DNA of 64,000 nucleotides, taken from the NCBI GenBank assembly GCA_002118135.1, contig BDIU01000135.1, positions 1 through 64,000 on the forward strand. Direction: 5' to 3'. The translations under genes and the position numbers were made by a program. This document shows positions 1-64,000 of this stretch, one piece after another; position 1 is the stretch's first letter, and every line of letters starts with the position of its first letter. This stretch comes from Trebouxia sp. TZW2008 (lineage: Eukaryota > Chlorophyta > Trebouxiophyceae > Trebouxiales > Trebouxiaceae). The notes beneath the pieces are model-generated. The model was not told the origin of the DNA. It ran no database searches and saw only the letters and a program-made list of their open reading frames with translations.

Positions 1-933
1 CCCTAAGATAATAATCATAAAGCTGTTGCATGTCAAGACGAGCTTGCTGAGCTGAGCCTGCGCCAGGACTGTGCATACCCCAAATCTCACAGCCATAGTG
101 CAAGGCGGGTACCAATAGCAGTGTTGGATTATTGAGGTCTGGGGGGGTTAATCACTTAATAACCCTTATTAAGGGTACAGTTGATTACTGTTAATAACTC
201 GCAAGAATAGTCAAATTGGGGTGTTTCAATACCACTGAACACATCAAAACCATGAAAAGGTCTGAATATAGATTGAAGCGGGAGCTTTTAGCAAATCAAG
301 TGCAGCAAAAATGTGTGCACAATTTGCTGTAATGACAGCAATCAGACTTTGAAATTGCAGATTTGTGCTTCGTGAGGCCAAACATACAAGCCAATAACAC
401 TTGAAATGTCAGCTGGGCTGCTCTGGTGCAGATATGCCACTTTAAGTCACCCAATGACATGGCCATGTGCACTATGATCGTTGTGACCATCATTAGTAAG
501 TCTGTCCTGGTAATTGTAAGCATGCTGCAGGAGTGCTTTCAGGCCCATTCTGAGGCGTGTTTTCAGTCTGTGCGTAAAGGCCTCTCAAAGAACACTGCTG
601 CACAGCCAGCTACCCGTCAATGCAAGCAGCGCTGTTTTCGACGCTCTTTGGAGATATCAAGGGGTTGTTAAGGGCAAATTTGACAGGAGGTTTCCCTTCG
701 TTAATAAGTTAATTAACAGGCTAATAAACCCCTAGGTTATTAACTTGGCCAACACTGCCTTGGCGGGCTTGTCGTAAATTTACGAGATTACAAAGTTACG
801 ATTTGAAGAGCCTCCCGCGACTTTGGCTAATGACCACACCCAACATAGCCTAGCCGGCCCGCTCGATCGCTGTCATGGGCTCGACGCTTTGTCGTGAAAC
901 CTAAAACATTTGGTGACTTTGGTGGAAGCTGGC
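1..933. other. gene-free left flank
   Basis: I see no exon-like reading frame here. The stretch is A/T-rich in places and holds short palindromes: an imperfect CCCTTATTAAGGG around 161-173 and a perfect 12-base palindrome CGTAAATTTACG at 773-784. It may include the promoter and 5' UTR of the single-exon gene that starts at 934, but I recognise no defined promoter element. Confidence 0.5.
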
Positions 934-1902
934 ATGCTTTGCTTGAGACGATGCTGCCTTCTGCTTGTATGGTGTCAAATTATAGGCAGCAAAGCTGCCT
1001 TGCGCTTTTCACTGAAAACGAGGCCTGCAAAATGCCTGACCTTCTTGAGTTACACACCCAGCCTTTGGGAGCGCGAATGGCTGCTCAGCGAGGAGAAACA
1101 GAATTCCCCGTGCGAATCGATTAGGCAAGATCTTCAACAGAAGGGCAAAAGCTGGCAACGCGGAATAGCTAAACCAGATCAGCTGAAGCTGGAAGGCTCT
1201 ACAGTGCCTGAGGGTGGTGATCCAGTCTGGTCTTACTACCAGTATCGCGATGCGTGTCAGCGAATTCAAACAACCGTGGTTGTGCCAATCGAGCCGGCAG
1301 TAGGTCTATTGCGCAACCCGTACGCGCCACCTTGTGCTTCATCTGACACCTTAGACGTCCAAGATCGCAATTACTTGATGCCAGCAACACGACAATTTAT
1401 TAAATCGTTTAGCGGAAGAAAACTTCTTCTCGATATTGGCACAGGTGGGAATTATCAGTCAAGTCTTGCTTGGTTCATCGACCGATATCACGAGCAAAAC
1501 GTTGAGTTTGATGAGGTTTGGGCTTGGGAAGCTGCTCAGACCGACTCGCACGAGTACTGGCAGCATATGCCGGCCGAAACAGCTGCCAAATTGCATTTTT
1601 ACAACACTTTCGCTTCCAATAGTACTGATCTGTCGTCACCGCTAGGGATCCTGGAGCAGTACTACCATCCAGGCGATTTTGTCGTCGTCAAATTAGATAT
1701 CGATAACGAGGTCTTGGAAGCAAGCATAATGCAGGGTCTCTTCAACTTACGGGGTAATATAGCAGAATTGTACTTCGAAATGCACTTTGATTCTCCTGAC
1801 ATGCGTCCCTACTTTGGCCAGGTTGACACGTCTTTAGCCGATACATTGAACTTGTTTCACAAGTTCCGGATGGCTGGCATGCGTTTGCATTACTGGCCTT
1901 AA
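934..1902 (+). CDS. single-exon FkbM/DUF7870-like methyltransferase-like protein
   Basis: An intact 322-codon frame. The open frame extends upstream to 910 but only from a TTG, so the first ATG (934) is taken as the start. The N-terminus is hydrophobic (about residues 1-20, CLLLVWC) and could be a signal anchor. The middle has a SAM-methyltransferase-like motif I, LLLDIGTGG, followed by an FDEVWAWEA strand. After that come FVVVKLDIDN and a C-terminus ending FRMAGMRLHYWP. This order (glycine motif, FDEVxAxEA, VxKxDID, and a final FxxLRxxGxRxHxW-like end) is the pattern of plant and algal FkbM/DUF7870-type proteins as I know them. Their substrate is not established. It has no introns, unlike every other multi-domain gene in the window. 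Location (secretory pathway or membrane) is inferred only from the hydrophobic N-terminus. Confidence 0.72.
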   Translation: MLCLRRCCLLLVWCQIIGSKAALRFSLKTRPAKCLTFLSYTPSLWEREWLLSEEKQNSPCESIRQDLQQKGKSWQRGIAKPDQLKLEGSTVPEGGDPVWSYYQYRDACQRIQTTVVVPIEPAVGLLRNPYAPPCASSDTLDVQDRNYLMPATRQFIKSFSGRKLLLDIGTGGNYQSSLAWFIDRYHEQNVEFDEVWAWEAAQTDSHEYWQHMPAETAAKLHFYNTFASNSTDLSSPLGILEQYYHPGDFVVVKLDIDNEVLEASIMQGLFNLRGNIAELYFEMHFDSPDMRPYFGQVDTSLADTLNLFHKFRMAGMRLHYWP

Positions 1903-4061
1903 AAAATGTTTTTGCTGGTTGTGAATAGGTTGTCCACCTGCCAATTGCAAAGGTTTTGAAAGGTGGTGCTCAATTGGTTGCTTAGATGCAGATGAGTGGG
2001 ACAAATGTTTGCACATGTGTTTTGGAGTTTCAACTGATGTCAGTTGACAGAAGTTTTTGCTTGTACACCTTTGATGGTGACAGTTCAGCTTTACATGCAG
2101 CTGACATGCTACAGCCTGCCCAAAATGTAATTGTGCTCCAATGTCAGCTTGTCTGATCACTTCACACTGTTTGCAGCATGGTTTCAATTGCAACCAGTTT
2201 GCATTGATACTCGACCCACTTCTCCACTAGCAACTACCAAGCCCTTGGTCAGCCAGCGTTGCCTGTTGTTACATGTATAACACCAAAACACATGTTTGGG
2301 TTGATGATCTGCAGCACGGCTTGGCTCGCTGCATCATCAGCATGTCACGCATGCTCTTCAGAAGCAGCAACAATATTTGAAGCTGTCTTTTTATATGAAG
2401 CTTGCCCTACTTAGCTTGATAGAGCATCGCACACAAACTTGTATGAGATGGGCTCACAAACAAGTTTGCAAAGTTTGCCCCTGGACGCTGTCAGATCCAG
2501 TGCAAAAGTCACTGAGCGAGCTTGTGTCTGCTTTTCTCCTGAGCTTGCCAGAGAACAACCTGCTGTCTGCATGCCTAGCCACATTGGCAATCAAGTTCCC
2601 AAGTAGTGGTAGAGTGCCCCGCTCTGGAACGCAGATGTTATACATAGTCTTTGTGAAGTGGTTTGTGGACAGTAATTGTGAATGTTGCATGTATGCTCTG
2701 TGAAAGTGTATTGTGGTGTTGTTTGCGATACTAAAGGTGGGCATGCTGTGGTAATCTGTGCTGATGGTGTGAGAGTAGTGTGTGGCGCAATATGGGTCAT
2801 GTGTCTTGATGTTGTGGCAATGTTGAGGGAGTTGCATGTATTTGAAGTGCCAAATCTGCAGCCAATTCTCCAATTAAAAGTCTACAAAAGTCCGCCCGAC
2901 TTTCTTGCCTTTTTACTCCTGCTTTTACCTCTCTATTGTCATGTCCACTTTTCTGTTATGTCTATGCACCACTGCGTCTCGGGGTGCGATACGTGTTAGG
3001 TCCTGCTCTGGGGCGCACTTTCCAACTGAATTCTATGTGACATGATTTCAGGGGTTATTGAATGTCATATGGAGGTCGCACTGATGTTGTTGGTGATGAT
3101 GGTTATGCTTTTGATTGTGTCTAAATTGTGGTAGAAAGTGGCGAGTGTGTGGGACTTGCTATTTTGATTGTGTGGTGAGAATGGGTGGATGTGTGGGAAC
3201 TGTGTGTGGTTGTTCATGACTTAAGGTGGATTGGGGAGTGGAATGCTGTATGCTGTGAATTGTTATCATGGATGCGGATGAGATGGGGATGTGTGGTGAT
3301 GTTGTGTTGATTGTGTTGGAGTGGTTGGAGATAACATCACAAATCCCCATGTGATGTGTGGGGATTCACGTCACCCCCGACCCCATCACCAGGTCATGGG
3401 GGTGATGTGGTGGTGGCTGGGACTAGTGGCTCCTGCACTCCTCTGACACATGCTCCAGCGCCTCCTCAGCCTGATGTCAACACTCATGCTGCTTCTGCGG
3501 CTAATGCTCCTTCAACCCCTTCCACCAGTTACACCCCAATTCAACCCCATTTATATTCCTAAGCAATCCCCATAGTAATGAGTTGAAGAGAGGTGTAAAG
3601 TAGATTTCAGCTCCAAGAAGCTATGAAGATCTTGAACTTTCTTGCAGACCGATTTCAGAGGAGTTCAGCTGTCAACATTTCACATGTACAATTGCCAAAA
3701 CTGTCAAGGATCCTCTCGCATGCAAGATAGCTTTGGGATGCTTGGATGTCAGCCATCAGTCGAATGCTGGAGTGGAAAAGATGCAAGTGTTGCTCACAAA
3801 AATCGAATATTTCTGTGCGCACATATGTGCATGCAATGGAATACTGGAATCTCAATGCTACAGCAGAGGCTCACAGAGTCTCTTTGTGCACATCAGTCAC
3901 AAACTCTGTCTTTGCAATCACGTGACTGTTGAGCAGGAGTGTGCAAAACATCAGATCATCAACTGATGATGTATCACAAAGTTCAGGGTACAGTCAGCAG
4001 CATTTGTGCAGCAAGTGTCAGCAGCGTATGCATTGATGGTATGTGCATCTGAGTCCTGGGC
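1903..4061. other. gene-free interval with G/T-rich tract
   Basis: No convincing exon. About 2620-3340 is strongly G/T-rich on the plus strand (runs of TGTGG, GTTGTG, GGTGATG), which yields long but low-complexity open frames on both strands. A short proline/serine/threonine-rich open frame at 3356-3562 starts with GTG, not ATG, and shows no family motif. Confidence 0.5.
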
Positions 4062-4135
4062 TGCCTCTTTAGACAGAGGCTCCCATCATGACGCCTAACG
4101 GCGTAGACTCTTCTTTTTTCTTTTTCATTTTTTTT
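4062..4135 (+). repeat. paired-hairpin dispersed repeat, copy 1
   Basis: Stem 1 is GCCTCT (4063-4068) pairing with AGAGGC (4075-4080). Stem 2 is ACGCC (4091-4095) pairing with GGCGT (4100-4104) around a TAAC loop. A pyrimidine tract (CTTCTTTTTTCTTTTTC) follows. Related copies lie at 10014-10080, 11228-11292 and 48240-48322. Origin unknown. Confidence 0.6.
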
Positions 4136-4429
4136 CTGTGCATTTGAGTGCTGCACTCGACAGAGAATTAGGCTGTGGGCCCCGCGCACGGTGAGCGCAA
4201 GGGCTGTAACACCAATGATTGTTTTGGTCAGCAGTTATCATGATGCAAGCAGCAGCACATCAAGCACTCAGTTAGCAAGGCATGCATTGATTTCATGCGC
4301 TTCTTCAATAAGAGCAGCATGTGCCATGATCAGCTGATGGTGGTGTACGAGCGATGATGAATGCAGTGTGCCTAGGTGCAAGCAACTTGACCCTGACAAT
4401 TGAGCTTAAAGCAATTGGACAAGGTGGCA

Positions 4430-5330
4430 ATGAGCTGATACATGCAGCTGAGCTAGCAAATGACTACTGAGCTGAGCGATCACAGCCAATCTGACCGAGC
4501 ACAGTGTAGCTGACAGACCCGGAGGTGAGTGTCCATCCACACACTGAAAGGGCTAAGGTCACAAATCTTGAAAATGTGAAATTGGGGCCTGCACTTCCTC
4601 CACACCCACTCCCCACCAGGCAGACACTAGGTTTCACTAGTGCAAATGAGGAGATAGACTACAGCTCATTCAACACATTGTACTTGAAGATATCACTGTC
4701 ATCTGAGCTAACAGGGCACAGCTCAGCTGACAAGTTGCTGATGCCCTGCTAGCTGTGTTGACAAATTGCAATTGTTCAATCAGATAGCAGCTGAGCTAAG
4801 CTGACCACATTGCTGCTGAGCAGCCGTAGTGCAGCTGAGCTGACGGACTGAGCTAACAGACTGTTGCCAAGCTGGCATATCATGACTTGGTCTGTAACAG
4901 CAGATTGAAGGCCTGACAAAACATGCTAGAGCAACAAAAGTGCAGCTGAGCTGACAACATACAGCGTAGCTGGCAGACTGCAGCTGAAGCAACATGATTC
5001 AGACAGAACTGCAAAGGAGGTGACACTGTGCGGCGGTGCTGGCTGAATGCAACTTCGCTGACTGCCCACAGATGGACTGCAGAACTGCAACAAGCCTGAA
5101 AGGTGTGCACCTCAGCTGACAATTTGAGTTGGCTGAAAATGTGGCAGCTGAGCTGCCAAATTGTAGCTGAGCTGACCAGTTGGAGCCAAAGATGACAGTT
5201 TGGAGTGCAGCTTTGACATTGCAGCTGAGCTGACAGGTCAAACTTGAGCTGACAGACTGTGCGGAGCCTGAACGATTGTCACTGATTGCTGCCTGGCTGT
5301 GTGCAGCAGAGCTGACATTTCTGCCAGTTC
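4430..5330. repeat. irregular array of AGCTGAGCT motifs
   Basis: The motif GCAGCTGAGCTGACA and close variants recur many times at irregular spacing (for example near 4450, 4720, 4785, 4830, 4942, 5145, 5168, 5222). AGCTGAGCT is nearly its own reverse complement. The spacer sequences differ, so this looks like a decayed minisatellite and not a recent tandem array. Open frames across it on the minus strand are repeat-derived. Confidence 0.6.
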
Positions 5331-6288
5331 TGCATTGCACACAATGTTGACAAACTTGTGCTGCTCGAAGCAGGACACACTGCTTTGCGCACAGGAAGTA
5401 CACTGCAAGCTTGCACAGCTGGAGCTTGTCATGTTTTCATGAAGTCTCAAGTATAGAGATGATCCCAGGAAGCTAGCATGTAGATCACCTTGTTGGAGTA
5501 TTCCTTTGTGAGCACAGCTGCCGCAGGTGGCATTCCTCTTCCTCGCAAGACTTTCCCTGCGTCATGCGCTACAGCATTGCAGATTGCTACGGCATTGCAG
5601 ACTGTTACACGGTGCTCCACTTACTGTGTCAGAGTTATTTCAATTTGCATCTGCGATGCAACTTGTGCACTTGCGGCGGTCCACTTTGAAAACCGGATGC
5701 ATAGAGCCTTTTTCAAGATCGAAAGTCTCAGAACATCACCACATGTGCCTCCTATGATGTTTGAAGAATAATGTTGCATTGAGCTATGCCTTTGGCTGAG
5801 CGAGGTACAGCACACCTCATCAGCAAAACGTCTTGCAGGGTGCCAGCCTCACCTCCTCAATTTTGGGGAAAAAGCATTCAGGAGCATTCGACCGACAGCA
5901 ATAATCATGCATCCTGGTGGGCACTGTTAGGTGTTTTGATTCCTCATTGTATCATCAGACCAGACCTGAGCACCAATTTATGCAAAATGAGAAAGTCAAT
6001 CTAGAACCCCTTGGACCCCTCACATCAATCTTCTGGGTATTCACAAACCCTGCATTCTCAGATTATGCACGTGTCAGTCAGGGTGTGGACGAGAATCAAA
6101 GTCCATTTCTGGGTAAATGCATTGTCATCTGCGCGATCTGCAGAAATTCAGCAGAAATAGGTACCCATTTGTCCTGCTTGCATGATGTAGGGCTTTAACC
6201 CCTACAACCGCTGCATTGCTTTGACTTCAGCTCAGACCTCAGGTGCAGATCAGACGAAGTTTTGGCGATACGAGCCGACTGATTTACC
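5331..6288. other. gene-free interval
   Basis: No exon with family motifs was found. Short open frames at 5490-5771 and 5917-6198 lack plausible splice partners and motifs. The last 100 bases presumably hold the promoter and 5' UTR of the gene starting at 6289. Confidence 0.4.
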
Positions 6289-7581
6289 ATGTCTGCCTCT
6301 TGGGAGTTGACTCCAGAGATCTGGACAGCTATCGCTACGTCATGCGTCCATCTACACGAGCTGCGCAGTGTGTGCAACGTCGCTAGGGATCTGTCGTCAC
6401 TTCAGTCTGTATGCAAGAGCTCGCAAAGCTGCGCAGCGGACGTCTGGCCAGATGTTGCAGCGCTTTGCAGCTATGTCGAAAGCGAAGTCGCCGTAGCTGG
6501 CTGTACAATTGAGCAGTTGAAAAAACGTCTGCCGAATTCAGATCAGTGTCTCCAGGAAACACTTGACAAAGCACTGCAGCTGGCCCCAGCAAAGCTCGCG
6601 ATCTTTATTCAGAGACAGTGCGAAAGAGAGCTCGTTTTGCACGGTACCCAAGCTGTTGGGCAATATGGGCTATCCTTCGAAGACTTGGAGTCTGTGAAAC
6701 ACCAGCTTATTTGCCTTCCTCAGAGGAATTCAGTTTTTGACCGACGCTACAGCAGACAGGTATCTGCAGCAGCGGCTTTGATGCACTGCCTGCAGCAAGT
6801 GTAGCATTTGGTAGTTTCTGTTTCACAGTTGGATTGAGGCAGCAAACAATCTCCCTGTTTGCTGCACTGTCTGCAAAGCTTGACGGCATTTGCTGACCTC
6901 TCTCCTAGGACCTGATAGACGCAGCAAACAAGAAGTGGCACAGTGTGGAGGCCTTCCGGGAATACAATGAAATACTTGCGTCAAGCAATACTCAAGAGGT
7001 GGGCTGAGGGGAGAGCCAGATGGGAGGCCAGCAACGAGGGAAAGTCATGAGAGGTCAACACTTTTCTTTCTTTTCTTGCTTTTCGCTTTTCTTCAATTTC
7101 TCTTCTTCTCCTTTCTTCCTTTTTTTTTCTTCTTTCTTCTCCTTCACTTGCTTCAGCTTTCATGTGCAGGACGTCTGCCTTTTCTTCTGAGGCAACCGAA
7201 GGCAGCTGATCTTTGTCAGACACATTCAACTGTGCTTTCAAGCCAGAAAGTCTAAAGAGTCACATCTGGCTCCCTACCCTGAATTGTAAATTCTATTGGT
7301 TGATTGATTGATTGAAAGTGCTACTCTTACTGCTCCCTAATGCAGCAACAAAAGGAACAGGTCCATTCACACACTTTGTTCCATGTGTGCTGCAAGCTTG
7401 CTTCCTAGGCAAATTCTCTTAAAGCCTGCCTGGCGAGATAGGTTTTGTGCCCCATACACCTAGCAGTATATGCTGGAAATTGTAAAGATGATGATGATTA
7501 TTATTATTATCATTATTATTGTTGTTCTAACACTTTCAACGCCTCCTCCTTTGTGTTCAGGCTGAAAAAGAAGCTGCTTGA
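6289..7581 (+). CDS. F-box / XPA-C-terminus-like protein, possibly truncated or decaying
   Basis: Exons: 6289-6759 (ATG at 6289), 6909-6998, 7561-7581. Exon 1 begins like an F-box (LTPEIWTAIAT, then a leucine/cysteine-rich helix). It continues with YGLSFEDLESV and ends just before DLIDAANKKWHSVEAF in exon 2. That arrangement (xYGL..DL, then a basic helix with KKW) resembles the XPA-C-like part of plant and algal F-box/XPA proteins, which is my recollection of the family and not a search result. Exon 3 continues in phase with AEKEAA but hits TGA after six codons, giving about 193 residues. Sequence further on (7715-8375) still resembles the missing C-terminus but is frameshifted. Either the gene is dying, the assembly has errors, or splicing avoids the stop. 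Exons 1 and 2 are much more certain than the rest. Confidence 0.5.
7064..7145 (+). repeat. polypyrimidine tract in intron
   Basis: An almost pure C/T run of roughly 80 bases lies within the intron after exon 2 of the F-box/XPA-like gene. It is simple sequence; a long stretch like this can form unusual DNA structure, but nothing indicates function. Confidence 0.7.
7421..7530 (+). mobile_element. SINE-like short element, copy A
   Basis: The element reads GCCTGCCTGGCGAGATAGG, then a TTGTGCC block, a hairpin CCTAGCA-N5-TGCTGG (7459-7476), then GTAAAGATG and a trinucleotide tail (GAT)n(TAT)n to 7530. Relatives sit at 10695-10760, 10820-10865, 24651-24735 and, reversed, 47700-47815. The simple-repeat tail at one end and dispersion in both orientations suggest a short retroelement. 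No RNA polymerase III A/B boxes were recognised. Confidence 0.5.
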
Positions 7582-7714
7582 TAGCAACAGCTGCAGCCCG
7601 CAGAGCAAGTTTGCCAGCCCGCTTAGCTGCTCCTGAGCCAATGGCTGAAGGAATAATGAATTGCATCCTGTGAATCTGTACAAAGGGCATCTGCGCAAAG
7701 CAGTTGGACATCTA

Positions 7715-8375
7715 GACCAGATCGCTGTGAACGCCAACAAGCTGAACAGCGCCTTGACAATATTGAGATGTTGAGGCAGGAGGGCGTGGAGGAGCAGCTA
7801 GTTATCAGCTAGAGCCCATCACATTTTGCTCAGTCATCAGTCACATCAGCAAAGACTCCACTTCTGCAACGCAGTATATGGTGCATTCATGGTTGCATGA
7901 TGGTGCAGACCCGAAACATTGTCAAGGCGTTCCAGCCAGCTCACTGGAGCTTGCTTCACAACCTCTGATGAATTCAAGACATTAATGGGCTGGAGAGGCA
8001 GCTTCAGAGGTAATCAAGTGTCGGCAAAAGGAGGCCTACTTTGCTGTTTTCATGGAATCCTATTCATTTTGATGTTTTGCTCCCTGGGTAATTGTGTGGT
8101 ACTCAATAGATCGATGACTGGGGGACTGAGAAAGCAGGCTGATTAGTGGCGGCAAATCAAGATTTTGCCAGCTAGATGGATCAGTAAGGGAATTGTCCGA
8201 CAAGCTACTGAGAACTCGTGCTTTTGCACTTTTGTGTTGAAGTGCTTGATGTATAATAAGATCGAAATTGATGCGGACTTCACCATTGATGAGTATGGAG
8301 AGAGTGCAGAGCTTTTTCGAATCACACAGGTACATTGCATTTGGAATTGCGTTGAGACATGCTGTGTACTATGGT
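7715..8375 (+). pseudogene. relics of the F-box/XPA-like C-terminus
   Basis: Two coding-like pieces follow the premature stop. 7720-7800 reads ERQQAEQRLDNIEMLRQEGV, behind an acceptor-like CTAG. 8240-8375 reads IEIDADFTIDE in one frame and then ERVQSFFESHRYIAFGIALR in another, ending at a GTAGGT donor. In the family as I know it, a basic helix is followed by an acidic 'ADFTLDEVV' turn and then 'FF..H..Y', so both halves belong together. A one-base indel near 8290-8300 separates them. Either this is real decay or a sequencing error. Confidence 0.4.
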
Positions 8376-9019
8376 AGGTGGCACTTTTCGATGCTGTTTT
8401 CGAGAGTTGTGCGGCTCAGCTCAGCTTTTGAAAAATTAATTGGAAAGATGGTCAAAGGATGCTTCATAAATACTGCAGGCTAGGGTAGAGCATGATTTAT
8501 TTTGCATGCCTTACAGCCGATGCTGCACAGTATTAACACTGTGGTGCGCATGCATGCTTTTGCGCTTAGATTGATCATACCAGACGTGCCGACAGCATGC
8601 ACCTAGTTGATCTCAATGTTGCAAGATGCTTTCAGACTATATTACATTTTCTGGTTGGATTGCAAAGCCAAGCAAAACATCGAGTCGGCTACTGCATATG
8701 CAGAACTCAAGCTGCAAGACAGAAATTGAGAAAGATCATCAAGACGTAAAACACTCAAATGAGTAGTTGAAATGGTGATTGCAGCAGGCAAGCATGGCGT
8801 CTTGTGGGCTAACATGCATGCACAGTTACATGTCAGTGTGACCAGCACACATCATAACGACAGCTGGAACCAGCAGCTTCGCACGTGGCACACAGGCCAA
8901 GCATTTTCCCTGTGCAGTGATGTGCTGAGGTCGGTGAACGGAAAGCTTGTGCCTGATGAGTGTTGTTGGATTCATCGCAACGGCGTGCTGATCCCGTCAT
9001 TTCGAGGCCGGGCATTGCA

Positions 9020-12000
9020 ATGCCTCGGACCTCAGGGTCACAGCGTGAGTTGCGGACGGTACTCATCGACCTGGATGACTGCTTGTATCGAGCTCCGGAG
9101 ATGCCTGAGCTGGTTCGCGAAAACATACAGAGTAGGTCACTGTGCTTCATTAGCTGCCTGCAAGTGACTTGAGCGATGCCTCTTTGCTGTGTGACACTGA
9201 CGGTCTGCCTGGGCATGTGAAGGGTATATGCGAGAGCAGCTAGGCGTCCCAAAGGATGAAGTGACAGCACTATGCCTGTCAGCATACACAAACCACGGCA
9301 CAACGATGGCAGGCCTCGTGGTCAGTACAAGCCTGCCACCGAAAAGAATTTCAGACTTTGCCTAAGACTGCAACATCTGTTGAGACACCGTGCAGGCAGG
9401 CGGGTACCAGATTGATGTGGATGACTGGCATAGGCATGTGCACCACACCCTGCCATATGAGAGATATCTGCAAAGGGATGATGCCTTGCGAGAAATGCTG
9501 CAAAAGATAAAACTTCCGAAGTATGTCTTCACAAATGGGGACAGAAAACACGCAGAGATATGCTTGCGCTTGTTGGGCATCACAGATTGCTTTCAGGTGC
9601 AGCGCCTTCTTGCCATGAACACTGCTTTGGTTCCCAGTACAACAGTCCCTGCATCAACTTGGTCTTACTCAGAGCTACCACTGCAGTGATTTGTCTCCAG
9701 TTGCATCAGCCTTACAGTGAGAATGTTCTTGCATTGGGTGTCCTTATAAATAAGTGACTGTAGCAAAAGCAGGCACCCTAGCTGACATCCCTGCAACTAT
9801 AGACATTGTCAAGCTTCAGATGCATGACCTGTATCTGGGAGTGCAGTCAGCTCATTTATAGTGGCCGTGACCTGGTTTGCAAAGACAACTGCCACAAGCA
9901 TTCAAGGGTGCTGTTTGCCATAACAGTATTGTGGATGCTGCAGCTGTGGACACTTCAGAAGTTCAGCTGCATGACCTGTACCTGAGGTTGCAATCAGCTC
10001 ATTTGCAGTCCATGACTAAGTCTAGACAGAGGCTTCCATAATGATGCCTAAATGCCATTTGGCACAGACTTTTCTTTTCAGTTTCTGATTGCTAAAAAAT
10101 TATGCCACCTGCATTGCAGGGTGTTGTCTGTTATGAAAGCATCATGGATGCAGCTGAAGACAAGGGGTATGTCCATCACGGCGCGCCTGTCATATGCAAA
10201 CCCAGTTTCAAAGTACGGCGACTTATAACAAGCCTCTGCGCCTGTTATGTTGCTAGCTGCTGACCATCAGCTGCAAAAACTACTACAAGCTTTGTATGGC
10301 CTGTACACCATGCAATCTGTCACAAGAGACTGACCATTTTGCTTTGCTAGCTGCTACATACTCAGCGGCTAACACAAACTGTCACAATCCTGATGTCACC
10401 TGTGCATCATGCTGTCTGTCAGAGCATACTGAATTGGTGCCTGCTGACAAATAGCTGCCAAAATAGAATTTCACACCCTTTACGTCGCCTATGACCCATG
10501 TCCGCAGGCTTGCAATGGTGTGCTCAGATAAGTATGTGCTCTTCAAGCAAGCATCTTAGGCGTTGTGCTTGTATACGTCCCGCCCTGACTGCTCACATGT
10601 CCCACATGGGCAGACAGCTTGTCTGCTTTAACCCAAGATGCTGCCTTGTATGATGTTCAACAGCTGGATATTGTTGCCGTGACGCTCAGAATAAGCTGGC
10701 CTGGCAAGACAGCCTTTGTGCCACCTAGCACCTAAGCCAGAACATGGCATGTGGTATCTTTCGAAATTGCTGTGAGAAGGTGTGACAGCTTTTGCCATGT
10801 GTGCAGGCAGTAGAGACAGGGATTGTGCCATACAACTAGCGTTTATGCTAGGACGTGTGATGTTTGCATTTTAGATGCTGTGAAAAGGTGTGACAGCTTC
10901 TGCCATGCGTGCAGGCGATCGAGCTAGCCTTGGAACAGGCTGGCAACGCATCAGCAGAAACCACCATCTTCATGGATGACAGCACACGCAACATTGTTGC
11001 TGGTCACAAGAAGGGCCTTGCAACAGTTCTGGTAAGTACAGACTTCTGACGCATTGAAGCATAAAGAAGAAAAGAAAAGAAAAGTCTATGCTGTTGGACA
11101 TTACACCAGCAGGCTTTGTGTGAGCAGCTCAGCCAATGTCCATTGCATTGTGCGAGGTGCTGAAGTCACACCAAAGGGCATTACATGATGTTGGACGCCC
11201 ATCACATGCAAGTATGTGGTAGTGCTGGGCTACTCATAGAGGCTCCCATGGTGATGCCTGATGGCATAGACCGTTTTGTTCCTGTTTCCTGTGTGGGTGC
11301 AGTACAGAGCAGAAACACAAGCATTGCTGTGTGCATAGTGATGTGCTTCAAAGTTGTTGATGTTAGTGACTGTTGCTGAGCCTTTGTGGGTCCTGGCATT
11401 CTCTTGCACCTAATGGCATGAAGTTGTCTGAGAAGCTGTGGCAGAGGACCCACCTGTTTTAAATACTTGACCAGAGTTGATACTGAATGCATGCACCTAA
11501 ATCATCTGTTAAAATGTTTGACAGTGGCTATCATCATGTAGTAGTGACCACAGGAAGGCCTAGTCAGAAGCTGACTTATGCAGGTTATTGTGTCATACAT
11601 ACCCCGTTGCTAAAGTTCCAAGCTTGCCTAGAAGAAAGCGAAAATGTGGCATCTACGGCACAAAATGTTTGCGCCGTAGATGTCAGCATGAAAGCTCCTG
11701 TGGTCAGAAGCACGCCATAGATTGCTGTCTGGCTTAGCAGCCTGGGCCTGCTGCCTTTATTGCAGTAAACAGCAAAATCCTAAGGGAGGTCAGGCCCCTG
11801 TTTAGCAAGCATATTTGACGACTTCTGTACCACTGATGTTCAGGTTGGGCGCACTGGTATGGACACAGGAGCAGAAGCAGAGATTCTGAGCTTGCTAGAT
11901 TTGCCAAATTCTGCGCCAGAGATCTGGCAGCTTCTGACAGCACAAGATAGTGCAAGCAAGCATGTGAGCAATGGAGCGCCGCAAAGCAAAAGCAAGATGA

Positions 12001-12056
12001 GCAGTCCCGGAGACATTCTTTCTGCAGATGCGCGAGTTCCCATGCTGACCGCGTGA
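9020..12056 (+). CDS. HAD-superfamily pyrimidine 5'-nucleotidase-like (SDT1/Phm8 group)
   Basis: Six exons: 9020-9131, 9223-9320, 9396-9596, 10120-10212, 10915-11031, 11844-12056, all phase-consistent, about 277 residues. HAD motif I is VLIDLDDCLY near the N-terminus. The cap region follows, with NHGTTMAGLV and DVDDWHRHVHHTLPYE. Motif II is VFTNGDRKHA, the motif III lysine is in APVICKPS, and motif IV is IFMDDSTRNIVAGHKKGL. This order is characteristic of plant and fungal pyrimidine 5'-nucleotidases, which hydrolyse UMP/CMP-type nucleotides; cytosolic action is inferred. The tail after residue 200 is low-complexity and non-conserved. The upstream in-frame start at 8960 is GTG, so 9020 is the first ATG. 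Introns 3 and 4 contain repeats and decayed copies of exon edges. Confidence 0.88.
9797..10020 (+). repeat. tandem repeat with decayed copy of HAD exon 4
   Basis: The block 9905-9951 (GGTGCTGTTTGCCATAACAG...) is a mutated copy of the start of exon 4 (GGTGTTGTCTGTTATGAAAG at 10120). Around it, 9797-9862 repeats at 9949-10020 (CAGATGCATGACCTGTATCT versus CAGCTGCATGACCTGTACCT). The unit length is about 150 bases. A second copied edge, 10769-10818, matches the intron end and start of exon 5 at 10880-10925 (GGTGTGACAGCTT...GTGCAGGC). Confidence 0.65.
10014..10080 (+). repeat. paired-hairpin dispersed repeat, copy 2
   Basis: It matches copy 1 over TCTAGACAGAGGCTTCCAT, then ATGATGCC and a CTTTTCTTTT tract. 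The second stem is TGCC (10045-10048) with GGCA (10061-10064), enclosing an inner AAATG/CATTT pair. It lies in intron 3 of the HAD gene. Confidence 0.55.
10695..10865 (+). mobile_element. two SINE-like fragments, copies D and E
   Basis: 10695-10760 carries the GGCCTGGCAAGACAGC...TTGTGCC block with a CTAGC/GCCAG-type hairpin. 10820-10865 carries ATTGTGCCATACA followed by a perfect stem CTAGC (10836-10840) and GCTAG (10847-10851). Both are internal fragments without a tail, inside intron 4 of the HAD gene. Confidence 0.45.
11228..11292 (+). repeat. paired-hairpin dispersed repeat, copy 3
   Basis: It reads TAGAGGCTCCCATGGTGATG and then stem 2 ATGCC (11254-11258) / GGCAT (11263-11267) around a TGAT loop, followed by TAGACCGTTTTGTTCC. 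Stem 2 differs from copy 1 (ACGCC/GGCGT) by a paired C:G to T:A change. Intron 5 of the HAD gene. Confidence 0.55.
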
Positions 12057-13152
12057 ACGGCACTTGTCGGCAGGTTCAGAAAAGAAACGAAAGAAAACAG
12101 AGCCTCTGCCGCTAGGCATTACAACAGGAGCCTCTGTTGATAAAGGCAGCCCAGAAATACTGCCCTCAAAGCAGCGAGGTGCCCACTGGGTGCAGGGCTC
12201 GGGACAATTTTGGCATGCAGAAGTGCCTTTTTTTGTTGAATTGCTGGTCAAACAATGTTGTCATGGGTGGAGTGGGTTTGACTTCAGGGATGTGTGTTCC
12301 CCAATATAACTTTGCAATTGTTTTATGGCTCTCTGGCTTCAGCAGGCAATGTCAACACAGGCTGATCAGTCCATTCAGTGGCAAGGTCATTAATCCAATT
12401 CACCTTTTCTTTCTCTGAACTGCTTTTCCTTTTTGTGTACATCTGTGTGATGCTGATTTTGGTTAGGCAGCTGACAGTCGACCAGACGAACAGTGTGAAC
12501 AATCAAGCCATTCTTGTGACGTCTGTATCATGCCCTATCTTACAGCGATGGCTGTTGTGAGTCAAGATTATCAATCAACATTACACCGTAACCCTGAAAA
12601 TGACACAAACCTGCGTCAGTGCTACAGCGCTGCACAGCTCTCCAATGCCTTGTGCCCGATGCCCATTTCTTCTTTGCGGCATGCTGCGCTTCAGTGCTTC
12701 TGAAGCAGCGATTTTATGAAATGCAGATTGAGATGATCATTCTGGCATTGTGAGGTTGCATACATGCTCTTTATTGTGCAAGGCATGGTCAGATTCAAGG
12801 TATGACTTGATTTCACAAAATTGTTTGAGCAGTGATACGTCCTTGACTGCTTAGCCTCAGGAAATAGCAAGCTGATGGAACGCTGACGCGTCGCTGATGT
12901 GCGCCTGCTGAGCAATTTGCAGCTTGCCTGCAACTTTGCCGCTTAGCCACCATCAATGCAAAACCCTATAGCAGAGCAGGCCTTAATTCGCTGAAACAAA
13001 CAGAATCATGCCCCGCTTATCTTGAGTTGACGCCCTGCATCAAGGTCGCTGACGACGGTGCGGTGCCACACAGTCGACGTCCAAAGCTTGATCAGGAAGC
13101 TGCGGCTTTGTAGTGCTGCTCAAAATCGCCGGCGACTTGACAAAGGCTTCCG
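12057..13152. other. gene-free interval, 3' flank of the HAD gene and promoter of the next gene
   Basis: No exon with motifs was found. 12137-12418 and 12378-12560 are open but lack family motifs or matching splice phases. The final 250 bases become richer in G/C and CpG, as seen upstream of other gene starts in this window, and presumably include the promoter and 5' UTR of the gene at 13153. Confidence 0.4.
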
Positions 13153-16100
13153 ATGCATATCGCCGCTCCGATGCACTCAAGCTTGCTGAGCAGCAAGACT
13201 AGCACTGCACACCTGTTTGCCGCGCGACCTCAGCCCAGCAGAAGATCGTTGCATCGCTCTGGTGCCGTGTGCAGCGCTCGCAAGCAGGAACGACAACATG
13301 CAGGTGGGCTAACCGACCGTACCTGCTGTTCACGGGATCCGCTGTTGCATCTGTTTCTGCGGCTGCTCTGCTTGCCCGATCAAGGATCAGCAGCCGCGCT
13401 CCGTTCTAGCACTCTGCAAGCCTTATCTTGCCTGAGGGGCGCCTGCTGCTGCTGGCCGACGCAACTGTGCGGACTGATGTGGACGCATGCTGCATGCAGC
13501 ATCAGCCCCATCAGCTCCCGTGGCCCTCATGACATTAATGGCTACGTGGCCGGCCTACGCTGCTGGCGGAGGCGCTGACTTAGCCAGGCCATCAACAGCA
13601 GCAGTTGAGCAAGCAGCACCAGCAATCAAGTCAGCTGTGCAAGCTGCACCAAACGTGCTGCAGTCAGGCAACATAGATCAGGCCATCAACTCTGTTGTGG
13701 ATGCAGTCAAGGTAGGCATGGTTGTCACCAATACACCTGATTTGTGACCGGTGCACCTGATTTCTTCACACGCAATACCAATATGACACATGTCTAAACA
13801 CACCATACTTCACATGCCAGGCTAAACACTGTCAGCATTAACCCAAGTGGGAATTGCTGAACATGAGCACATGCAGACAGCCTTGATTCACTGCATGACT
13901 CAGCGCAGTCAGATATGCAATGTGCAATGCAGCAGCAAAACAACATGCGTATTGCATGTTACCTGTTGGTGTCAATGTGATGCATATTTCACAATCTGCA
14001 CTCATCTCAGTATTTGATACTCTCAAGTGTCATATGTTGCACAGTGCGTACTTATTGTTGACTCTCAAATGGCATGTGTTGCTCAATGTGTGTTGAGTAT
14101 CGCATACTGACAATTGCGGTGATGTACTGCACTGCAGGCAGCTGGAGGTGGGGTAAAGAGCTTGGCAGCTGCTGCTGGCAGTGGGCTTGAATACGCTCAG
14201 TCGGTAAGCAAATGCAGTACATGGAGCAACGCCCATTGCTTGCGTTGACACGTACACCTTCTTGCTCAGCATGCAGCTTACATGCACTCAGAATGTGACT
14301 AAGCATCTGCGGTCAGACTGCTGTTGCCATGCACCATGTTCTGCAAACACGATGCCCCAGAAGTTTGTATATATACTTTGGGTGCTGCCTCTCTGCGGGA
14401 GGCAGGCACCTGACTTCTGTGACAGCATCTGAATTGACAATCACCATGTGCATCCTTTCTCACGTTGAGCGCTGCAGCTGTACTGCAGCTGAGCATCCGC
14501 ACATGCTGCTCAGTATCACACATGACGCACTCTTGTCATGATCACATGAGCGATAGACCTTATATTATCATTGCTGTGCACATTTTCACATTTTCACATT
14601 TTCACATGTTCACATTTGCATGCATCAGGCATGTAGCTGGGGCTGACAGATTCAGTTGAAAAGATTGGTCAATCCTCTTCGGTCCAAGACTCTCAGTTGA
14701 TGTCAATCAAGATAGAAGACACCTTTGACGGTCTCTCTGTTGAAATGACTCCATCAAATCTGTCAGGGCTGCGCTTGGTTTCGAAGCACAAGTGTTGTCC
14801 ATGCTGAACCCAACTGGGTCTTCTGCTGTGCGCAGGTGTATGAGCGAGTTGCGCCTGTTGTTCAAGATGCAGCCACCACTGCGTCCCCATATGTGCAGTC
14901 TGCCATTTCTGCAGCTGGGGAGGTTGCCAAGCCTGCCTTATCAGCTGTGGAGCCAACCATCAAGGTACTTGTTATGCACAAAATTGTTGTTGCCTGCGAT
15001 GTTTCACAACAGTCTAGCCAACCATGCAGGGATCTCAAATCCATTTTCTCAGTGGGCCGTAACAGCAGTCAATGGAGCTGATTCACAGAAAACTTCTAGC
15101 CAACTCATTTGTGTGGGTACTTCCATGAAGTCTAGCTTACTTTTCTGCCTACCTTGCTTGGTGTCGGTCCTGTTTTTTTCGACAGACTATGGTCATGTGC
15201 GCTTCCAGTTTTACAAATTCTTTTGCAGTCTGTGTTAAAGGAGGCACAAAATTTCTTGAGCTGTAACAGACCCAACATACCAGCCATAGCCAGGAAAGCA
15301 GGAAAGTCACAATAGCAGCATACAGCTATTTCGAACTTCATGCATGGCCTCAGGGTGTTCACTGCACTGTTGCATGTGATGTTTTACAGTCTGGGTCAGG
15401 AGAGGCTCAGAAGTTCCTGAGTTGTAATGGATACAACACACCGGCCATCGCCAGCAAAGCAGGAAAAAGGAACAACAGCAGCCAAGAATACTGTTTACTT
15501 TTGTCCATTGCTACAGAGGGCTGCTGTGCATACACTCAGGCTGATGTTTATGATCTTCTGCAGTCTGGTTTGGGAGAGGCTCAGAAGTTCTTGAGCTCAA
15601 ATGGAGTCAACACACCAGCCATCGCCAGCAAAGCAGGAAAAGCCACAACAGCAGCCGAAGGCGCTTTCCAACAGGCCAAACCTGGTCTTAGCAGCTCCCT
15701 TACATCTCTGGCATCAAGAGACCCTGGAACGCTGGCTGAGTATGCGCTAGGTGCCATTGTCTTCTACTACTTGGTGAGTATTTCTTGAGCGTCCTCCTCA
15801 TTGCTTGCATGATATGTAGACCGAGTCTTTAGCCCTCGCTGAGTTGGCACTTGGCATCAAAATTTTGTATTGCAATGCAAGCTCAGTCATTTTAGCTCAA
15901 AGGTGATTCTGTCTTAGGCATTTGTCAGCATAGCCACTGGCTGCCCAACAGATGCCAGCTATTTAAGAGATAACAGATGCCAGCTGTCAGAACAGATGCC
16001 AGCCACCTGAAAACAGCTGTGCACTGTTGTATGGCGCAGTCAGAAATTTGACAGGCTCCCTGTCTTTGGCCTCAACATCACCTGGAGAAACGTGCTGCTG

Positions 16101-19100
16101 AATGTGATGTGGGTGTCTTGCTATAATGTGATCTTTACCAGGTCAAATGGTTCCAGCCACATAGGAAGACATTGTTTTGGCTGTGCTTTGCGCATTGCAC
16201 ACCCGCACTCGCTGCTCTTCAATGACGCCTGAACAGCTTGCGGCAAAGCCAGAACAGCTATCATCATATGATGTGCACTGTGCATTAGCGCTCACTGCTG
16301 ACTCGTGAGATCTGAGAGCATGCATTGAAGTCTGCGCACTGGACACAGGACAGCCATTTGCCCAGCTGAGAGCTGAGAGGCAGTAGCATAGACTACGCCA
16401 AGGTGCAGAGCTGCGCATTTCTTGTGTGTCTGCACAGCTATGTACCCTTGCGTAATCTGTGCAGCTGCCTTACTGCTCTTTTCGGGGGTGTTGACCCCCC
16501 CAACACCACAACATGGCAATCCAATAATCATCAACTCTGCCATGATTCCTCAATGTGAGTGGCCTAAGTCTACCTTGCCAGGCTGGCTTGTTTTGCCGAC
16601 TGTTCTGGTCACATATTTGAGGCGTTCGGAGCTTATGTCTGTGATCACAAAAGCAAGCCTATCAGACCAGCTGCAGAAAGAAAAGTCTCATAGTGCAATT
16701 GCTGTGCAAAGCTGACACATGATCATGGTGTGGCTATTGTGGCAGTCTTTACAAGCTTGCAGTGCTTGATCGTGCTTGCCGTTGAATACCGGGGGTCCAA
16801 TCAGCAGCAATCTGGGCCCGATCACTACAGTCATTTGTAGGCTGCCACAACTGCCACACAATGATTAGTCATTGACTTTGCATAGCAGAACTTGTTTTGG
16901 GAGCTGATGTCTTGCTCATTTGTCATTTGTCATGGCTATTTTAGGCGATGCGCCACTCCTGACTACAAGGAATGTATACAGATGAAGCAGATGTAACAAT
17001 CACCGGCAACATGTAATGGCGCTGCGGCTCTCTCCTTGACTCCTTGATGGAATAATTCTGTCTTTCTTGCAGTGTTGCTAAACCAGCTCAGCTGAGTAAT
17101 TTGCTTGTGTGCAGTCCTACGAGGTTCTGGCGAGCATCAAGAGAGCAGACAATTCTCACTTCCTCATGTCTTCACAAGAGCTCAATTTGCACAACACATC
17201 CTATCACATGCGCCATTTGTTGAGCTGTTTCTATTAGCCCTGAACCACATATGGTGTCATTGCCATGATAATGCAGGCGCCACCACTTTTCAAGGGCCTG
17301 TCCGGGGCGATCAGGGGCTATGGGAGGGACATCAGCCCTGCTGCAGCCCTAGATCTGGTTGCTGGAGGTGGCAACATTGTCATTGTGGACATCCGCAGTG
17401 ATAGAGAAAAGGAGAATGGTGGAGTACCAGACTTGCCATCTGGCAACAGGTCAGATTCTCTATCGAACACCATTTCATGCGTCTGCATTGTGTGTTTACG
17501 CATGTCACTATGTTTTGTGGCCAAGTACTTTACCAGACTTGCCCTCAGGCAACAGGTCAGCCCTTCTTCAATTGTGTCTCTGTGTACATCTGCCGTTTCT
17601 CATCCTGTCCTTTTTGTCTTGGATTCACTTCTGCATGCCTTTAGTTCCTGCTGAGCATCTATCAGACTTGCAATCTTTGTCCTCTGGCAATAGGTCATTC
17701 TTCCTGCAAGCTGCCTCCGTGTTCATCTGCCTTGGGCCTCTTTGTGCACGGATTCTGTGTAAGGCTTGCTGATGTAGCAGGTCCACATGGAGCTGGCAGG
17801 TGTGGTATCTGCATTCACATCTGGCATGTGCACATTCATGCATGCCTGTATGGGTGTGCAGGCTGAAAGAGGTGGAGTATGCAGAGATCCAACACTGCAG
17901 AGTCAGGGCAACCACAGTAGGGTTGTGCTTTCTTTGATGTGCGGGGTGGTGAAAGTCATAGCACAGCGCTAACTTGCTCAGCACAGGCTCAGCAGGCTAA
18001 TGGGCGTCACAGGGCAAAGCTAATATTCTGATGGGTGTGCAGGCTGATAGAGGTGGAGTATGCAGAATTTCAGGACTGCAAAGTCAGGGCAGCTCATTTG
18101 GGACCATGAGTTTGTGTGAGTTTTGACATGCAGGCTAAGTCATAGTGCATGGATTACTTGCTCAGAAGTGTGCAGGCTGAGAAGGCAGTACAAAGTCTGA
18201 TTGCTGACAGATGTGCAGGCTGATAGAAGTGGAGTACGCTGAGATTCAGGACCGCAAAGTCAGGGGCCAGCTGTCAAATGTGGGCGCCATTGAGCGACAG
18301 GTCAGTCACAGCCTCAATTTGGATAGTAAGGGCCATGAAAATTGTGTTCTTTTGCATATATGCCATGGTCTAAGGTCAGTGACAGTCACAGCTTGCACAA
18401 CAATGGCCATATATGACTACATTGCTTTGCATACTTGCCAGGCGTATGCTCTGACTCGACAACTGCGCATTGCCAGTTATGGTCCAAAGATGAGTTGCCT
18501 CATGTACACCTTGACAAACTGGCCCAGGAAGCTCTGCTGCGCACTCCCTTATGAGGTTATAGCCTTGCTCTTCGTGCTAGCTTGTCAAATCCCAACCAAG
18601 GCAGCCAAGTTTGATAGCAAAGTAGCGTCCAGTCCATCGAATGAGATCAGACACTTATGTCTGACGAATGCAGCCAGGTCTCACAGCTGGACAGGTTTGT
18701 GATAAGTGCAATTTGTGTTGCTCAAGCAGTCAATTTGCAAGTCCTGCTGTGTGACATTGCAACATTCACATACCTCATATCTGCAAACAAGCCCACTGCC
18801 TTGTCACAAAAAAAAGTGTCGAGAGCAATTTTAGAAGCCGACAGGTGTTTTTGGACCCTTCCAGCACCCGTACCTGTTAGATGAAACTGTCAGAAATATA
18901 ACGTCAATGAGGCGGATGGTGTTGCACAGCGCAAAAAACTTGCAAGGCTTCTGCCAAAGGTCAAGATGCTCTCTGCAACAATATCTTCTTGACTAAGGAA
19001 ATAGGGAACACAAGTAGATACGACTAGGACTACGAGTATACGTAGATACGACAAGTACAGATCCGTCCCAGCCAGCAGTGAAAGTCAGCAGACATTGCAA

Positions 19101-22100
19101 GGATTGCAACGTCTAAAGCATGATCTCTGCGCTGCTCATGTTGATCGTGTTTGTTCAGTGCTGACTGCACAGTTGTGACCTGGCCTGGCAATGGCACAGG
19201 CGGCCTAGCATGCCAGGTTTTAGCAGGACCATGCTTTTGCCTGGTCAAGGTGAACACTGGCATGCTGAGCTGCGCTGCTATGTGCTGCCGAGCTGTTTCA
19301 AATGCAAAGGCCGGGTTTTGGTAAGAGCAACAGCACGTTGATGCACTGTTGCAGGCAAGAGCAAAGTCTAATTTGAGTTAGCCATGCCATTGCAATCAGC
19401 GCTCTTGTCTCGCTTGGCTGCAATCCTGGTTTGTACCCTAAACCCTAAACCCTAAAACCCTAGCCTTTTTACACTGCTATCTTGGGGTTCTGGCCGGCCA
19501 TCTGCTGAGCTGTCACACCTGCAAAGGCAAGCTTCCAGCAACAGGCTATAGCGAAGGCACCTCAGGGTTCTAGATTCCATTCAAACCAGCGCCATGTTCT
19601 GTGTTGTGGTCTAGTAAGGCGCTTGCATTTGCAAGGCAACATGAGCATTAGAATTGGCAACAACAGGCAACACAGTTCGTGAGTTGCTTTGTGTCTTGCC
19701 CGTGGCTTGCCAACAAGCAATATGCAGGCAGCATGTCAGTTGGCATGTCAGGGACGGCTTAGTACATGAGCAACAGTTGCTGATGTACTAAGCTCTCTCT
19801 GATACTCAGCTGTGTCATGCTGTCAGGTGCTGCGCAGCCTTAGATAGAGTGTGCAGCGTCCATGCATCGCAATGAACGCTATGAAAGCACACGCAAAAGG
19901 CACTGTATGCATTTCTAAGAGTTGATCAGAGCTGCATCAGCGCTGACCCACCTTCCACCTCCCCCCATCCCTCCTGGGCTTCCCCCTTGGCAATAGGGAC
20001 TAGTTGGGTGGGGGAAAGGGGGGTCTTGGCTATGCTATGAGGCACAGCTCTTGAAGCATCACCTGAGTTGCATCAACTGAGTTGCCTCAGCCAAACCAAG
20101 CACACTTGTAGAATTGTGTGTCCTGCATGCCTTTCAGAAACAGCTTGAGGCACAGGTGCAGTCTGACTGCCTGCATGCAAAGCAGATTATATCTGTACTT
20201 TGATCTGCTTCCAGATAAGGAAACACTCACACAAATTGCTAGTTACAAATAGAGTGGGCCCTCTCATATTGCAGATTCGACACACCCAAGTGCAACACAA
20301 AATTATAACAGTGCATGAATAATCACCTGTCAGAGGCACGTTCAACTGCCTCGAGTTCAAATTGGATGGCCCGTCACTGCTGAGTCATTCCATATTGAGT
20401 GTGTTGGGACCATACAATAATGCATGATGCAGCTGAGGCGGCACAACAATTTACTTTGCAATATTGTGGCAGCACCCTGTCCAACTAAGAATAGACTACT
20501 ATGGCAGCACACTGTCCACAACAAGGTTGATAGCAGATCAAGGTTTGTTCTCAATCAGGACAGGCAGGTCGGGGCTGCTTGTAGTCTTGTCATGAACACA
20601 ACCCTTGGAATTCTTTAGATTGTCAGGAGATTGCCTTACCTTATGCTGGGCAGTGCCCCAAAAGCGCAAAGACTTGTGTTTGCCTTGACAGACATTGTGT
20701 GGGCACGCTATCGCCTTGCTATTGACAGCTTAACCAAAATTTCTATCTCAAAAAGCTTACACCTGCTCCAAGGCCCTACCTTGCCAACAAAGTCAACAGA
20801 TGGGTAACAGCACACAATCATCTTTGAATCCACGCACATACAGGCCTGTCAAGTCTCCACAGCAAATTGAAGATTACTCTGGAGATCAGCTTGACCTGGT
20901 TGTGTTCTTGGGTGCTTCCTGTTTGTTGGTTACTTGACATTGCTAACTGGTCATCCCCTGGTGTGTCTTGGTGTTTTGGAAAAGTGGTTTGGTGGTCGCA
21001 GGTGACAGCTCTGCAGATTGCATCTCTGAAGAGGGTCAACAAGCGCACTCAAATCCTGCTGCTGGACAAGAACGGCAGCACCAGCAAAGTCATCGCCAGG
21101 GAATTGGGCCGCAGAGGTTTCAGGAAAACACGTGTCATCCAGGTGTGTGTCTATTGGCAAAAGTGCGTATATCCTGCATGTGTTAAAACTTGCACCAAAG
21201 TCATTGCCAGCTTGGCCGCAGAGGTTTCAGGAAAACACGCGTCATCCAGGTTTGTGCCTGCTGACACACCTGCACGCATGCTGCATGCATCACATGCACG
21301 AAAGTTAAGCAAGCTTAGTATGAAACCAAGTATAGCAACGTTATCGCCAGAAGGCTTGGCCGCAGAGGTCTCAGGAAATCACGTGTTATTCAGATATGCT
21401 TTTATGTCTTCATACAGTGCGACCCCGTACTGGTCCAACTTACAGCACAATGCATAAATACAAGCTGAACTGGGCTGCAAATGCCAGTCACCATGGTAAA
21501 CTTACGGGCTGAATACAACAGCTGGCAAGACACAACAATCCAACGCCAATGGATCAAATGCTGTTCCCTTGTGGCGCCATCACTCTGCTGTTGCTTTAGT
21601 GACTGCAACAACAGCTCAGAGTTTCAGCAGGGTTTGCCTAGTCACTGTGAATCTGCAGGGAGGATTCAGCGGCTGGACCAGCAGCAAGCTACAAACCAAG
21701 CTCTCCAACACAGTCTCAGCAGTTGAGATTTTGGCGCCAGTGTTTGGCACCCAAAAGAGCACGCAAAAGAAGGCATCAAGCAATGGCAGGGTAAGCCACA
21801 TATTTGTGTACAGTAACTCTCTTTGTAACGACTGCTTTAGTAATCAAGAAGTTGGTCCTTGCATCAAACTGTCCGTACCCAGAGAGACAAATGCAGTCAG
21901 AATGCAGTGATTGATCACCCATGGCGTTGTCCTTACACTGAGATCGTCCTTACATTGAGATCGTTCTTACATTAAGTGTCCTGTCAAGGAGTTTACTGTA
22001 GCCTGTGGCATTGTGTGCAATCTGCCCTGTCATTCCATTCATTCATTCTAAATGTGTGCTAGACAGGCTCAGCAGGCCCAGCTAGGTACGTACTGCAGCA

Positions 22101-22641
22101 CTCAACTGTCTCCAACCTGTCTGGTCCTGCGCTAACCTCAACCATTCTGCTTTTTGCTGTGTCAGTTGCTCAGCACATTGACATCCTACTGCCCAAGGCA
22201 AAGTGTCAGGTACTGCTGCATGTCTGAACCTGTAAAGTGCACTGGTTCCATCTCGTGAGGTGCAGACAATAATCACCGCTCATGCACCCGTCTGTCAATG
22301 CTGCCAGACTGATCACAGTTCATCATTGCCTTGATACTTTGTTGTCAAGTCTAAGCTCATGACACTCTTTCTGCATGCAAGAGCCAGCATGCAGTTCAGT
22401 CCCTGACCAACACTGTGATCTTTTGATGTAAGGACGCTTTACATGCAGTTGGGAATCAAGCATTGCGTTCTGACTTGAATGTTGTCTCTAAGTAAGGACA
22501 GTGCGCCCTACAGACAACTGTCTTGATTACCAATGCGGTCATGATGATGTGAAATCTCTGTATATTTTTGACTGCATGACTGAAATGATTTGTGCCCTGC
22601 TGCAGCAGACCACCCGAGGGGCTTTGCCAGCTGGACGATAG
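13153..22641 (+). CDS. thylakoid rhodanese-like protein (TROL/STR4A/CAS group)
   Basis: Ten phase-consistent exons, 443 residues: 13153-13303, 13500-13711, 14138-14203, 14836-14964, 15564-15773, 17277-17449, 18219-18300, 21002-21142, 21659-21790, 22606-22641. The N-terminus is a basic, Ser/Ala-rich chloroplast transit peptide, followed by a hydrophobic segment ending AYAAGG, like a lumenal cleavage site. Helical Ala-rich repeats follow, then a membrane span (YALGAIVFYYL) and APPLFKGLSG. A rhodanese fold comes next: NIVIVDIRSDREKE, VPDLPSGNR, a loop at ILLLDKNGSTSK, then GGFSGWT. It ends ALPAGR. The position of the catalytic cysteine is Asp, so the rhodanese is probably non-catalytic, as in plant TROL and CAS proteins. 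TROL anchors FNR and CAS takes part in Ca2+ and light signalling; which group this belongs to is not decided. Introns contain many decayed copies of its own exons. Confidence 0.82.
15229..15484 (+). repeat. two decayed copies of rhodanese-gene exon 5
   Basis: 15229-15320 and 15390-15484 both begin after a CAG acceptor with a TCTGxGT block. They then follow exon 5 (15564 on) through AGGCTCAGAAGTT-like, ACACACCAGCCAT-like and GCCAGCAAAGCAGGAAA-like blocks. Both contain in-frame stops or shifts. They lie immediately upstream of the intact exon, with a spacing of about 160-175 bases. Confidence 0.75.
15774..17276. other. intron 5 of the rhodanese-like gene
   Basis: About 1.5 kb between the membrane-span exon and the rhodanese exon. 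A triplicated ACAGATGCCAGCT motif occurs at 15949-16010. The protein joins cleanly across it (..FYYL / APPLFKGL..), so no missing exon is required. Confidence 0.55.
17525..17700 (+). repeat. copies of the 3' edge and donor of rhodanese exon 6
   Basis: The end of exon 6 (ACCAGACTTGCCATCTGGCA, then donor GTCAG at 17450) recurs at about 17530-17557 (ACCAGACTTGCCCTCAGGCA, then GTCAG). It recurs again, more decayed, at 17663-17698 (GACTTGCAATCTTTGTCCTC, then TAGGTCA). Both lie downstream in the intron and include the splice donor. Confidence 0.7.
17862..18092 (+). repeat. two decayed copies of rhodanese exon 7
   Basis: 17862-17911 and 18043-18092 repeat the GTGCAG acceptor and the first half of exon 7 (GGTGGAGTATGCAGAGAT in the copies, AAGTGGAGTACGCTGAGATT in the exon at 18219). 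Spacing is about 180 bases. Both copies lose the frame after the first 50 bases. Confidence 0.75.
18301..21001. other. intron 7 of the rhodanese-like gene (2.7 kb)
   Basis: The longest intron in the window. It includes an open stretch at 18307-18702 without motifs, the interstitial telomere repeat at 19436, and C-rich then G-rich runs near 19960-20025. The flanking exons join in phase (..GAIERQ / VTALQIAS..). Confidence 0.6.
19436..19463 (+). repeat. interstitial telomere repeat (CCCTAAA)n
   Basis: Three to four consecutive units of CCCTAAA, one with an extra A, ending CCCTAG. This is the Arabidopsis-type telomere repeat TTTAGGG on the minus strand, common in green plants and many green algae. 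It is internal to an intron, so it marks an old telomere-repeat insertion or a repaired break, not a chromosome end. A single CCCTAAA also occurs near 46071. Confidence 0.85.
21192..21393 (+). repeat. two copies of the 3' half of rhodanese exon 8
   Basis: 21192-21249 and 21335-21393 repeat the end of exon 8 (AAAGTCATCGCCAGGGAATT at about 21088, then GGCCGCAGAGGTTTCAGGAA). They retain the CATCCAG-type exon end, followed by G-T or a degraded donor. They lie downstream of the intact exon (21002-21142). Confidence 0.75.
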
Positions 22642-25095
22642 GCAGCAAATCAGAAATCAGCCTCTGCAAAGCACTTTTACCATTACATTTGACTAGAGTG
22701 AAGAGTTATGTCTGCTGGCGTCAGATGCACAGATGCTTCAGTAACAGTCTGTTTGAGCGGCAGGATGATCAATAATACAACAATATTGTGGTCTAGCCAA
22801 AGGACTCAACAGTTCCTTGAGTGCTGAGCAGCGCTTGTGATAGATGTGACATATTGACCAGTAACACTATTGAACGAGGACAGCATGTTTGAGTATATGA
22901 GATAATTGTAGATTGCATAACTTCTCCTTAGTCTTGCATGGCTATGCATCTCTGTTCTGACATTTACATCTATATTTACTATGCTTTGGGTTGTAATGAC
23001 TTCTGATGTGTTGTGCCTTACAAATTGGCAAATGGTCTCGAGCACAAGCAGTGTCATGCACTGGCAATCACCGTGTCGGACTCAATGTTTTCTACTGTAT
23101 GCTGGAGCTGAAACTTGGGCAATGCAGCATTTCACGTCTTTTCCTAACAAAGCACATTCTTGGCGATGGCAGAACTTGTAGCTGCAGCATGCGCAATGTG
23201 TAGTGCATGCATACTCGCACACGTCAACAGCAAATCATCCGCTGGTTGGCGTTCGAGCAGCGATTGCTTTGATAGCTACTGCTGGAAATTCCAGCAGCAA
23301 GTCTGATACTGCGTCCAAGGCATGCGATAGGTCTCTCAGTTTGAATGCCAAGCTAACGCTTTGTTGCAACAGTGACATCATAGTCAAGCACAATACCATC
23401 TATTTTGCAAGGCCTTTTGGACTGTGCTGTGCAGATTTCAAAGCACTGCATGTATCTCAAACAAGCTAGACAGGGTGTGCGTCAGGCATGCTGCAGCACT
23501 CTGGGTAATCTAAGTCCCATGTTGCATTGCTGATTGGCTTTGACTTGCACAATGCCATTGGGCATGCTGTAGCATTCTGGGTAATCTAATCCGCAGGTTG
23601 CGCTGCTGATTGGCTTTGACTGGCACTATGCCTTGGACAGGCTCCTGAGCTGTACCGTCTCCCGCACTGAAAGTGTGGCGTCTCAAGGGATTGTGCATGC
23701 GAGCCTGTGCTAAGGCCTGCTGTGATTGCTTGCCTGTCGACGGCTGAGCCTGCTTGGTTTTGTCTGCAGTCCCTTGGTCAGTTTCAGCAGGGCTGCCTGT
23801 AATGATAGTAACAATAGTCAGTCTCACTGTTCAGCGTGAGTGCTAGGTGCGTGACTGAGATTGTAGCGCCCCAAGGGGTTGTGCCATGCGCGCCTGTGCT
23901 GTGGCCTGCTGTGATTGCTTGCCTGGCATTCACTGAGCCTGCCCAACTTTGTCTGTGGTTCCAAGGTCAGTTTCAGCAGAACCGCCTGCAGTGATAGTAA
24001 ACCCAGCCGTTCTTCTGTTTACAGAAAAGCTCAGTATGTACAGTACTGGACTTGTCTCCAAGTGTTTGCTGTAATTGAAGTATGCCATGACTAATAACGC
24101 ACGTGGCCTGCTGCATCTTGAGTTGTCGTGCATGCTGCCAAACCAAATGAGAGTCAAGCTTTAAGTGAGAACGCACTTCTCGGCAACAATGATAATCAAA
24201 TTTGCCTTTTAAAAAGTAGTCAATACACACTGTACATGCTAACATAAGTGCCCTTACTGGTGAGTATATCCAAGCCGCCGATTGGAGCACTGCCGAAAAA
24301 GGGTCGATCTGCTGCATAGATTTGCAGGGGTGGCTTTTGGGGGGCCCCCCTCAGGGGTGTTGGAGTCTGTGTTGGGTCAGGCCCACAGCAAGCAAAGGGG
24401 CTTTGTCCTACTACAGTCATTGGGTTCTTGTCTGGAGACACTGTAGTTGACTTGCCCAATGGTGGCTTGCCTGCAGCATATACTATAGTTTTCAATGAAT
24501 CAGCCAATTATGCCAGCAATATCTTGCAATACTATAGTTTTCAATGGATCAGCCAATTGTGCCAGCAATATTTTGCAATTCTGCATTGTTTTGTGCGACT
24601 TTCACAACCACAAGTTGAGCATTAGACGTCCATTTTGTGCTGTTCAGAACAAGCCAGCCTGACAAGACAAGACTTGAGCCATGCACATCTAGCACTCTTG
24701 CTGGAAAGTGTAATGATCATTATCATCATTACCAGGAATATGTTGAGACTTGCTGACTGCAGAAAGTGTAGTCCAGATGCGAAGCAAGCTGCTGCAACAT
24801 GGCACAGCGTGTGCAACATATGTGTGACAATGCATGTATGGATGCTGCTGTGCCGTACTGCCAGCCACTGTCAAAAGCCTGTTGTCTGCATCTGACTGAT
24901 TGCCTGGTGTGTTTGGCATGACACAGTGACTGCAGGACTGGATGTTACAGTGCGTGGAGGCATGTGTCAAAAACATCGCCAGTTCTCCACCAGCAGCATG
25001 CACATTGCAAACAGTGCAGCAAAACTAGCCTTGTACATTGGCTCATGCTCAACAGATGTTTTTGATCACTGCTCACAAACAGGATCTGGTGACTT
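22642..25095. repeat. gene-free tract with local tandem duplications
   Basis: Between the converging rhodanese-like and kinase genes I see no exon. Tandem duplications are evident: about 90 bases at 23485-23630 (CTGGGTAATCTAA, then GCTGATTGGCTTTGACT); about 190 bases at 23690-23985 (GCCTGCTGTGATTGCTTGCC, then GGTCAGTTTCAGCAG); and about 48 bases at 24482-24578 (ACTATAGTTTTCAATG, then CAGCCAATT). A reversed copy of the GTTGGGCCTGCTGAGC element sits just before, at 22022-22090. Confidence 0.6.
24651..24735 (+). mobile_element. SINE-like short element, copy B
   Basis: It reads AAGCCAGCCTGACAAGACAA, a TTGAGCC block, the hairpin TAGCA-N4-TGCTGG (around 24688-24704), then AAAGTGTAATGATCATTATC and a short ATC/ATT tail. 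Same order as copy A at 7421. Confidence 0.5.
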
Positions 25096-25567
25096 TCACC
25101 TGAACTGCAATGAACTGTTCTTTGCAGTAGCAACACATGACAACACAAGCTGCATTTGCTTGAAAGCAGATCTAGTTGCACCTGTCAGAATCTTTTGGGT
25201 CTTGTGGCTTTGCAGGGCTCTTTCCAGAAGGCCCCTGACTGCTATGATGATGTCCTCAACGTGTGGTCGCTCTGTAGGATCCTCTGCCCAACACGCCTGC
25301 AGTGCAGAGACACAGTGATTCTGATGTCCTTGCATTTAAGGGTGTTCAAGAATCCCCTCGATGCTACAATGACGTCTTCAAGGCGTAGCCGCTCTGCACA
25401 AATCTCTGCCCAGTATGCCTGGAATGCAGACGTGCAAGCATGCTCATGTCATTCTCTGGACTCCCATGGTGCATCATGTACAACGGGCAAGCATTGATGT
25501 GCATGTGAGCTCAGCAACAAGGGCAGGCAAAGACTATGCCAAGTGATGGTGTGCTGATCTAGTCTTT

Positions 25568-25604
<37 letters not shown>

Positions 25605-28600
25605 GAGGTCAGAGATCAGCCTCTTTGCAGCATAAGCAGGGCTTGCCTGCATGAGATGTAGGTAGCCATCAATGCCTGGTAGAGGTTGCCCAGGTAGGCT
25701 GTCTCGACCGGGGATCTCAGGTCTGTCCTGCTGCTGCGTCAACCGCATCATGATCTGCAGCAAAAGTGGTGCTTCAGACTGCCTTGGACAGACCAACATC
25801 GGATGGCATTGATCAAGCAAGTGGTGACAGATTTTGCAGACACTGCGCTCAGTGGCTTTGCAGACTCTTTTCTCATAGTTTGTTGTGGATCTTAGCTTGT
25901 TGGGGAAGCCTAGATCAAGAAGCAAGTGACTTGATAGGCATGTTACCCAAGCCGCATGTATGGCGATGATGCTGAAGGTGACAACGCAGATGGTGGGACA
26001 GCTCATCCAGAAGCAGTTGCAGTCCAGGTAAGCTCTCAAAAGCGAGCAACTCACCAATATTTGTAATCTGACTAGCATGCATGAAGGTGGTGATGGTGAT
26101 GATGATCACAAAGAGGCATACCTGGAAGCAGTTGCAGTCCTTCCAGGGCATCTGCCGAGTCATCACCTCCCACAGAATGATTCCCAGGGAGTACACATCT
26201 GCCGCCTTGCTGTACTCCTGATTTGCCACCACCTGCATCAGACATGCTGTGTATGCAGCAATTGTAGTTGCCAAAGTGGAGTTGCCATACTACATTGGAA
26301 TCACATAGGTTGCAGACATGGAACAATTGATCTGGGGTCAGCATTGACGACTTCGTGTACTGGACCCCAAGTGGCTATTGCAATGTGGAGACTAAAAGGC
26401 AGCTACGATAGCGCCAAGGTTTGGAGGTAGGAATGGACAATAGCACAGCAAGCACAGAAAGGCAAAAATGACATCAAGCTTGTGATTTCCAGATGCACAG
26501 TATATCATTGACTTGCTGGTGTTGAGCATATTGAGATTTGTGGAGCTTCTTGGCTTGATGGCTAACTAAACAAGCAAAGTTGTGACCGGGGCAAGCCATC
26601 TGGGAATGTCAGCCACAAGAGAGTCTACAGGGACTCTGACTTCCTCAAATTGACCACACCGCTCTGCTTGGCAACTTTCATGCCTTCGTCAATTGTACAA
26701 TTTACAGTACAACCTTCCCCTGAATGTGATATTAAACAATGTGGTTATCTCTGGGCAAGCTATTTGGGGTAGCCACATGAGAGTCAACAGAGGCTCCCAT
26801 ACCCTCGCATTTGACCATGCAGCTCAACTTGCTGTATTTGACACAAGTGCTGCCCTTGTCGGGAGTGCAAATACTTGAGTAGTGCAACTACAATATTGCA
26901 TGACTTCAGGGAAATCTTCTAGATCTACCTCTGGGGCAAGCCATCTGGGATTGTTGGCCACCAGTGAGTCAACAGAGGCTCCCATGCCCTCATCTCTCAC
27001 CAAACAGCTCAGATTGCATTTATGCTTGGCAAGAGTCCTGTCCTTGTTGGAAGTGAAAGCAGTGAAAGTGTCCTACCTCTGGGGCAAGCCATCTGGGATT
27101 GTTGGCCACCAGTGAATCAACAGAGGCTCGCATGCCCTCACACTTCACCATGCAGCTCAGGTTGAAGTCAGTGATTTTGACTCGCCAGTCTCGGTCCACC
27201 AGCACATTTGGAGACTTGAGGTCTCTGTGCAGGATGGGTGGCTTGTGAGAATGCAGCTGCAACATGCCCTGCAAGCATACACAGGTTCGCAGCCATTTCA
27301 GTATACGCAAACCTGTCATCATGTGCTTGGGCATTTGAGGTCCCGGAGCAGGATAGGCGACATTTGGAAATTCAGCTGCAGCATGCGCGGCAAGCATGTA
27401 CAGGCGTCAGCTTATTGAACGTGTGAGGGACATGTCATGCTGGATGTAAACCTGCAATGGCTGATACCCTGGGACACTTTTTGGCTAGGTCAAGAGCTTG
27501 GGCATTGAAAAAGCAATAGCTTGAAAAAGACTGGCTTCAGTGGTCTTAACCATGCAAAGCACTGGCGGACCCTGTCAAGCTTGTCTTAATGCTGGTAAGC
27601 CTCTGCATTACCGTCATGTTGCTGATGTATGCCATTTGCTGGCAAGTACAGGGCAACATTGCTGACAATGCAAGCAAAATGGGCAGCCCACAATACATGC
27701 ACATGCTTTTGTAGAAATTCACATGACAGTAACTGTGTGCATTGCAGCGTACCTTGGCAGTGTCCAGGATCATGCTTAGCGGCTTTTGACCAATCCAGTT
27801 GTTGAGCAAAAGCAGCCCATTGTGCATGCACATGCCTTTGTAATACATCAACTTCAGGAGAGCCCAGCAGCATGCACAAGCAGTGTGTCTAGAGAGACTT
27901 GATAAAACGCAGCTTTCCAGGTTGAAGTGAACCTTAGCAGTGTCCAGAATCATGCTCAGCCGCTTGCACCAATCGATCTGTTGGGCAAAAGCTGGGCACT
28001 TCTGTGCCTTCCTCAGCACATCAAACAGTGAGCCACGTGGGCAGAACTCGGTGATGATGCAGGGCGGGTCTAAGCACAGCCCCATCAGCAGTACCACATT
28101 TGGGTGACGCAGTGATGACATGATGCCAGCCTGCAGAAAAGCAGTAACGTCAGGTGGTGCAATGATGACATGATGCCGGCACGTAGAAAAGATGTATAGG
28201 CCTTTAGCTTTGAGGTGACAGGATGCAGGGCGGATACAGGCGCAGTCCCATCAGCAGCATCACGTCGGGGTGGTGCAATGTCAACATAATGCGGGCTTGC
28301 AGAAGAGGTTCAAAAGCATTTGCTCACAACCTGTGACGGTGAAGGGCATACCCTTGCGCAGCCCTAGCCCATGACCAAATCATAGTTGTCGTTAATTGAC
28401 TGCTTGTATGAAGTGCATCGCCCAGCGTTCATGTCATGCACTGGCATTTTGCTGCTAGCCTGCAGAAGAAGCTGTTTCACCTATGGGCCGTGATAGCTAT
28501 ACGCCAAGAGGCATTGAGGCAGAGACACTTCACAGTGTAGAAAATGCGTTTCACAGTGTAGGAACCACATTTGCTCAAGAGATTGTGTTGATTAACTACT

Positions 28601-30664
28601 GTACTGTTGTGAGTGTCTGTGGCAGCTCACCTCACGCTCCAGCGTCATATTGTGCTGATTATACTGTTTTGTGTGCCTGTGGCAGCTCACCTCACGCTCC
28701 AGGGTCATGATGGCGTCCAAGTCTTCTGACTTGATATCCACCTCCCCTTCCAAGTCACTCAGGGGAGGTGTGACCCTACCCGGAGGGGGGGTCGCTGATG
28801 GAAATGCTCAGTTGTTCTAAAAGATCACAGACATGTCCAGCATGCATGCCAATGTAGCTCACCTCACGCTCCAGGGTCATGATGGCGTCCAAGTCCTCAG
28901 ACTTAATGTCCACCTCCTCTTCCAGATCACTGAAGGGGGGTGTGACACTACCCAAAGGGGGTGCAAGGGGGATTGCTGAACCCAGCTCAGGCGGAAGGGC
29001 TCCTGACTGCCAGGCTTGCAGTGTGGCTGGGTCTTGAGGCTTCATGCCATTTGTGGGTGCTAAGTTCTGCATGACCTTGCTCAGAACCTTAATGGCCACA
29101 TCTGTCTGTTGCCATCTGCCCAAATACACCTGAGGGCAAATCAAGCACTGCTGAACAGGACACAGTTAGAAGGTGCCTGACACCAGACATGTTTACTGAG
29201 TCACCAGCAGATGAGGACTGACAACTAAGAAAAACATTACACAAAGCAAGTTTGCTAAGAGCAGTAGGAGACAACATCAAAACGCTTGCCAAGGCAATTT
29301 GTCAAATCAGTGTTTGATGCTCGGAAGGGCCATGGCCTGTGGCTGTGCTATCAATACTGTCAAGCAACACATGACTACCCAACTCAATGCAACACAGTCA
29401 GCAACAGTGCAGTCAGGCATAGGCTCGGTTGGAGGAGGAATATGGGCATAGAATTTGCGCACAAACAGCATAGGCTGCAAATGGCAAGTGAGGCCAAATG
29501 CTCTGCTATCAATGCATGAATGCTTGAGATGTGATTGGATCCTGTGAATCACCTGTCCAATCGAGCCATCTCCTATCTTCCTCCTAACCTCAAGCTGGTT
29601 GAACTCCACAATATTGCAATTCATGCTTTCAATTGACGCCCTAGCATCCAGACTCAACTCACTCCTGAGCTCTCTAGCGTCAGGAGGCAAGAGATCAGCA
29701 ACAGCAACACCCTTTGCCAAGCTGCTGAGCCTCCTGACTGGGCCAGCATGTGCTGCCTCTGAAAGTGACAGCTTTCCCTTCTTAAAGCTGAGGTCAATTT
29801 GTGACTTGGAGAGGGAGGTTCGAGCCAGACTGCTGAGTCTTCGAGGAGTCACGCTGCAAGGGGGGCTGATTTTGCCATCCTGTGTGTGGTCCACAAGACC
29901 TGGGTCAGGGTAAGTGCCTGAGGTGCGCGCAAGCCTGCTTTTGCGGCGCTCTGTTTGACTCTTTGAATCCACGGCTATTTGCGGGAGCATGGCTGCATCA
30001 GCAGGTGGATAGGCACTCAGCTGAAATGCATTATAGTCCCCTGCTTGGTGGTTGCCTCCAAGACTTGGCATGTCGCTCAGAACCTGCTCAGAATGGCGCA
30101 GCAGCTCCCCGGTCATGCTGGCCTGAGGTGCAAGTATGGGTGGCGCGCCTGTGCTGCAGGCAGCGCTGACCCTGCGGGAGTTAAAGCGAGGTGTAGTACC
30201 TTGGCTGTGAGTACCATCCTGGGTGAACTGAAACGGGCTGGTGAAAGCTTGTGGCTTGTTCAGTGCTTGAGGCTGCGTTGAGCTGTGCTGGTGCTTTGGA
30301 ACCAGCTCGAGACTATTGTCGCCGAGGTGTGCCGGAGGTTGAACCTCAGCGGCGGTCATTTTCTTGTGCCGAGCGAATGAAAACAGCCTCTTGACGGCAC
30401 CCGCATCGAGAGTCTCTTGCTGCTGCCTGAGGTACTCTCGAAGCCTGCGAGGCTGCCTTGGCGCCACCGGACAAGCCATCTCCATGTCAGCAGCACCTGC
30501 CTCGTCGTGATGTTCTGAGGGCCACCGTGCCGGCTCGTTTTGGACCTCGCCAACTGGAGCTGCCTGGGCTTGGTCAACTGCTACTGCTGGAACTTCACCC
30601 CAGCTCAGCAACCATCCCACTTCCTGAAGCATTCTCACAGCTGCAGCAGCTTCATCAGCATGGC
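25096..30664 (-). CDS. Raf-like MAPKKK (TKL-family protein kinase)
   Basis: Exons on the minus strand: 30664-29553, 29129-28863, 28130-27933, 27268-27077, 26232-26122, 25754-25647, 25296-25096 (stop); about 728 residues here. The first listed exon opens behind an acceptor, so the true start lies upstream; 31158-31101 could be the preceding exon (weak). Residues 1-330 are Ser/Pro/Arg-rich and disordered. The kinase domain runs IGDGSIGQ/VYLGRW (glycine loop), VAIKVL (lysine), an insert of about 65 residues, LRHPNVV, IITEFCPRGSL, LHRDLKSPNVL (catalytic loop), ITDFNLS, RWLAPE, DVYSLGIILWEV, then CWAEDPTERP. DFG is replaced by DFN, as in other algal Raf-like kinases I know. The sixth intron uses a GC donor. 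Likely role: cytosolic phosphorelay kinase; substrate unknown. Introns are packed with copies of its exon edges. Confidence 0.85.
25345..25418 (-). repeat. open-frame duplicate of the last Raf-like kinase exon
   Basis: Preceded by an ATTCCAG acceptor, it translates without stops as AYWAEICAERLRLEDVIVAS and beyond. This aligns with the true exon ACWAEDPTERPHVEDIIIAV (from 25296). It lies about 122 bases upstream in gene orientation. It could be a mutually exclusive exon or a decaying copy. Confidence 0.6.
25568..25602 (+). repeat. (CAG)n microsatellite
   Basis: About twelve CAG units in the sixth intron of the Raf-like kinase, so CTG on the transcribed strand. Simple repeat; the surrounding open frame is not coding. 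Confidence 0.85.
26592..27017 (-). repeat. three decayed copies of the activation-segment exon edge
   Basis: 26592-26665, 26751-26830 and 26931-27017 repeat, with increasing fidelity, the segment 27077-27160 that encodes the end of the exon and its donor (plus-strand text CTCTGGGGCAAGCCATCTGG, then GAGTCAACAGAGGCTCCCAT). Period is about 150-175 bases. The copy at 26931 is nearly identical. On the other side of the exon, 27339-27411 copies its 5' edge (27236-27280). Confidence 0.75.
27700..28310 (-). repeat. copies of both edges of the Raf-like kinase third exon
   Basis: 27747-27815 copies the 3' edge and donor of exon 28130-27933 (plus-strand ACCTTGGCAGTGTCCAGGAT versus ACCTTAGCAGTGTCCAGAAT). 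28141-28190 and 28220-28310 copy its 5' edge (GCAATGATGACATGATGCC; CCCATCAGCAGCATCACGTC). The intact exon is thus bracketed by decayed halves of itself. Confidence 0.7.
28620..28780 (-). repeat. copies of the 3' edge of the Raf-like kinase second exon
   Basis: The plus-strand segment CTCACCTCACGCTCCAGGGT (donor and exon end at 28858-28877) recurs at about 28685 followed by some 100 bases of near-identical exon, and again in shorter form at about 28626. Both lie downstream of the intact exon in gene orientation. Confidence 0.75.
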
Positions 30665-31652
30665 CTGCACACAGTTATGAAATCTTGGAAAGAACTCAGG
30701 CCAGTTGCATAGCTCATTTACATGTCACTTGGCTAACACGAAGAACACTTGCGTATGTGCTGTATCACGTTATGTTTCACGCTGGAGCGCAAGCAGATGA
30801 GCGGACAATCTGCCTTGATCTCACATACAATTGAACGGTAGCACTGGCATGCAGCAGCACAAGCTCAGAAAAGACGATTGATGGCGCCCTTGAGATTGGG
30901 ACAACTCTGCAACTATCAGCATGTGCAACGGCAAGGTGAGGGGTATTGCAAAGCACATGAATATCAGCCTTTCAGTATGGTTCACGTCTTGCTACACATA
31001 ACATACAGAAAGCACAATGCAATTTACTCATGTTGCAGGGCTTGCAAAGCTCATGCAAACATCCAGAATGGTTCATGTTGTCAATTGATGCTCAACCTAC
31101 CTAGCTCAGGACTCGATGTTGCAGTGAAGCCTTGAGTGCTCTGCCATTGTCTCCATTGCTGCACCAGGCCAGCCAAAGCGCTGCCAACCCCCTGTGCACT
31201 TTTGAGCTGCAAGGCTGGCTGCAATGCCGCTATCAAGACATCTCTGGATCCGTCAAGGGCTGGTTGTATGACCCTGCTTGCAGCATTGACAAGCCTGGAG
31301 GTCTGAGCCTGCCTACTGTTGAAGCGTTTGTGAACATATTAAAGATGATTGCACGAGACATCATCAAGCATCCTGGTATTCTTGACAACGTGACTCAGTA
31401 TAGTTTACAGAGATGATTTGACTGAGATGATGTCAGTACACACAGCAAAAGAGCTTGGCTGCTGCAGCCATGTTGAAAATAGGCTGTGTCACAGGAGAGA
31501 GTGCATGAACATGGCCATCCAAGAGAGTGATGATTTCCCAATCAAGTGAGTTTGGTGATGTGAGGCAAACATCAAGGCCGGCATGTGCATCTGTGTGACT
31601 TCAATGACTGCCTGCTTGCATGCATGCATGCATGTCCTCATTGCCTTGATGC
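30665..31652. other. interval with conflicting coding-like segments
   Basis: It must contain the 5' part of the Raf-like kinase. A possible minus exon, 31158-31101, joins in phase with 30664 (..TATSSPEL / G / HADEAA..). On the plus strand, 31160-31410 is open and coding-like (SVKGWLYDPACSIDKPGG; VEAFVNILKMIARDIIKHPG) but has no clear partner. I cannot decide between them. Confidence 0.35.
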
Positions 31653-32424
31653 TCAGCTTGCCCTGCAAGATGCATTAGAAAATACAATGAAAGCTGCACA
31701 AGCAGCTGACCTGGCGGACTTCCTGTGCATGATATCATGCAGATTCCAAGCCTGCTGGGCCATGGCATCCAAATAGACAGCCAGCTGCTCCAACTTGATA
31801 TTGATTGCTCGCTTTTGTAGCTTGGCAAGACAAAATGACACACAGCTGCGTTTGCCATACGCCTGCAATCAGGACTCCCTTGAGCTGCAGCCACGTAACT
31901 TTGGCAACACTTGAAGCAGGAGGCGCATGATACTGATGCCATCGTATCAAATTGGGTTGAAGCTGACAGGAACAAATTGAGTCAATGGGAGCTGCGCGCT
32001 AAGCTGGATATCATGCGCCGCGATGCACAAATGTGCCAAGATCAAATAACTGAGGCTTTTGACTGTACAAACATGCAAAGGCACAGCCTTTATGCTGCTA
32101 ATGCAGATCAAAATTTGCACCATTGAACATCACCTGCACTCTCTGTGTTGCAAGCTCAATTGCTGGCAGGAGGTGCGCATACAACATAGACAGCTGTTGA
32201 GCCTCGTCCGCTGCAGCATTGCTGCTGCTGGCAAACACTGCACGCTCAAAGGCCAAACCAGCAGATAGAGCGGCCGCAAATATACGACAGCAAGCTTTAC
32301 AACAAAAAGTGCTTTGCTTGATGCAAAGCTTCAGCTCCTGAACAGCTGAGCTGCACTGCTCCACCCACTGTAAGGTGTGCTGTGAGGGCTTTGTGTCCCA
32401 GCCTACAGCGCCGGCATCACTCAT
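31653..32424 (-). CDS. small alpha-helical protein of unknown function
   Basis: Exons 32424-32134 (ATG at 32424, donor GTGATG) and 31862-31653, in phase, about 166 residues. I do not recognise the family. The first exon is MSDAGAVGWDTKPSQHTLQW and ends in a helix with FERAVFASSS and MLYAHLLPAIELATQRVQ. The second has LAKLQKRAINIKLEQL and DAMAQQAWNLHDIMHR. This heptad-like pattern suggests a coiled-coil subunit of some complex. A 48-base segment near the end (31710-31663) has splice-like borders but is also open, so the C-terminus reads to the same stop either way. The gene is divergent from eIF4G, 357 bases away. Some plus-strand frames in its intron look coding, so the strand is not fully certain. 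Confidence 0.45.
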
Positions 32425-32781
32425 ACTTTGCGTGCGCCTACGTCATCAGCGTAGACCGAAGCTGTCTGCTTCAAGCCTCCTGCCTGAAGCGAGCAGTGTC
32501 GATGTCGCTCTGCTGAAATGTGTGCCTTGCTGTTCTCTCGGAAACAGGCCGAGTTGTCCAACTGTACAACAGACAACAAGTCCCACCTCCCCAAGCAGGC
32601 GAACGTCTCTGGCTTCACACACAAGACTCACGCAGTTCACTGTGCTTCATGTGTGTGAAGCAACCAAACCCTATTTGAACTGGAGAACCTGCGGCTGGCT
32701 ATTGGGGAAACCGGTTACCCAAGTGCTATTTGACGCGATTGAGCGTGCCAGTCGCTACAGTACCCGATAGGTACCGCCGGA
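32425..32781. promoter_or_regulatory. probable shared promoter between two divergent genes
   Basis: This 357-base interval separates the ATGs of the unknown helical gene (minus, 32424) and eIF4G (plus, 32782). It is richer in CpG than surrounding introns (TACGTCATCAGC near 32442, TTTGACGCGATTGAGCG near 32728). No TATA box was recognised. Bidirectional promoter function is inferred from geometry only. Confidence 0.4.
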
Positions 32782-35700
32782 ATGGCAGACGAGGAGGTCT
32801 CTCTGCGACCGCTATCGCTCAGACCGGGCGGCAAAGGCAAGTCAGCCAATCCTTTCGCTGGATTCGGCAAAGGTGCTGGCTTTGCGGTTAAGAAGCAGGT
32901 GAGCAATGCACACGCACAGTATCTGTGCTCATATTGGCAATGCTCACCGACACGCTGGCCGCAGGTTCAGCAGAAGGTTGCCGAGTACGAAGATGAGCCG
33001 AAAAAGCCTGCTAGCGAGATTGTCCGATATGATCGGGAGTTCCTGCTGACCTTTGCCGAGGTCAGGGCTCTGCACACATTGCTGGCTTTGATATTTGCTT
33101 GACATCTATGCTGGGATACCTTTGATCAAGCTGATTGCGTTCGTGCAGAGGTCATACCCACCACCTGAAGAAATTGCAACTCCAGCTAACGCTGAATTGC
33201 TTATTGATGATGTGCTCAATCCTCAGCAGCTGGAAGCACAGCGCCAGGTATGCCTCTTGTACTCTTTCTCTCTGTTTGCGCTTCCATGTCCTCCCTTTTG
33301 CTGCAGCCCATACAGCTGCAACAAGACATGACTTGAGTAAACACTGAGTAAACACTGCAGGTTGAGCCCGAGCAGCCAGACAACAGAGACTGGCGCTCAC
33401 GCACACAGCTGCCAGCTGCAACAGGGAACCAGCAGACTGCAAATAATGTCTCCCAGCCAGATACTAGGCCTCAACAGCCCAGCCAAGCACAGGCAACGCA
33501 GGCCGCTCCTCAGCCTGTTCAGCGTCAGAAGCCCACAGCTCAACAGCAGCTAGCAGGAGAGCCTGCCAAAGAAGCGGTGTGCTTTATGTCACCCTGGGTT
33601 TTTTGTTGTACACTGCCTTGATGTGATTTTGTTGGCTGTGAGAAGTGCTTGCAGAGCATGATGTGTCATGTCTGGGGCATTGCACAGCTGCATATAGCTT
33701 TGCTGGCATGACATGCATGGTTTGCAAGGTCAGTCTGAAATGATGGGATGTGCCTCTGTCAGGCACATGCGCCTAACAAGAAGCATCTAAAACAAGATGT
33801 CTGATGTTGAGGTAGCAACTGAAGCCAATCAGAGACGCGCACTCGATGACGAGGGTTTTGACTGCCAAAGTCTAGGTTGACAGCTGTAGCTGGGTGCAGT
33901 ATGGCGTAGCTCACCAAATGCGATGGTTAGCAGAGATACAGCGGCAGGCACACGGGTCATAACATCAGGATTCATAAGCTTACTGTAGATATGATCACAA
34001 TGTCAGGCGAGAGCATCCCAAGGCATGATGACTGTTCAAGTCAACACTGGTATTTGTTCATGACTGCAGGATGGTCCTGCTCCTCAAATACAGCGGGCAG
34101 CAGACATTGGGCGGCAGGCCTGGGCGCCCAGCAGCGCTGGCGGGGTCTCTGATTTGGAAAAGGTACACGACAGCACGCTGCCACACCACTGCTACATCAA
34201 GATTACTCCGTGCACAGCCCTTGTTGTCCTTGTTGCTCTGTGCATCATTTGATCTCAACACGTCAACCAGGTGCATGTCTTGTGTGAGTCATATTTGTCA
34301 TAGGCAGTGACAAATCAAGACGTCAAAGAATCTGTTGTGCATCAGGAGACATACACAATTCATTGCTTTGGGTCTGTTTCCAAGTACCCAGAAGCATGTG
34401 TACATTCAGCTGACCAGTATCAACAGCTGACAATATTGCTTTCAATGCAGGCAACAAAGGCTGTGAAGGGAACGCTCAACAAGCTGACACCAGAGAAGTT
34501 TGAGCGCTTGCTTCAACAGCTAGTGGCTGTCGTCACTTCTGCTGAGATTTTGCACACCACTATATCTCTGGTGTTTGAGAGCGCTGTGGCGCAACCCACC
34601 TTTGTTGCAATGTATGCAGACCTTTGTGATCGTCTTTCCAAGGTGAGGCATCACTTCACGGTTAGCTGCAGACAATTGAGCTTGCTTGTCAGTGCTCCAT
34701 GTCTATCTTTACACAGGTACATGCATGCCTGCTTGTTTTTGTGCATCTTATTGAGGCCCCTGACAAATTGCCTGGACACAGCACTGGCGTAGATGCCAGC
34801 TTGCCATCAAGCAACGTGCACATGTTGCACATCATTTTGGGGGTAAAGTCTGTGAGTGTGAGGTGAAGCATCAGACATTATTGCATAAGCGAGTTCAAAG
34901 GTTGCACTTGTTGACACTGCTTCTGCAATACTATCTGATGCTTCTCACAGATCTCACAAGTTGAGTCCCAGGGTGAACGCAAGTATTGGCTGAAATTGAG
35001 CATTTTCAGCAAAGCCATGGAGGACGCCTCCAAGTTTTCAACTATCTTCATGCTGCCGATGATGTTTTCTGTCTGCAGCAACTGCCTGAGTTCCCACCTC
35101 CTGAGGGTGAAAGGCGACCCATGTCTTTCCGCAGAGTTCTGCTCAACACATGCCAAGAAGAGTTTGAGGGCGCTGCTGCTGCTCGCCAGGTACAACTGCA
35201 GCCTTATGATGTGCTGCAGTCAAATTTTGCTCATCGCATGTCACAGCTTGACTGATGGTCTTGAGCATGCATGCTGAGCCTTTTTGCATGTGAATTTTGC
35301 ATGAGCATGCTACTTTGACTGGACTATCTGCTAATATTCGTTGTCTATTGCTTTACTTTTTGTCCGTAACTATCGCAAGTGGCCAGGCGGGCACATACAC
35401 AGTCTGGCAACAAAGCAGATCAACAGACGGTGATAAAATACAGACAAAGTCAGCTGCATTGGGCATTTTCTTAGGATGTGGCTCAGTCAGACTGCCGACT
35501 AGCTAAGCAGACAGACCACAAGACACACTGCCAGGCAGACCAGAACAGATGAATGGCCAGCCAGACAGAGTCACAGACAGACAGACAGACACAGGCAAAC
35601 ACCTTGGATTCTCAGGACACAGCAGGCAGGAAAGCAGGCAGTCAGACAGACAAGCAGGCAGCTAGAAATAACAACACACCACTTCACATACAGCCAAACA

Positions 35701-38700
35701 GACAGATAATTCAAGTGACTGGACAGACAGATTTCTAACCACGCCCACAGATAAATAGACAGACAATTTGTCATTATCAAACAGACAGACAGTTTGTCAG
35801 CCAGACAGACCACCAATGTCATGCGCAGTCAGTGACATAAACAGACAAACAGACAGACTGATAGGAAACAAGCCAGACAGGCAACTAGACCGACAAACAG
35901 ATGGTGACAGGGTCACAGGCAGATGTTGAGACAGAGAGTGAGACAGACGAGTGGACAGACATTGTCAGAAGCGCTCAGATGGGCAGACGCCAAAGTGCAC
36001 AAATAGACTGACAGTCTTTTGTCATGTATCAGTTTGGTGTTCTTGGTGTTTCTGCAGGCCATTGAGAAGGTTGCTGAGGAGCAGAAGGAGGCAACAGCCC
36101 GCACTGCTAAGATGCGCACTCTGGGCAACATCAGGCTCATTGCCGAGTTGTTCAAGAAGAGTGTGGTGCCAGAGAAGATTGTGCACATGTGCGTACAAGA
36201 CCTCATTGGCGACGCCAAGCAGGAACCCGCAGAGAACAATGTTGAGGCAAGTCAAAGCTGCAGATCTGCGCAAAACGTGTGATGCAGCTTGTTGATGATA
36301 GAATATTTTCCACACATGTTGCCCACACAAGAGAACATGCTAGCAAACACATGCTGCACTTGGTCAAAGGGTGCCTCAGCATTTTTCAGGTTGCTCACAG
36401 GTCTGAGCTGTTGGCCAAGATAAAAAGTCATCAAGCTGTTAGACTCATAACGGCCTCGCCAGACATCATCTCAACAGGCTGCAGCTGACCAGATGCATGA
36501 CACAGCTTGTGTCAGCTGCTTGTTGTGTAGTCACATCTTTGACGGGTCGTCACAGCCGTGAGAAAAAGCTATATCTGCTTGTTGCCAGTTGTTGCCATTT
36601 CTGCCAGGTTGTGACTGCTCTTGGAAACCAGCTTGGCTGCTGCAATACAGCATTGTCACCAAACAGACGCTGCTCTGGTCCCAACAGCGGCTCTGCTTCT
36701 TTACTTCAGAGCATACTGCACGCATTGTACGTGCTGGCAAGAAGAAGAGCAGCCGCTGTTCTGTCAAGAGCAGCATCTGCTGGATTGACTGCTTGCAAAA
36801 TAGCTTGATAGTTGTTTCATGGTGAAGGTCATTGTCTGCAGCAGTCTTAATCTGTCAATGTGAAGCGCTTCAGCTGCAAAGCAACTTCTGCACTCAAGCA
36901 CTACATCTTGTCATGCTGCTTTTTTCTGGGTGTGACAGCAGCTGTACACATAGTCCTCAGTGTATGTCGTTGATGTCTTGCTGGCGTGCCCATCAAGTTA
37001 AGCCTGAATATCTAGCAAATGTCGGACGTGTCACATGATGCTTGACTGCAGCATATGACCTGCTATTGATCACAGTGTAAAACCGAGCATTTGTAGGATG
37101 CCTGCGCTTTCCTCAGTGGTTGTGGAGAATGCCATGTCTATTGGATGGCTGTTGCCATCTGGTGCACATGGCTCCTCAACAAACGCTGGACTCCTGCTGG
37201 GTGTCCCACACTGTTGATGTAATTGATGTCCTGGGAACAAATCAGAAAGCTTTCTGGGGACCTGATTTAGAAGTGCGTGCAACAACTTCAGGTCCATAGT
37301 CTGGACTAGAACCGTATTCCAGCGGGCAACAAGCTTGAGTGTGTTTGCTGATGCAATAGTGTGATCCTGCTTCAAGGGTGCTGTTCCAAATGTTGAGAGC
37401 CAGTAGCAAATCTGCTGTAATCGTCGGTAACCTGAATCATAGACACAGTCAGTATTTGCAGGCAGCTGAAGGCAATCCAATTGGTTTTGTTAGACCCAGT
37501 GCATTGTATATGTTTTTGACCTGCTGATCTGCCCTGCTTAATGTCGCCCATTTGTGTCAGATGCAAGCCTGCATGATCAGAGATAGGGACAGATGGCTAG
37601 GGATTCATACCTCCAAGCTGCACGCATGCATGATGACATCAGCAGTGACTCATATGACTGTCTGTGCAATCACGCATAGGCGCCTAGCAGTGCAATGCTC
37701 AACTAGTGTGGTGAGCTTGCTCCTTGATAAGGCGCATGCACCCTGTTGCCAAGTGGTGTTCCAGCAGAATTTGAGCACACCGCAATCGCAGCAATCATGC
37801 AGTCAATGGGTGTATGTGGGGGAAGATGTAGACGCTCAGTGGAGTCATGAGCATATTGATGTCTCCCCCAAAGTTGTCAATTCACTGATTGCATACTGGC
37901 TGTGATGCTGTCGCACATGCTTCCCACATGCTGGCTTTGCATGTCAGCAAGATGCCATAGCTGCCAAGGCAAAAGCAGGTCCTGTCTACTCTGTGTGCGC
38001 ACCAGAGCCCACAGAGAGCTGCTCAGCTGCAGGTCTGGACTTTTTACTTAAGCCAATTATGTGCTGCTGCTGCAAAATGTATTGCAGACAAATGTCACAA
38101 CATCACACTAGACATGCAGTCAATCAATCTGCCATTGCATCATGGTTCACCAAATATTTCAATGAACAGCTTCATGGTGTCCTGCAGGCTGTTTGCGAGC
38201 TGTTGACGGTCGCTGGCAAAACCTTGGACACAGCCTCTCCTCAGAGCAAGCAGAAAACATCATCCTACTTCACTGTCATGGACAAGTGGATGGGCAGCAA
38301 GCTGTTGCCCAGCAGGACGCGCTTCATGGTGCGGGATCTCATCGAGCTGAGGCGCAGCAACTGGATCCCTCGTAGGGCGCAACTACAGGTGAGGCATATG
38401 TTATTGTAAAGGGAGAAACATCATGTCATTCTGCTCTGTAGGCAAGACAGGATAGGGGGCTGATGCAGAGTTGCCATCGTTGTGCGGTTCTATCTTAGCA
38501 TGTTGGTGCATCTGCTTTTATAACATGCAGGCATCTGGCAGTCGGACTACACAGTAACCATTTTGTGGGCTAAGACAGTTGAGGAGGTTCATGCTGAAGG
38601 TCATGCAGAGCTGCAGGCCAACATCATGTATTTTATGCATTTCAGTGCAGCACCATCAACATCATCTGGGCCGTAGCGTTTCAAAGTGACATACAACATT

Positions 38701-41700
38701 ACTCTGTAGGCCAAGACAATAGAGGAGATCCATGCAGAGGCTCACGCTGAGCTGGGCATGATGCCAGCCACGCTCAGATCAGCCCTTGAGACCGCATCTC
38801 CTCTGCCAAGACTGCCTGACAACAGTGATACATTGTTCTGTAGGCCAAGACGATAGAGGAGATCCATGCAGAGGCTCATGCTGAGCTTGGCATGATGCCC
38901 GCCACGCTCATACCCGCCCTTGAGAGCTTATCCGCCCTGCCCAAACAGCCTGATGAGGTTGAGCTCTTCCCATCATTCAAGGGAGGTATGTACATCTGAG
39001 CTTTGCTTGCTGTTGCCATACCGTTGGGACCGAAGATTGGTCCATATGAAATTTTGCTGCTACCGTATCTGCTGCCAAGCTCTGCAGCTATCACAATGTC
39101 AAGCTCCCCTCTTTCGTGCATTGCCTGGATTCTCACTCAGGCCCAGTCCACAACTCTGATGATCATGTCACCGAATGATAGCCACTGCGTAGGATTGTTG
39201 CGCCTTGCACCGAATTCGGCAGCTGCAGGCTTGCAGTGGTGCCTGATGCAAGAGTGCTGCGCGGTGCCTTTCACAAACGAGCACTTCACTAGACTTCCTA
39301 CATCCATAACAGTATTGTGCAGTGCTGGTCAGTCAGGATGAAAGAAACTGACAGCCAGGTCCTGCCTGTCAATGTATTTCCATCCTCAAAAATAGGCACT
39401 GCACAGTCTGTTTGTAGAATCCAAACTTTTGACAAAGTTGTTGCTCTATCTGCTGTTGAGCTCTGCTGCTGCCCTAAAGCACCCTCCCTCCGCTGGTGCA
39501 ACTGCAATCGCACTGACTCCAGTTGCAAGCTTTCATGAATTTGGTCTCTGAGTGACAGGCACCACCTGACGTTGTTGTATCATGCACTGAGTTTGATCCC
39601 CGCAGGCTTGTAGGGTGTCTGACGCAAGAGTGATGTGCGGTGTCTATCGCACAGCAGCAGCTTCACTAGACCTCTTGAATCAGTAAATATGTCATGTGGC
39701 GCCTGTACTAGGCAATTTTGATATGCTTCCTGAGTCTATCAACATGTTGTGCAGTGCATATCACACAAGTGCAGCCTCGACACATTTCTTGAATCCATAC
39801 ATATGTTGTGCAGTATCTGTTACTCAGGATCCCACCAGCACTGACAGCCAAATTCTGCCTGTCCCTGCTTCATTGATCGTCAGTGATAGGCACTGCACAG
39901 TCTGTCTGCAGCATTAGGAATTTGGATGAAGCTGTGGCTCAGCCAGGCGTTGCTGGTCAGTGCTTGCTTGATCTGAAATAGTGGGCACCAGCACAATTGC
40001 AGAACCAGTCAGTCTGCTGAATCTGCTTCTCAGCCAGGTCTTGTGTGTCAGCTTTTGCCTGATGGTGCTCTGATTGAGGACCAAAAACCCATGCTTTTGA
40101 TGCAAAAGAAGTGTCTTGGTTTCTAAAGGTGAGGACTGGCAAACAATGATCAGAAGGGGGACAAATCAAGGTGGCAGTGCCTTGACCGGAGACTGGAAAC
40201 CCATGGAGGCTGCCCCTCAGCCTGAACCCACCCCCGCCCCCTCCCAACCCACCCCCTCTGCCCAGCCACAACAAGCTGCTGCCAGGTCAGAAACCAGCTT
40301 TGCCTTGTTGGCGAGGTTCATGTTCTGTTGCACAGCAAAGATTGTCACTGTTGCAGCACATGCATCACAGCGACATGATGGCAACATTTGTGAGCTCAAT
40401 TTGCTTTATGTTCCTGCATACAGGTCAAGCTGCAGGCAAAAGCGCTTTGCGACCTCGATGTGCTTGCATGCAAGTGCTTGCACGTGAATGCCTGTGTATG
40501 GGTAGAGTGACTGTTTGGCTGCTGTGTGTGCAGCAATGGCAAGAAGGACATGTCAGAGGAACAGCGGCAGCTGCGGTGTCAAGGGCTGTTTGATGAGTTC
40601 CTGCAGAACATCGACCTTAATGAAGCTGTCCTTTCTGCTCAGGAACTTGCAACACCAGGTACTTGATTTCTGCTTGGAGATTACATGCTTTGTGCACTCT
40701 GGACTCACCATGTATCTAACTATATGGTATTCATGCAATGGCTGCATGCTGTTCTGCATTGATGTTGACAATAATGGTCCATGTCTTTGATTCACAAGTG
40801 GGTCCTGCTCACATTCAGCATGTGTATTGCAATGCAGATTTCTGATTGCAGCACATGCTTTGTGGTGGACTTATGAGGTTCTGGGTACGCAATGGAGACC
40901 AGTTTGTGCCTATAGTTGCTGTACTACGAGACTCATGTGTCCTGAGGCTGTCATTTTGCATCTTGCAGATTTCACGCCACAGATAGTGAGGACTGGCATC
41001 AGTAAGCTATTTGAGGTGACCAGGGAAAAGGATCAAAGCTCATTGGTCACAGTGTTGGTCGGGCTACAGAAGAAGGGCGTGCTGACTTCAGAGCAGCTTC
41101 TTGCTGGTATCAGGAAATCTACAGACCAGCTAGAAGATCTCAGGTCAGTCACTGATTGGGTAGAAAACTTATGCCTGCAAAAACGCTCAAAGCAGACAGA
41201 GACAATCTGCTTGAATGACCAAGTTGCTTTCAAAAGCTTGCAACAGAGGCGTATCCAGCAAAGGTAAATAATATGGCCACATTGCAAAGCCTTGACTGTG
41301 CTGAACACAGCATCATCTTTCTACTAATCAAGGCGTGCATTGTTTTGCATGATTGCCCTGTGCAGCTTGCTCATTTTGTAACATGTTTGTGATCACACAG
41401 ATGCCAGCTGATTGTCAGATGGCTGCATGAGTGATGACTGCAAGGTTCTCAGCTAAAAATTTGTCGCTTATGCAGATTGGACATTCCAAAGGCGCCTCTG
41501 CTGCTTGGCCAGTTGCTTGGGAGTGCTATCAGTCAGAAAAGCTTTGGCAGTGAAGCTCTACAAGAAGTGTGTGAACCCATCGAGGACTCTGAAGCCAGGC
41601 GTGAGTTGCTTGTCCATGTGTTGAAGACAGTGCAGGTGAGACCACATGGTCCTCATCCAGTCAAGCACAATGCCGCGATATGTCATGTTGTGGTATTGGA

Positions 41701-42185
41701 TGTTATGTTGCAACATATGCGCTGAGACCTGTCCTACAGACAATGCACTGATATGTTTTCTGATTGCTTGTGCGTCTATTGCAGTGTTTCTGCAACCATG
41801 AGTTGTGAGTCATGTTCAGACAGTAACAATCCATCTCAGCTCACTTGCTGTCATGGATCTGAAACTTTGTCTAGTAGCCTTGACATGTTTTGAGCCACCT
41901 GCAGATGCCTTGAAATGCATTGGACAGCATGAGTCTGCTTGGACTGTGCTTTCAGCATGCATATGGCTCACATCACCAATCTGTCTGCTGCATAAACCAC
42001 GAATGTATGTCGTTGCATGTTCCAAATTTTTGAGTTTTGTTCTGCAGAAAGCAACTGGAGATGATGCAGTGAAGTCCTTGAGCAAAGGTATCAAGCTGAA
42101 AGAGTTGTTGACAGGAGACCCTGAGTTTGATGACACTCCAGAGGTTTTTTTGAGCAAGCAGGGTTTGCGATTGCTGCCTCTTTGA
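32782..42185 (+). CDS. EIFISO4G: translation initiation factor eIF4G / eIFiso4G
   Basis: Fifteen phase-consistent exons, 736 residues: 32782-32898, 32965-33060, 33149-33247, 33361-33576, 34070-34162, 34451-34642, 35079-35189, 36058-36246, 38188-38388, 38844-38985, 40129-40285, 40534-40658, 40969-41143, 41476-41635, 42048-42185. It has a Gly/Lys N-terminus, then [11 protein letters not shown] (eIF4E-binding type), YPPPEE and a Gln/Pro linker. The MIF4G domain follows: [76 protein letters not shown]. After that come [13 protein letters not shown] and an MA3 domain from [14 protein letters not shown] to LLVHVLKTV. Its modest length fits plant eIFiso4G better than full eIF4G. It scaffolds the cap complex in the cytosol by binding eIF4E and eIF4A. 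Intron 8 uses a GC donor (GAG/GCAAGT). Introns 7, 9 and 10 are repeat-rich. Confidence 0.92.
35500..35965 (+). repeat. degenerate (CAGA)n microsatellite in eIF4G intron 7
   Basis: Roughly 450 bases are dominated by CAGACAGA with interruptions. The open frames on both strands here (for example 35553-35738 plus and 35571-35822 minus) are products of the 4-base repeat, not genes. Confidence 0.85.
38442..38829 (+). repeat. three upstream copies of eIF4G exon 10
   Basis: 38442-38475 and 38569-38620 are decayed and 38710-38829 is close to the functional exon (38844-38985): all share GCCAAGACAATAGAGGAGAT-like starts, most behind CTGTAG. Copy 38710 stays open ([20 protein letters not shown], then a divergent tail) but has no GT donor before the next acceptor. 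The period is about 130-140 bases. Confidence 0.8.
38986..40128 (+). repeat. eIF4G intron 10, built of degenerate tandem repeats
   Basis: The block around 39295-39420 (ACTGACAGCCAGGTCCTGCC, then GGCACTGCACAGTCTGTTTG) recurs at 39838-39910 (ACTGACAGCCAAATTCTGCC, then GGCACTGCACAGTCTGTCTG). Shorter pieces (TGTTGTGCAGT) recur between. No exon is seen. Confidence 0.55.
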
Positions 42186-42649
42186 GAAAAGGGGACTTCT
42201 AACCACAAACGAACGCTCGTTGCTCATGCTCAATTCGGTCGCTTGGTCATTGTCAGGTTGAACGCTTGAGTCAACCTATCTGCTTGTTTGCCAGGCAATG
42301 CGAGACATGTGCAATTTTGACCACAGTCATGGTGCTGCTGCCTTTCATTTGCACGATCTATAGGTATCAAGGCTACTCTTAATACTGGCAGGCAGCTTTT
42401 TCAGGGCAACGAACACTCTGCAACCTAGGTTTCGATTTTGCCGGTCTTACATTTCCGTTGTGGCCTTGCAATGATCTTTAGTGCGCAAGGTTGCAGGGAG
42501 ACTGCATTGTGCCCCAGCATGCATTGTGTACCATCGAGCATAGTGCATACTTCAGTCAATCTATACTGCTGATCACACTGTGCACTGGACCAAGACTCAT
42601 GACATAGCCATGACAAAGCAGTGTTAGTGACATGCATACTTTGGCCAAA
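42186..42649. other. intergenic interval between converging eIF4G and MIC10-like genes
   Basis: About 460 bases without a recognisable exon; it should hold both 3' UTRs. Confidence 0.5.
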
Positions 42650-43305
42650 TCACGTTGATGCCAAATGGCATGTGACATTGTCTATCTGAGCTGCTATGCT
42701 ACAATCATTTGTAAACGGCACTGCCTTGTAGAAATATGCCACCTGCGTTGGCAACCCAGGTGCTGCTGTTGTGCCGCAGCTGCACACAGGACTTGAAAGG
42801 CCTGGTGCAGACTCTTGCAAAAGCTTTAGTTCTGCTGCGCTTGTGCTGCAGGTTGCTTCACGTGATGTACCACGCTGGGGACTGCTCCTCGAAACTGCAA
42901 GGTGCTCAAAATGGGTGATCACATTGTCAAAAATAGAGGTTATCAGCTGCAGGGCAGGCACAAACACTTTCTGTGTGCTTACCTCTCTTTGGCTATCACT
43001 ATACGCTGAGCCAGCGCCAAAGCCAGCTCCTAACGCCGTCGTCGCTGCTCTCACCCCACCGCCTCCTATGTGAGTGCCAGCAAAGGCTTCAGCATCATGT
43101 ATTGCCTTCAAGAAGCTGCACGGCTTGTCCCCAAGAGCAAGAATGGCCTACTTAGTACAACCAAGGCGACAGCTCCCGCAGCTAAAGTCGAATATGTGAC
43201 TCTTCGCAGAGTCAGATCGATGCATTTGTCCCATTTCTCATCAATGTAATATTCGACAGGTCGTTTATCGGGTGCTGGCTGCCGATGTGGCTGCTGATCG
43301 GACAT
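42650..43305 (-). CDS. MIC10: MICOS complex subunit MIC10-like
   Basis: Exons 43305-43122, 43065-42983 and probably 42946-42650. The core is DEKWDKCIDLTLRRVTYSTL, then a first membrane span (AAGAVALVVL), SRPF, and a second span with the glycine motif GAGFGAGSAYSDSQRE. This is the MIC10/MINOS1 signature: a small inner-membrane hairpin that oligomerises at mitochondrial crista junctions. The first two exons join in phase only if a 56-base intron (43121-43066, GT..AG) is removed, which is very short for this genome. The frame is open upstream to 43353 but from a TTG, so ATG 43305 is used. MIC10 is normally about 80-100 residues; the third exon would add an atypical Ser/Cys-rich tail, so the C-terminus is doubtful. 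Confidence 0.75.
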
Positions 43306-43984
43306 CTGCGGGACTTCAGAAGCAGCAGATTCTGCAGTACTTCCGTCGCTCAAGCTCGCGACATATTTGACACTTGTTCAAGCTGTACAGACGTCCCTCG
43401 ACGGAGGTTGACGCGTCTGCGATGTGCCTGCAATGCAATGAGATGCAAGTCGAGACCAAGCTGAAGAAGAAGAGTTTCACTATAGAAGTGCAACCGTCCC
43501 AGACTTTGTTGTTGATGCTTTGGCATTTTGCCATTGAGCAGAGCCTATACCAGCAACCAGCGTTCTCGACAGCAACACGCCACTTCGTGCACAAGCAGCC
43601 AAGGATTAGGCCGTACTTGTGTTTGTACACAGACTTGTACTGTTTGCTGGACAATCACGCAATCTTGTGACAAGCAAGCGCTATCGCATCAACGATAGAG
43701 TTCGAAACGCAGCGATTGCACGCCTGCATGCGCCTGAACTTTGCAACTTGACAACGGCAAAGCAGCGACAGAACTTGCTGTACTTGAGTTGAGCTGCCGC
43801 GGGGGTGATCAGCAGAATCACTGCAGATCAAAGGCTTTCAGGATCTCAGCATTGTTGACGTACTGTGTGCTCGATCGGTCTCTCAGCAACGCAAGCAACG
43901 CTTGGGAGAAGTGATACAGTAGTATGGAGCGTTGGCACGTGACAGCCCAGAATTGCGCCTCTGCACTAGTCTAGCTTGTTCACC
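43306..43984. other. divergent interval with a ubiquitin-like fragment
   Basis: Between the MIC10-like and TRB-like genes. An ATG at 43443 opens a frame to 43670 whose first residues, MQVETKLKKKSFTIEVQPSQ, resemble the first beta-hairpin of a RAD23-type ubiquitin-like domain. The rest does not continue the fold and no further exon is seen. It may be a gene fragment or chance. CpG-rich sequence near 43680-43870 probably contains the TRB promoter. Confidence 0.35.
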
Positions 43985-46900
43985 ATGAGTCACAACAAAA
44001 GGTGAGACATGGTGTGCATCTCGCTTTGCGCAAATGTCAAAGTATAGCATGCACATGAACGACATCTTGCGAGGTATCTGAGTTGATGTGCTTGCGTGTC
44101 TCAACAGAAGCTCTGGGCAGCCCAAGCAGAAATGGACAGTTGAGGAGGAGCAAGCGCTCAGGCTTGGCGTCAAGAGGTAGATTGAATTCTTTTGCAATTA
44201 GCAAATTGCATGTGGCTGACTGTTACACAACTCAGGGACTGTTACATCACTCATGTCCTAATTTGCAGTTATGGTGTTGGCAAGTGGCGCTTGATACAGA
44301 AGGATGATGCCTGTGGACCAGTCCTTGCAAACAGGTCCAATGTGGATCTTAAGGTACTGCTGAAAGCTATAAACCACACAGAACAAGCAGCATCAACTTG
44401 CTGCATAGATAACAATCTAAGTTCACCATGTCTTGTTTGCAACATGGTGTCATAGCTTGGATGCCTGCCACGCAGGACTGCTAGCAACCACGGCATCATA
44501 CAGATGAAAGTTTGTGGCAGCGCACATCACTAGTTGCAACAGGACCATCTCAGGATCTTTACATCATGATTGCATTCTCAGTTCATGTCACATTACTATT
44601 GCATGTATCTAGTGTGACAGGACTTGTACCACACACACTGAACAAACGTAAGCTGGAAGGTGTAATGGAGTGCTTGTGACTATTGTTATGTGGCAACAGC
44701 TTATTCTATGCTCAAGACAAGTCGTGCAACTTGAATATGGAGGCTAGGGAGCAAGCAACACCGCAGCTTACGCTGGATCATGATTGCAGTCTTGTGACAG
44801 GTTACACGACTATTGCAAGATGTGACTACAGCTTGAACTTGTTGCTCAGGACAAGTCGCGCAACTTGAATATGGAGGCTAGGGAGCAAGCAGCACTGCAG
44901 CTGACAATGGATCATGATTGCAGTCTTGTCACAGGTTACACTACTTTTGCAAGATGTGACTACAGCTTGAACTTGTTGCTCAGGACAAGTGGCGCAACAT
45001 AAATATGGACGCTAGGGAGCAAGCAACACCGCAGCTGACACTGGATCATGATTGCAGTCTTGTCACATGTTACATGACTATTGCAAGACATGACTACAGC
45101 TTGAACTTGTTGCTCAGGATAAGTGGCGCAACTTAAACATGGAGGCTAGAGAGTCAAGCAACACAGCAGCTGACACAGATGATGATCCAGACTTCAAAGT
45201 AAGCCTTGATTCAGCTGCCTGACCATTCTGCATGCATTGTTTCAGCTTGAGATGGCAGCAGAAGCGTGTCACTTGCAGCAATATGTGTTGCAAGGCTGTA
45301 CCATTTTGCTCACTAGTTGGATTGCGGTGTTCAAGTCTTCACAGCTACCCAACAATTGCCTTTGCGGCTTTATTGAATTTGCAGCATGCACATCTGCTGC
45401 ATTGGTCAAGCAAAACAGCAGCTGACATAGACGACGATCAAGACTTCAAAGTAAGCATCAGTGGATGAACATACTCTCATTTTGACACTTCCAAATGTCC
45501 ACGTATCACATATTGCCTACTAACATATTTCACAACTTGCACTGCATCCAAGTGATTCACTTTCTCAAACACCACACAAGTTGTATTGCGCATTGAGTAT
45601 TACCCATGGTGATGCACCGGTCAGCGTTGACGCTGCTGTTGGAGCATCCTGCCGGCATGATGCCAGCTAGGAAATGTACGTATCCTTTGTCTGTACCAAA
45701 AGTTTAAGCATGGCTTGCTCGGCGCAAAGTTCAATACACAGGTCATGCTGTCAGTTGCTGTGCTCATGACAATCTGGCAATCTCCCGTCTCGCAGAGTAA
45801 CATATATGTCTAGCTGTGATGTGGCAAGGTGTCAGTAAAAATGTGTTTCACGCAGCAACATCTGTTACGAGTGCAAGAAATCTGCCTCAACAATAGGGAA
45901 CCTGTATACTTGCTTTATGATTGCAGAGCATGCATACATTAGGTTTATCGAGATATGCTGTTTCCAAAATTATCCCGACAGTCGTTAAGCTGTATGTTTG
46001 CTCCTTGCTTACATAGCATGCATACCTTACATGTACCATGACATACTGTAAACAAACCATAACAGACCAAAAACCCTAAACTTGTATCCTTGCTTGCAGC
46101 AGCTTCCACCTCTGCAGCACATCATTGTTCTGGGGGCTCCTGCGATGACATCACCCCAGAACTGTGTACAAGACCTCTCTACCCTCCATACTCAGTATAA
46201 ATGGTTCAATGTAGCACAGGGTTGTACTTGGAGTCAGTTGATTGCTTCCGCACATAAGTAGTTGGGCCTGCTGAGCTTGTCTAGCATGCCTCTTGACTGA
46301 AACAACGCTTGGCACAGTTCAGGGTTGTACTGCTTTGTGCAGAAAGAAGCCAGCAAGCACAAGAGGAAGAGGCGAAGAAGCAGCAAAGGGACATCATCCA
46401 GCAGGCATGACCGAAACCAGGTGCACACCTGCATGCCACAAGTCTGCCTTCATAGTGAAAACTTGGCAAGTGTTCTGTATGTGCTCACAGAACCACAAAT
46501 TACAGACTTCAGCAACAGAAAATACAGTTTTCTGGGCTGCAGGCAGCAGAGCTCAAATGTGCAAAACACTAGTTTAGGACTAAAACAGATCTCAGCATTG
46601 GCAGCGATGCTTGACAGCAGTGAATGACCGTGTGTAATGCTCAACACGCAACATGTGGTATGCAATACGTGGCATTTGATAGTATGAGTCATTGAAATGC
46701 AGTGTAAACTGCAAAACATGCAGTACATTGGCGCCAGTAACTGAGACGCAAGTAATTTGCAGTATCAATCACTGAAAAGAAGAGTTTGGTGGTTCACTGC
46801 TTGACAGGCAGATCAGGCGCTAGCACCAGACCTGCCGCCAGAGGAACTGAGTCATGCAATGGCAGATGCAACCGAGGGTGAAGAAGTAGTCAGCAGTCCT

Positions 46901-49900
46901 CAAGAGCCCCAGCAGGAATGGCCACCTCCAGGGCCCCTTGATCTAGTCCTGCCAGACACTCATGACTCACCAGACATCTCGCCAAACTCCAAGGGTGGCC
47001 CCATGTGAGCATCGCAGCCTTGTGGCTAGCCCAGTCCATGTGTTTTTCAAGTCTCAGACTTTGCATTTTGCCCCTTCAGCATTGAATCAATCAACGCATC
47101 TTGTCATGCATCGTGGCCATATCAAGAATCCCAGCAGGGCCGACTGCCCCCAGGCCCCCTTGGTATAGTCCTGCCAGACTTGCCCAGGGCTTGTTGTCGT
47201 GAGTTGAGGCCTGAAGCGTCCTGGCTTCCTGCAGCATTTTACCCAAGTCAGTTTGTCACAAACCATGGCAGATTATCTGTAGGCATTGCTCAGTTGAGCA
47301 ACCACATGGCATAGCAGGCATATATGGGTGGCCATGTCAAGGCAAGTCTATACTGTCACTACAGATACATGAGATACTTTGCAAAGGTCTGGATGCACCT
47401 GTTTGCCTTGAGCAGGTGTCAGCTGTCAAGAATTGAGTTTCACGGAGATCTTGTGCAACGTACATCAATTGGATTGATTTGGCTCAGTTGCACCGTAATG
47501 ATAATCATCAAGCACGAGCTGATGTGGTATAACAGCCTGCCTGCCTGCTTGCAATGCATGCTGTTCAGCCTGAAGCAGGGCACACGTTTCATTGGGCTGA
47601 TCCCAAGCAGAGCAACACAATCAAGTCCTTTGAAGACCCTGGCACAGTCAGCTGCACTCCAAACACAGCAGGTTGCTGCATTAGGGCATGTGTCTTTCTA
47701 AGGCAAAGATGCCTATGTATACATGATGACAACAACAACAACACATTACACTTCCAGCATGCATTGCTGGATGTGTGCGGCACAAGTCCTGTCTACCAGA
47801 CACGCTTGTCCTGAGCATCACGATAAGGGCGTCTGATGTTCAACTGTTGAAAGTAAGACAGAAAAGTGTCATTCCAGATCTTCCCAGGTTGACCTGCAGG
47901 GTTCGATCCTATGTGTGCATGCAGAGTAGATGACATGGTGGTGGCAGCAGTCATCAGCTTGCAGGATCCTGTGGGTTCCGGAGCAGACGACATCTGTACC
48001 TGGATTGAGGTATTTGTTCATTAATTCATTCATCCGATCTGTTTACCAGGCAGGCTTTGATTTCCAGCGGCTAGGTACACACAGGCGCAATTATCTGCCT
48101 CCATGCAACCCTGTCTGAGGCTGTGCTGAACCAACAAACCTGGACATGCAGGGCAGAGGTATGGTGCCCTGACTGTCTGATGCATAGCTCATATGTCAAC
48201 ATGCAGGACTCGGTTGAACAAAGGAGTATAGCAGTTGCGGGCTGCCTCTATAGATGGAGGCTCCCGTCATGATGGCTGATGACGCAGAATTTCTGTTTGT
48301 TTGAATTCTTTCTCTTTTCCTTTAGAGCATCTGCGCAACTGCAATGACAGATGCATAGCTCCCTATACACAACATTGGTGCAGATGCTCTTTTTCTTGAT
48401 TGCAGTATTGTGTTAAATTGACAGATGTGTAGCTTCTTTGCACACATCCCTTGTGATCATGGCGATGCCATGCAGTGTTGGCAAAGGGATTGCATGCACC
48501 AAAGTTTGCCAGCCTCCTCATTTGTGGCAGCAGCTTTGCAAGCACTGTACATATGTCGCTTGTTATTAAAAGTGATCTGACAGTATGCACAGGTGTGAGC
48601 TGTTGCTGTCAGTTTGGTTAAGTATGATGACCCCTCATCATCTGCGCAGCTGGACTTGTCGCGTCTACAATTATCACCAAGGCAGCAGCTGTTGCTTGCG
48701 AACATACTAGCCATAAGCCAACACTATGTCTTGTACTTGCCTTGCCCTGTGCTTTGCCAAAAAGCAAGTCATCATGTGCAATTGACTGAGAGTTCTGCTT
48801 CAGCATTGCAATCAACAATGGCTCTGCAAGCTCATGACTGCCCTTGATTTGCAATTTAAACCACCAAAATGTTGTCATACTTTCTGATTTTTCATCAAAA
48901 AGAAAGTGTTGATTGATTGACTGATCAATACCTGTGCCCGCGCAGACGCGAGGTAGGTAAAGGTATGCCTCACCCTGTTTCTGTAGCACATAGGAGAAGA
49001 AAGTATTATGTTGATGTAATGTCGATGCTGCCTTGCCCTCAGAATCATTACCCAGCATGGGGCAGAGAGAAGGTCAAGTTAGTCATGACCCACATGGTTC
49101 AAGAAGGCTGCCTTCAATTTGTTCTCAACTGCCCTGGCCTAGTCAGATTTGCGTGAATGCTTGCTTTGCAAAACTATGACTTTGTTAAGACTGTACATGA
49201 CCCACATCATGATTGGTGCTGCCTTCAGGACCACTACCCAGCAGTGGACAGGGAGAAGGTCAAGGTGGTCATGACTCACATGGTCCAAGCAGGCCGCCTT
49301 CAACCTGTTCCCAACTGCCCTGGCCTAGTCAGGATGGGTGGTGTTGTCAGACAGCTGGTAGACCAAGAAGCGCTGCCCATGCACTTGCCTGATGACGCCT
49401 TGACTCACGAAGATGACATGCAAGACACAGTCATCAATGAAAAGGCAAGCCATAACGTCAATCAGTCCATTGATCAGCATTGTTCATGCACTTGCATGAT
49501 GACGCTTGACTCATGAAGGTCACATGAAAGAGGCAGTCGTTGATGGAAAGGCAAGCCATGACGTCAATCAACCCATGAACCGGCAGGAGCTCTTGTCTGG
49601 GTCATGGCCCCAATATGACTCATTGTCCTCCATGGTCTTCAAAGCAAGACGCAGGTGATGCTGGCTGTTGATGCTTCACTTGAATGAACCTGTGCAAAAG
49701 TCTTGTTTGTTTCATGATGTGAGCAGGATGCTGTGCCTGTGTAACATGCAAGGTGGCAAAAGCAGATGTGATCTGTTGTAGTGATACCTGCATTGTTTTC
49801 AAAACATCAGCTATGCACAGGCCCTATTGGTTTGCAGCAGCATAGCAGCCTGCCAACATGACAGTTCAACAATGCATACCTCTCATGTATGCTGCACCAC

Positions 49901-50488
49901 AAACCAGAGCTGTCCAGCTTACAGCTGAGCAGGAGCATGCTTGGAGAGCTCGTCTCTGGGGTGGACAGCTCTGTGAGCCACCTTACTGACACCTGCCGTC
50001 ATCCCAGCCACTGAAGGGCTCAAGGCATATAGACTACTTGACGGCTGCCAGTGTGATTTTTTGTGCTGAACATGTGCACACAGCTTGAATGGACTGGAGT
50101 AATGCATTTTTGTATGCAGATTGTGGCAGAGCATGCCATGTTGGCCGCCCAAGCTGTGGCTGAAGCTGAAGAGACATCCAGGAAAGCCAGTGATCTGCTA
50201 GATGCAGCCAATGCTGTAGAAGAGCTGGAACACAGTCTGCATGACAGACAGAGTAAGAACCAAATGCTTGCAATTGCCACTTTGCAAGCTTTGCATATCA
50301 GGCACAGACGAGTCAGTTCTTCAATGCATGCAATGACTGGTACGATGCAAGGCAGCTCCAGTGGTCGCACTTGCTGATGGGCCATGTCATGCATGGCTTT
50401 CTGACTGCGCAAATCATGCTCAGGACAGGTAATCACTGACATGAAGGTCTGATGTTGACTCGTTTTGTGCTTTGCAGTAGCGATATGA
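43985..50488 (+). CDS. TRB-type telomere-repeat-binding factor (single Myb histone)
   Basis: Ten phase-consistent exons, 312 residues: 43985-44001, 44108-44176, 44269-44353, 45118-45198, 46343-46420, 46808-47004, 47958-48009, 49229-49444, 50120-50252, 50478-50488. The Myb domain is at the very N-terminus: KQKWTVEEEQALRLGVK, YGVGKWRLIQ, NRSNVDLKDKWRNLNM, the last part being the telobox-type recognition helix. A basic stretch (KHKRKRRRSSKG) and an acidic/proline linker follow. A linker-histone-like H15 domain starts ADDICTWIE and continues with HYPAVDREKVKVVMTHMV and PNCPGLVR. A C-terminal coiled coil (AAQAVAEAEETSRKA) completes it. Myb-H15-coil order defines plant SMH/TRB proteins, nuclear factors that bind TTTAGGG repeats and promoter teloboxes. 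The H15 exon ends in a GC donor. Exon 7's acceptor and the last 11-base exon are the weakest calls. Confidence 0.85.
44716..45060 (+). repeat. three tandem copies of the TRB Myb recognition-helix exon
   Basis: Copies start at 44716, 44850 and 44984, before the functional exon at 45118, so the period is exactly 134 bases. They read DKSCNLNMEAREQATPQLTL, DKSRNLNMEAREQAALQLTM and DKWRNINMDAREQATPQLTL against DKWRNLNMEARESSNTAADT. The tryptophan is lost in the first two and kept in the third. All lack stops over this stretch, and the last two keep a GCTCAG acceptor. The far end of the exon with its donor is also copied once downstream (45405-45450). Confidence 0.9.
46257..46290 (+). repeat. GTTGGGCCTGCTGAGC dispersed element
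   Basis: It matches 55985-56052 (plus) and the reverse complement of 22022-22090 over TAGTTGGGCCTGCTGAGC and CTAGC. The other two copies have an ATGAATGAA-like tail; this copy does not. Unknown short repeat in a TRB intron. Confidence 0.45.
47005..47215 (+). repeat. decayed copy of the 3' part of TRB exon 6
   Basis: 47110-47180 (AATCCCAGCAGGGCCGACTG, then CTTGGTATAGTCCTGCCAGA) copies 46907-46962 of exon 6 (AGCCCCAGCAGGAATGGCCA, then CTTGATCTAGTCCTGCCAGA). It lies immediately downstream of the exon, with a frame disrupted relative to the original. Confidence 0.65.
47700..47815 (-). mobile_element. SINE-like short element, copy C
   Basis: On the minus strand it reads AGACAGGACTTGTGCCGCAC, then the perfect hairpin CCAGCA-N5-TGCTGG, then AAGTGTAATG and a (TTG)n tail. 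It is the only reversed copy and has the best stem. It lies in a TRB intron. Confidence 0.55.
48240..48322 (+). repeat. paired-hairpin dispersed repeat, copy 4
   Basis: Stem 1 is GCCTC (48244-48248) with GAGGC (48257-48261). It is followed by CTCCCGTCATGATGGCTGAT (a weaker second stem) and a T-rich tract ending TTCTTTCTCTTTTCC. It lies in a TRB intron. Confidence 0.6.
49043..49156 (+). repeat. open duplicate of the TRB H15 exon ending in a stop
   Basis: Preceded by CCCTCAG, it reads NHYPAWGREKVKLVMTHMVQ and continues in frame for 37 residues to TGA at 49154. It aligns with the functional exon from 49229 (DHYPAVDREKVKVVMTHMVQ). Used as a terminal exon, it would give a TRB isoform lacking the coiled coil. 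A partial copy of the 3' end of the real exon also lies at 49500-49580. Confidence 0.75.
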
Positions 50489-51033
50489 CACGAGTCCCTA
50501 CCTTCCTCGGCCAGGCTGTTGACCCAGGTGCACTTGTTGTCCAGCGTTGGATTCTGTCACCAATGCCAAGCCTTCGAAACGGGGTTGGAGCTCAGTTGCT
50601 GAAATGAGGCAGTCTTTTGTCAAATTATGCGAGTTGCAATATCATGCAAATGTGTCTTCATGTTGGGGGCCTTGCAGGGTGCCAAGGTAGTACTATGCCA
50701 GTCAGTCTGGGACGTTGACTGTGAATTGTGCATCAGGCTGCTACAAATTGACTCGTGTTCTGCCAGATCCGCTAGCTGATGTAGTTTTTGATCGCAATTT
50801 GTGCAACCCATTTGTGAGCTGCTTTGACTGGACACTCTTCTTCTACCACAGCTTCCCACAGATAGAAGAGGAAGTGCCGGCAGTGCTAGTCGCCCTCGTT
50901 CATGCTTTGAACGCGAAAGGGTAGGCAGCGACGTACTGCTCAGCTGTTCGTTGACTCGATCGTCGCAACTAATTCATTGCTTTGAAGCGTCGCGCTCAGC
51001 ATGCTTACGTAGTTTCTGGCACTACACGCGAGC
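50489..51033. other. TRB 3' flank and ARL1 promoter
   Basis: No exon seen. CpG-containing sequence before 51034 (GCGACGTACTG near 50929, TCGATCGTCGC near 50957) probably includes the ARL1 promoter and 5' UTR. Confidence 0.45.
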
Positions 51034-51984
51034 ATGGGGTTATGGATGTCGAAACTGTTAGCTCTTTTCGGGGAAAAGGAAGCGCGAATTCTGGTGCTGG
51101 GTCTTGACAATGCTGGCAAAACTACGATATTGTGTATGTTTTGGCATTACGCCGAATTTCTCTTGCAGGCTGTGTCAGGTGAAGGCTTTACGCTTCAACT
51201 TCTTGGCTTGCTTGCTTGCAGATAGGTTGCAGGTCGGAGAAGTGGTCTCAACAATACCGAGTAAGGAACTCCCATGATGATGACTGTTTCGCCAAGAGTG
51301 TTGTGAACATCAACTGCTGAATGAGTTGTGCTGACGCTGTGTCCATTTTGCAGCAATTGGCTTCAACGTAGAGTCTGTGACATACAAGAACATCAAGTTT
51401 CAAGTCTGGGACCTGGGCGGCCAGACTAGCATTCGGCCATACTGGAGATGCTACTACCCAAACACACAAGCAATCATATACGTAGTTGACAGTAGTGACA
51501 CAGAGCGAGTTGGCACATCTCGAGAAGAGTTTCATCAAATTCTTCAAGAAGAAGAGCTCAAAGACGCTCTTCTGCTTGTATACGCCAACAAGCAGGTTAG
51601 TTGATGCTTGCTGAGCCCCCACCTCAGCATAATGCACTTGCAGCTGCTGCACAAGTTTGGTAAAGTTGCATTTCTGCACCTCTGCTATGCCATGCAGGTT
51701 TCGACTTCAACAAGCATGAAATTCCCGTTATGCCAGCGCTGCAATCGCCCATTTGCAGCTTTCAAAATGCTGCCCTGGATAGCTCCTGGGCTGGACACTA
51801 AGCTGTTGACACTTGCGTGTAGGACTTGCCTGGTGCTCTCAGCGATGCTCAAGTTGCTGAAGGTTTGGGCTTGACAGATATCAAAAATCGGGATTGGTCC
51901 ATCTTCAAGACTTCAGCCATCAAGGGTGACGGCTTGTTTGAAGGCCTAGATTGGTTGAGCAATATGCTCAAGACGCGGCGGTGA
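51034..51984 (+). CDS. ARL1: ADP-ribosylation factor-like GTPase ARL1
   Basis: Four exons, 180 residues: 51034-51133, 51222-51260, 51354-51595, 51823-51984. All small-GTPase motifs are present: Gly2 for myristoylation ([12 protein letters not shown]), P-loop [10 protein letters not shown], switch [30 protein letters not shown] (switch II), the NKQD base-recognition motif across the last junction, and the TSA base motif (KTSAIKG). [12 protein letters not shown] identifies ARL1 and not ARF1. ARL1 works at the trans-Golgi, recruiting GRIP-domain golgins after N-myristoylation. Length equals the family norm. Splicing phases are exact and all motifs intact, making this the most secure gene in the window. 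Confidence 0.97.
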
Positions 51985-52057
51985 CAGCTATCATTACAAC
52001 TTAGGAAATTCTGTTGGCATCAAGCTGCATACAGTGGTCGTCAAGATCCAGGCAGGA

Positions 52058-52062
52058 TGTAA
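52058..52062 (+). terminator. TGTAA polyadenylation signal of ARL1
   Basis: TGTAA lies about 75 bases after the ARL1 stop codon. TGTAA is the usual polyadenylation signal in chlorophyte green algae. ARL1 and WEE1 converge here, with only 335 bases between stops. Confidence 0.55.
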
Positions 52063-52319
52063 TTGGCAGATGGCCTAATGAATGAGTGTTATTTGAAATG
52101 TGGTCCACAAATATTTTCTTGCTCCTGTCATTAAACATCTTTACTGCCCACGCAAATTTGATGGTCCCACTTGAAAATGTAAGTAATGAATGAAAGTCTA
52201 TATGTCACAGTCATAAAAGCACAAGTTTTCAGCATGCACATGCTGCATTCACCTATAGTTACACAAATGAAAAGCAGTGAGCCGCATGAACTTAATGTAA
52301 GATATGAGCTCTCTCAGAT

Positions 52320-55300
52320 TCAGCCCAATGACATGAAGCTGCAAGACCTATCCAGGTTTTCCATGTTCCGGTCGCGCCCATTCTCCTTCATACAGAAGGC
52401 ATCAGATAAGCTCAGCTGGCGAGCACTGCTACTGTCACTATCTGCTGCATCTTGACTTGGTTGCTTGCTAATGCTGCGGCTGTTCTGCCAGCTGTCAGAT
52501 GGACTGCAAAATCCCATGGCAAACGCCTGGCTCAGAGAGTCATCAGCTGGATTCCAGGAGCTTTGCACATCAGTATCACCATTTGACTGTGGCATGTGTG
52601 CTGCATACGATGTCAGTGGTTCAGACACAGACTGTCTGCTCCAATGCTGACGTTTTGGCAAATGACTTGCTGCACCCTGGTGATCACGTTGACTGGGACT
52701 CCTGCAATTCAGCATCAGCATTCAATGTAAAATGTCGCTTTTGCAAACTTGGCAGCTCACAGAGGATGCTCAAACACAGATAGAAACACCATAGGTTGAC
52801 TTGCATGCATGCACAGGCACAACAGGCAGCAGAATGGTTCAGATTGTGATTTGTGTTGTTTCCTGCAACAAGCTGGCTGTAAGGCTGATCATGCCAATGT
52901 AAAGTTGGACAATGTTAGGACTCACTGTAACTCCACATCTAGGCTTGGCTCTGGCAAGGTAACATCTTGCGATGTGTCTGTTGCACAAGCCAGGTCTGGG
53001 AAGGGCCGAATGCCGCTGCTTGACCAGCCAAAGCCTGGCTCCTCTGATGCCTGCCTCTGCATTGACCAACCCCGACATGGCACCAGCAATGTAGGCGTGC
53101 TAGACTGCAAAGCAGGCGGCGGTTGATGAAACTCCCCAGACTCAGCTGTAGAGCGTAAGCCGTGCTGTCTGTTACACCTACGTTGCCGGTCCGGTCTGAC
53201 TTGTTGATGTCTGCTCAGATGGCATGAGCCCCCAAGAGAGTGTCTCAAATCTGGGGAGTTGCATGGCAAAGGGTCTGAGTCCAGCTGAAGCATGCTGGAT
53301 GGTGAGCATGCAGCATCAAGTCCTGAGTCTTGGCGCAGTGCTGAGATGGGACCACTGCTGGAAGGCTGACAAGGCAGTGGTGAAGCCTCAGGCATGTCGG
53401 AAGGCTGGGCAAGGGGCAGGGGAGGAGGTGGGGTGATTCTGGGGGGCCTGTGGGGGGCTAGCTGGGGGTTGGAGGTGGGGGTGCCTTGCCAGTCCTGATC
53501 TGCATCAAGTCATGACAATTGTTAGCGGTATTGCCAGTGAGTCGTCCTCAACTAAGAGTGATTATGCAACTTGAGGGGCAAATGCCTGATTGTATGCCAA
53601 GCAAGAGTTGGTCATGATAGTGCCATGATCAGCGTGTAAGTAGAGGGATTTGTGCTACACATACAGGCTGCCTGGTCAATAAGCACATTGCATTGCCAGA
53701 CATCACTGATGCCTGCAAAAATGCAAATGACGGCGATTTTGTTGCAAAGAAAGACATCAAGAACTAAGCCAGGAAGGGTGTTGTGACATGTCATCAGCTT
53801 CGTGCTTGGCAGCATGGCTGATACGTGTTCATTCCTCCAACTTGGAACAATGCACGACTGTTGTGCTTTCTGAAGGACACAAGCTCAAACTTCATGAAGC
53901 AGAATGCGCTGAGATTGGGCAGCAGGCTGCTGAAGCTTACCACTCTGCAGTGTGAAAGGTGAGCTCGGCACAGATGGTGCACTGCTCAGCTTTGCCTGGA
54001 AGCTGCTGTCTGACTGAGCTGCATCTAAAGCTGTTGATGGGCGTTGTCTTGTAGGCCGCTCTGTAGAGAACTGCGCTGGGATATCAAACCTCTGCACCTG
54101 AAGTTGTGAAAGCAGATCGTTGAGCTTCAGTGACCAGTGATTCGTAAGCAAGTGTGGTCTGATCGCTATAAACCCCCCTTTATCAAGTCATGACTTCAGC
54201 AGTCTGCCAGAAAGTTGCTGACTCATGTGAATTCAATGCGGACAGGAGGATGCAGGAGCGATCTGATGTCCACAAGCAACCCTGTGTTTGGGCTGTGAAT
54301 GGACGAAATATCTAGAGCCATGTATGGCGTTTGCATCCGGAAGCATGCAAGCAGCATGGTCAAGTGTCTTTCGGCCTTGCCAGTCTTACAAAGACGGGTG
54401 GCTGCTTGTCAACCATGCCTGCACAATGCTTGGCTGTAGGCTGCGAAATGTTTATATATATATAGCCACGCCGCAGCACGCTATATACACATATATAACC
54501 ATGCAGCAGCACAATGCACAATAACATGACAATTGCTTGCATGCTCAAACACTTCTTGTGGCAAGAAGTCAGTCCATGCCCCCCATTGTTTGCATATCCT
54601 GCTCATCTGACAGCGCGTGGGTCACTGATCAAAGTACAATGCATCAAGTCAGCTTGCCAGCAGTAAGCATAATTGAAAGAGTCTGCTGGCAAAATTGGCA
54701 AATTGCTGGGCTAAGTCTGCACCTCTGTCACTTATGCCATTCACATGACTGGCATTGCCTGCATGACTGAAAAGGATGCTGGATTTGTAGTATAGGTGTT
54801 GTTACCTGAGCTATCAGCTCTTGCGCGCTTGGGCGAGCGGCTTTGTCTGGCTGCAGCATGCACTGCAAGGTCCATTGCAGTACAGCTGATCTGCCTTTCA
54901 GAGCCATGCTGCCCATCTCATGCTCTTGCCCATCTCTGGGCAGCGTCTCACCTGCAACAGACCATACATTAGTTTTTGCGACGACAGGGTATCTTTGACG
55001 GCATCTATGCTGTGATTTGCAGCCCTGCATTTGCGTCAGACACATGGTCTCAGCTGATCGGCATCACATTTGCTATCAGTTGATGCTGCAGAGCAGACCA
55101 GGCTATCAGTTGATGCCGCAGAGCAGACCAGACTCATGCAGACACAAGCAGGTGCCATCTTGCAAAACAGGACTGTTTTGTACATCCTAAGCAAGACCAT
55201 CCGCGCAATCGGCAGATGACAGAGAACCTGTTTCATCAGCAGCCCTGGTCCATTGCAAGTGCACTGCACAGACACGTCTGGACTGTTGCTCAGAGTTAGG

Positions 55301-57676
55301 TAGAATCAAATGCCCTTTGAAACAGTCATTTGTAGACCCCGGAGCAGAGACCGAATTGTGACAGTCTCACCTGTTGCACACTCATACAGAGTTACGCCCA
55401 AGCTGTAGACATCTGCAGCCGGCGTGGGTTCAATGTGACCATTCAGCAGCTCTGGGGCCACATACTTCCCATCTCCTTCTTCCCAGTCCTGTTCAGGCTA
55501 GAAAATCAAAGTTAGCCAGAGCCTGTGTTGTGAACAAATTGATTGACACGGCAGAAGCAGTATCAGTGACACTGTGCAGGCTGAAGTATGATCCGTCACT
55601 GCTCTTGTGTCTGGACTCTGCCCTCTTAGCTTGTATAAGGCATTGCCAAATTCAGCGTATGCAATGTCAACACGCTGAACAGCACACATGATGTGACACC
55701 AGATTTAGCTGATGCTCACCAGAAAAACGACACTTGCAAGAAGCACACAGCCATTGCAACAAGGCAAAGATTCCTCACCCATTGATGCCTCAAGACAGCA
55801 AGTCCAAAGTCTCCAAGCTTCAGGATGCCGTCTGCATCCCTGTAGATGTTGTCTGGCTTGACATCCAAATGCAGCACGCCATTTGCATGCAGGAAGTGCA
55901 GCCCCTGCAGACAAACGGATCTATGGTATACAAGTGCTTTGGCCCCTAGCACAGCAGTGATGGAGACATTTGATTGCCTCTGTACGTACCTAGTTGGGCC
56001 TGCTGAGCCTGCCTAGCCCACTTTTATAATGCATGAAATGAATGAAGGATGGCGGTGACTTGGTAGCAATCGTCTGCATGTCATCTGTTTGCTGTAGAGA
56101 GATGTATTGCTGACTGGTCATGCAACAAATGCGCTGTAGAACAGTACATCAAATGCAAAACACACACAAACAGATAACAAATGCCAAAGTTGTATCAATA
56201 GCAGAGCAGCAGCACAATAGGCTTTCGTGCTGCAAGTGAACAGGGTGCCTAGCAGAAGCTGGACTTTCTGCATGCTTAGTCGTGACAGATGGGCTTGTGC
56301 AGGTGTGTGTGCATGTGTGTGTGTCACTGACCTGAGCCATCTCTGACAGCACATACCATACTTCCTCCTCTGACAGCAGCTCATTGGCTTCCTCCAGCTG
56401 CACAGCAAACACATGCCTCGTCAAATATGCAGACCAATCTGGCTCAACTGCTGCAATTCAGCTGAATGAAGCGATGCTGCTATCAAGTGCTTGCGCACAG
56501 AGCGACCAGATGATGGAGGCAATGCAAAACGCTGCTTGATACAGACTTGCAGGTAACGTACCAGCACAGGATCAGTGTCTAGTCAACAGCTGCTGCGTCA
56601 ACACAAGATCTCGCGCATTGCGACTTTACACAATGAAGCATGCATTCAAGGCATGCACATGGCAGGTGGCAACTCAAAGCAGCTTTGCTTGACATTTACC
56701 TCAGACAGCAACTGAGCTAGGCTTCCGCCCTCGCAAAGCTCCATCTGAATGTTGAAGTGGCCTCCCTGTTGCCAGGCTCTGTATTGCCCGACAATGTTCT
56801 CATGAGCAGGCAATGCTGCCACTGCCATGATTTCATGCAGACACCTGCAGCAGCCCACACTTGAGCACACGCAGGCCTGCAGCCTGCTAGAGGCCATTGG
56901 TCACAAGTGAGCGCCAAGGTCACAACCAAGCGGAGAACGTAACCATGCACCCACCGTTGCCTGTGAGCTTTGGAGCCAAATTTCCTGGTTGACTTCTTGA
57001 TGGCAAACAAGTCACCTGTGCGTTTATGCCTTACCCTGAAGACCTGCAAGATGTGACAGCATTGCTTCAAGCTATATGACTAACTCTTGAGCTGTCAGCT
57101 TGATTTTGATAAGCTCTGGTGAGACCTGGATGATGACCTACCTCGCTGTGAGGAGATCTGCCTATCAAACCCTCAAACACAAAGTGATCACCAAAGGTGA
57201 ACAAGTCCGGGCAGGCCAGGCTTGGTGTCCTCTGTAGCTTTGTGGCCACCAGCACCTGCAACAGGGGTCAACTTTGAAGTCTTGCTGCACAGCTGTTGTT
57301 GCAGCAAGTGTTTGCTGTTGGATGTCAAACGCTGTAGCGTGTGTGCCTTGTTGTCATTGAGGGAGCTGCTCCTGCTGAGCAGGCTTGACCGCACTCTGAT
57401 CCTGCCATGGGGCTTTGGTCTGGTAGGCGACGTCGGACAAGCAGTCAGAATCGGCTTGGTTGCTGGCAGAGAAAGTCTGAAGCCTTCACCAGAGCTACTG
57501 CTTGTCGTGAGGAAGTGCTGGCCAATGCTGCTACTGGAGCGACCAGTCCTCGGCGGCAGCCCCGTAAGCGACGAAGGCTGCTTGACCGCTGTCTCAGGCG
57601 ACTCAAGCGATAAGACGTCAAGGACACTAAGCGGTGATTGGGTGCAGTCAGCAAAGTGGTCTTGCTTCATGGTCAT
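52320..57676 (-). CDS. WEE1: WEE1-like cell-cycle kinase
   Basis: Exons: 57676 to about 57395 (3' border uncertain), 57255-57142, 57043-56955, 56844-56700, 56397-56332, 55904-55779, 55500-55371, 54951-54806, 54097-53941, 53499-52926, 52701-52320; about 736 residues. The upstream frame begins with TTG, so ATG 57676 is used. Residues 1-120 are Ser/Pro-rich and disordered. Kinase motifs: [15 protein letters not shown] (lysine), [39 protein letters not shown] (the HLD catalytic loop shared with plant WEE1), [49 protein letters not shown]1 phosphorylates CDKs on the inhibitory tyrosine, in the nucleus, delaying mitosis. Oddities: the glycine loop reads IGRSPHSEV, lacking GxGxxG, and a Ser/Pro-rich tail of some 370 residues follows the kinase domain, whereas WEE1 proteins usually end soon after it. 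Confidence 0.87.
55063..55130. repeat. tandem 32-base duplication in a WEE1 intron
   Basis: CTATCAGTTGATGCTGCAGA followed by GCAGACCAG is repeated immediately with one mismatch. It lies between exons 7 and 8 and contains no exon sequence. Confidence 0.75.
55985..56052 (+). repeat. GTTGGGCCTGCTGAGC dispersed element with ATGAA tail
   Basis: It reads GTACCTAGTTGGGCCTGCTG, then AGCCTGCCTAGCCCAC, then an A/T tail ATGCATGAAATGAATGAA. The reverse complement of 22022-22090 has the same order (GTACCTAGCTGGGCCTGCTG, tail GAATGAATGAATGG). Likely a short mobile repeat. Confidence 0.5.
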
Positions 57677-58927
57677 ACTGAGCAGAACACACTCACACTG
57701 CCTGTACAACACTACACAACAGTTACTTTGCTGAATGCATGATGACAATGTCAAGGTGTTACGTCACAGCAGCAGGTGCTCTGCCAGGGAGCCATTGTGA
57801 TCAGGGATCAGCTGTTTTGGCAAAATTTGAAATGTCAAAACCCTGAAGCGTCCGCGGCATTTCCAGGGGGCGCAGCAGGGAGCGCAAATTCGGCTGCTGC
57901 AGTGCGTAGGGAAGCTGCAAAAGCTGATAGACATGCGGTTGGAGCCGATTAAGGCAAGACTTGTTTGAGTCTGACAGGTATATGCCAGTGACCCTTCGGA
58001 CCTTGGTATGAAAATGATGTTGTGGTATCGCCGATCATCAGCACACGAGCATCCCGCCAGACTTATGTCGCCAGCTGTGTTTGACTCGTCAACTCAAGTC
58101 TCGCGCCGAAGTTTTGCCTCCATAGGCGTTTCATTGCTGAAAGTGAAAAGCATTGTACCTGGCACACTCAGGTTAGGACAGTGTGGTGTCTTGAGGGTGA
58201 TGACACAGTGGTGCCAATGCGCATGCATTACTCCAGCGAGCAGGCAGTCACTGCTATCAGAATTCCACATCAAGCACTTTTTGAAAGGGTTCATGCCTGC
58301 TTGTGTAGCAACGTCTGCCCCACATGCTATACACAAATTAATGATTTAGACATATGCTGCACTCAGTGTGTTCAATCCATTGTTCAAACAAGCCAGACGA
58401 CGGCCTGTAGTCATGCAATTTGTAATTGTTGAGATAGCAACATGGCAATTCTCAGATCAAATTGCGTCTAGACACATGTGCCCTAGCAGCATTTATAGTT
58501 TTCGGGGGTCTTGTCTTGTGAACATGTTCATCAATGTCACCTTCACTCAGCAAGCAGCAATGCATATTGTACATGAACCTTGCGCTCAAACACTCCTGAT
58601 GCCAACAGCAATATGACGGGTCATTCATGAAAGGGTGCAGTGTTTATTCTGATAAGAAGCAGCTTGACAGCTGGATCTTGAGCATCATCAAGTTTCCAAA
58701 ACCTCTCAAGTGGCAAGCAGTGGCATCTCTGCCTGACTAGACCTATGTTGAAGTACAATGAAGCCTTGAGTCATGACAAACCTGCCACCGCAGGTGCTCA
58801 TGACTCAAATCACAGGCAGTGTAGCTGCGGATGCTGGGCTGCAGTGTAGCGCACTCTGCTGCTGAGGCAAGCAACAACAGTGCCTGATGTCCATGGCGCT
58901 GCTGTAGCTGTGGAGAATCTCAGTGTA
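57677..58927. other. gene-free interval upstream of WEE1
   Basis: The WEE1 promoter and the 3' UTR of the RETICULATA-related gene are expected here. Open frames at 58008-58349 and neighbours lack motifs. I see no RNA gene. Confidence 0.45.
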
Positions 58928-60376
58928 TCACTCATCTTGCAGCCCCAGCAGTCTGATGAACACAATCCAGTGAGCTGACCCATAGTAGGTGTTGACTGAA
59001 CGTATGATGAAAGTCAGGGCTTTTAGCACAGACTGCCTGTGCGCAAAGATCCTGTCAATCCCTCGCTCCTCAACAATGCCAGCAAGTATCTGATACCGTA
59101 TGTTGCCACTTGTTGCCATGTACACGCCATGCGCCACAGATATAGCCAGGACCTCTTGTGACAAAGCTATTTCTGACGCATGACTGCCAATCAATGTCTT
59201 GATGGCCACTAGACAGTTGATTACCCCCACACCCAGAATTGAAGACACCAACCCGACAATGAACAAGACTATGCTGCTCTTAACAAAAGATGCACAGCGC
59301 TGTGCTACTGACCATTGCATTCTGTCTGCCTTTGCCACCTGCACTCACCACTCACTCATCAAAAATTGTTACTTGAAAACAAATGGTCAAGCATTGCTGC
59401 ATTCTGGCAAAAGCAGCAAGATTGGTGCACACATATCACAAATGAAGGCGTGACCAGGATGGGTACAAGCTTGACAGAAACGTGGATAATATGCTAATTA
59501 CCTGAAAAGCATTGTCTGGACAGCTGTCAAGCCAGCTACGGGCAGAAGCCAGCCTTCCAGATGTGGACTGCTGCCGTGGTTGCTGCTTAGACAAGATAGC
59601 TTGCGGAGCAGGAGCCCATATGAGCATGATGTCAGACAGCAGCGACATGATGACGTTTGCAAACACAAAGTCAAGCTCTAGCCAGAACTTGACAGGCCGC
59701 TTGTGCAACTCTGCCAGCAGTTTTGTAAACACGCCCACACCAGCTTCAACACTTAGTTTCATCAGAAATGTTGGGTCGCCCAGCAACCTTGGCGTCATAC
59801 CTGTGAGCCACAAAATGCTCAATGCTGCACGTGTAAGCACAGGCCAAGGAGGTGGTTGGCCAGTGACTGATCTGTGACACCAACACATGAGAGGTGTGCA
59901 TGCTCACCCGGGACACAGAGCAGATATCTGAAGAGCTTATGCTGCTCATAGTGCAGATACTGCTCAAGCAGCTCCTTTGAGACCTGCAGCAGGCGATTTG
60001 AATGAGTCGTTGCATTGATGGCCTTGAGCAAGCACAGGCGAGAAGGTATGGGCAGGTAATGCAGAAGGAAGCTGAGCCCACCAGGCCATGCTTGATCCCA
60101 TGCGCTATGCTTGCAGGCAAGGAATCTATGCTGCGTCGCTCAGACAAGAGCAGTGCCTCAGCATTGTCTTCAAGCCCCAATTCTGCAGAGCTCACAACTG
60201 TCAGCATGCAGACAACAACCCTTGAAGCAATTCGTCTGAGCACACTTGCCTTCGGCCGAGTAACAGTGGCCTAGAGTTGAGTGGTCTCGAGGCTGTGGGA
60301 GGTCTAGATTCAGTTGGTCCGCTTTGGCGTAGTCATAATGGTGAGCGTGTACCGAGTAGACCGCGGCGGGTGGCAT
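58928..60376 (-). CDS. RETICULATA-related (DUF3411) plastid membrane protein
   Basis: Exons 60376-60353 (tentative start), 60270-60082, 59983-59908, 59800-59502, 59338-58928; phases agree and give 332 residues. The conserved body is ELLEQYLHYEQHKLFRYLL, RLLGDPTFLMKLSVEAGVGV, FWLELDFVFANVIMSLL, DIMLIWAPAP, then membrane segments (VLFIVGLVSSILGVG), then SGNIRYQILAGIVEERGIDR and IRLLGLQDE. This is the RER/DUF3411 pattern; members are chloroplast envelope proteins involved in leaf reticulation, plastid development and possibly metabolite transport. The N-terminus is basic and hydrophobic (RPKASVLRRIASRVVV), fitting a transit peptide, but exon 1 (eight codons) is a guess; an internal ATG at 60207 is the alternative. 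Confidence 0.82.
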
Positions 60377-62216
60377 CCGGGCTGTCCGTAATTCGTGAAG
60401 CTAACACAAATCAGTCTTTTGCAGACGATGTGGGCAGCGGAGCTACAATACACGCAGCTCCTGCGTGGACTGTACGGCGGCGTAACGGACGCGTTACTTT
60501 ATATTCGGTCAAGATCTTTCGCGACCGGTTGCAGGGCTTCAGATGCCGAATGCGTGTTATGCCGTCTATGCTACAGGAAACGGGGACGCCTGCTAAATAA
60601 TTGCAGTCAGGCGTACAGCGCAAGCAACACTTCTGCAACGCGTATACACAGTTGGCCGATGCAGCAATCTGCGAAACGTGAGCTCACGTGCCAGCTGTGC
60701 GTCGCAAAAGGACTCATGTGGGCGCCATATGGGCATCATGAGCTTCTTTCGAATTCCCTGGTTACATTTCAACAGGGGGGGTTACGAAAAGGTTGTGGTA
60801 CGGCAGGGTTGGAAGCTGTATCATCTTCTTCTTCTTGCACACAATTTAGCATCAGGGCACCCTGCCCGAAGGTCGACAGATCGTTGTAGCGTAATCACTT
60901 CTCAGGCAAGGCACTTCCGTGATATTGAGCTGCACAGAGCTTTATCTGCAGACCGACTCAGCTTCCATGTGTCCTGTCTAAGCGTGACACTTCAAAATGG
61001 TGGCTTTTAAACGAAGCAGCTTATTCAAGACTCTTGAAGACTCTTAGGTGCGTCGACAAGCCAGCAAGCAGACATGTGTTCTGTACTGGAACGATAGCCG
61101 TTGCGCTGTACAAAATCAGAGTCGTGGATTAGTCGCTTCCATTTGTTCATCCCGTATGGACCTCGTACGGAGCCAAATGAGCGAGTCGACTCTAAGAACC
61201 TCGGCGTAAGCTGGCTCACCTAGCCTCATAAGTAGCACCAAGCAGCCCACACTAGGCCGCCTTGATGGCCCACGGAAGAAACGATCAACCAGATTTTAAG
61301 CGAGTCTGTGAAGCAAGTCTGAGACAGTCCCAAGTCCCTGCAGAGCCGGCTTCGCGAGGTCCCGTCATCATTGGGTGTCAGGGGTCTTAAAGGCAGCTTG
61401 ACCTAGCGGCCAGCCCTGTCATGCAGTGAGTGGCCAATAGTTGTTGCAAAACCTCTGTGGTTTCAGGGCATGGCAACCATAACAAAATCTTGACGACGCT
61501 GCAAGTCTCACCTAAAGCAGAGTGCTTTGCTGGCACTCACAAACTAGTGGTGCAGCAGGCTTCTCTCAACACTGGTCAACTGTTCGGTCTAAAGGTACTG
61601 CACGAGTGATATGCTGCTTCAATGACAACAAGAGCTGATTGAGATCTCCAGACGAAGCTTTTGTTTCATAGCAGCCATGGCCAATATTGACCCAATCTGC
61701 TTGCATGAAATTTGCAGCATGCAAGGGTGCAAATTCGTTGCCATCTGTTGCAAAGCAGCTCATCATCAAAGGTACTAATGATGCCAAATATTGGCACCAT
61801 AACAACTCAAGCATACCACAACACAAAATAGCTTCTGAAGTCCACGGCCCTCAATCATCAAAGCTGTATCTTTACTAAGTCACAACTTGCAGGGCTGCAA
61901 GTTTAGCTACAACAAAGTGGTGCAACAAATGACAATCCTGGTAGATCATAGACAGTTGCACATTGTGATTTCATAACTCAAAATTGAGTGAGGCATTGGC
62001 ATGCTTGAAAACCGTGGCATTGGATGTTTGGGATGATGTGTTTTTCTTCAAATTTTCAATTTGTCGCACTGCATGCATAAAGAAGCAGCGCGTTGGCAAT
62101 TGACGCATGAGGCATATTGGTAGTGCCATGACAGTAGTGGCGTTGCGACAACTACCAATGAAGCATCAATCTATTGGGATGTATGGAGCTTGCACACACA
62201 AAAGAGCATAAACAGA
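60377..62216. other. interval with only weak coding candidates
   Basis: CpG-rich around 60400-60600. A plus frame with an ATG at 60430 (MWAAELQYTQLLRGLYGGVT) to 60889, and a minus frame at 61219-61025 (RFLESTRSFGSVRGPYG) just inside a CTAG/GTGAG donor-like site, both look somewhat coding and presequence-like. Neither has a recognised family or clear splice partner. Nothing is called as a gene. Confidence 0.35.
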
Positions 62217-62897
62217 ATGCAGCTCTTCCGTACGCAACTCAGAGCTCGTTGCGCAGGCGCGACAGAAATCAGGTGCATGTCAGCTGCATGCAGCTTGGGG
62301 AAAACAAATGCAGGAGCCTGTACAGACAGAATAGAAGGTGGAACGAAGCCACCGAGGGCTTCTGTTTTTGAACTTAGGTTTAAGAAGAATTCATATTTAG
62401 CTTGTCCAGTGGGCGTTGCGAGAGGGGGGGACGGGGGTAGCGAGGGGTTTGTGTGCTGCCCTGTGTCCGCGCTGCTTTTTCCCATCCACAGCGAAGACGA
62501 CGTTATATTTGGAGTCGAGATCGTGCCAGTTGTTGCTCGGGACCTCCGTGTGCTGTTACAACAAAGGATACACTTGACAGCTTTTGAGGGGTCCGGTCAG
62601 GAACAGGGTGCCAGACGTTCTCGCGTTTGGCGGACAGAAGGCAAGCGGTCGAACACTTTCATCTTTCCACCGCTGCTGCGCCCGGGGTCTATTATGACGG
62701 CCACATGTTCTGAAGCCTCGGATAGGAGACACACACGGGCAGAGATAAACGCCGCGCGGCTCCGCATGTGTGTACAAATCACAAATCCTCAAGCTTACGT
62801 TTGCGAAAACAGCTACACGTTGTGGAAGGAAGGTCCGGCGTTGTATCTTTTCTTCTCAGGCGAGACTTACGTTGTGAAGGCCAGTGGCATAAAATAA
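62217..62897 (+). CDS. hypothetical protein, single open frame
   Basis: The open frame runs from 62190 (TTG) to 62897. The first ATG is 62217, giving 226 residues. I do not recognise it. It has FELRFKKNSYLACPVGVARG, IFGVEIVPVVARDLRVLLQQ, and a C-terminus ENSYTLWKEGPALYLFFSGE. CpG content is visibly higher than in flanking DNA. The opposite strand is also open in parts (62456-62171 with an ATG, coding-like KYEFFLNLSSKTEALGGF), so the strand is uncertain. It could be a gene, a transposon fragment or a GC-rich non-coding region. Confidence 0.3.
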   Translation: MQLFRTQLRARCAGATEIRCMSAACSLGKTNAGACTDRIEGGTKPPRASVFELRFKKNSYLACPVGVARGGDGGSEGFVCCPVSALLFPIHSEDDVIFGVEIVPVVARDLRVLLQQRIHLTAFEGSGQEQGARRSRVWRTEGKRSNTFIFPPLLRPGSIMTATCSEASDRRHTRAEINAARLRMCVQITNPQAYVCENSYTLWKEGPALYLFFSGETYVVKASGIK

Positions 62898-64000
62898 AGC
62901 ATACAGCCGCGGGACTAGCATATCTTGTCTGAAAGTCACGCCGTGACCAGATGTTTGCTCAAGTTGCTCCGAAAAACTTCTGCAGCAAGTGTTTGAGCGA
63001 GAAGGCGTGTATAGGTATGTTCAACTCAAGCCTCATGCAAAAGACTGAATTGCGACTGCCATCTGGCATTCTTCTCAACTAAACTCTGCTCACATCAATT
63101 TGGCAACACCTTGGGATCAAGCCGCTATGCTGCGGTCTGATATTGGAGCTTATTGATGTCCTGCATTCGTGATGGGAGTCCTCATTCAGCGTGGTTGCAA
63201 CATGTACCAAGGATATAGGCAATCTTGCTGTAGAGATCGCCTGCACTGAAAAACACAAGGTATTTTGAAGCAACAGCTGCAACATCTTCAGCTTGCTTGA
63301 CAGGCATGTCAATCGATTGACATGAACATCCATCAGGTATGGCGGTAGATTGCCCTCCTTTGACATGTGCTTCACATGTGTTTGAATCACCATGCAAGAA
63401 TGACTCGGTCTGTAGAGAGGTAGACCGCTTTATACTCTATTTGTGGAGCTTTATCATTGACTTACCTATGCTGTTTAGCGCCCTGGGAACATCTGCTGGT
63501 CTGCAGGCAATTAAGCTCAAGAACACAGATGAACAGTGTTGTCTGTCACATTTTGTTGGTGCATATGTCAATCATGCAATCTTGTCACACATAGGGACAG
63601 GCACGCTGGTGAATCCAAGAACGTCACTTGATCCCCTGCTGGTGATGATTGGAAGAATACTCTTGCAATCAGGATGCATGACCTGATACTAGCTGGCCAT
63701 ACACATGTACTTGCTATGCGTTGACAGCAGTGCTCAGATGGGCTGCTCCCGTCTAGGATCAACATGAAGAGCCAGCAAGTGCTAGTATGTGCAAAACAGG
63801 AGTGCTTGCAAGCGTGCATCCATTTTGTGACAGGAAGACCAAGCAGGGTGAAATTGCTTATCACTGAACTATGCCATTGTAACCAATTTTTGCTGAAAGC
63901 GTCATTGGCAACGCAAGTAATCAGCTGTTCGAAATCTTGAAATGTCTGCATGTCTGCAGCCTTTCTTTGTAGCATAAATGCAGACATATTCAAGCAAAGT
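62898..64000. other. right edge, possible minus-strand exons
   Basis: Two minus-strand stretches look coding but unplaced: about 63985-63895 (DMQTFQDFEQLITCVANDAF) and about 63340-63190 (MPVKQAEDVAAVASKYLVFF). They may be exons of a gene continuing beyond the window. No family was recognised. Confidence 0.25.

Follow-up and report, generated by a model that had tools for sequence, protein, structure and literature searches.

The window, a 64,000-bp stretch of DNA from the lichen-type green alga Trebouxia, contains HAD, CaS, Raf-like kinase and eIF4G genes, followed by an Arf-family gene near 51 kb and RETICULATA-like exons that were recognized with Pfam, which leaves ARL1 unseparated from other Arf members. 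We defined exons by spliced alignment to homologous proteins, leaving aside the nonsense exons of an unsupervised gene finder. P0011 set six exons in HAD, P0037 set 15 in eIF4G, and P0001 together with P0004 set eight in the minus-strand Raf-like gene. The ten joined exons of CaS, called rhodanese-like in the initial annotation, translate exactly to P0010 (443 residues) and are followed by TAG. That annotation had reported partial copies of exon edges in the neighboring introns of five genes, involving at least a dozen exons. We found copies at 11 edges on nine exons, which is near a dozen, but these belong to three genes only: CaS, Raf-like and eIF4G. Each is the copy of an exon edge rather than of a whole exon with two splice sites, half (7/14) have small internal gaps relative to the exon, and the nearest copy in an array is spaced roughly 106–184 bp from its source. 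For the window arrays, the reported number of copies per edge (one to three) is correct.

Four CaS edges are copied, on exons 5, 6, 7 and 8 (plus strand throughout), and P0010 skips every copy. The exon 5 used in the protein (15564–15773) is preceded by a younger copy of its 5' edge at 15377–15486 (174 bp away, ~85% identity) and an older one at 15219–15319 (335 bp away, ~78–81% identity, 1-bp deletion), both of which keep the AG. Exon 6 has its true 3' edge and donor at 17425–17454, and a downstream copy with GT at 17531–17560 is 106 bp away and 93% identical. By eye, a third and weaker relic is visible near 17640–17700. Upstream of the protein-used exon 7 (18219–18300) are a younger copy at 18028–18091 (~180 bp away) and an older copy at 17846–17910 (357 bp away), each with AG. 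The true 3' edge of exon 8 (21002–21142) is followed by a first copy at 21193–21256 (local score 77) and a second at 21334–21393, the latter with 80% protein identity over 20 residues.

The Raf-like gene has six copied edges, or seven if a 16-bp donor match at intron 5 is counted. Downstream copies with GT correspond to the 3' edges of exon 2 (28684–28789, 172 bp away, 88% identity) and exon 3 (27742–27813), and smaller relics of exon 2 occur at 28582–28708. Upstream copies of 5' edges have lost the AG at exon 3 (28222–28307) and exon 4 (27327–27404) and kept it at exon 7 (25345–25430). The 3' edge of exon 4 has three downstream copies within 26588–27016 (26925–27016, 26746–26826 and 26588–26670), whose similarity drops with distance (91, 80 and 74%). 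This array has one weak match elsewhere in the 68.5 Mb genome (76% over 95 bp). Three more direct repeats, with periods of 76, 188 and ~50 bp, lie near the 3' part of the gene (23485–24579), where exons are uncurated.

In eIF4G (plus strand), one array accounts for the single copied edge among 28: exon 10 (38844–38985 by spliced alignment) has its 5' edge copied upstream at 38696–38819, with AG, 134 bp away at 85% identity. A second repeat (39225–39940) lies entirely within intron 10. The HAD gene does not bear out the edge copies attributed to it, as none of its ten edges passed our edge test. It has one plus-strand repeat entirely within intron 3 (9791–10004; copies 9791–9857 and 9938–10004) and another that ends at the exon 5 acceptor with two exonic bases (10768–10916; copies 10768–10808 and 10876–10916). 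The repeats reported in a TRB gene are real, with two direct pairs at 49034–49570 (periods 186 and 107; listed on the plus strand, with strand and gene identity unconfirmed), but Pfam gave no support for TRB in the four open reading frames at 46.8–50.4 kb. The region said to be free of copies, with its Arf-family and RETICULATA-like genes, indeed yielded no local direct pairs by BLAST at 50–64 kb, but TRF lists three short repeats there: a 30-bp unit present twice at 55072–55131 and two shorter units.

Exon-edge copies within and beyond the window

We took a census of local repeats, counting pairs within 600 bp, across 234 kb comprising most of the window and 18 loci taken from a set position in other contigs. 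The census recovered 191 direct and 6 inverted repeats. Nine pairs inside long open reading frames with spacing divisible by three were removed as coding repeats, and arrays covered 15% of the sequence at a median period of 141 bp. Direct pairs outnumbered inverted pairs 58:0 in 64 curated introns and 15:0 in 15 introns of ClpB and DnaK, leaving no inverted copy across the 79 curated introns. Array numbers were uneven, clustering by gene (p 0.0001). Local direct arrays were present in 16 of the 18 loci from other contigs. The pattern is real and extends beyond the window. Collapse or expansion during assembly is a very unlikely source of the copies, to the point of being negligible, given that breadth and the ~4–40% divergence between copies and their sources; N occurs 16 times in all the sequence sampled.

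We first ran the edge test (z>4) on the 32 window introns, where 11 of 64 edges had a copy in their own intron (5 donor, 6 acceptor), compared to 1/64 with reverse-complemented introns. The main test covered 64 introns with homology-defined borders, or 128 exon edges, with CaS introns 7–9 outside the set. The exon filter was applied to 17 of 25 AAA loci, and introns were obtained from 14. Eight loci were excluded for overlap or weak alignment (L025, L033, L035, L037, L038, L040, L043 and L044); among these, L025 is repeat-rich and L033 and L037 are without repeats. Single AAA borders may be off because they were placed by alignment to E. coli FtsH, which is distant for several loci (identity 0.33–0.67). 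ClpB and DnaK were chosen since their protein matches already showed copies, and the valS locus is not in any count.

Own-intron copies were found for 28/128 edges, about one in five across the genes examined. Matches were absent with reverse complements (0/128) and shuffled sequences (0/640) and rare with introns of other loci (10/7416) and with the exon's far edge (1/87). Similarity between introns and their own exons thus exceeds the controls, as the initial annotation had proposed. The ten matches in introns of other loci possibly involve related exons.

The annotation was also right about the side on which copies lie: in 47 of 49 exon-intron pairs (15/15 in window genes and 32/34 in AAA loci, with both exceptions in L032), a 5' edge had its copy upstream or a 3' edge had its copy downstream. 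Entire genes were scanned for this test, which left both sides open to a copy, and the terminal exons of every AAA alignment were omitted. The border lay within 10 bp of the copy's end in 37 of 41 border pairs and was crossed in 35; the remaining four ended more than 10 bp before it. Many copies carry a splice site, with the dinucleotide kept by 18 of 27 nearest copies and present in register in 24 of 44 copies overall. Gaps relative to the exon occurred in 11 of the 27 nearest copies, some perhaps being effects of alignment ends. Introns with copies were longer (median 607 bp) than those without (365 bp; p 0.0017). The proposal that introns grow through local direct duplication is supported. 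The further idea that copies provide raw material for new exons fared worse, since the CaS protein excludes them, half of the window copies are gapped, and 20 homologous proteins showed no internal repeat.

Border excess and decay of copies

In the main set, 27 of 31 arrays touched an exon border, and with ClpB and DnaK included 34 of 41 did so; these counts omit one component within an exon and one joining both exons. Uniform placement of duplications in these introns would put about 0.40–0.45 of them at a border, and simulating uniform duplication with neutral decay placed 42–54% of detected arrays there. Greater visibility of exonic copies as the sole cause of the border excess found no support in this simulation. 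The statement that duplications are centred on exon borders is partly supported. The side rule on its own needs no special mechanism because duplication and a conserved protein suffice to produce it.

Conceivably, a process favoring borders is at work, in which duplications begin in or at exons (e.g., through chromatin, replication or transcription) and introns grow from their ends, with uniform duplication and visibility together being insufficient. We consider this tentative and somewhat short of even odds. The observed fractions differ from the simulated 0.42–0.54 with binomial P of 1e-6 to 1e-4, although P rises to 0.02–0.05 should the true expectation, once corrected for visibility, be 0.70. 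These tests overstate independence because arrays cluster by gene. Also against a border-favoring process, ClpB and DnaK were selected for showing copies, and exonic extents (median 71 bp, interquartile range 49–98) match the uniform simulation. It is more doubtful still that border-preferring duplication is ongoing or recent, such that introns would grow outward in layers, stranded edges would form dated strata, and genes would differ sharply.

Mismatches between exons and copies numbered 48, 45 and 97 at codon positions 1, 2 and 3, with ~346 sites per position, corresponding to 13.4% at positions 1–2 and 28% at position 3; the 14 pairs compared include some that have an exon in common. This pattern agrees with what a constrained exon and its neutrally evolving copy should show, with the ratio of 2.1 falling at the upper end of the neutral-copy range. 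Intronic flanks had a mean identity of 0.633 (21 pairs), compared to 0.61–0.64 in a matched simulation of neutral duplication, and retention of the splice dinucleotide in nearest copies fits the ~0.75 computed from 13% decay per base. Copies thus decay roughly like neutral DNA. Of 11 multi-copy arrays, eight had a nearest copy at least as similar to the exon as the next one, and in the other three the farther copy was more similar.

Origin of the stranded edges

We propose that small tandem duplications filtered by splicing explain both the stranded exon edges and the longer introns, a reading to which we assign a probability of about 0.75. Direct tandem duplications with a unit of ~70–220 bp (median 141) would occur frequently. 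A unit spanning an exon border would leave one edge joined to the exon body and strand the other in the intron together with its splice site. If splicing keeps using the site adjoining the exon body, the mRNA and protein would be unchanged and the intron longer by one unit. The stranded edge would then decay free of constraint, and repeated events would place new copies beside the exon while pushing older ones outward. Direct orientation, locality, the side rule, neutral-like decay, exclusion from the CaS protein and longer introns were all observed. Units were presumably contiguous at their origin, other outcomes of duplication were probably removed by selection, and we take the CaS database protein to mirror the spliced messenger. 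For the repair route, the nearest known process would be end joining after staggered breaks have been filled in.

Some arrays, including that at eIF4G exon 10, align across the full unit. On average, the ratio of aligned length to spacing was 0.76 (21 pairs) versus 0.84–0.86 in simulations, with fractions of 0.005, 0.035 and 0.057 of simulations at or below 0.76 under three settings. Exonic and flank identities were uncorrelated (-0.04), whereas simulations gave 0.39–0.47 (fractions 0.015, 0.0015 and 0.014). Among 19 pairs with at least 88% identity, only two spanned the full spacing and 17 were shorter than it by at least 28 bp, although some of these pairs join non-neighboring copies. Plain contiguous duplication does not predict these short extents and uncorrelated identities. 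The border excess, the three arrays with a more similar farther copy, the two exceptions to the side rule and the four border pairs that end short also weigh against our reading. We considered gene conversion between exon and copy as a cause of the uncorrelated identities, but conversion should affect intron-only arrays as well.

The poor alignment of DNA between many copies that are themselves 85–93% identical could be explained by repair capture, wherein a piece of exon edge from close by is used to mend a broken intron and the copy and its source are never contiguous. A discussion of vertebrate repair duplications that take exons and splice sites into adjacent introns (PMC2671141) offers a precedent. 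Nevertheless, capture is unlikely: captured pieces would be expected in both orientations, and the curated introns hold none that is inverted; full-unit arrays exist; and average flanks fit neutral contiguous duplication. Selection of the stranded edges as decoy or alternative splice sites, for instance to lower output through faulty splicing, could account for the in-register dinucleotides, for the position-3 ratio at the upper neutral limit, and for some high-identity copies having poorly conserved flanks. We regard such a function as improbable, since dinucleotide retention matches neutral decay, window copies are often gapped, and none is included in the CaS protein. Mobile elements, introner-like or otherwise, could also bring splice sites into introns, but there is scarcely any chance of this origin given that copies are local and match their own exon, that edges rarely match the introns of other loci, and that the Raf-like exon-4 array, the sole array searched genome-wide, is undispersed.

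Relation to known systems and implications

Small tandem duplication is a known kind of event, and in our judgement its density here is high, going by this genome alone. Schiml in 2016 is said to have described paired-nick duplications in plants, and Vaughn and Bennetzen in 2014 reportedly described natural insertions in rice; duplications also occur in yeast rad27. In tandem exon duplication with mutually exclusive exons, exon sequence is likewise tandemly repeated within a gene. In contrast, the copies described here are mostly decaying edges with one splice site and are absent from the exactly matched CaS protein.

Tandem duplications from break repair, as described for CST/Pol alpha fill-in with end joining (PMC8355091), are likewise direct, local and small. 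They are presented there as an abundant source of insertions, with the introduction treating human insertions below 100 bp, whereas the units in Trebouxia are ~70–220 bp and mostly diverged, and the repair route is a candidate for them. Accounts of intron gain by tandem duplication in potato RdRp (PMC4974935) and Drosophila (PMC2891723) also involve duplicated exon or exon-intron sequence providing extra splice sites. The Rogers model keeps the peptide, and the product of CaS, the only gene checked, is likewise unchanged. However, that process makes a new intron, while here it seems that existing introns become longer, with several borders of a gene involved. The vertebrate duplicates of PMC2671141 are similarly short and local, and the transfer of exons and splice sites into the adjacent intron is discussed there; that study set aside as tandem any duplicate lying within 50 bp of its source, whereas copies in the curated introns of Trebouxia are direct only and multiple at some borders. 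Among the matches listed in open-licence literature, no paper addressed such a pattern in Trebouxia, and the words "tandem" and "exon" are absent from the main text, as available, of two Trebouxia genome papers (PMC12712428 and PMC11523091).

Each added piece can still be traced to its source, since one copy of the pair is an exon edge under constraint, and this allows rate, side, age and loss to be tallied for individual genes. To our knowledge, intron lengthening without transposons has rarely been observed directly. Ab initio gene prediction in such genomes would face many false exon edges, and stranded edges offer a natural test of how splicing chooses among near-identical sites. If our reading is true, introns in this alga lengthen stepwise through duplications that straddle exon borders while the protein stays constant.

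Copies of exon edges in introns

Exon edges recurred in their own introns at a rate far above controls. Using 60-bp exon-edge probes against 32 introns from the window and 32 from AAA-family loci, we found an own-intron copy for 28 of 128 probes. Neither the reverse-complement control (0/128) nor the shuffled-intron control (0/640) yielded any copy, and matches in introns of other loci were rare (10/7416). Control probes searched in the same intron were matched in 1 of 87 cases when taken from the opposite end of that exon and in 4 of 54 when taken from mid-exon. Within the same 64 introns, BLAST returned 23 pairs of acceptor type, 18 of donor type, 14 lying only in the intron, 2 joining both exons, and 1 within an exon, none of them inverted. 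Border pairs (acceptor and donor types together) extended to within 10 bp of the exon border in 37 of 41 cases.

Exons of the AAA loci were set by alignment to E. coli FtsH. Those of the window were modelled by aligning homologous proteins through introns: P0010 for CaS (initially called rhodanese-like), P0011 for HAD, P0037 for eIF4G, and P0001 with P0004 for the Raf-like kinase. Trebouxia supplied the best named protein matches for the Raf-like, CaS, and eIF4G genes. The 10 CaS exons joined into a translation with zero differences from P0010, reaching a stop after 443 residues. Because the source contigs of P0010 are short (at most 1920 bases) relative to the 9.5-kb gene, we take this protein to be transcript-derived, and it is the sole near-direct view of messenger in the analysis. 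Two modelled introns start with GC rather than GT, namely eIF4G intron 8 (36247) and Raf-like intron 6 (25646), as does one modelled in the DnaK gene.

We scanned whole genes so that copies could fall on either side of their exon. Copies of 5' edges lay upstream and copies of 3' edges downstream in 15 of 15 window-gene pairs and 32 of 34 AAA-loci pairs (47/49 in all), both exceptions being in a single AAA locus (L032). The ClpB and DnaK genes (15 introns), chosen because stacks of partial matches were already visible there in protein tables for the whole genome, gave copies at 6 of 30 edges, with 7 acceptor, 3 donor, 5 intron-only, and no inverted pairs. In those tables (28 and 46 matches), five stacks read by eye, disregarding neighbouring-exon overlaps under ~20 residues, were all on the predicted side. 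For example, the ClpB exon encoding residues 292-361 on C143 is preceded by two matches to residues 292-336, spaced ~155 bp from each other.

Local direct repeats and their decay

When the window was compared with itself at E 1e-4, 32 pairs emerged, of which 28 were direct and 50-402 bp apart. The remainder comprised three pairs of one dispersed ~100-bp repeat (22026-22123, 46228-46286, and 55952-56048; 82-83% alike) and an 80-bp self-inverted stretch in eIF4G intron 6 (34865-34944; 81% match to its own reverse complement). The dispersed repeat, possibly a short interspersed element, occurs at least 40 times in the genome, with 40 scored out of 1480 first-look candidates. Also in the window are a brief interior run of ACCCTAA, a telomere-like unit (19435-19462), and CAGA-rich simple sequence in eIF4G intron 7 (35503-35960).

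Across 24 pieces totalling 233,883 bp (18 loci on other contigs and six window pieces), 191 pairs within 600 bp were direct and 6 inverted, while one shuffle per piece produced zero pairs at that distance. Spacings showed no tie to codons (remainders modulo 3 of 0, 1, and 2 numbered 56, 70, and 65). After removal of 9 probable coding repeats, 82 arrays covered 15.3% of the surveyed sequence, with a median period of 141 bp (interquartile range 108-175). Array counts were overdispersed across pieces (mean 3.42, variance 7.82). Locus L018 was very dense at 1939-10000, having 32 near pairs with summed spans of ~7.1 kb out of 10 kb. Six of 25 AAA loci had no local direct repeat (L020, L021, L022, L033, L034, and L037), although some others among the 25 were saturated. 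The window array at 44709-45176 (period 134, 3.5 copies, 91% matches), which lies beside a gene, is one of the few that are nearly full-unit.

Mismatches between exons and copies in 14 window pairs numbered 48, 45, and 97 at codon positions 1, 2, and 3 (~346 sites each), so that position 3 (28%) differed twice as often as positions 1-2 (13.4%). The latter figure equals the copy's own decay if the exon is fixed at those positions, and the former is what a pair of sequences both free to change would show. Among nearest copies, mean identity was 82.5% for exonic sequence and 65% over the first 40 intronic bases, and 18 of 27 kept the splice dinucleotide; the flank identity was reproduced by simulated duplication with neutral decay. 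Given the codon-position mismatches and the match to simulated neutral decay, the copies look like unconstrained relics. In 8 of the 11 arrays with several copies, the nearest copy matched the exon as well as or better than the one after it, and decay with distance was clearest at Raf-like exon 4 (91, 80, and 74%).

Probable intron growth and departures from simple duplication

Were a unit over an acceptor duplicated, only the downstream copy would remain attached to the exon body; for a unit over a donor, only the upstream copy would. Preservation of the protein would therefore place stranded 5' copies upstream of the exon and stranded 3' copies downstream of it. The sidedness of the copies would then be an outcome of duplication and selection, and targeting is not needed. 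Each border duplication would lengthen the intron. Introns with a copy had a median length of 607 bp (n = 21) versus 365 bp without (n = 43; p = 0.0017), a difference that is partly ambiguous since longer introns give old copies more room to survive. Recognisable copies made up 19.8% of 39,856 intronic bases. The repair route is inferred; the nearest described process, a candidate here, is staggered-break fill-in followed by end joining, as outlined in PMC8355091.

Several features do not fit simple duplication. In the main set, 27 of 31 arrays touched a border (34 of 41 once ClpB and DnaK are included), against a simulated fraction of 0.42-0.54 among detected arrays. This excess is probable rather than established: at expectations of 0.46-0.54, P lies between 1e-6 and 1e-4, but at 0.70 it is 0.02-0.05, and arrays cluster by gene. 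Exonic and flank identity were uncorrelated: the coefficient was -0.04 where simulations gave 0.39-0.47, and 0.15-1.5% of simulations gave a value that low or lower. Relative to spacing, alignments were also shorter than simulated. Both the missing correlation and the short alignments could stem from rearrangement after the duplication, from repair capture, or from conversion. Genes also differed strongly (permutation p = 0.0001), with copies at 6 of 14 Raf-like edges, 12 of 16 in three AAA loci, 1 of 28 in eIF4G, and 0 of 10 in HAD. As a guess at the cause, highly expressed genes may be under selection against stray splice sites.

The initial annotation, which placed tandem exon-edge copies, splice site included, in introns of five genes, was largely right, although HAD and TRB (repeats at 49034-49570) were unconfirmed and eIF4G was weak. 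Its proposal that introns grow by local duplication is supported, the preference for exon borders is plausible, and the origin of new exons from copies is conjectural.

Density of relics in the genome

The genome, that of a Trebouxia-like alga, spans 68.5 Mb in 527 contigs; in size and composition it resembles that of Trebouxia sp. A48, given as 69.1 Mb with 49.7% GC in PMC12712428. Tandem duplication involving splice sites is presented as a route to new introns in PMC4974935 and PMC2891723, and PMC2671141 includes discussion of local duplicates carrying exons and splice sites into adjacent introns. Among the papers listed in our literature searches, we found no report of a genome with such relics at about one-fifth of tested exon edges. 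In our judgement, based on this genome alone, such a density is unusual.
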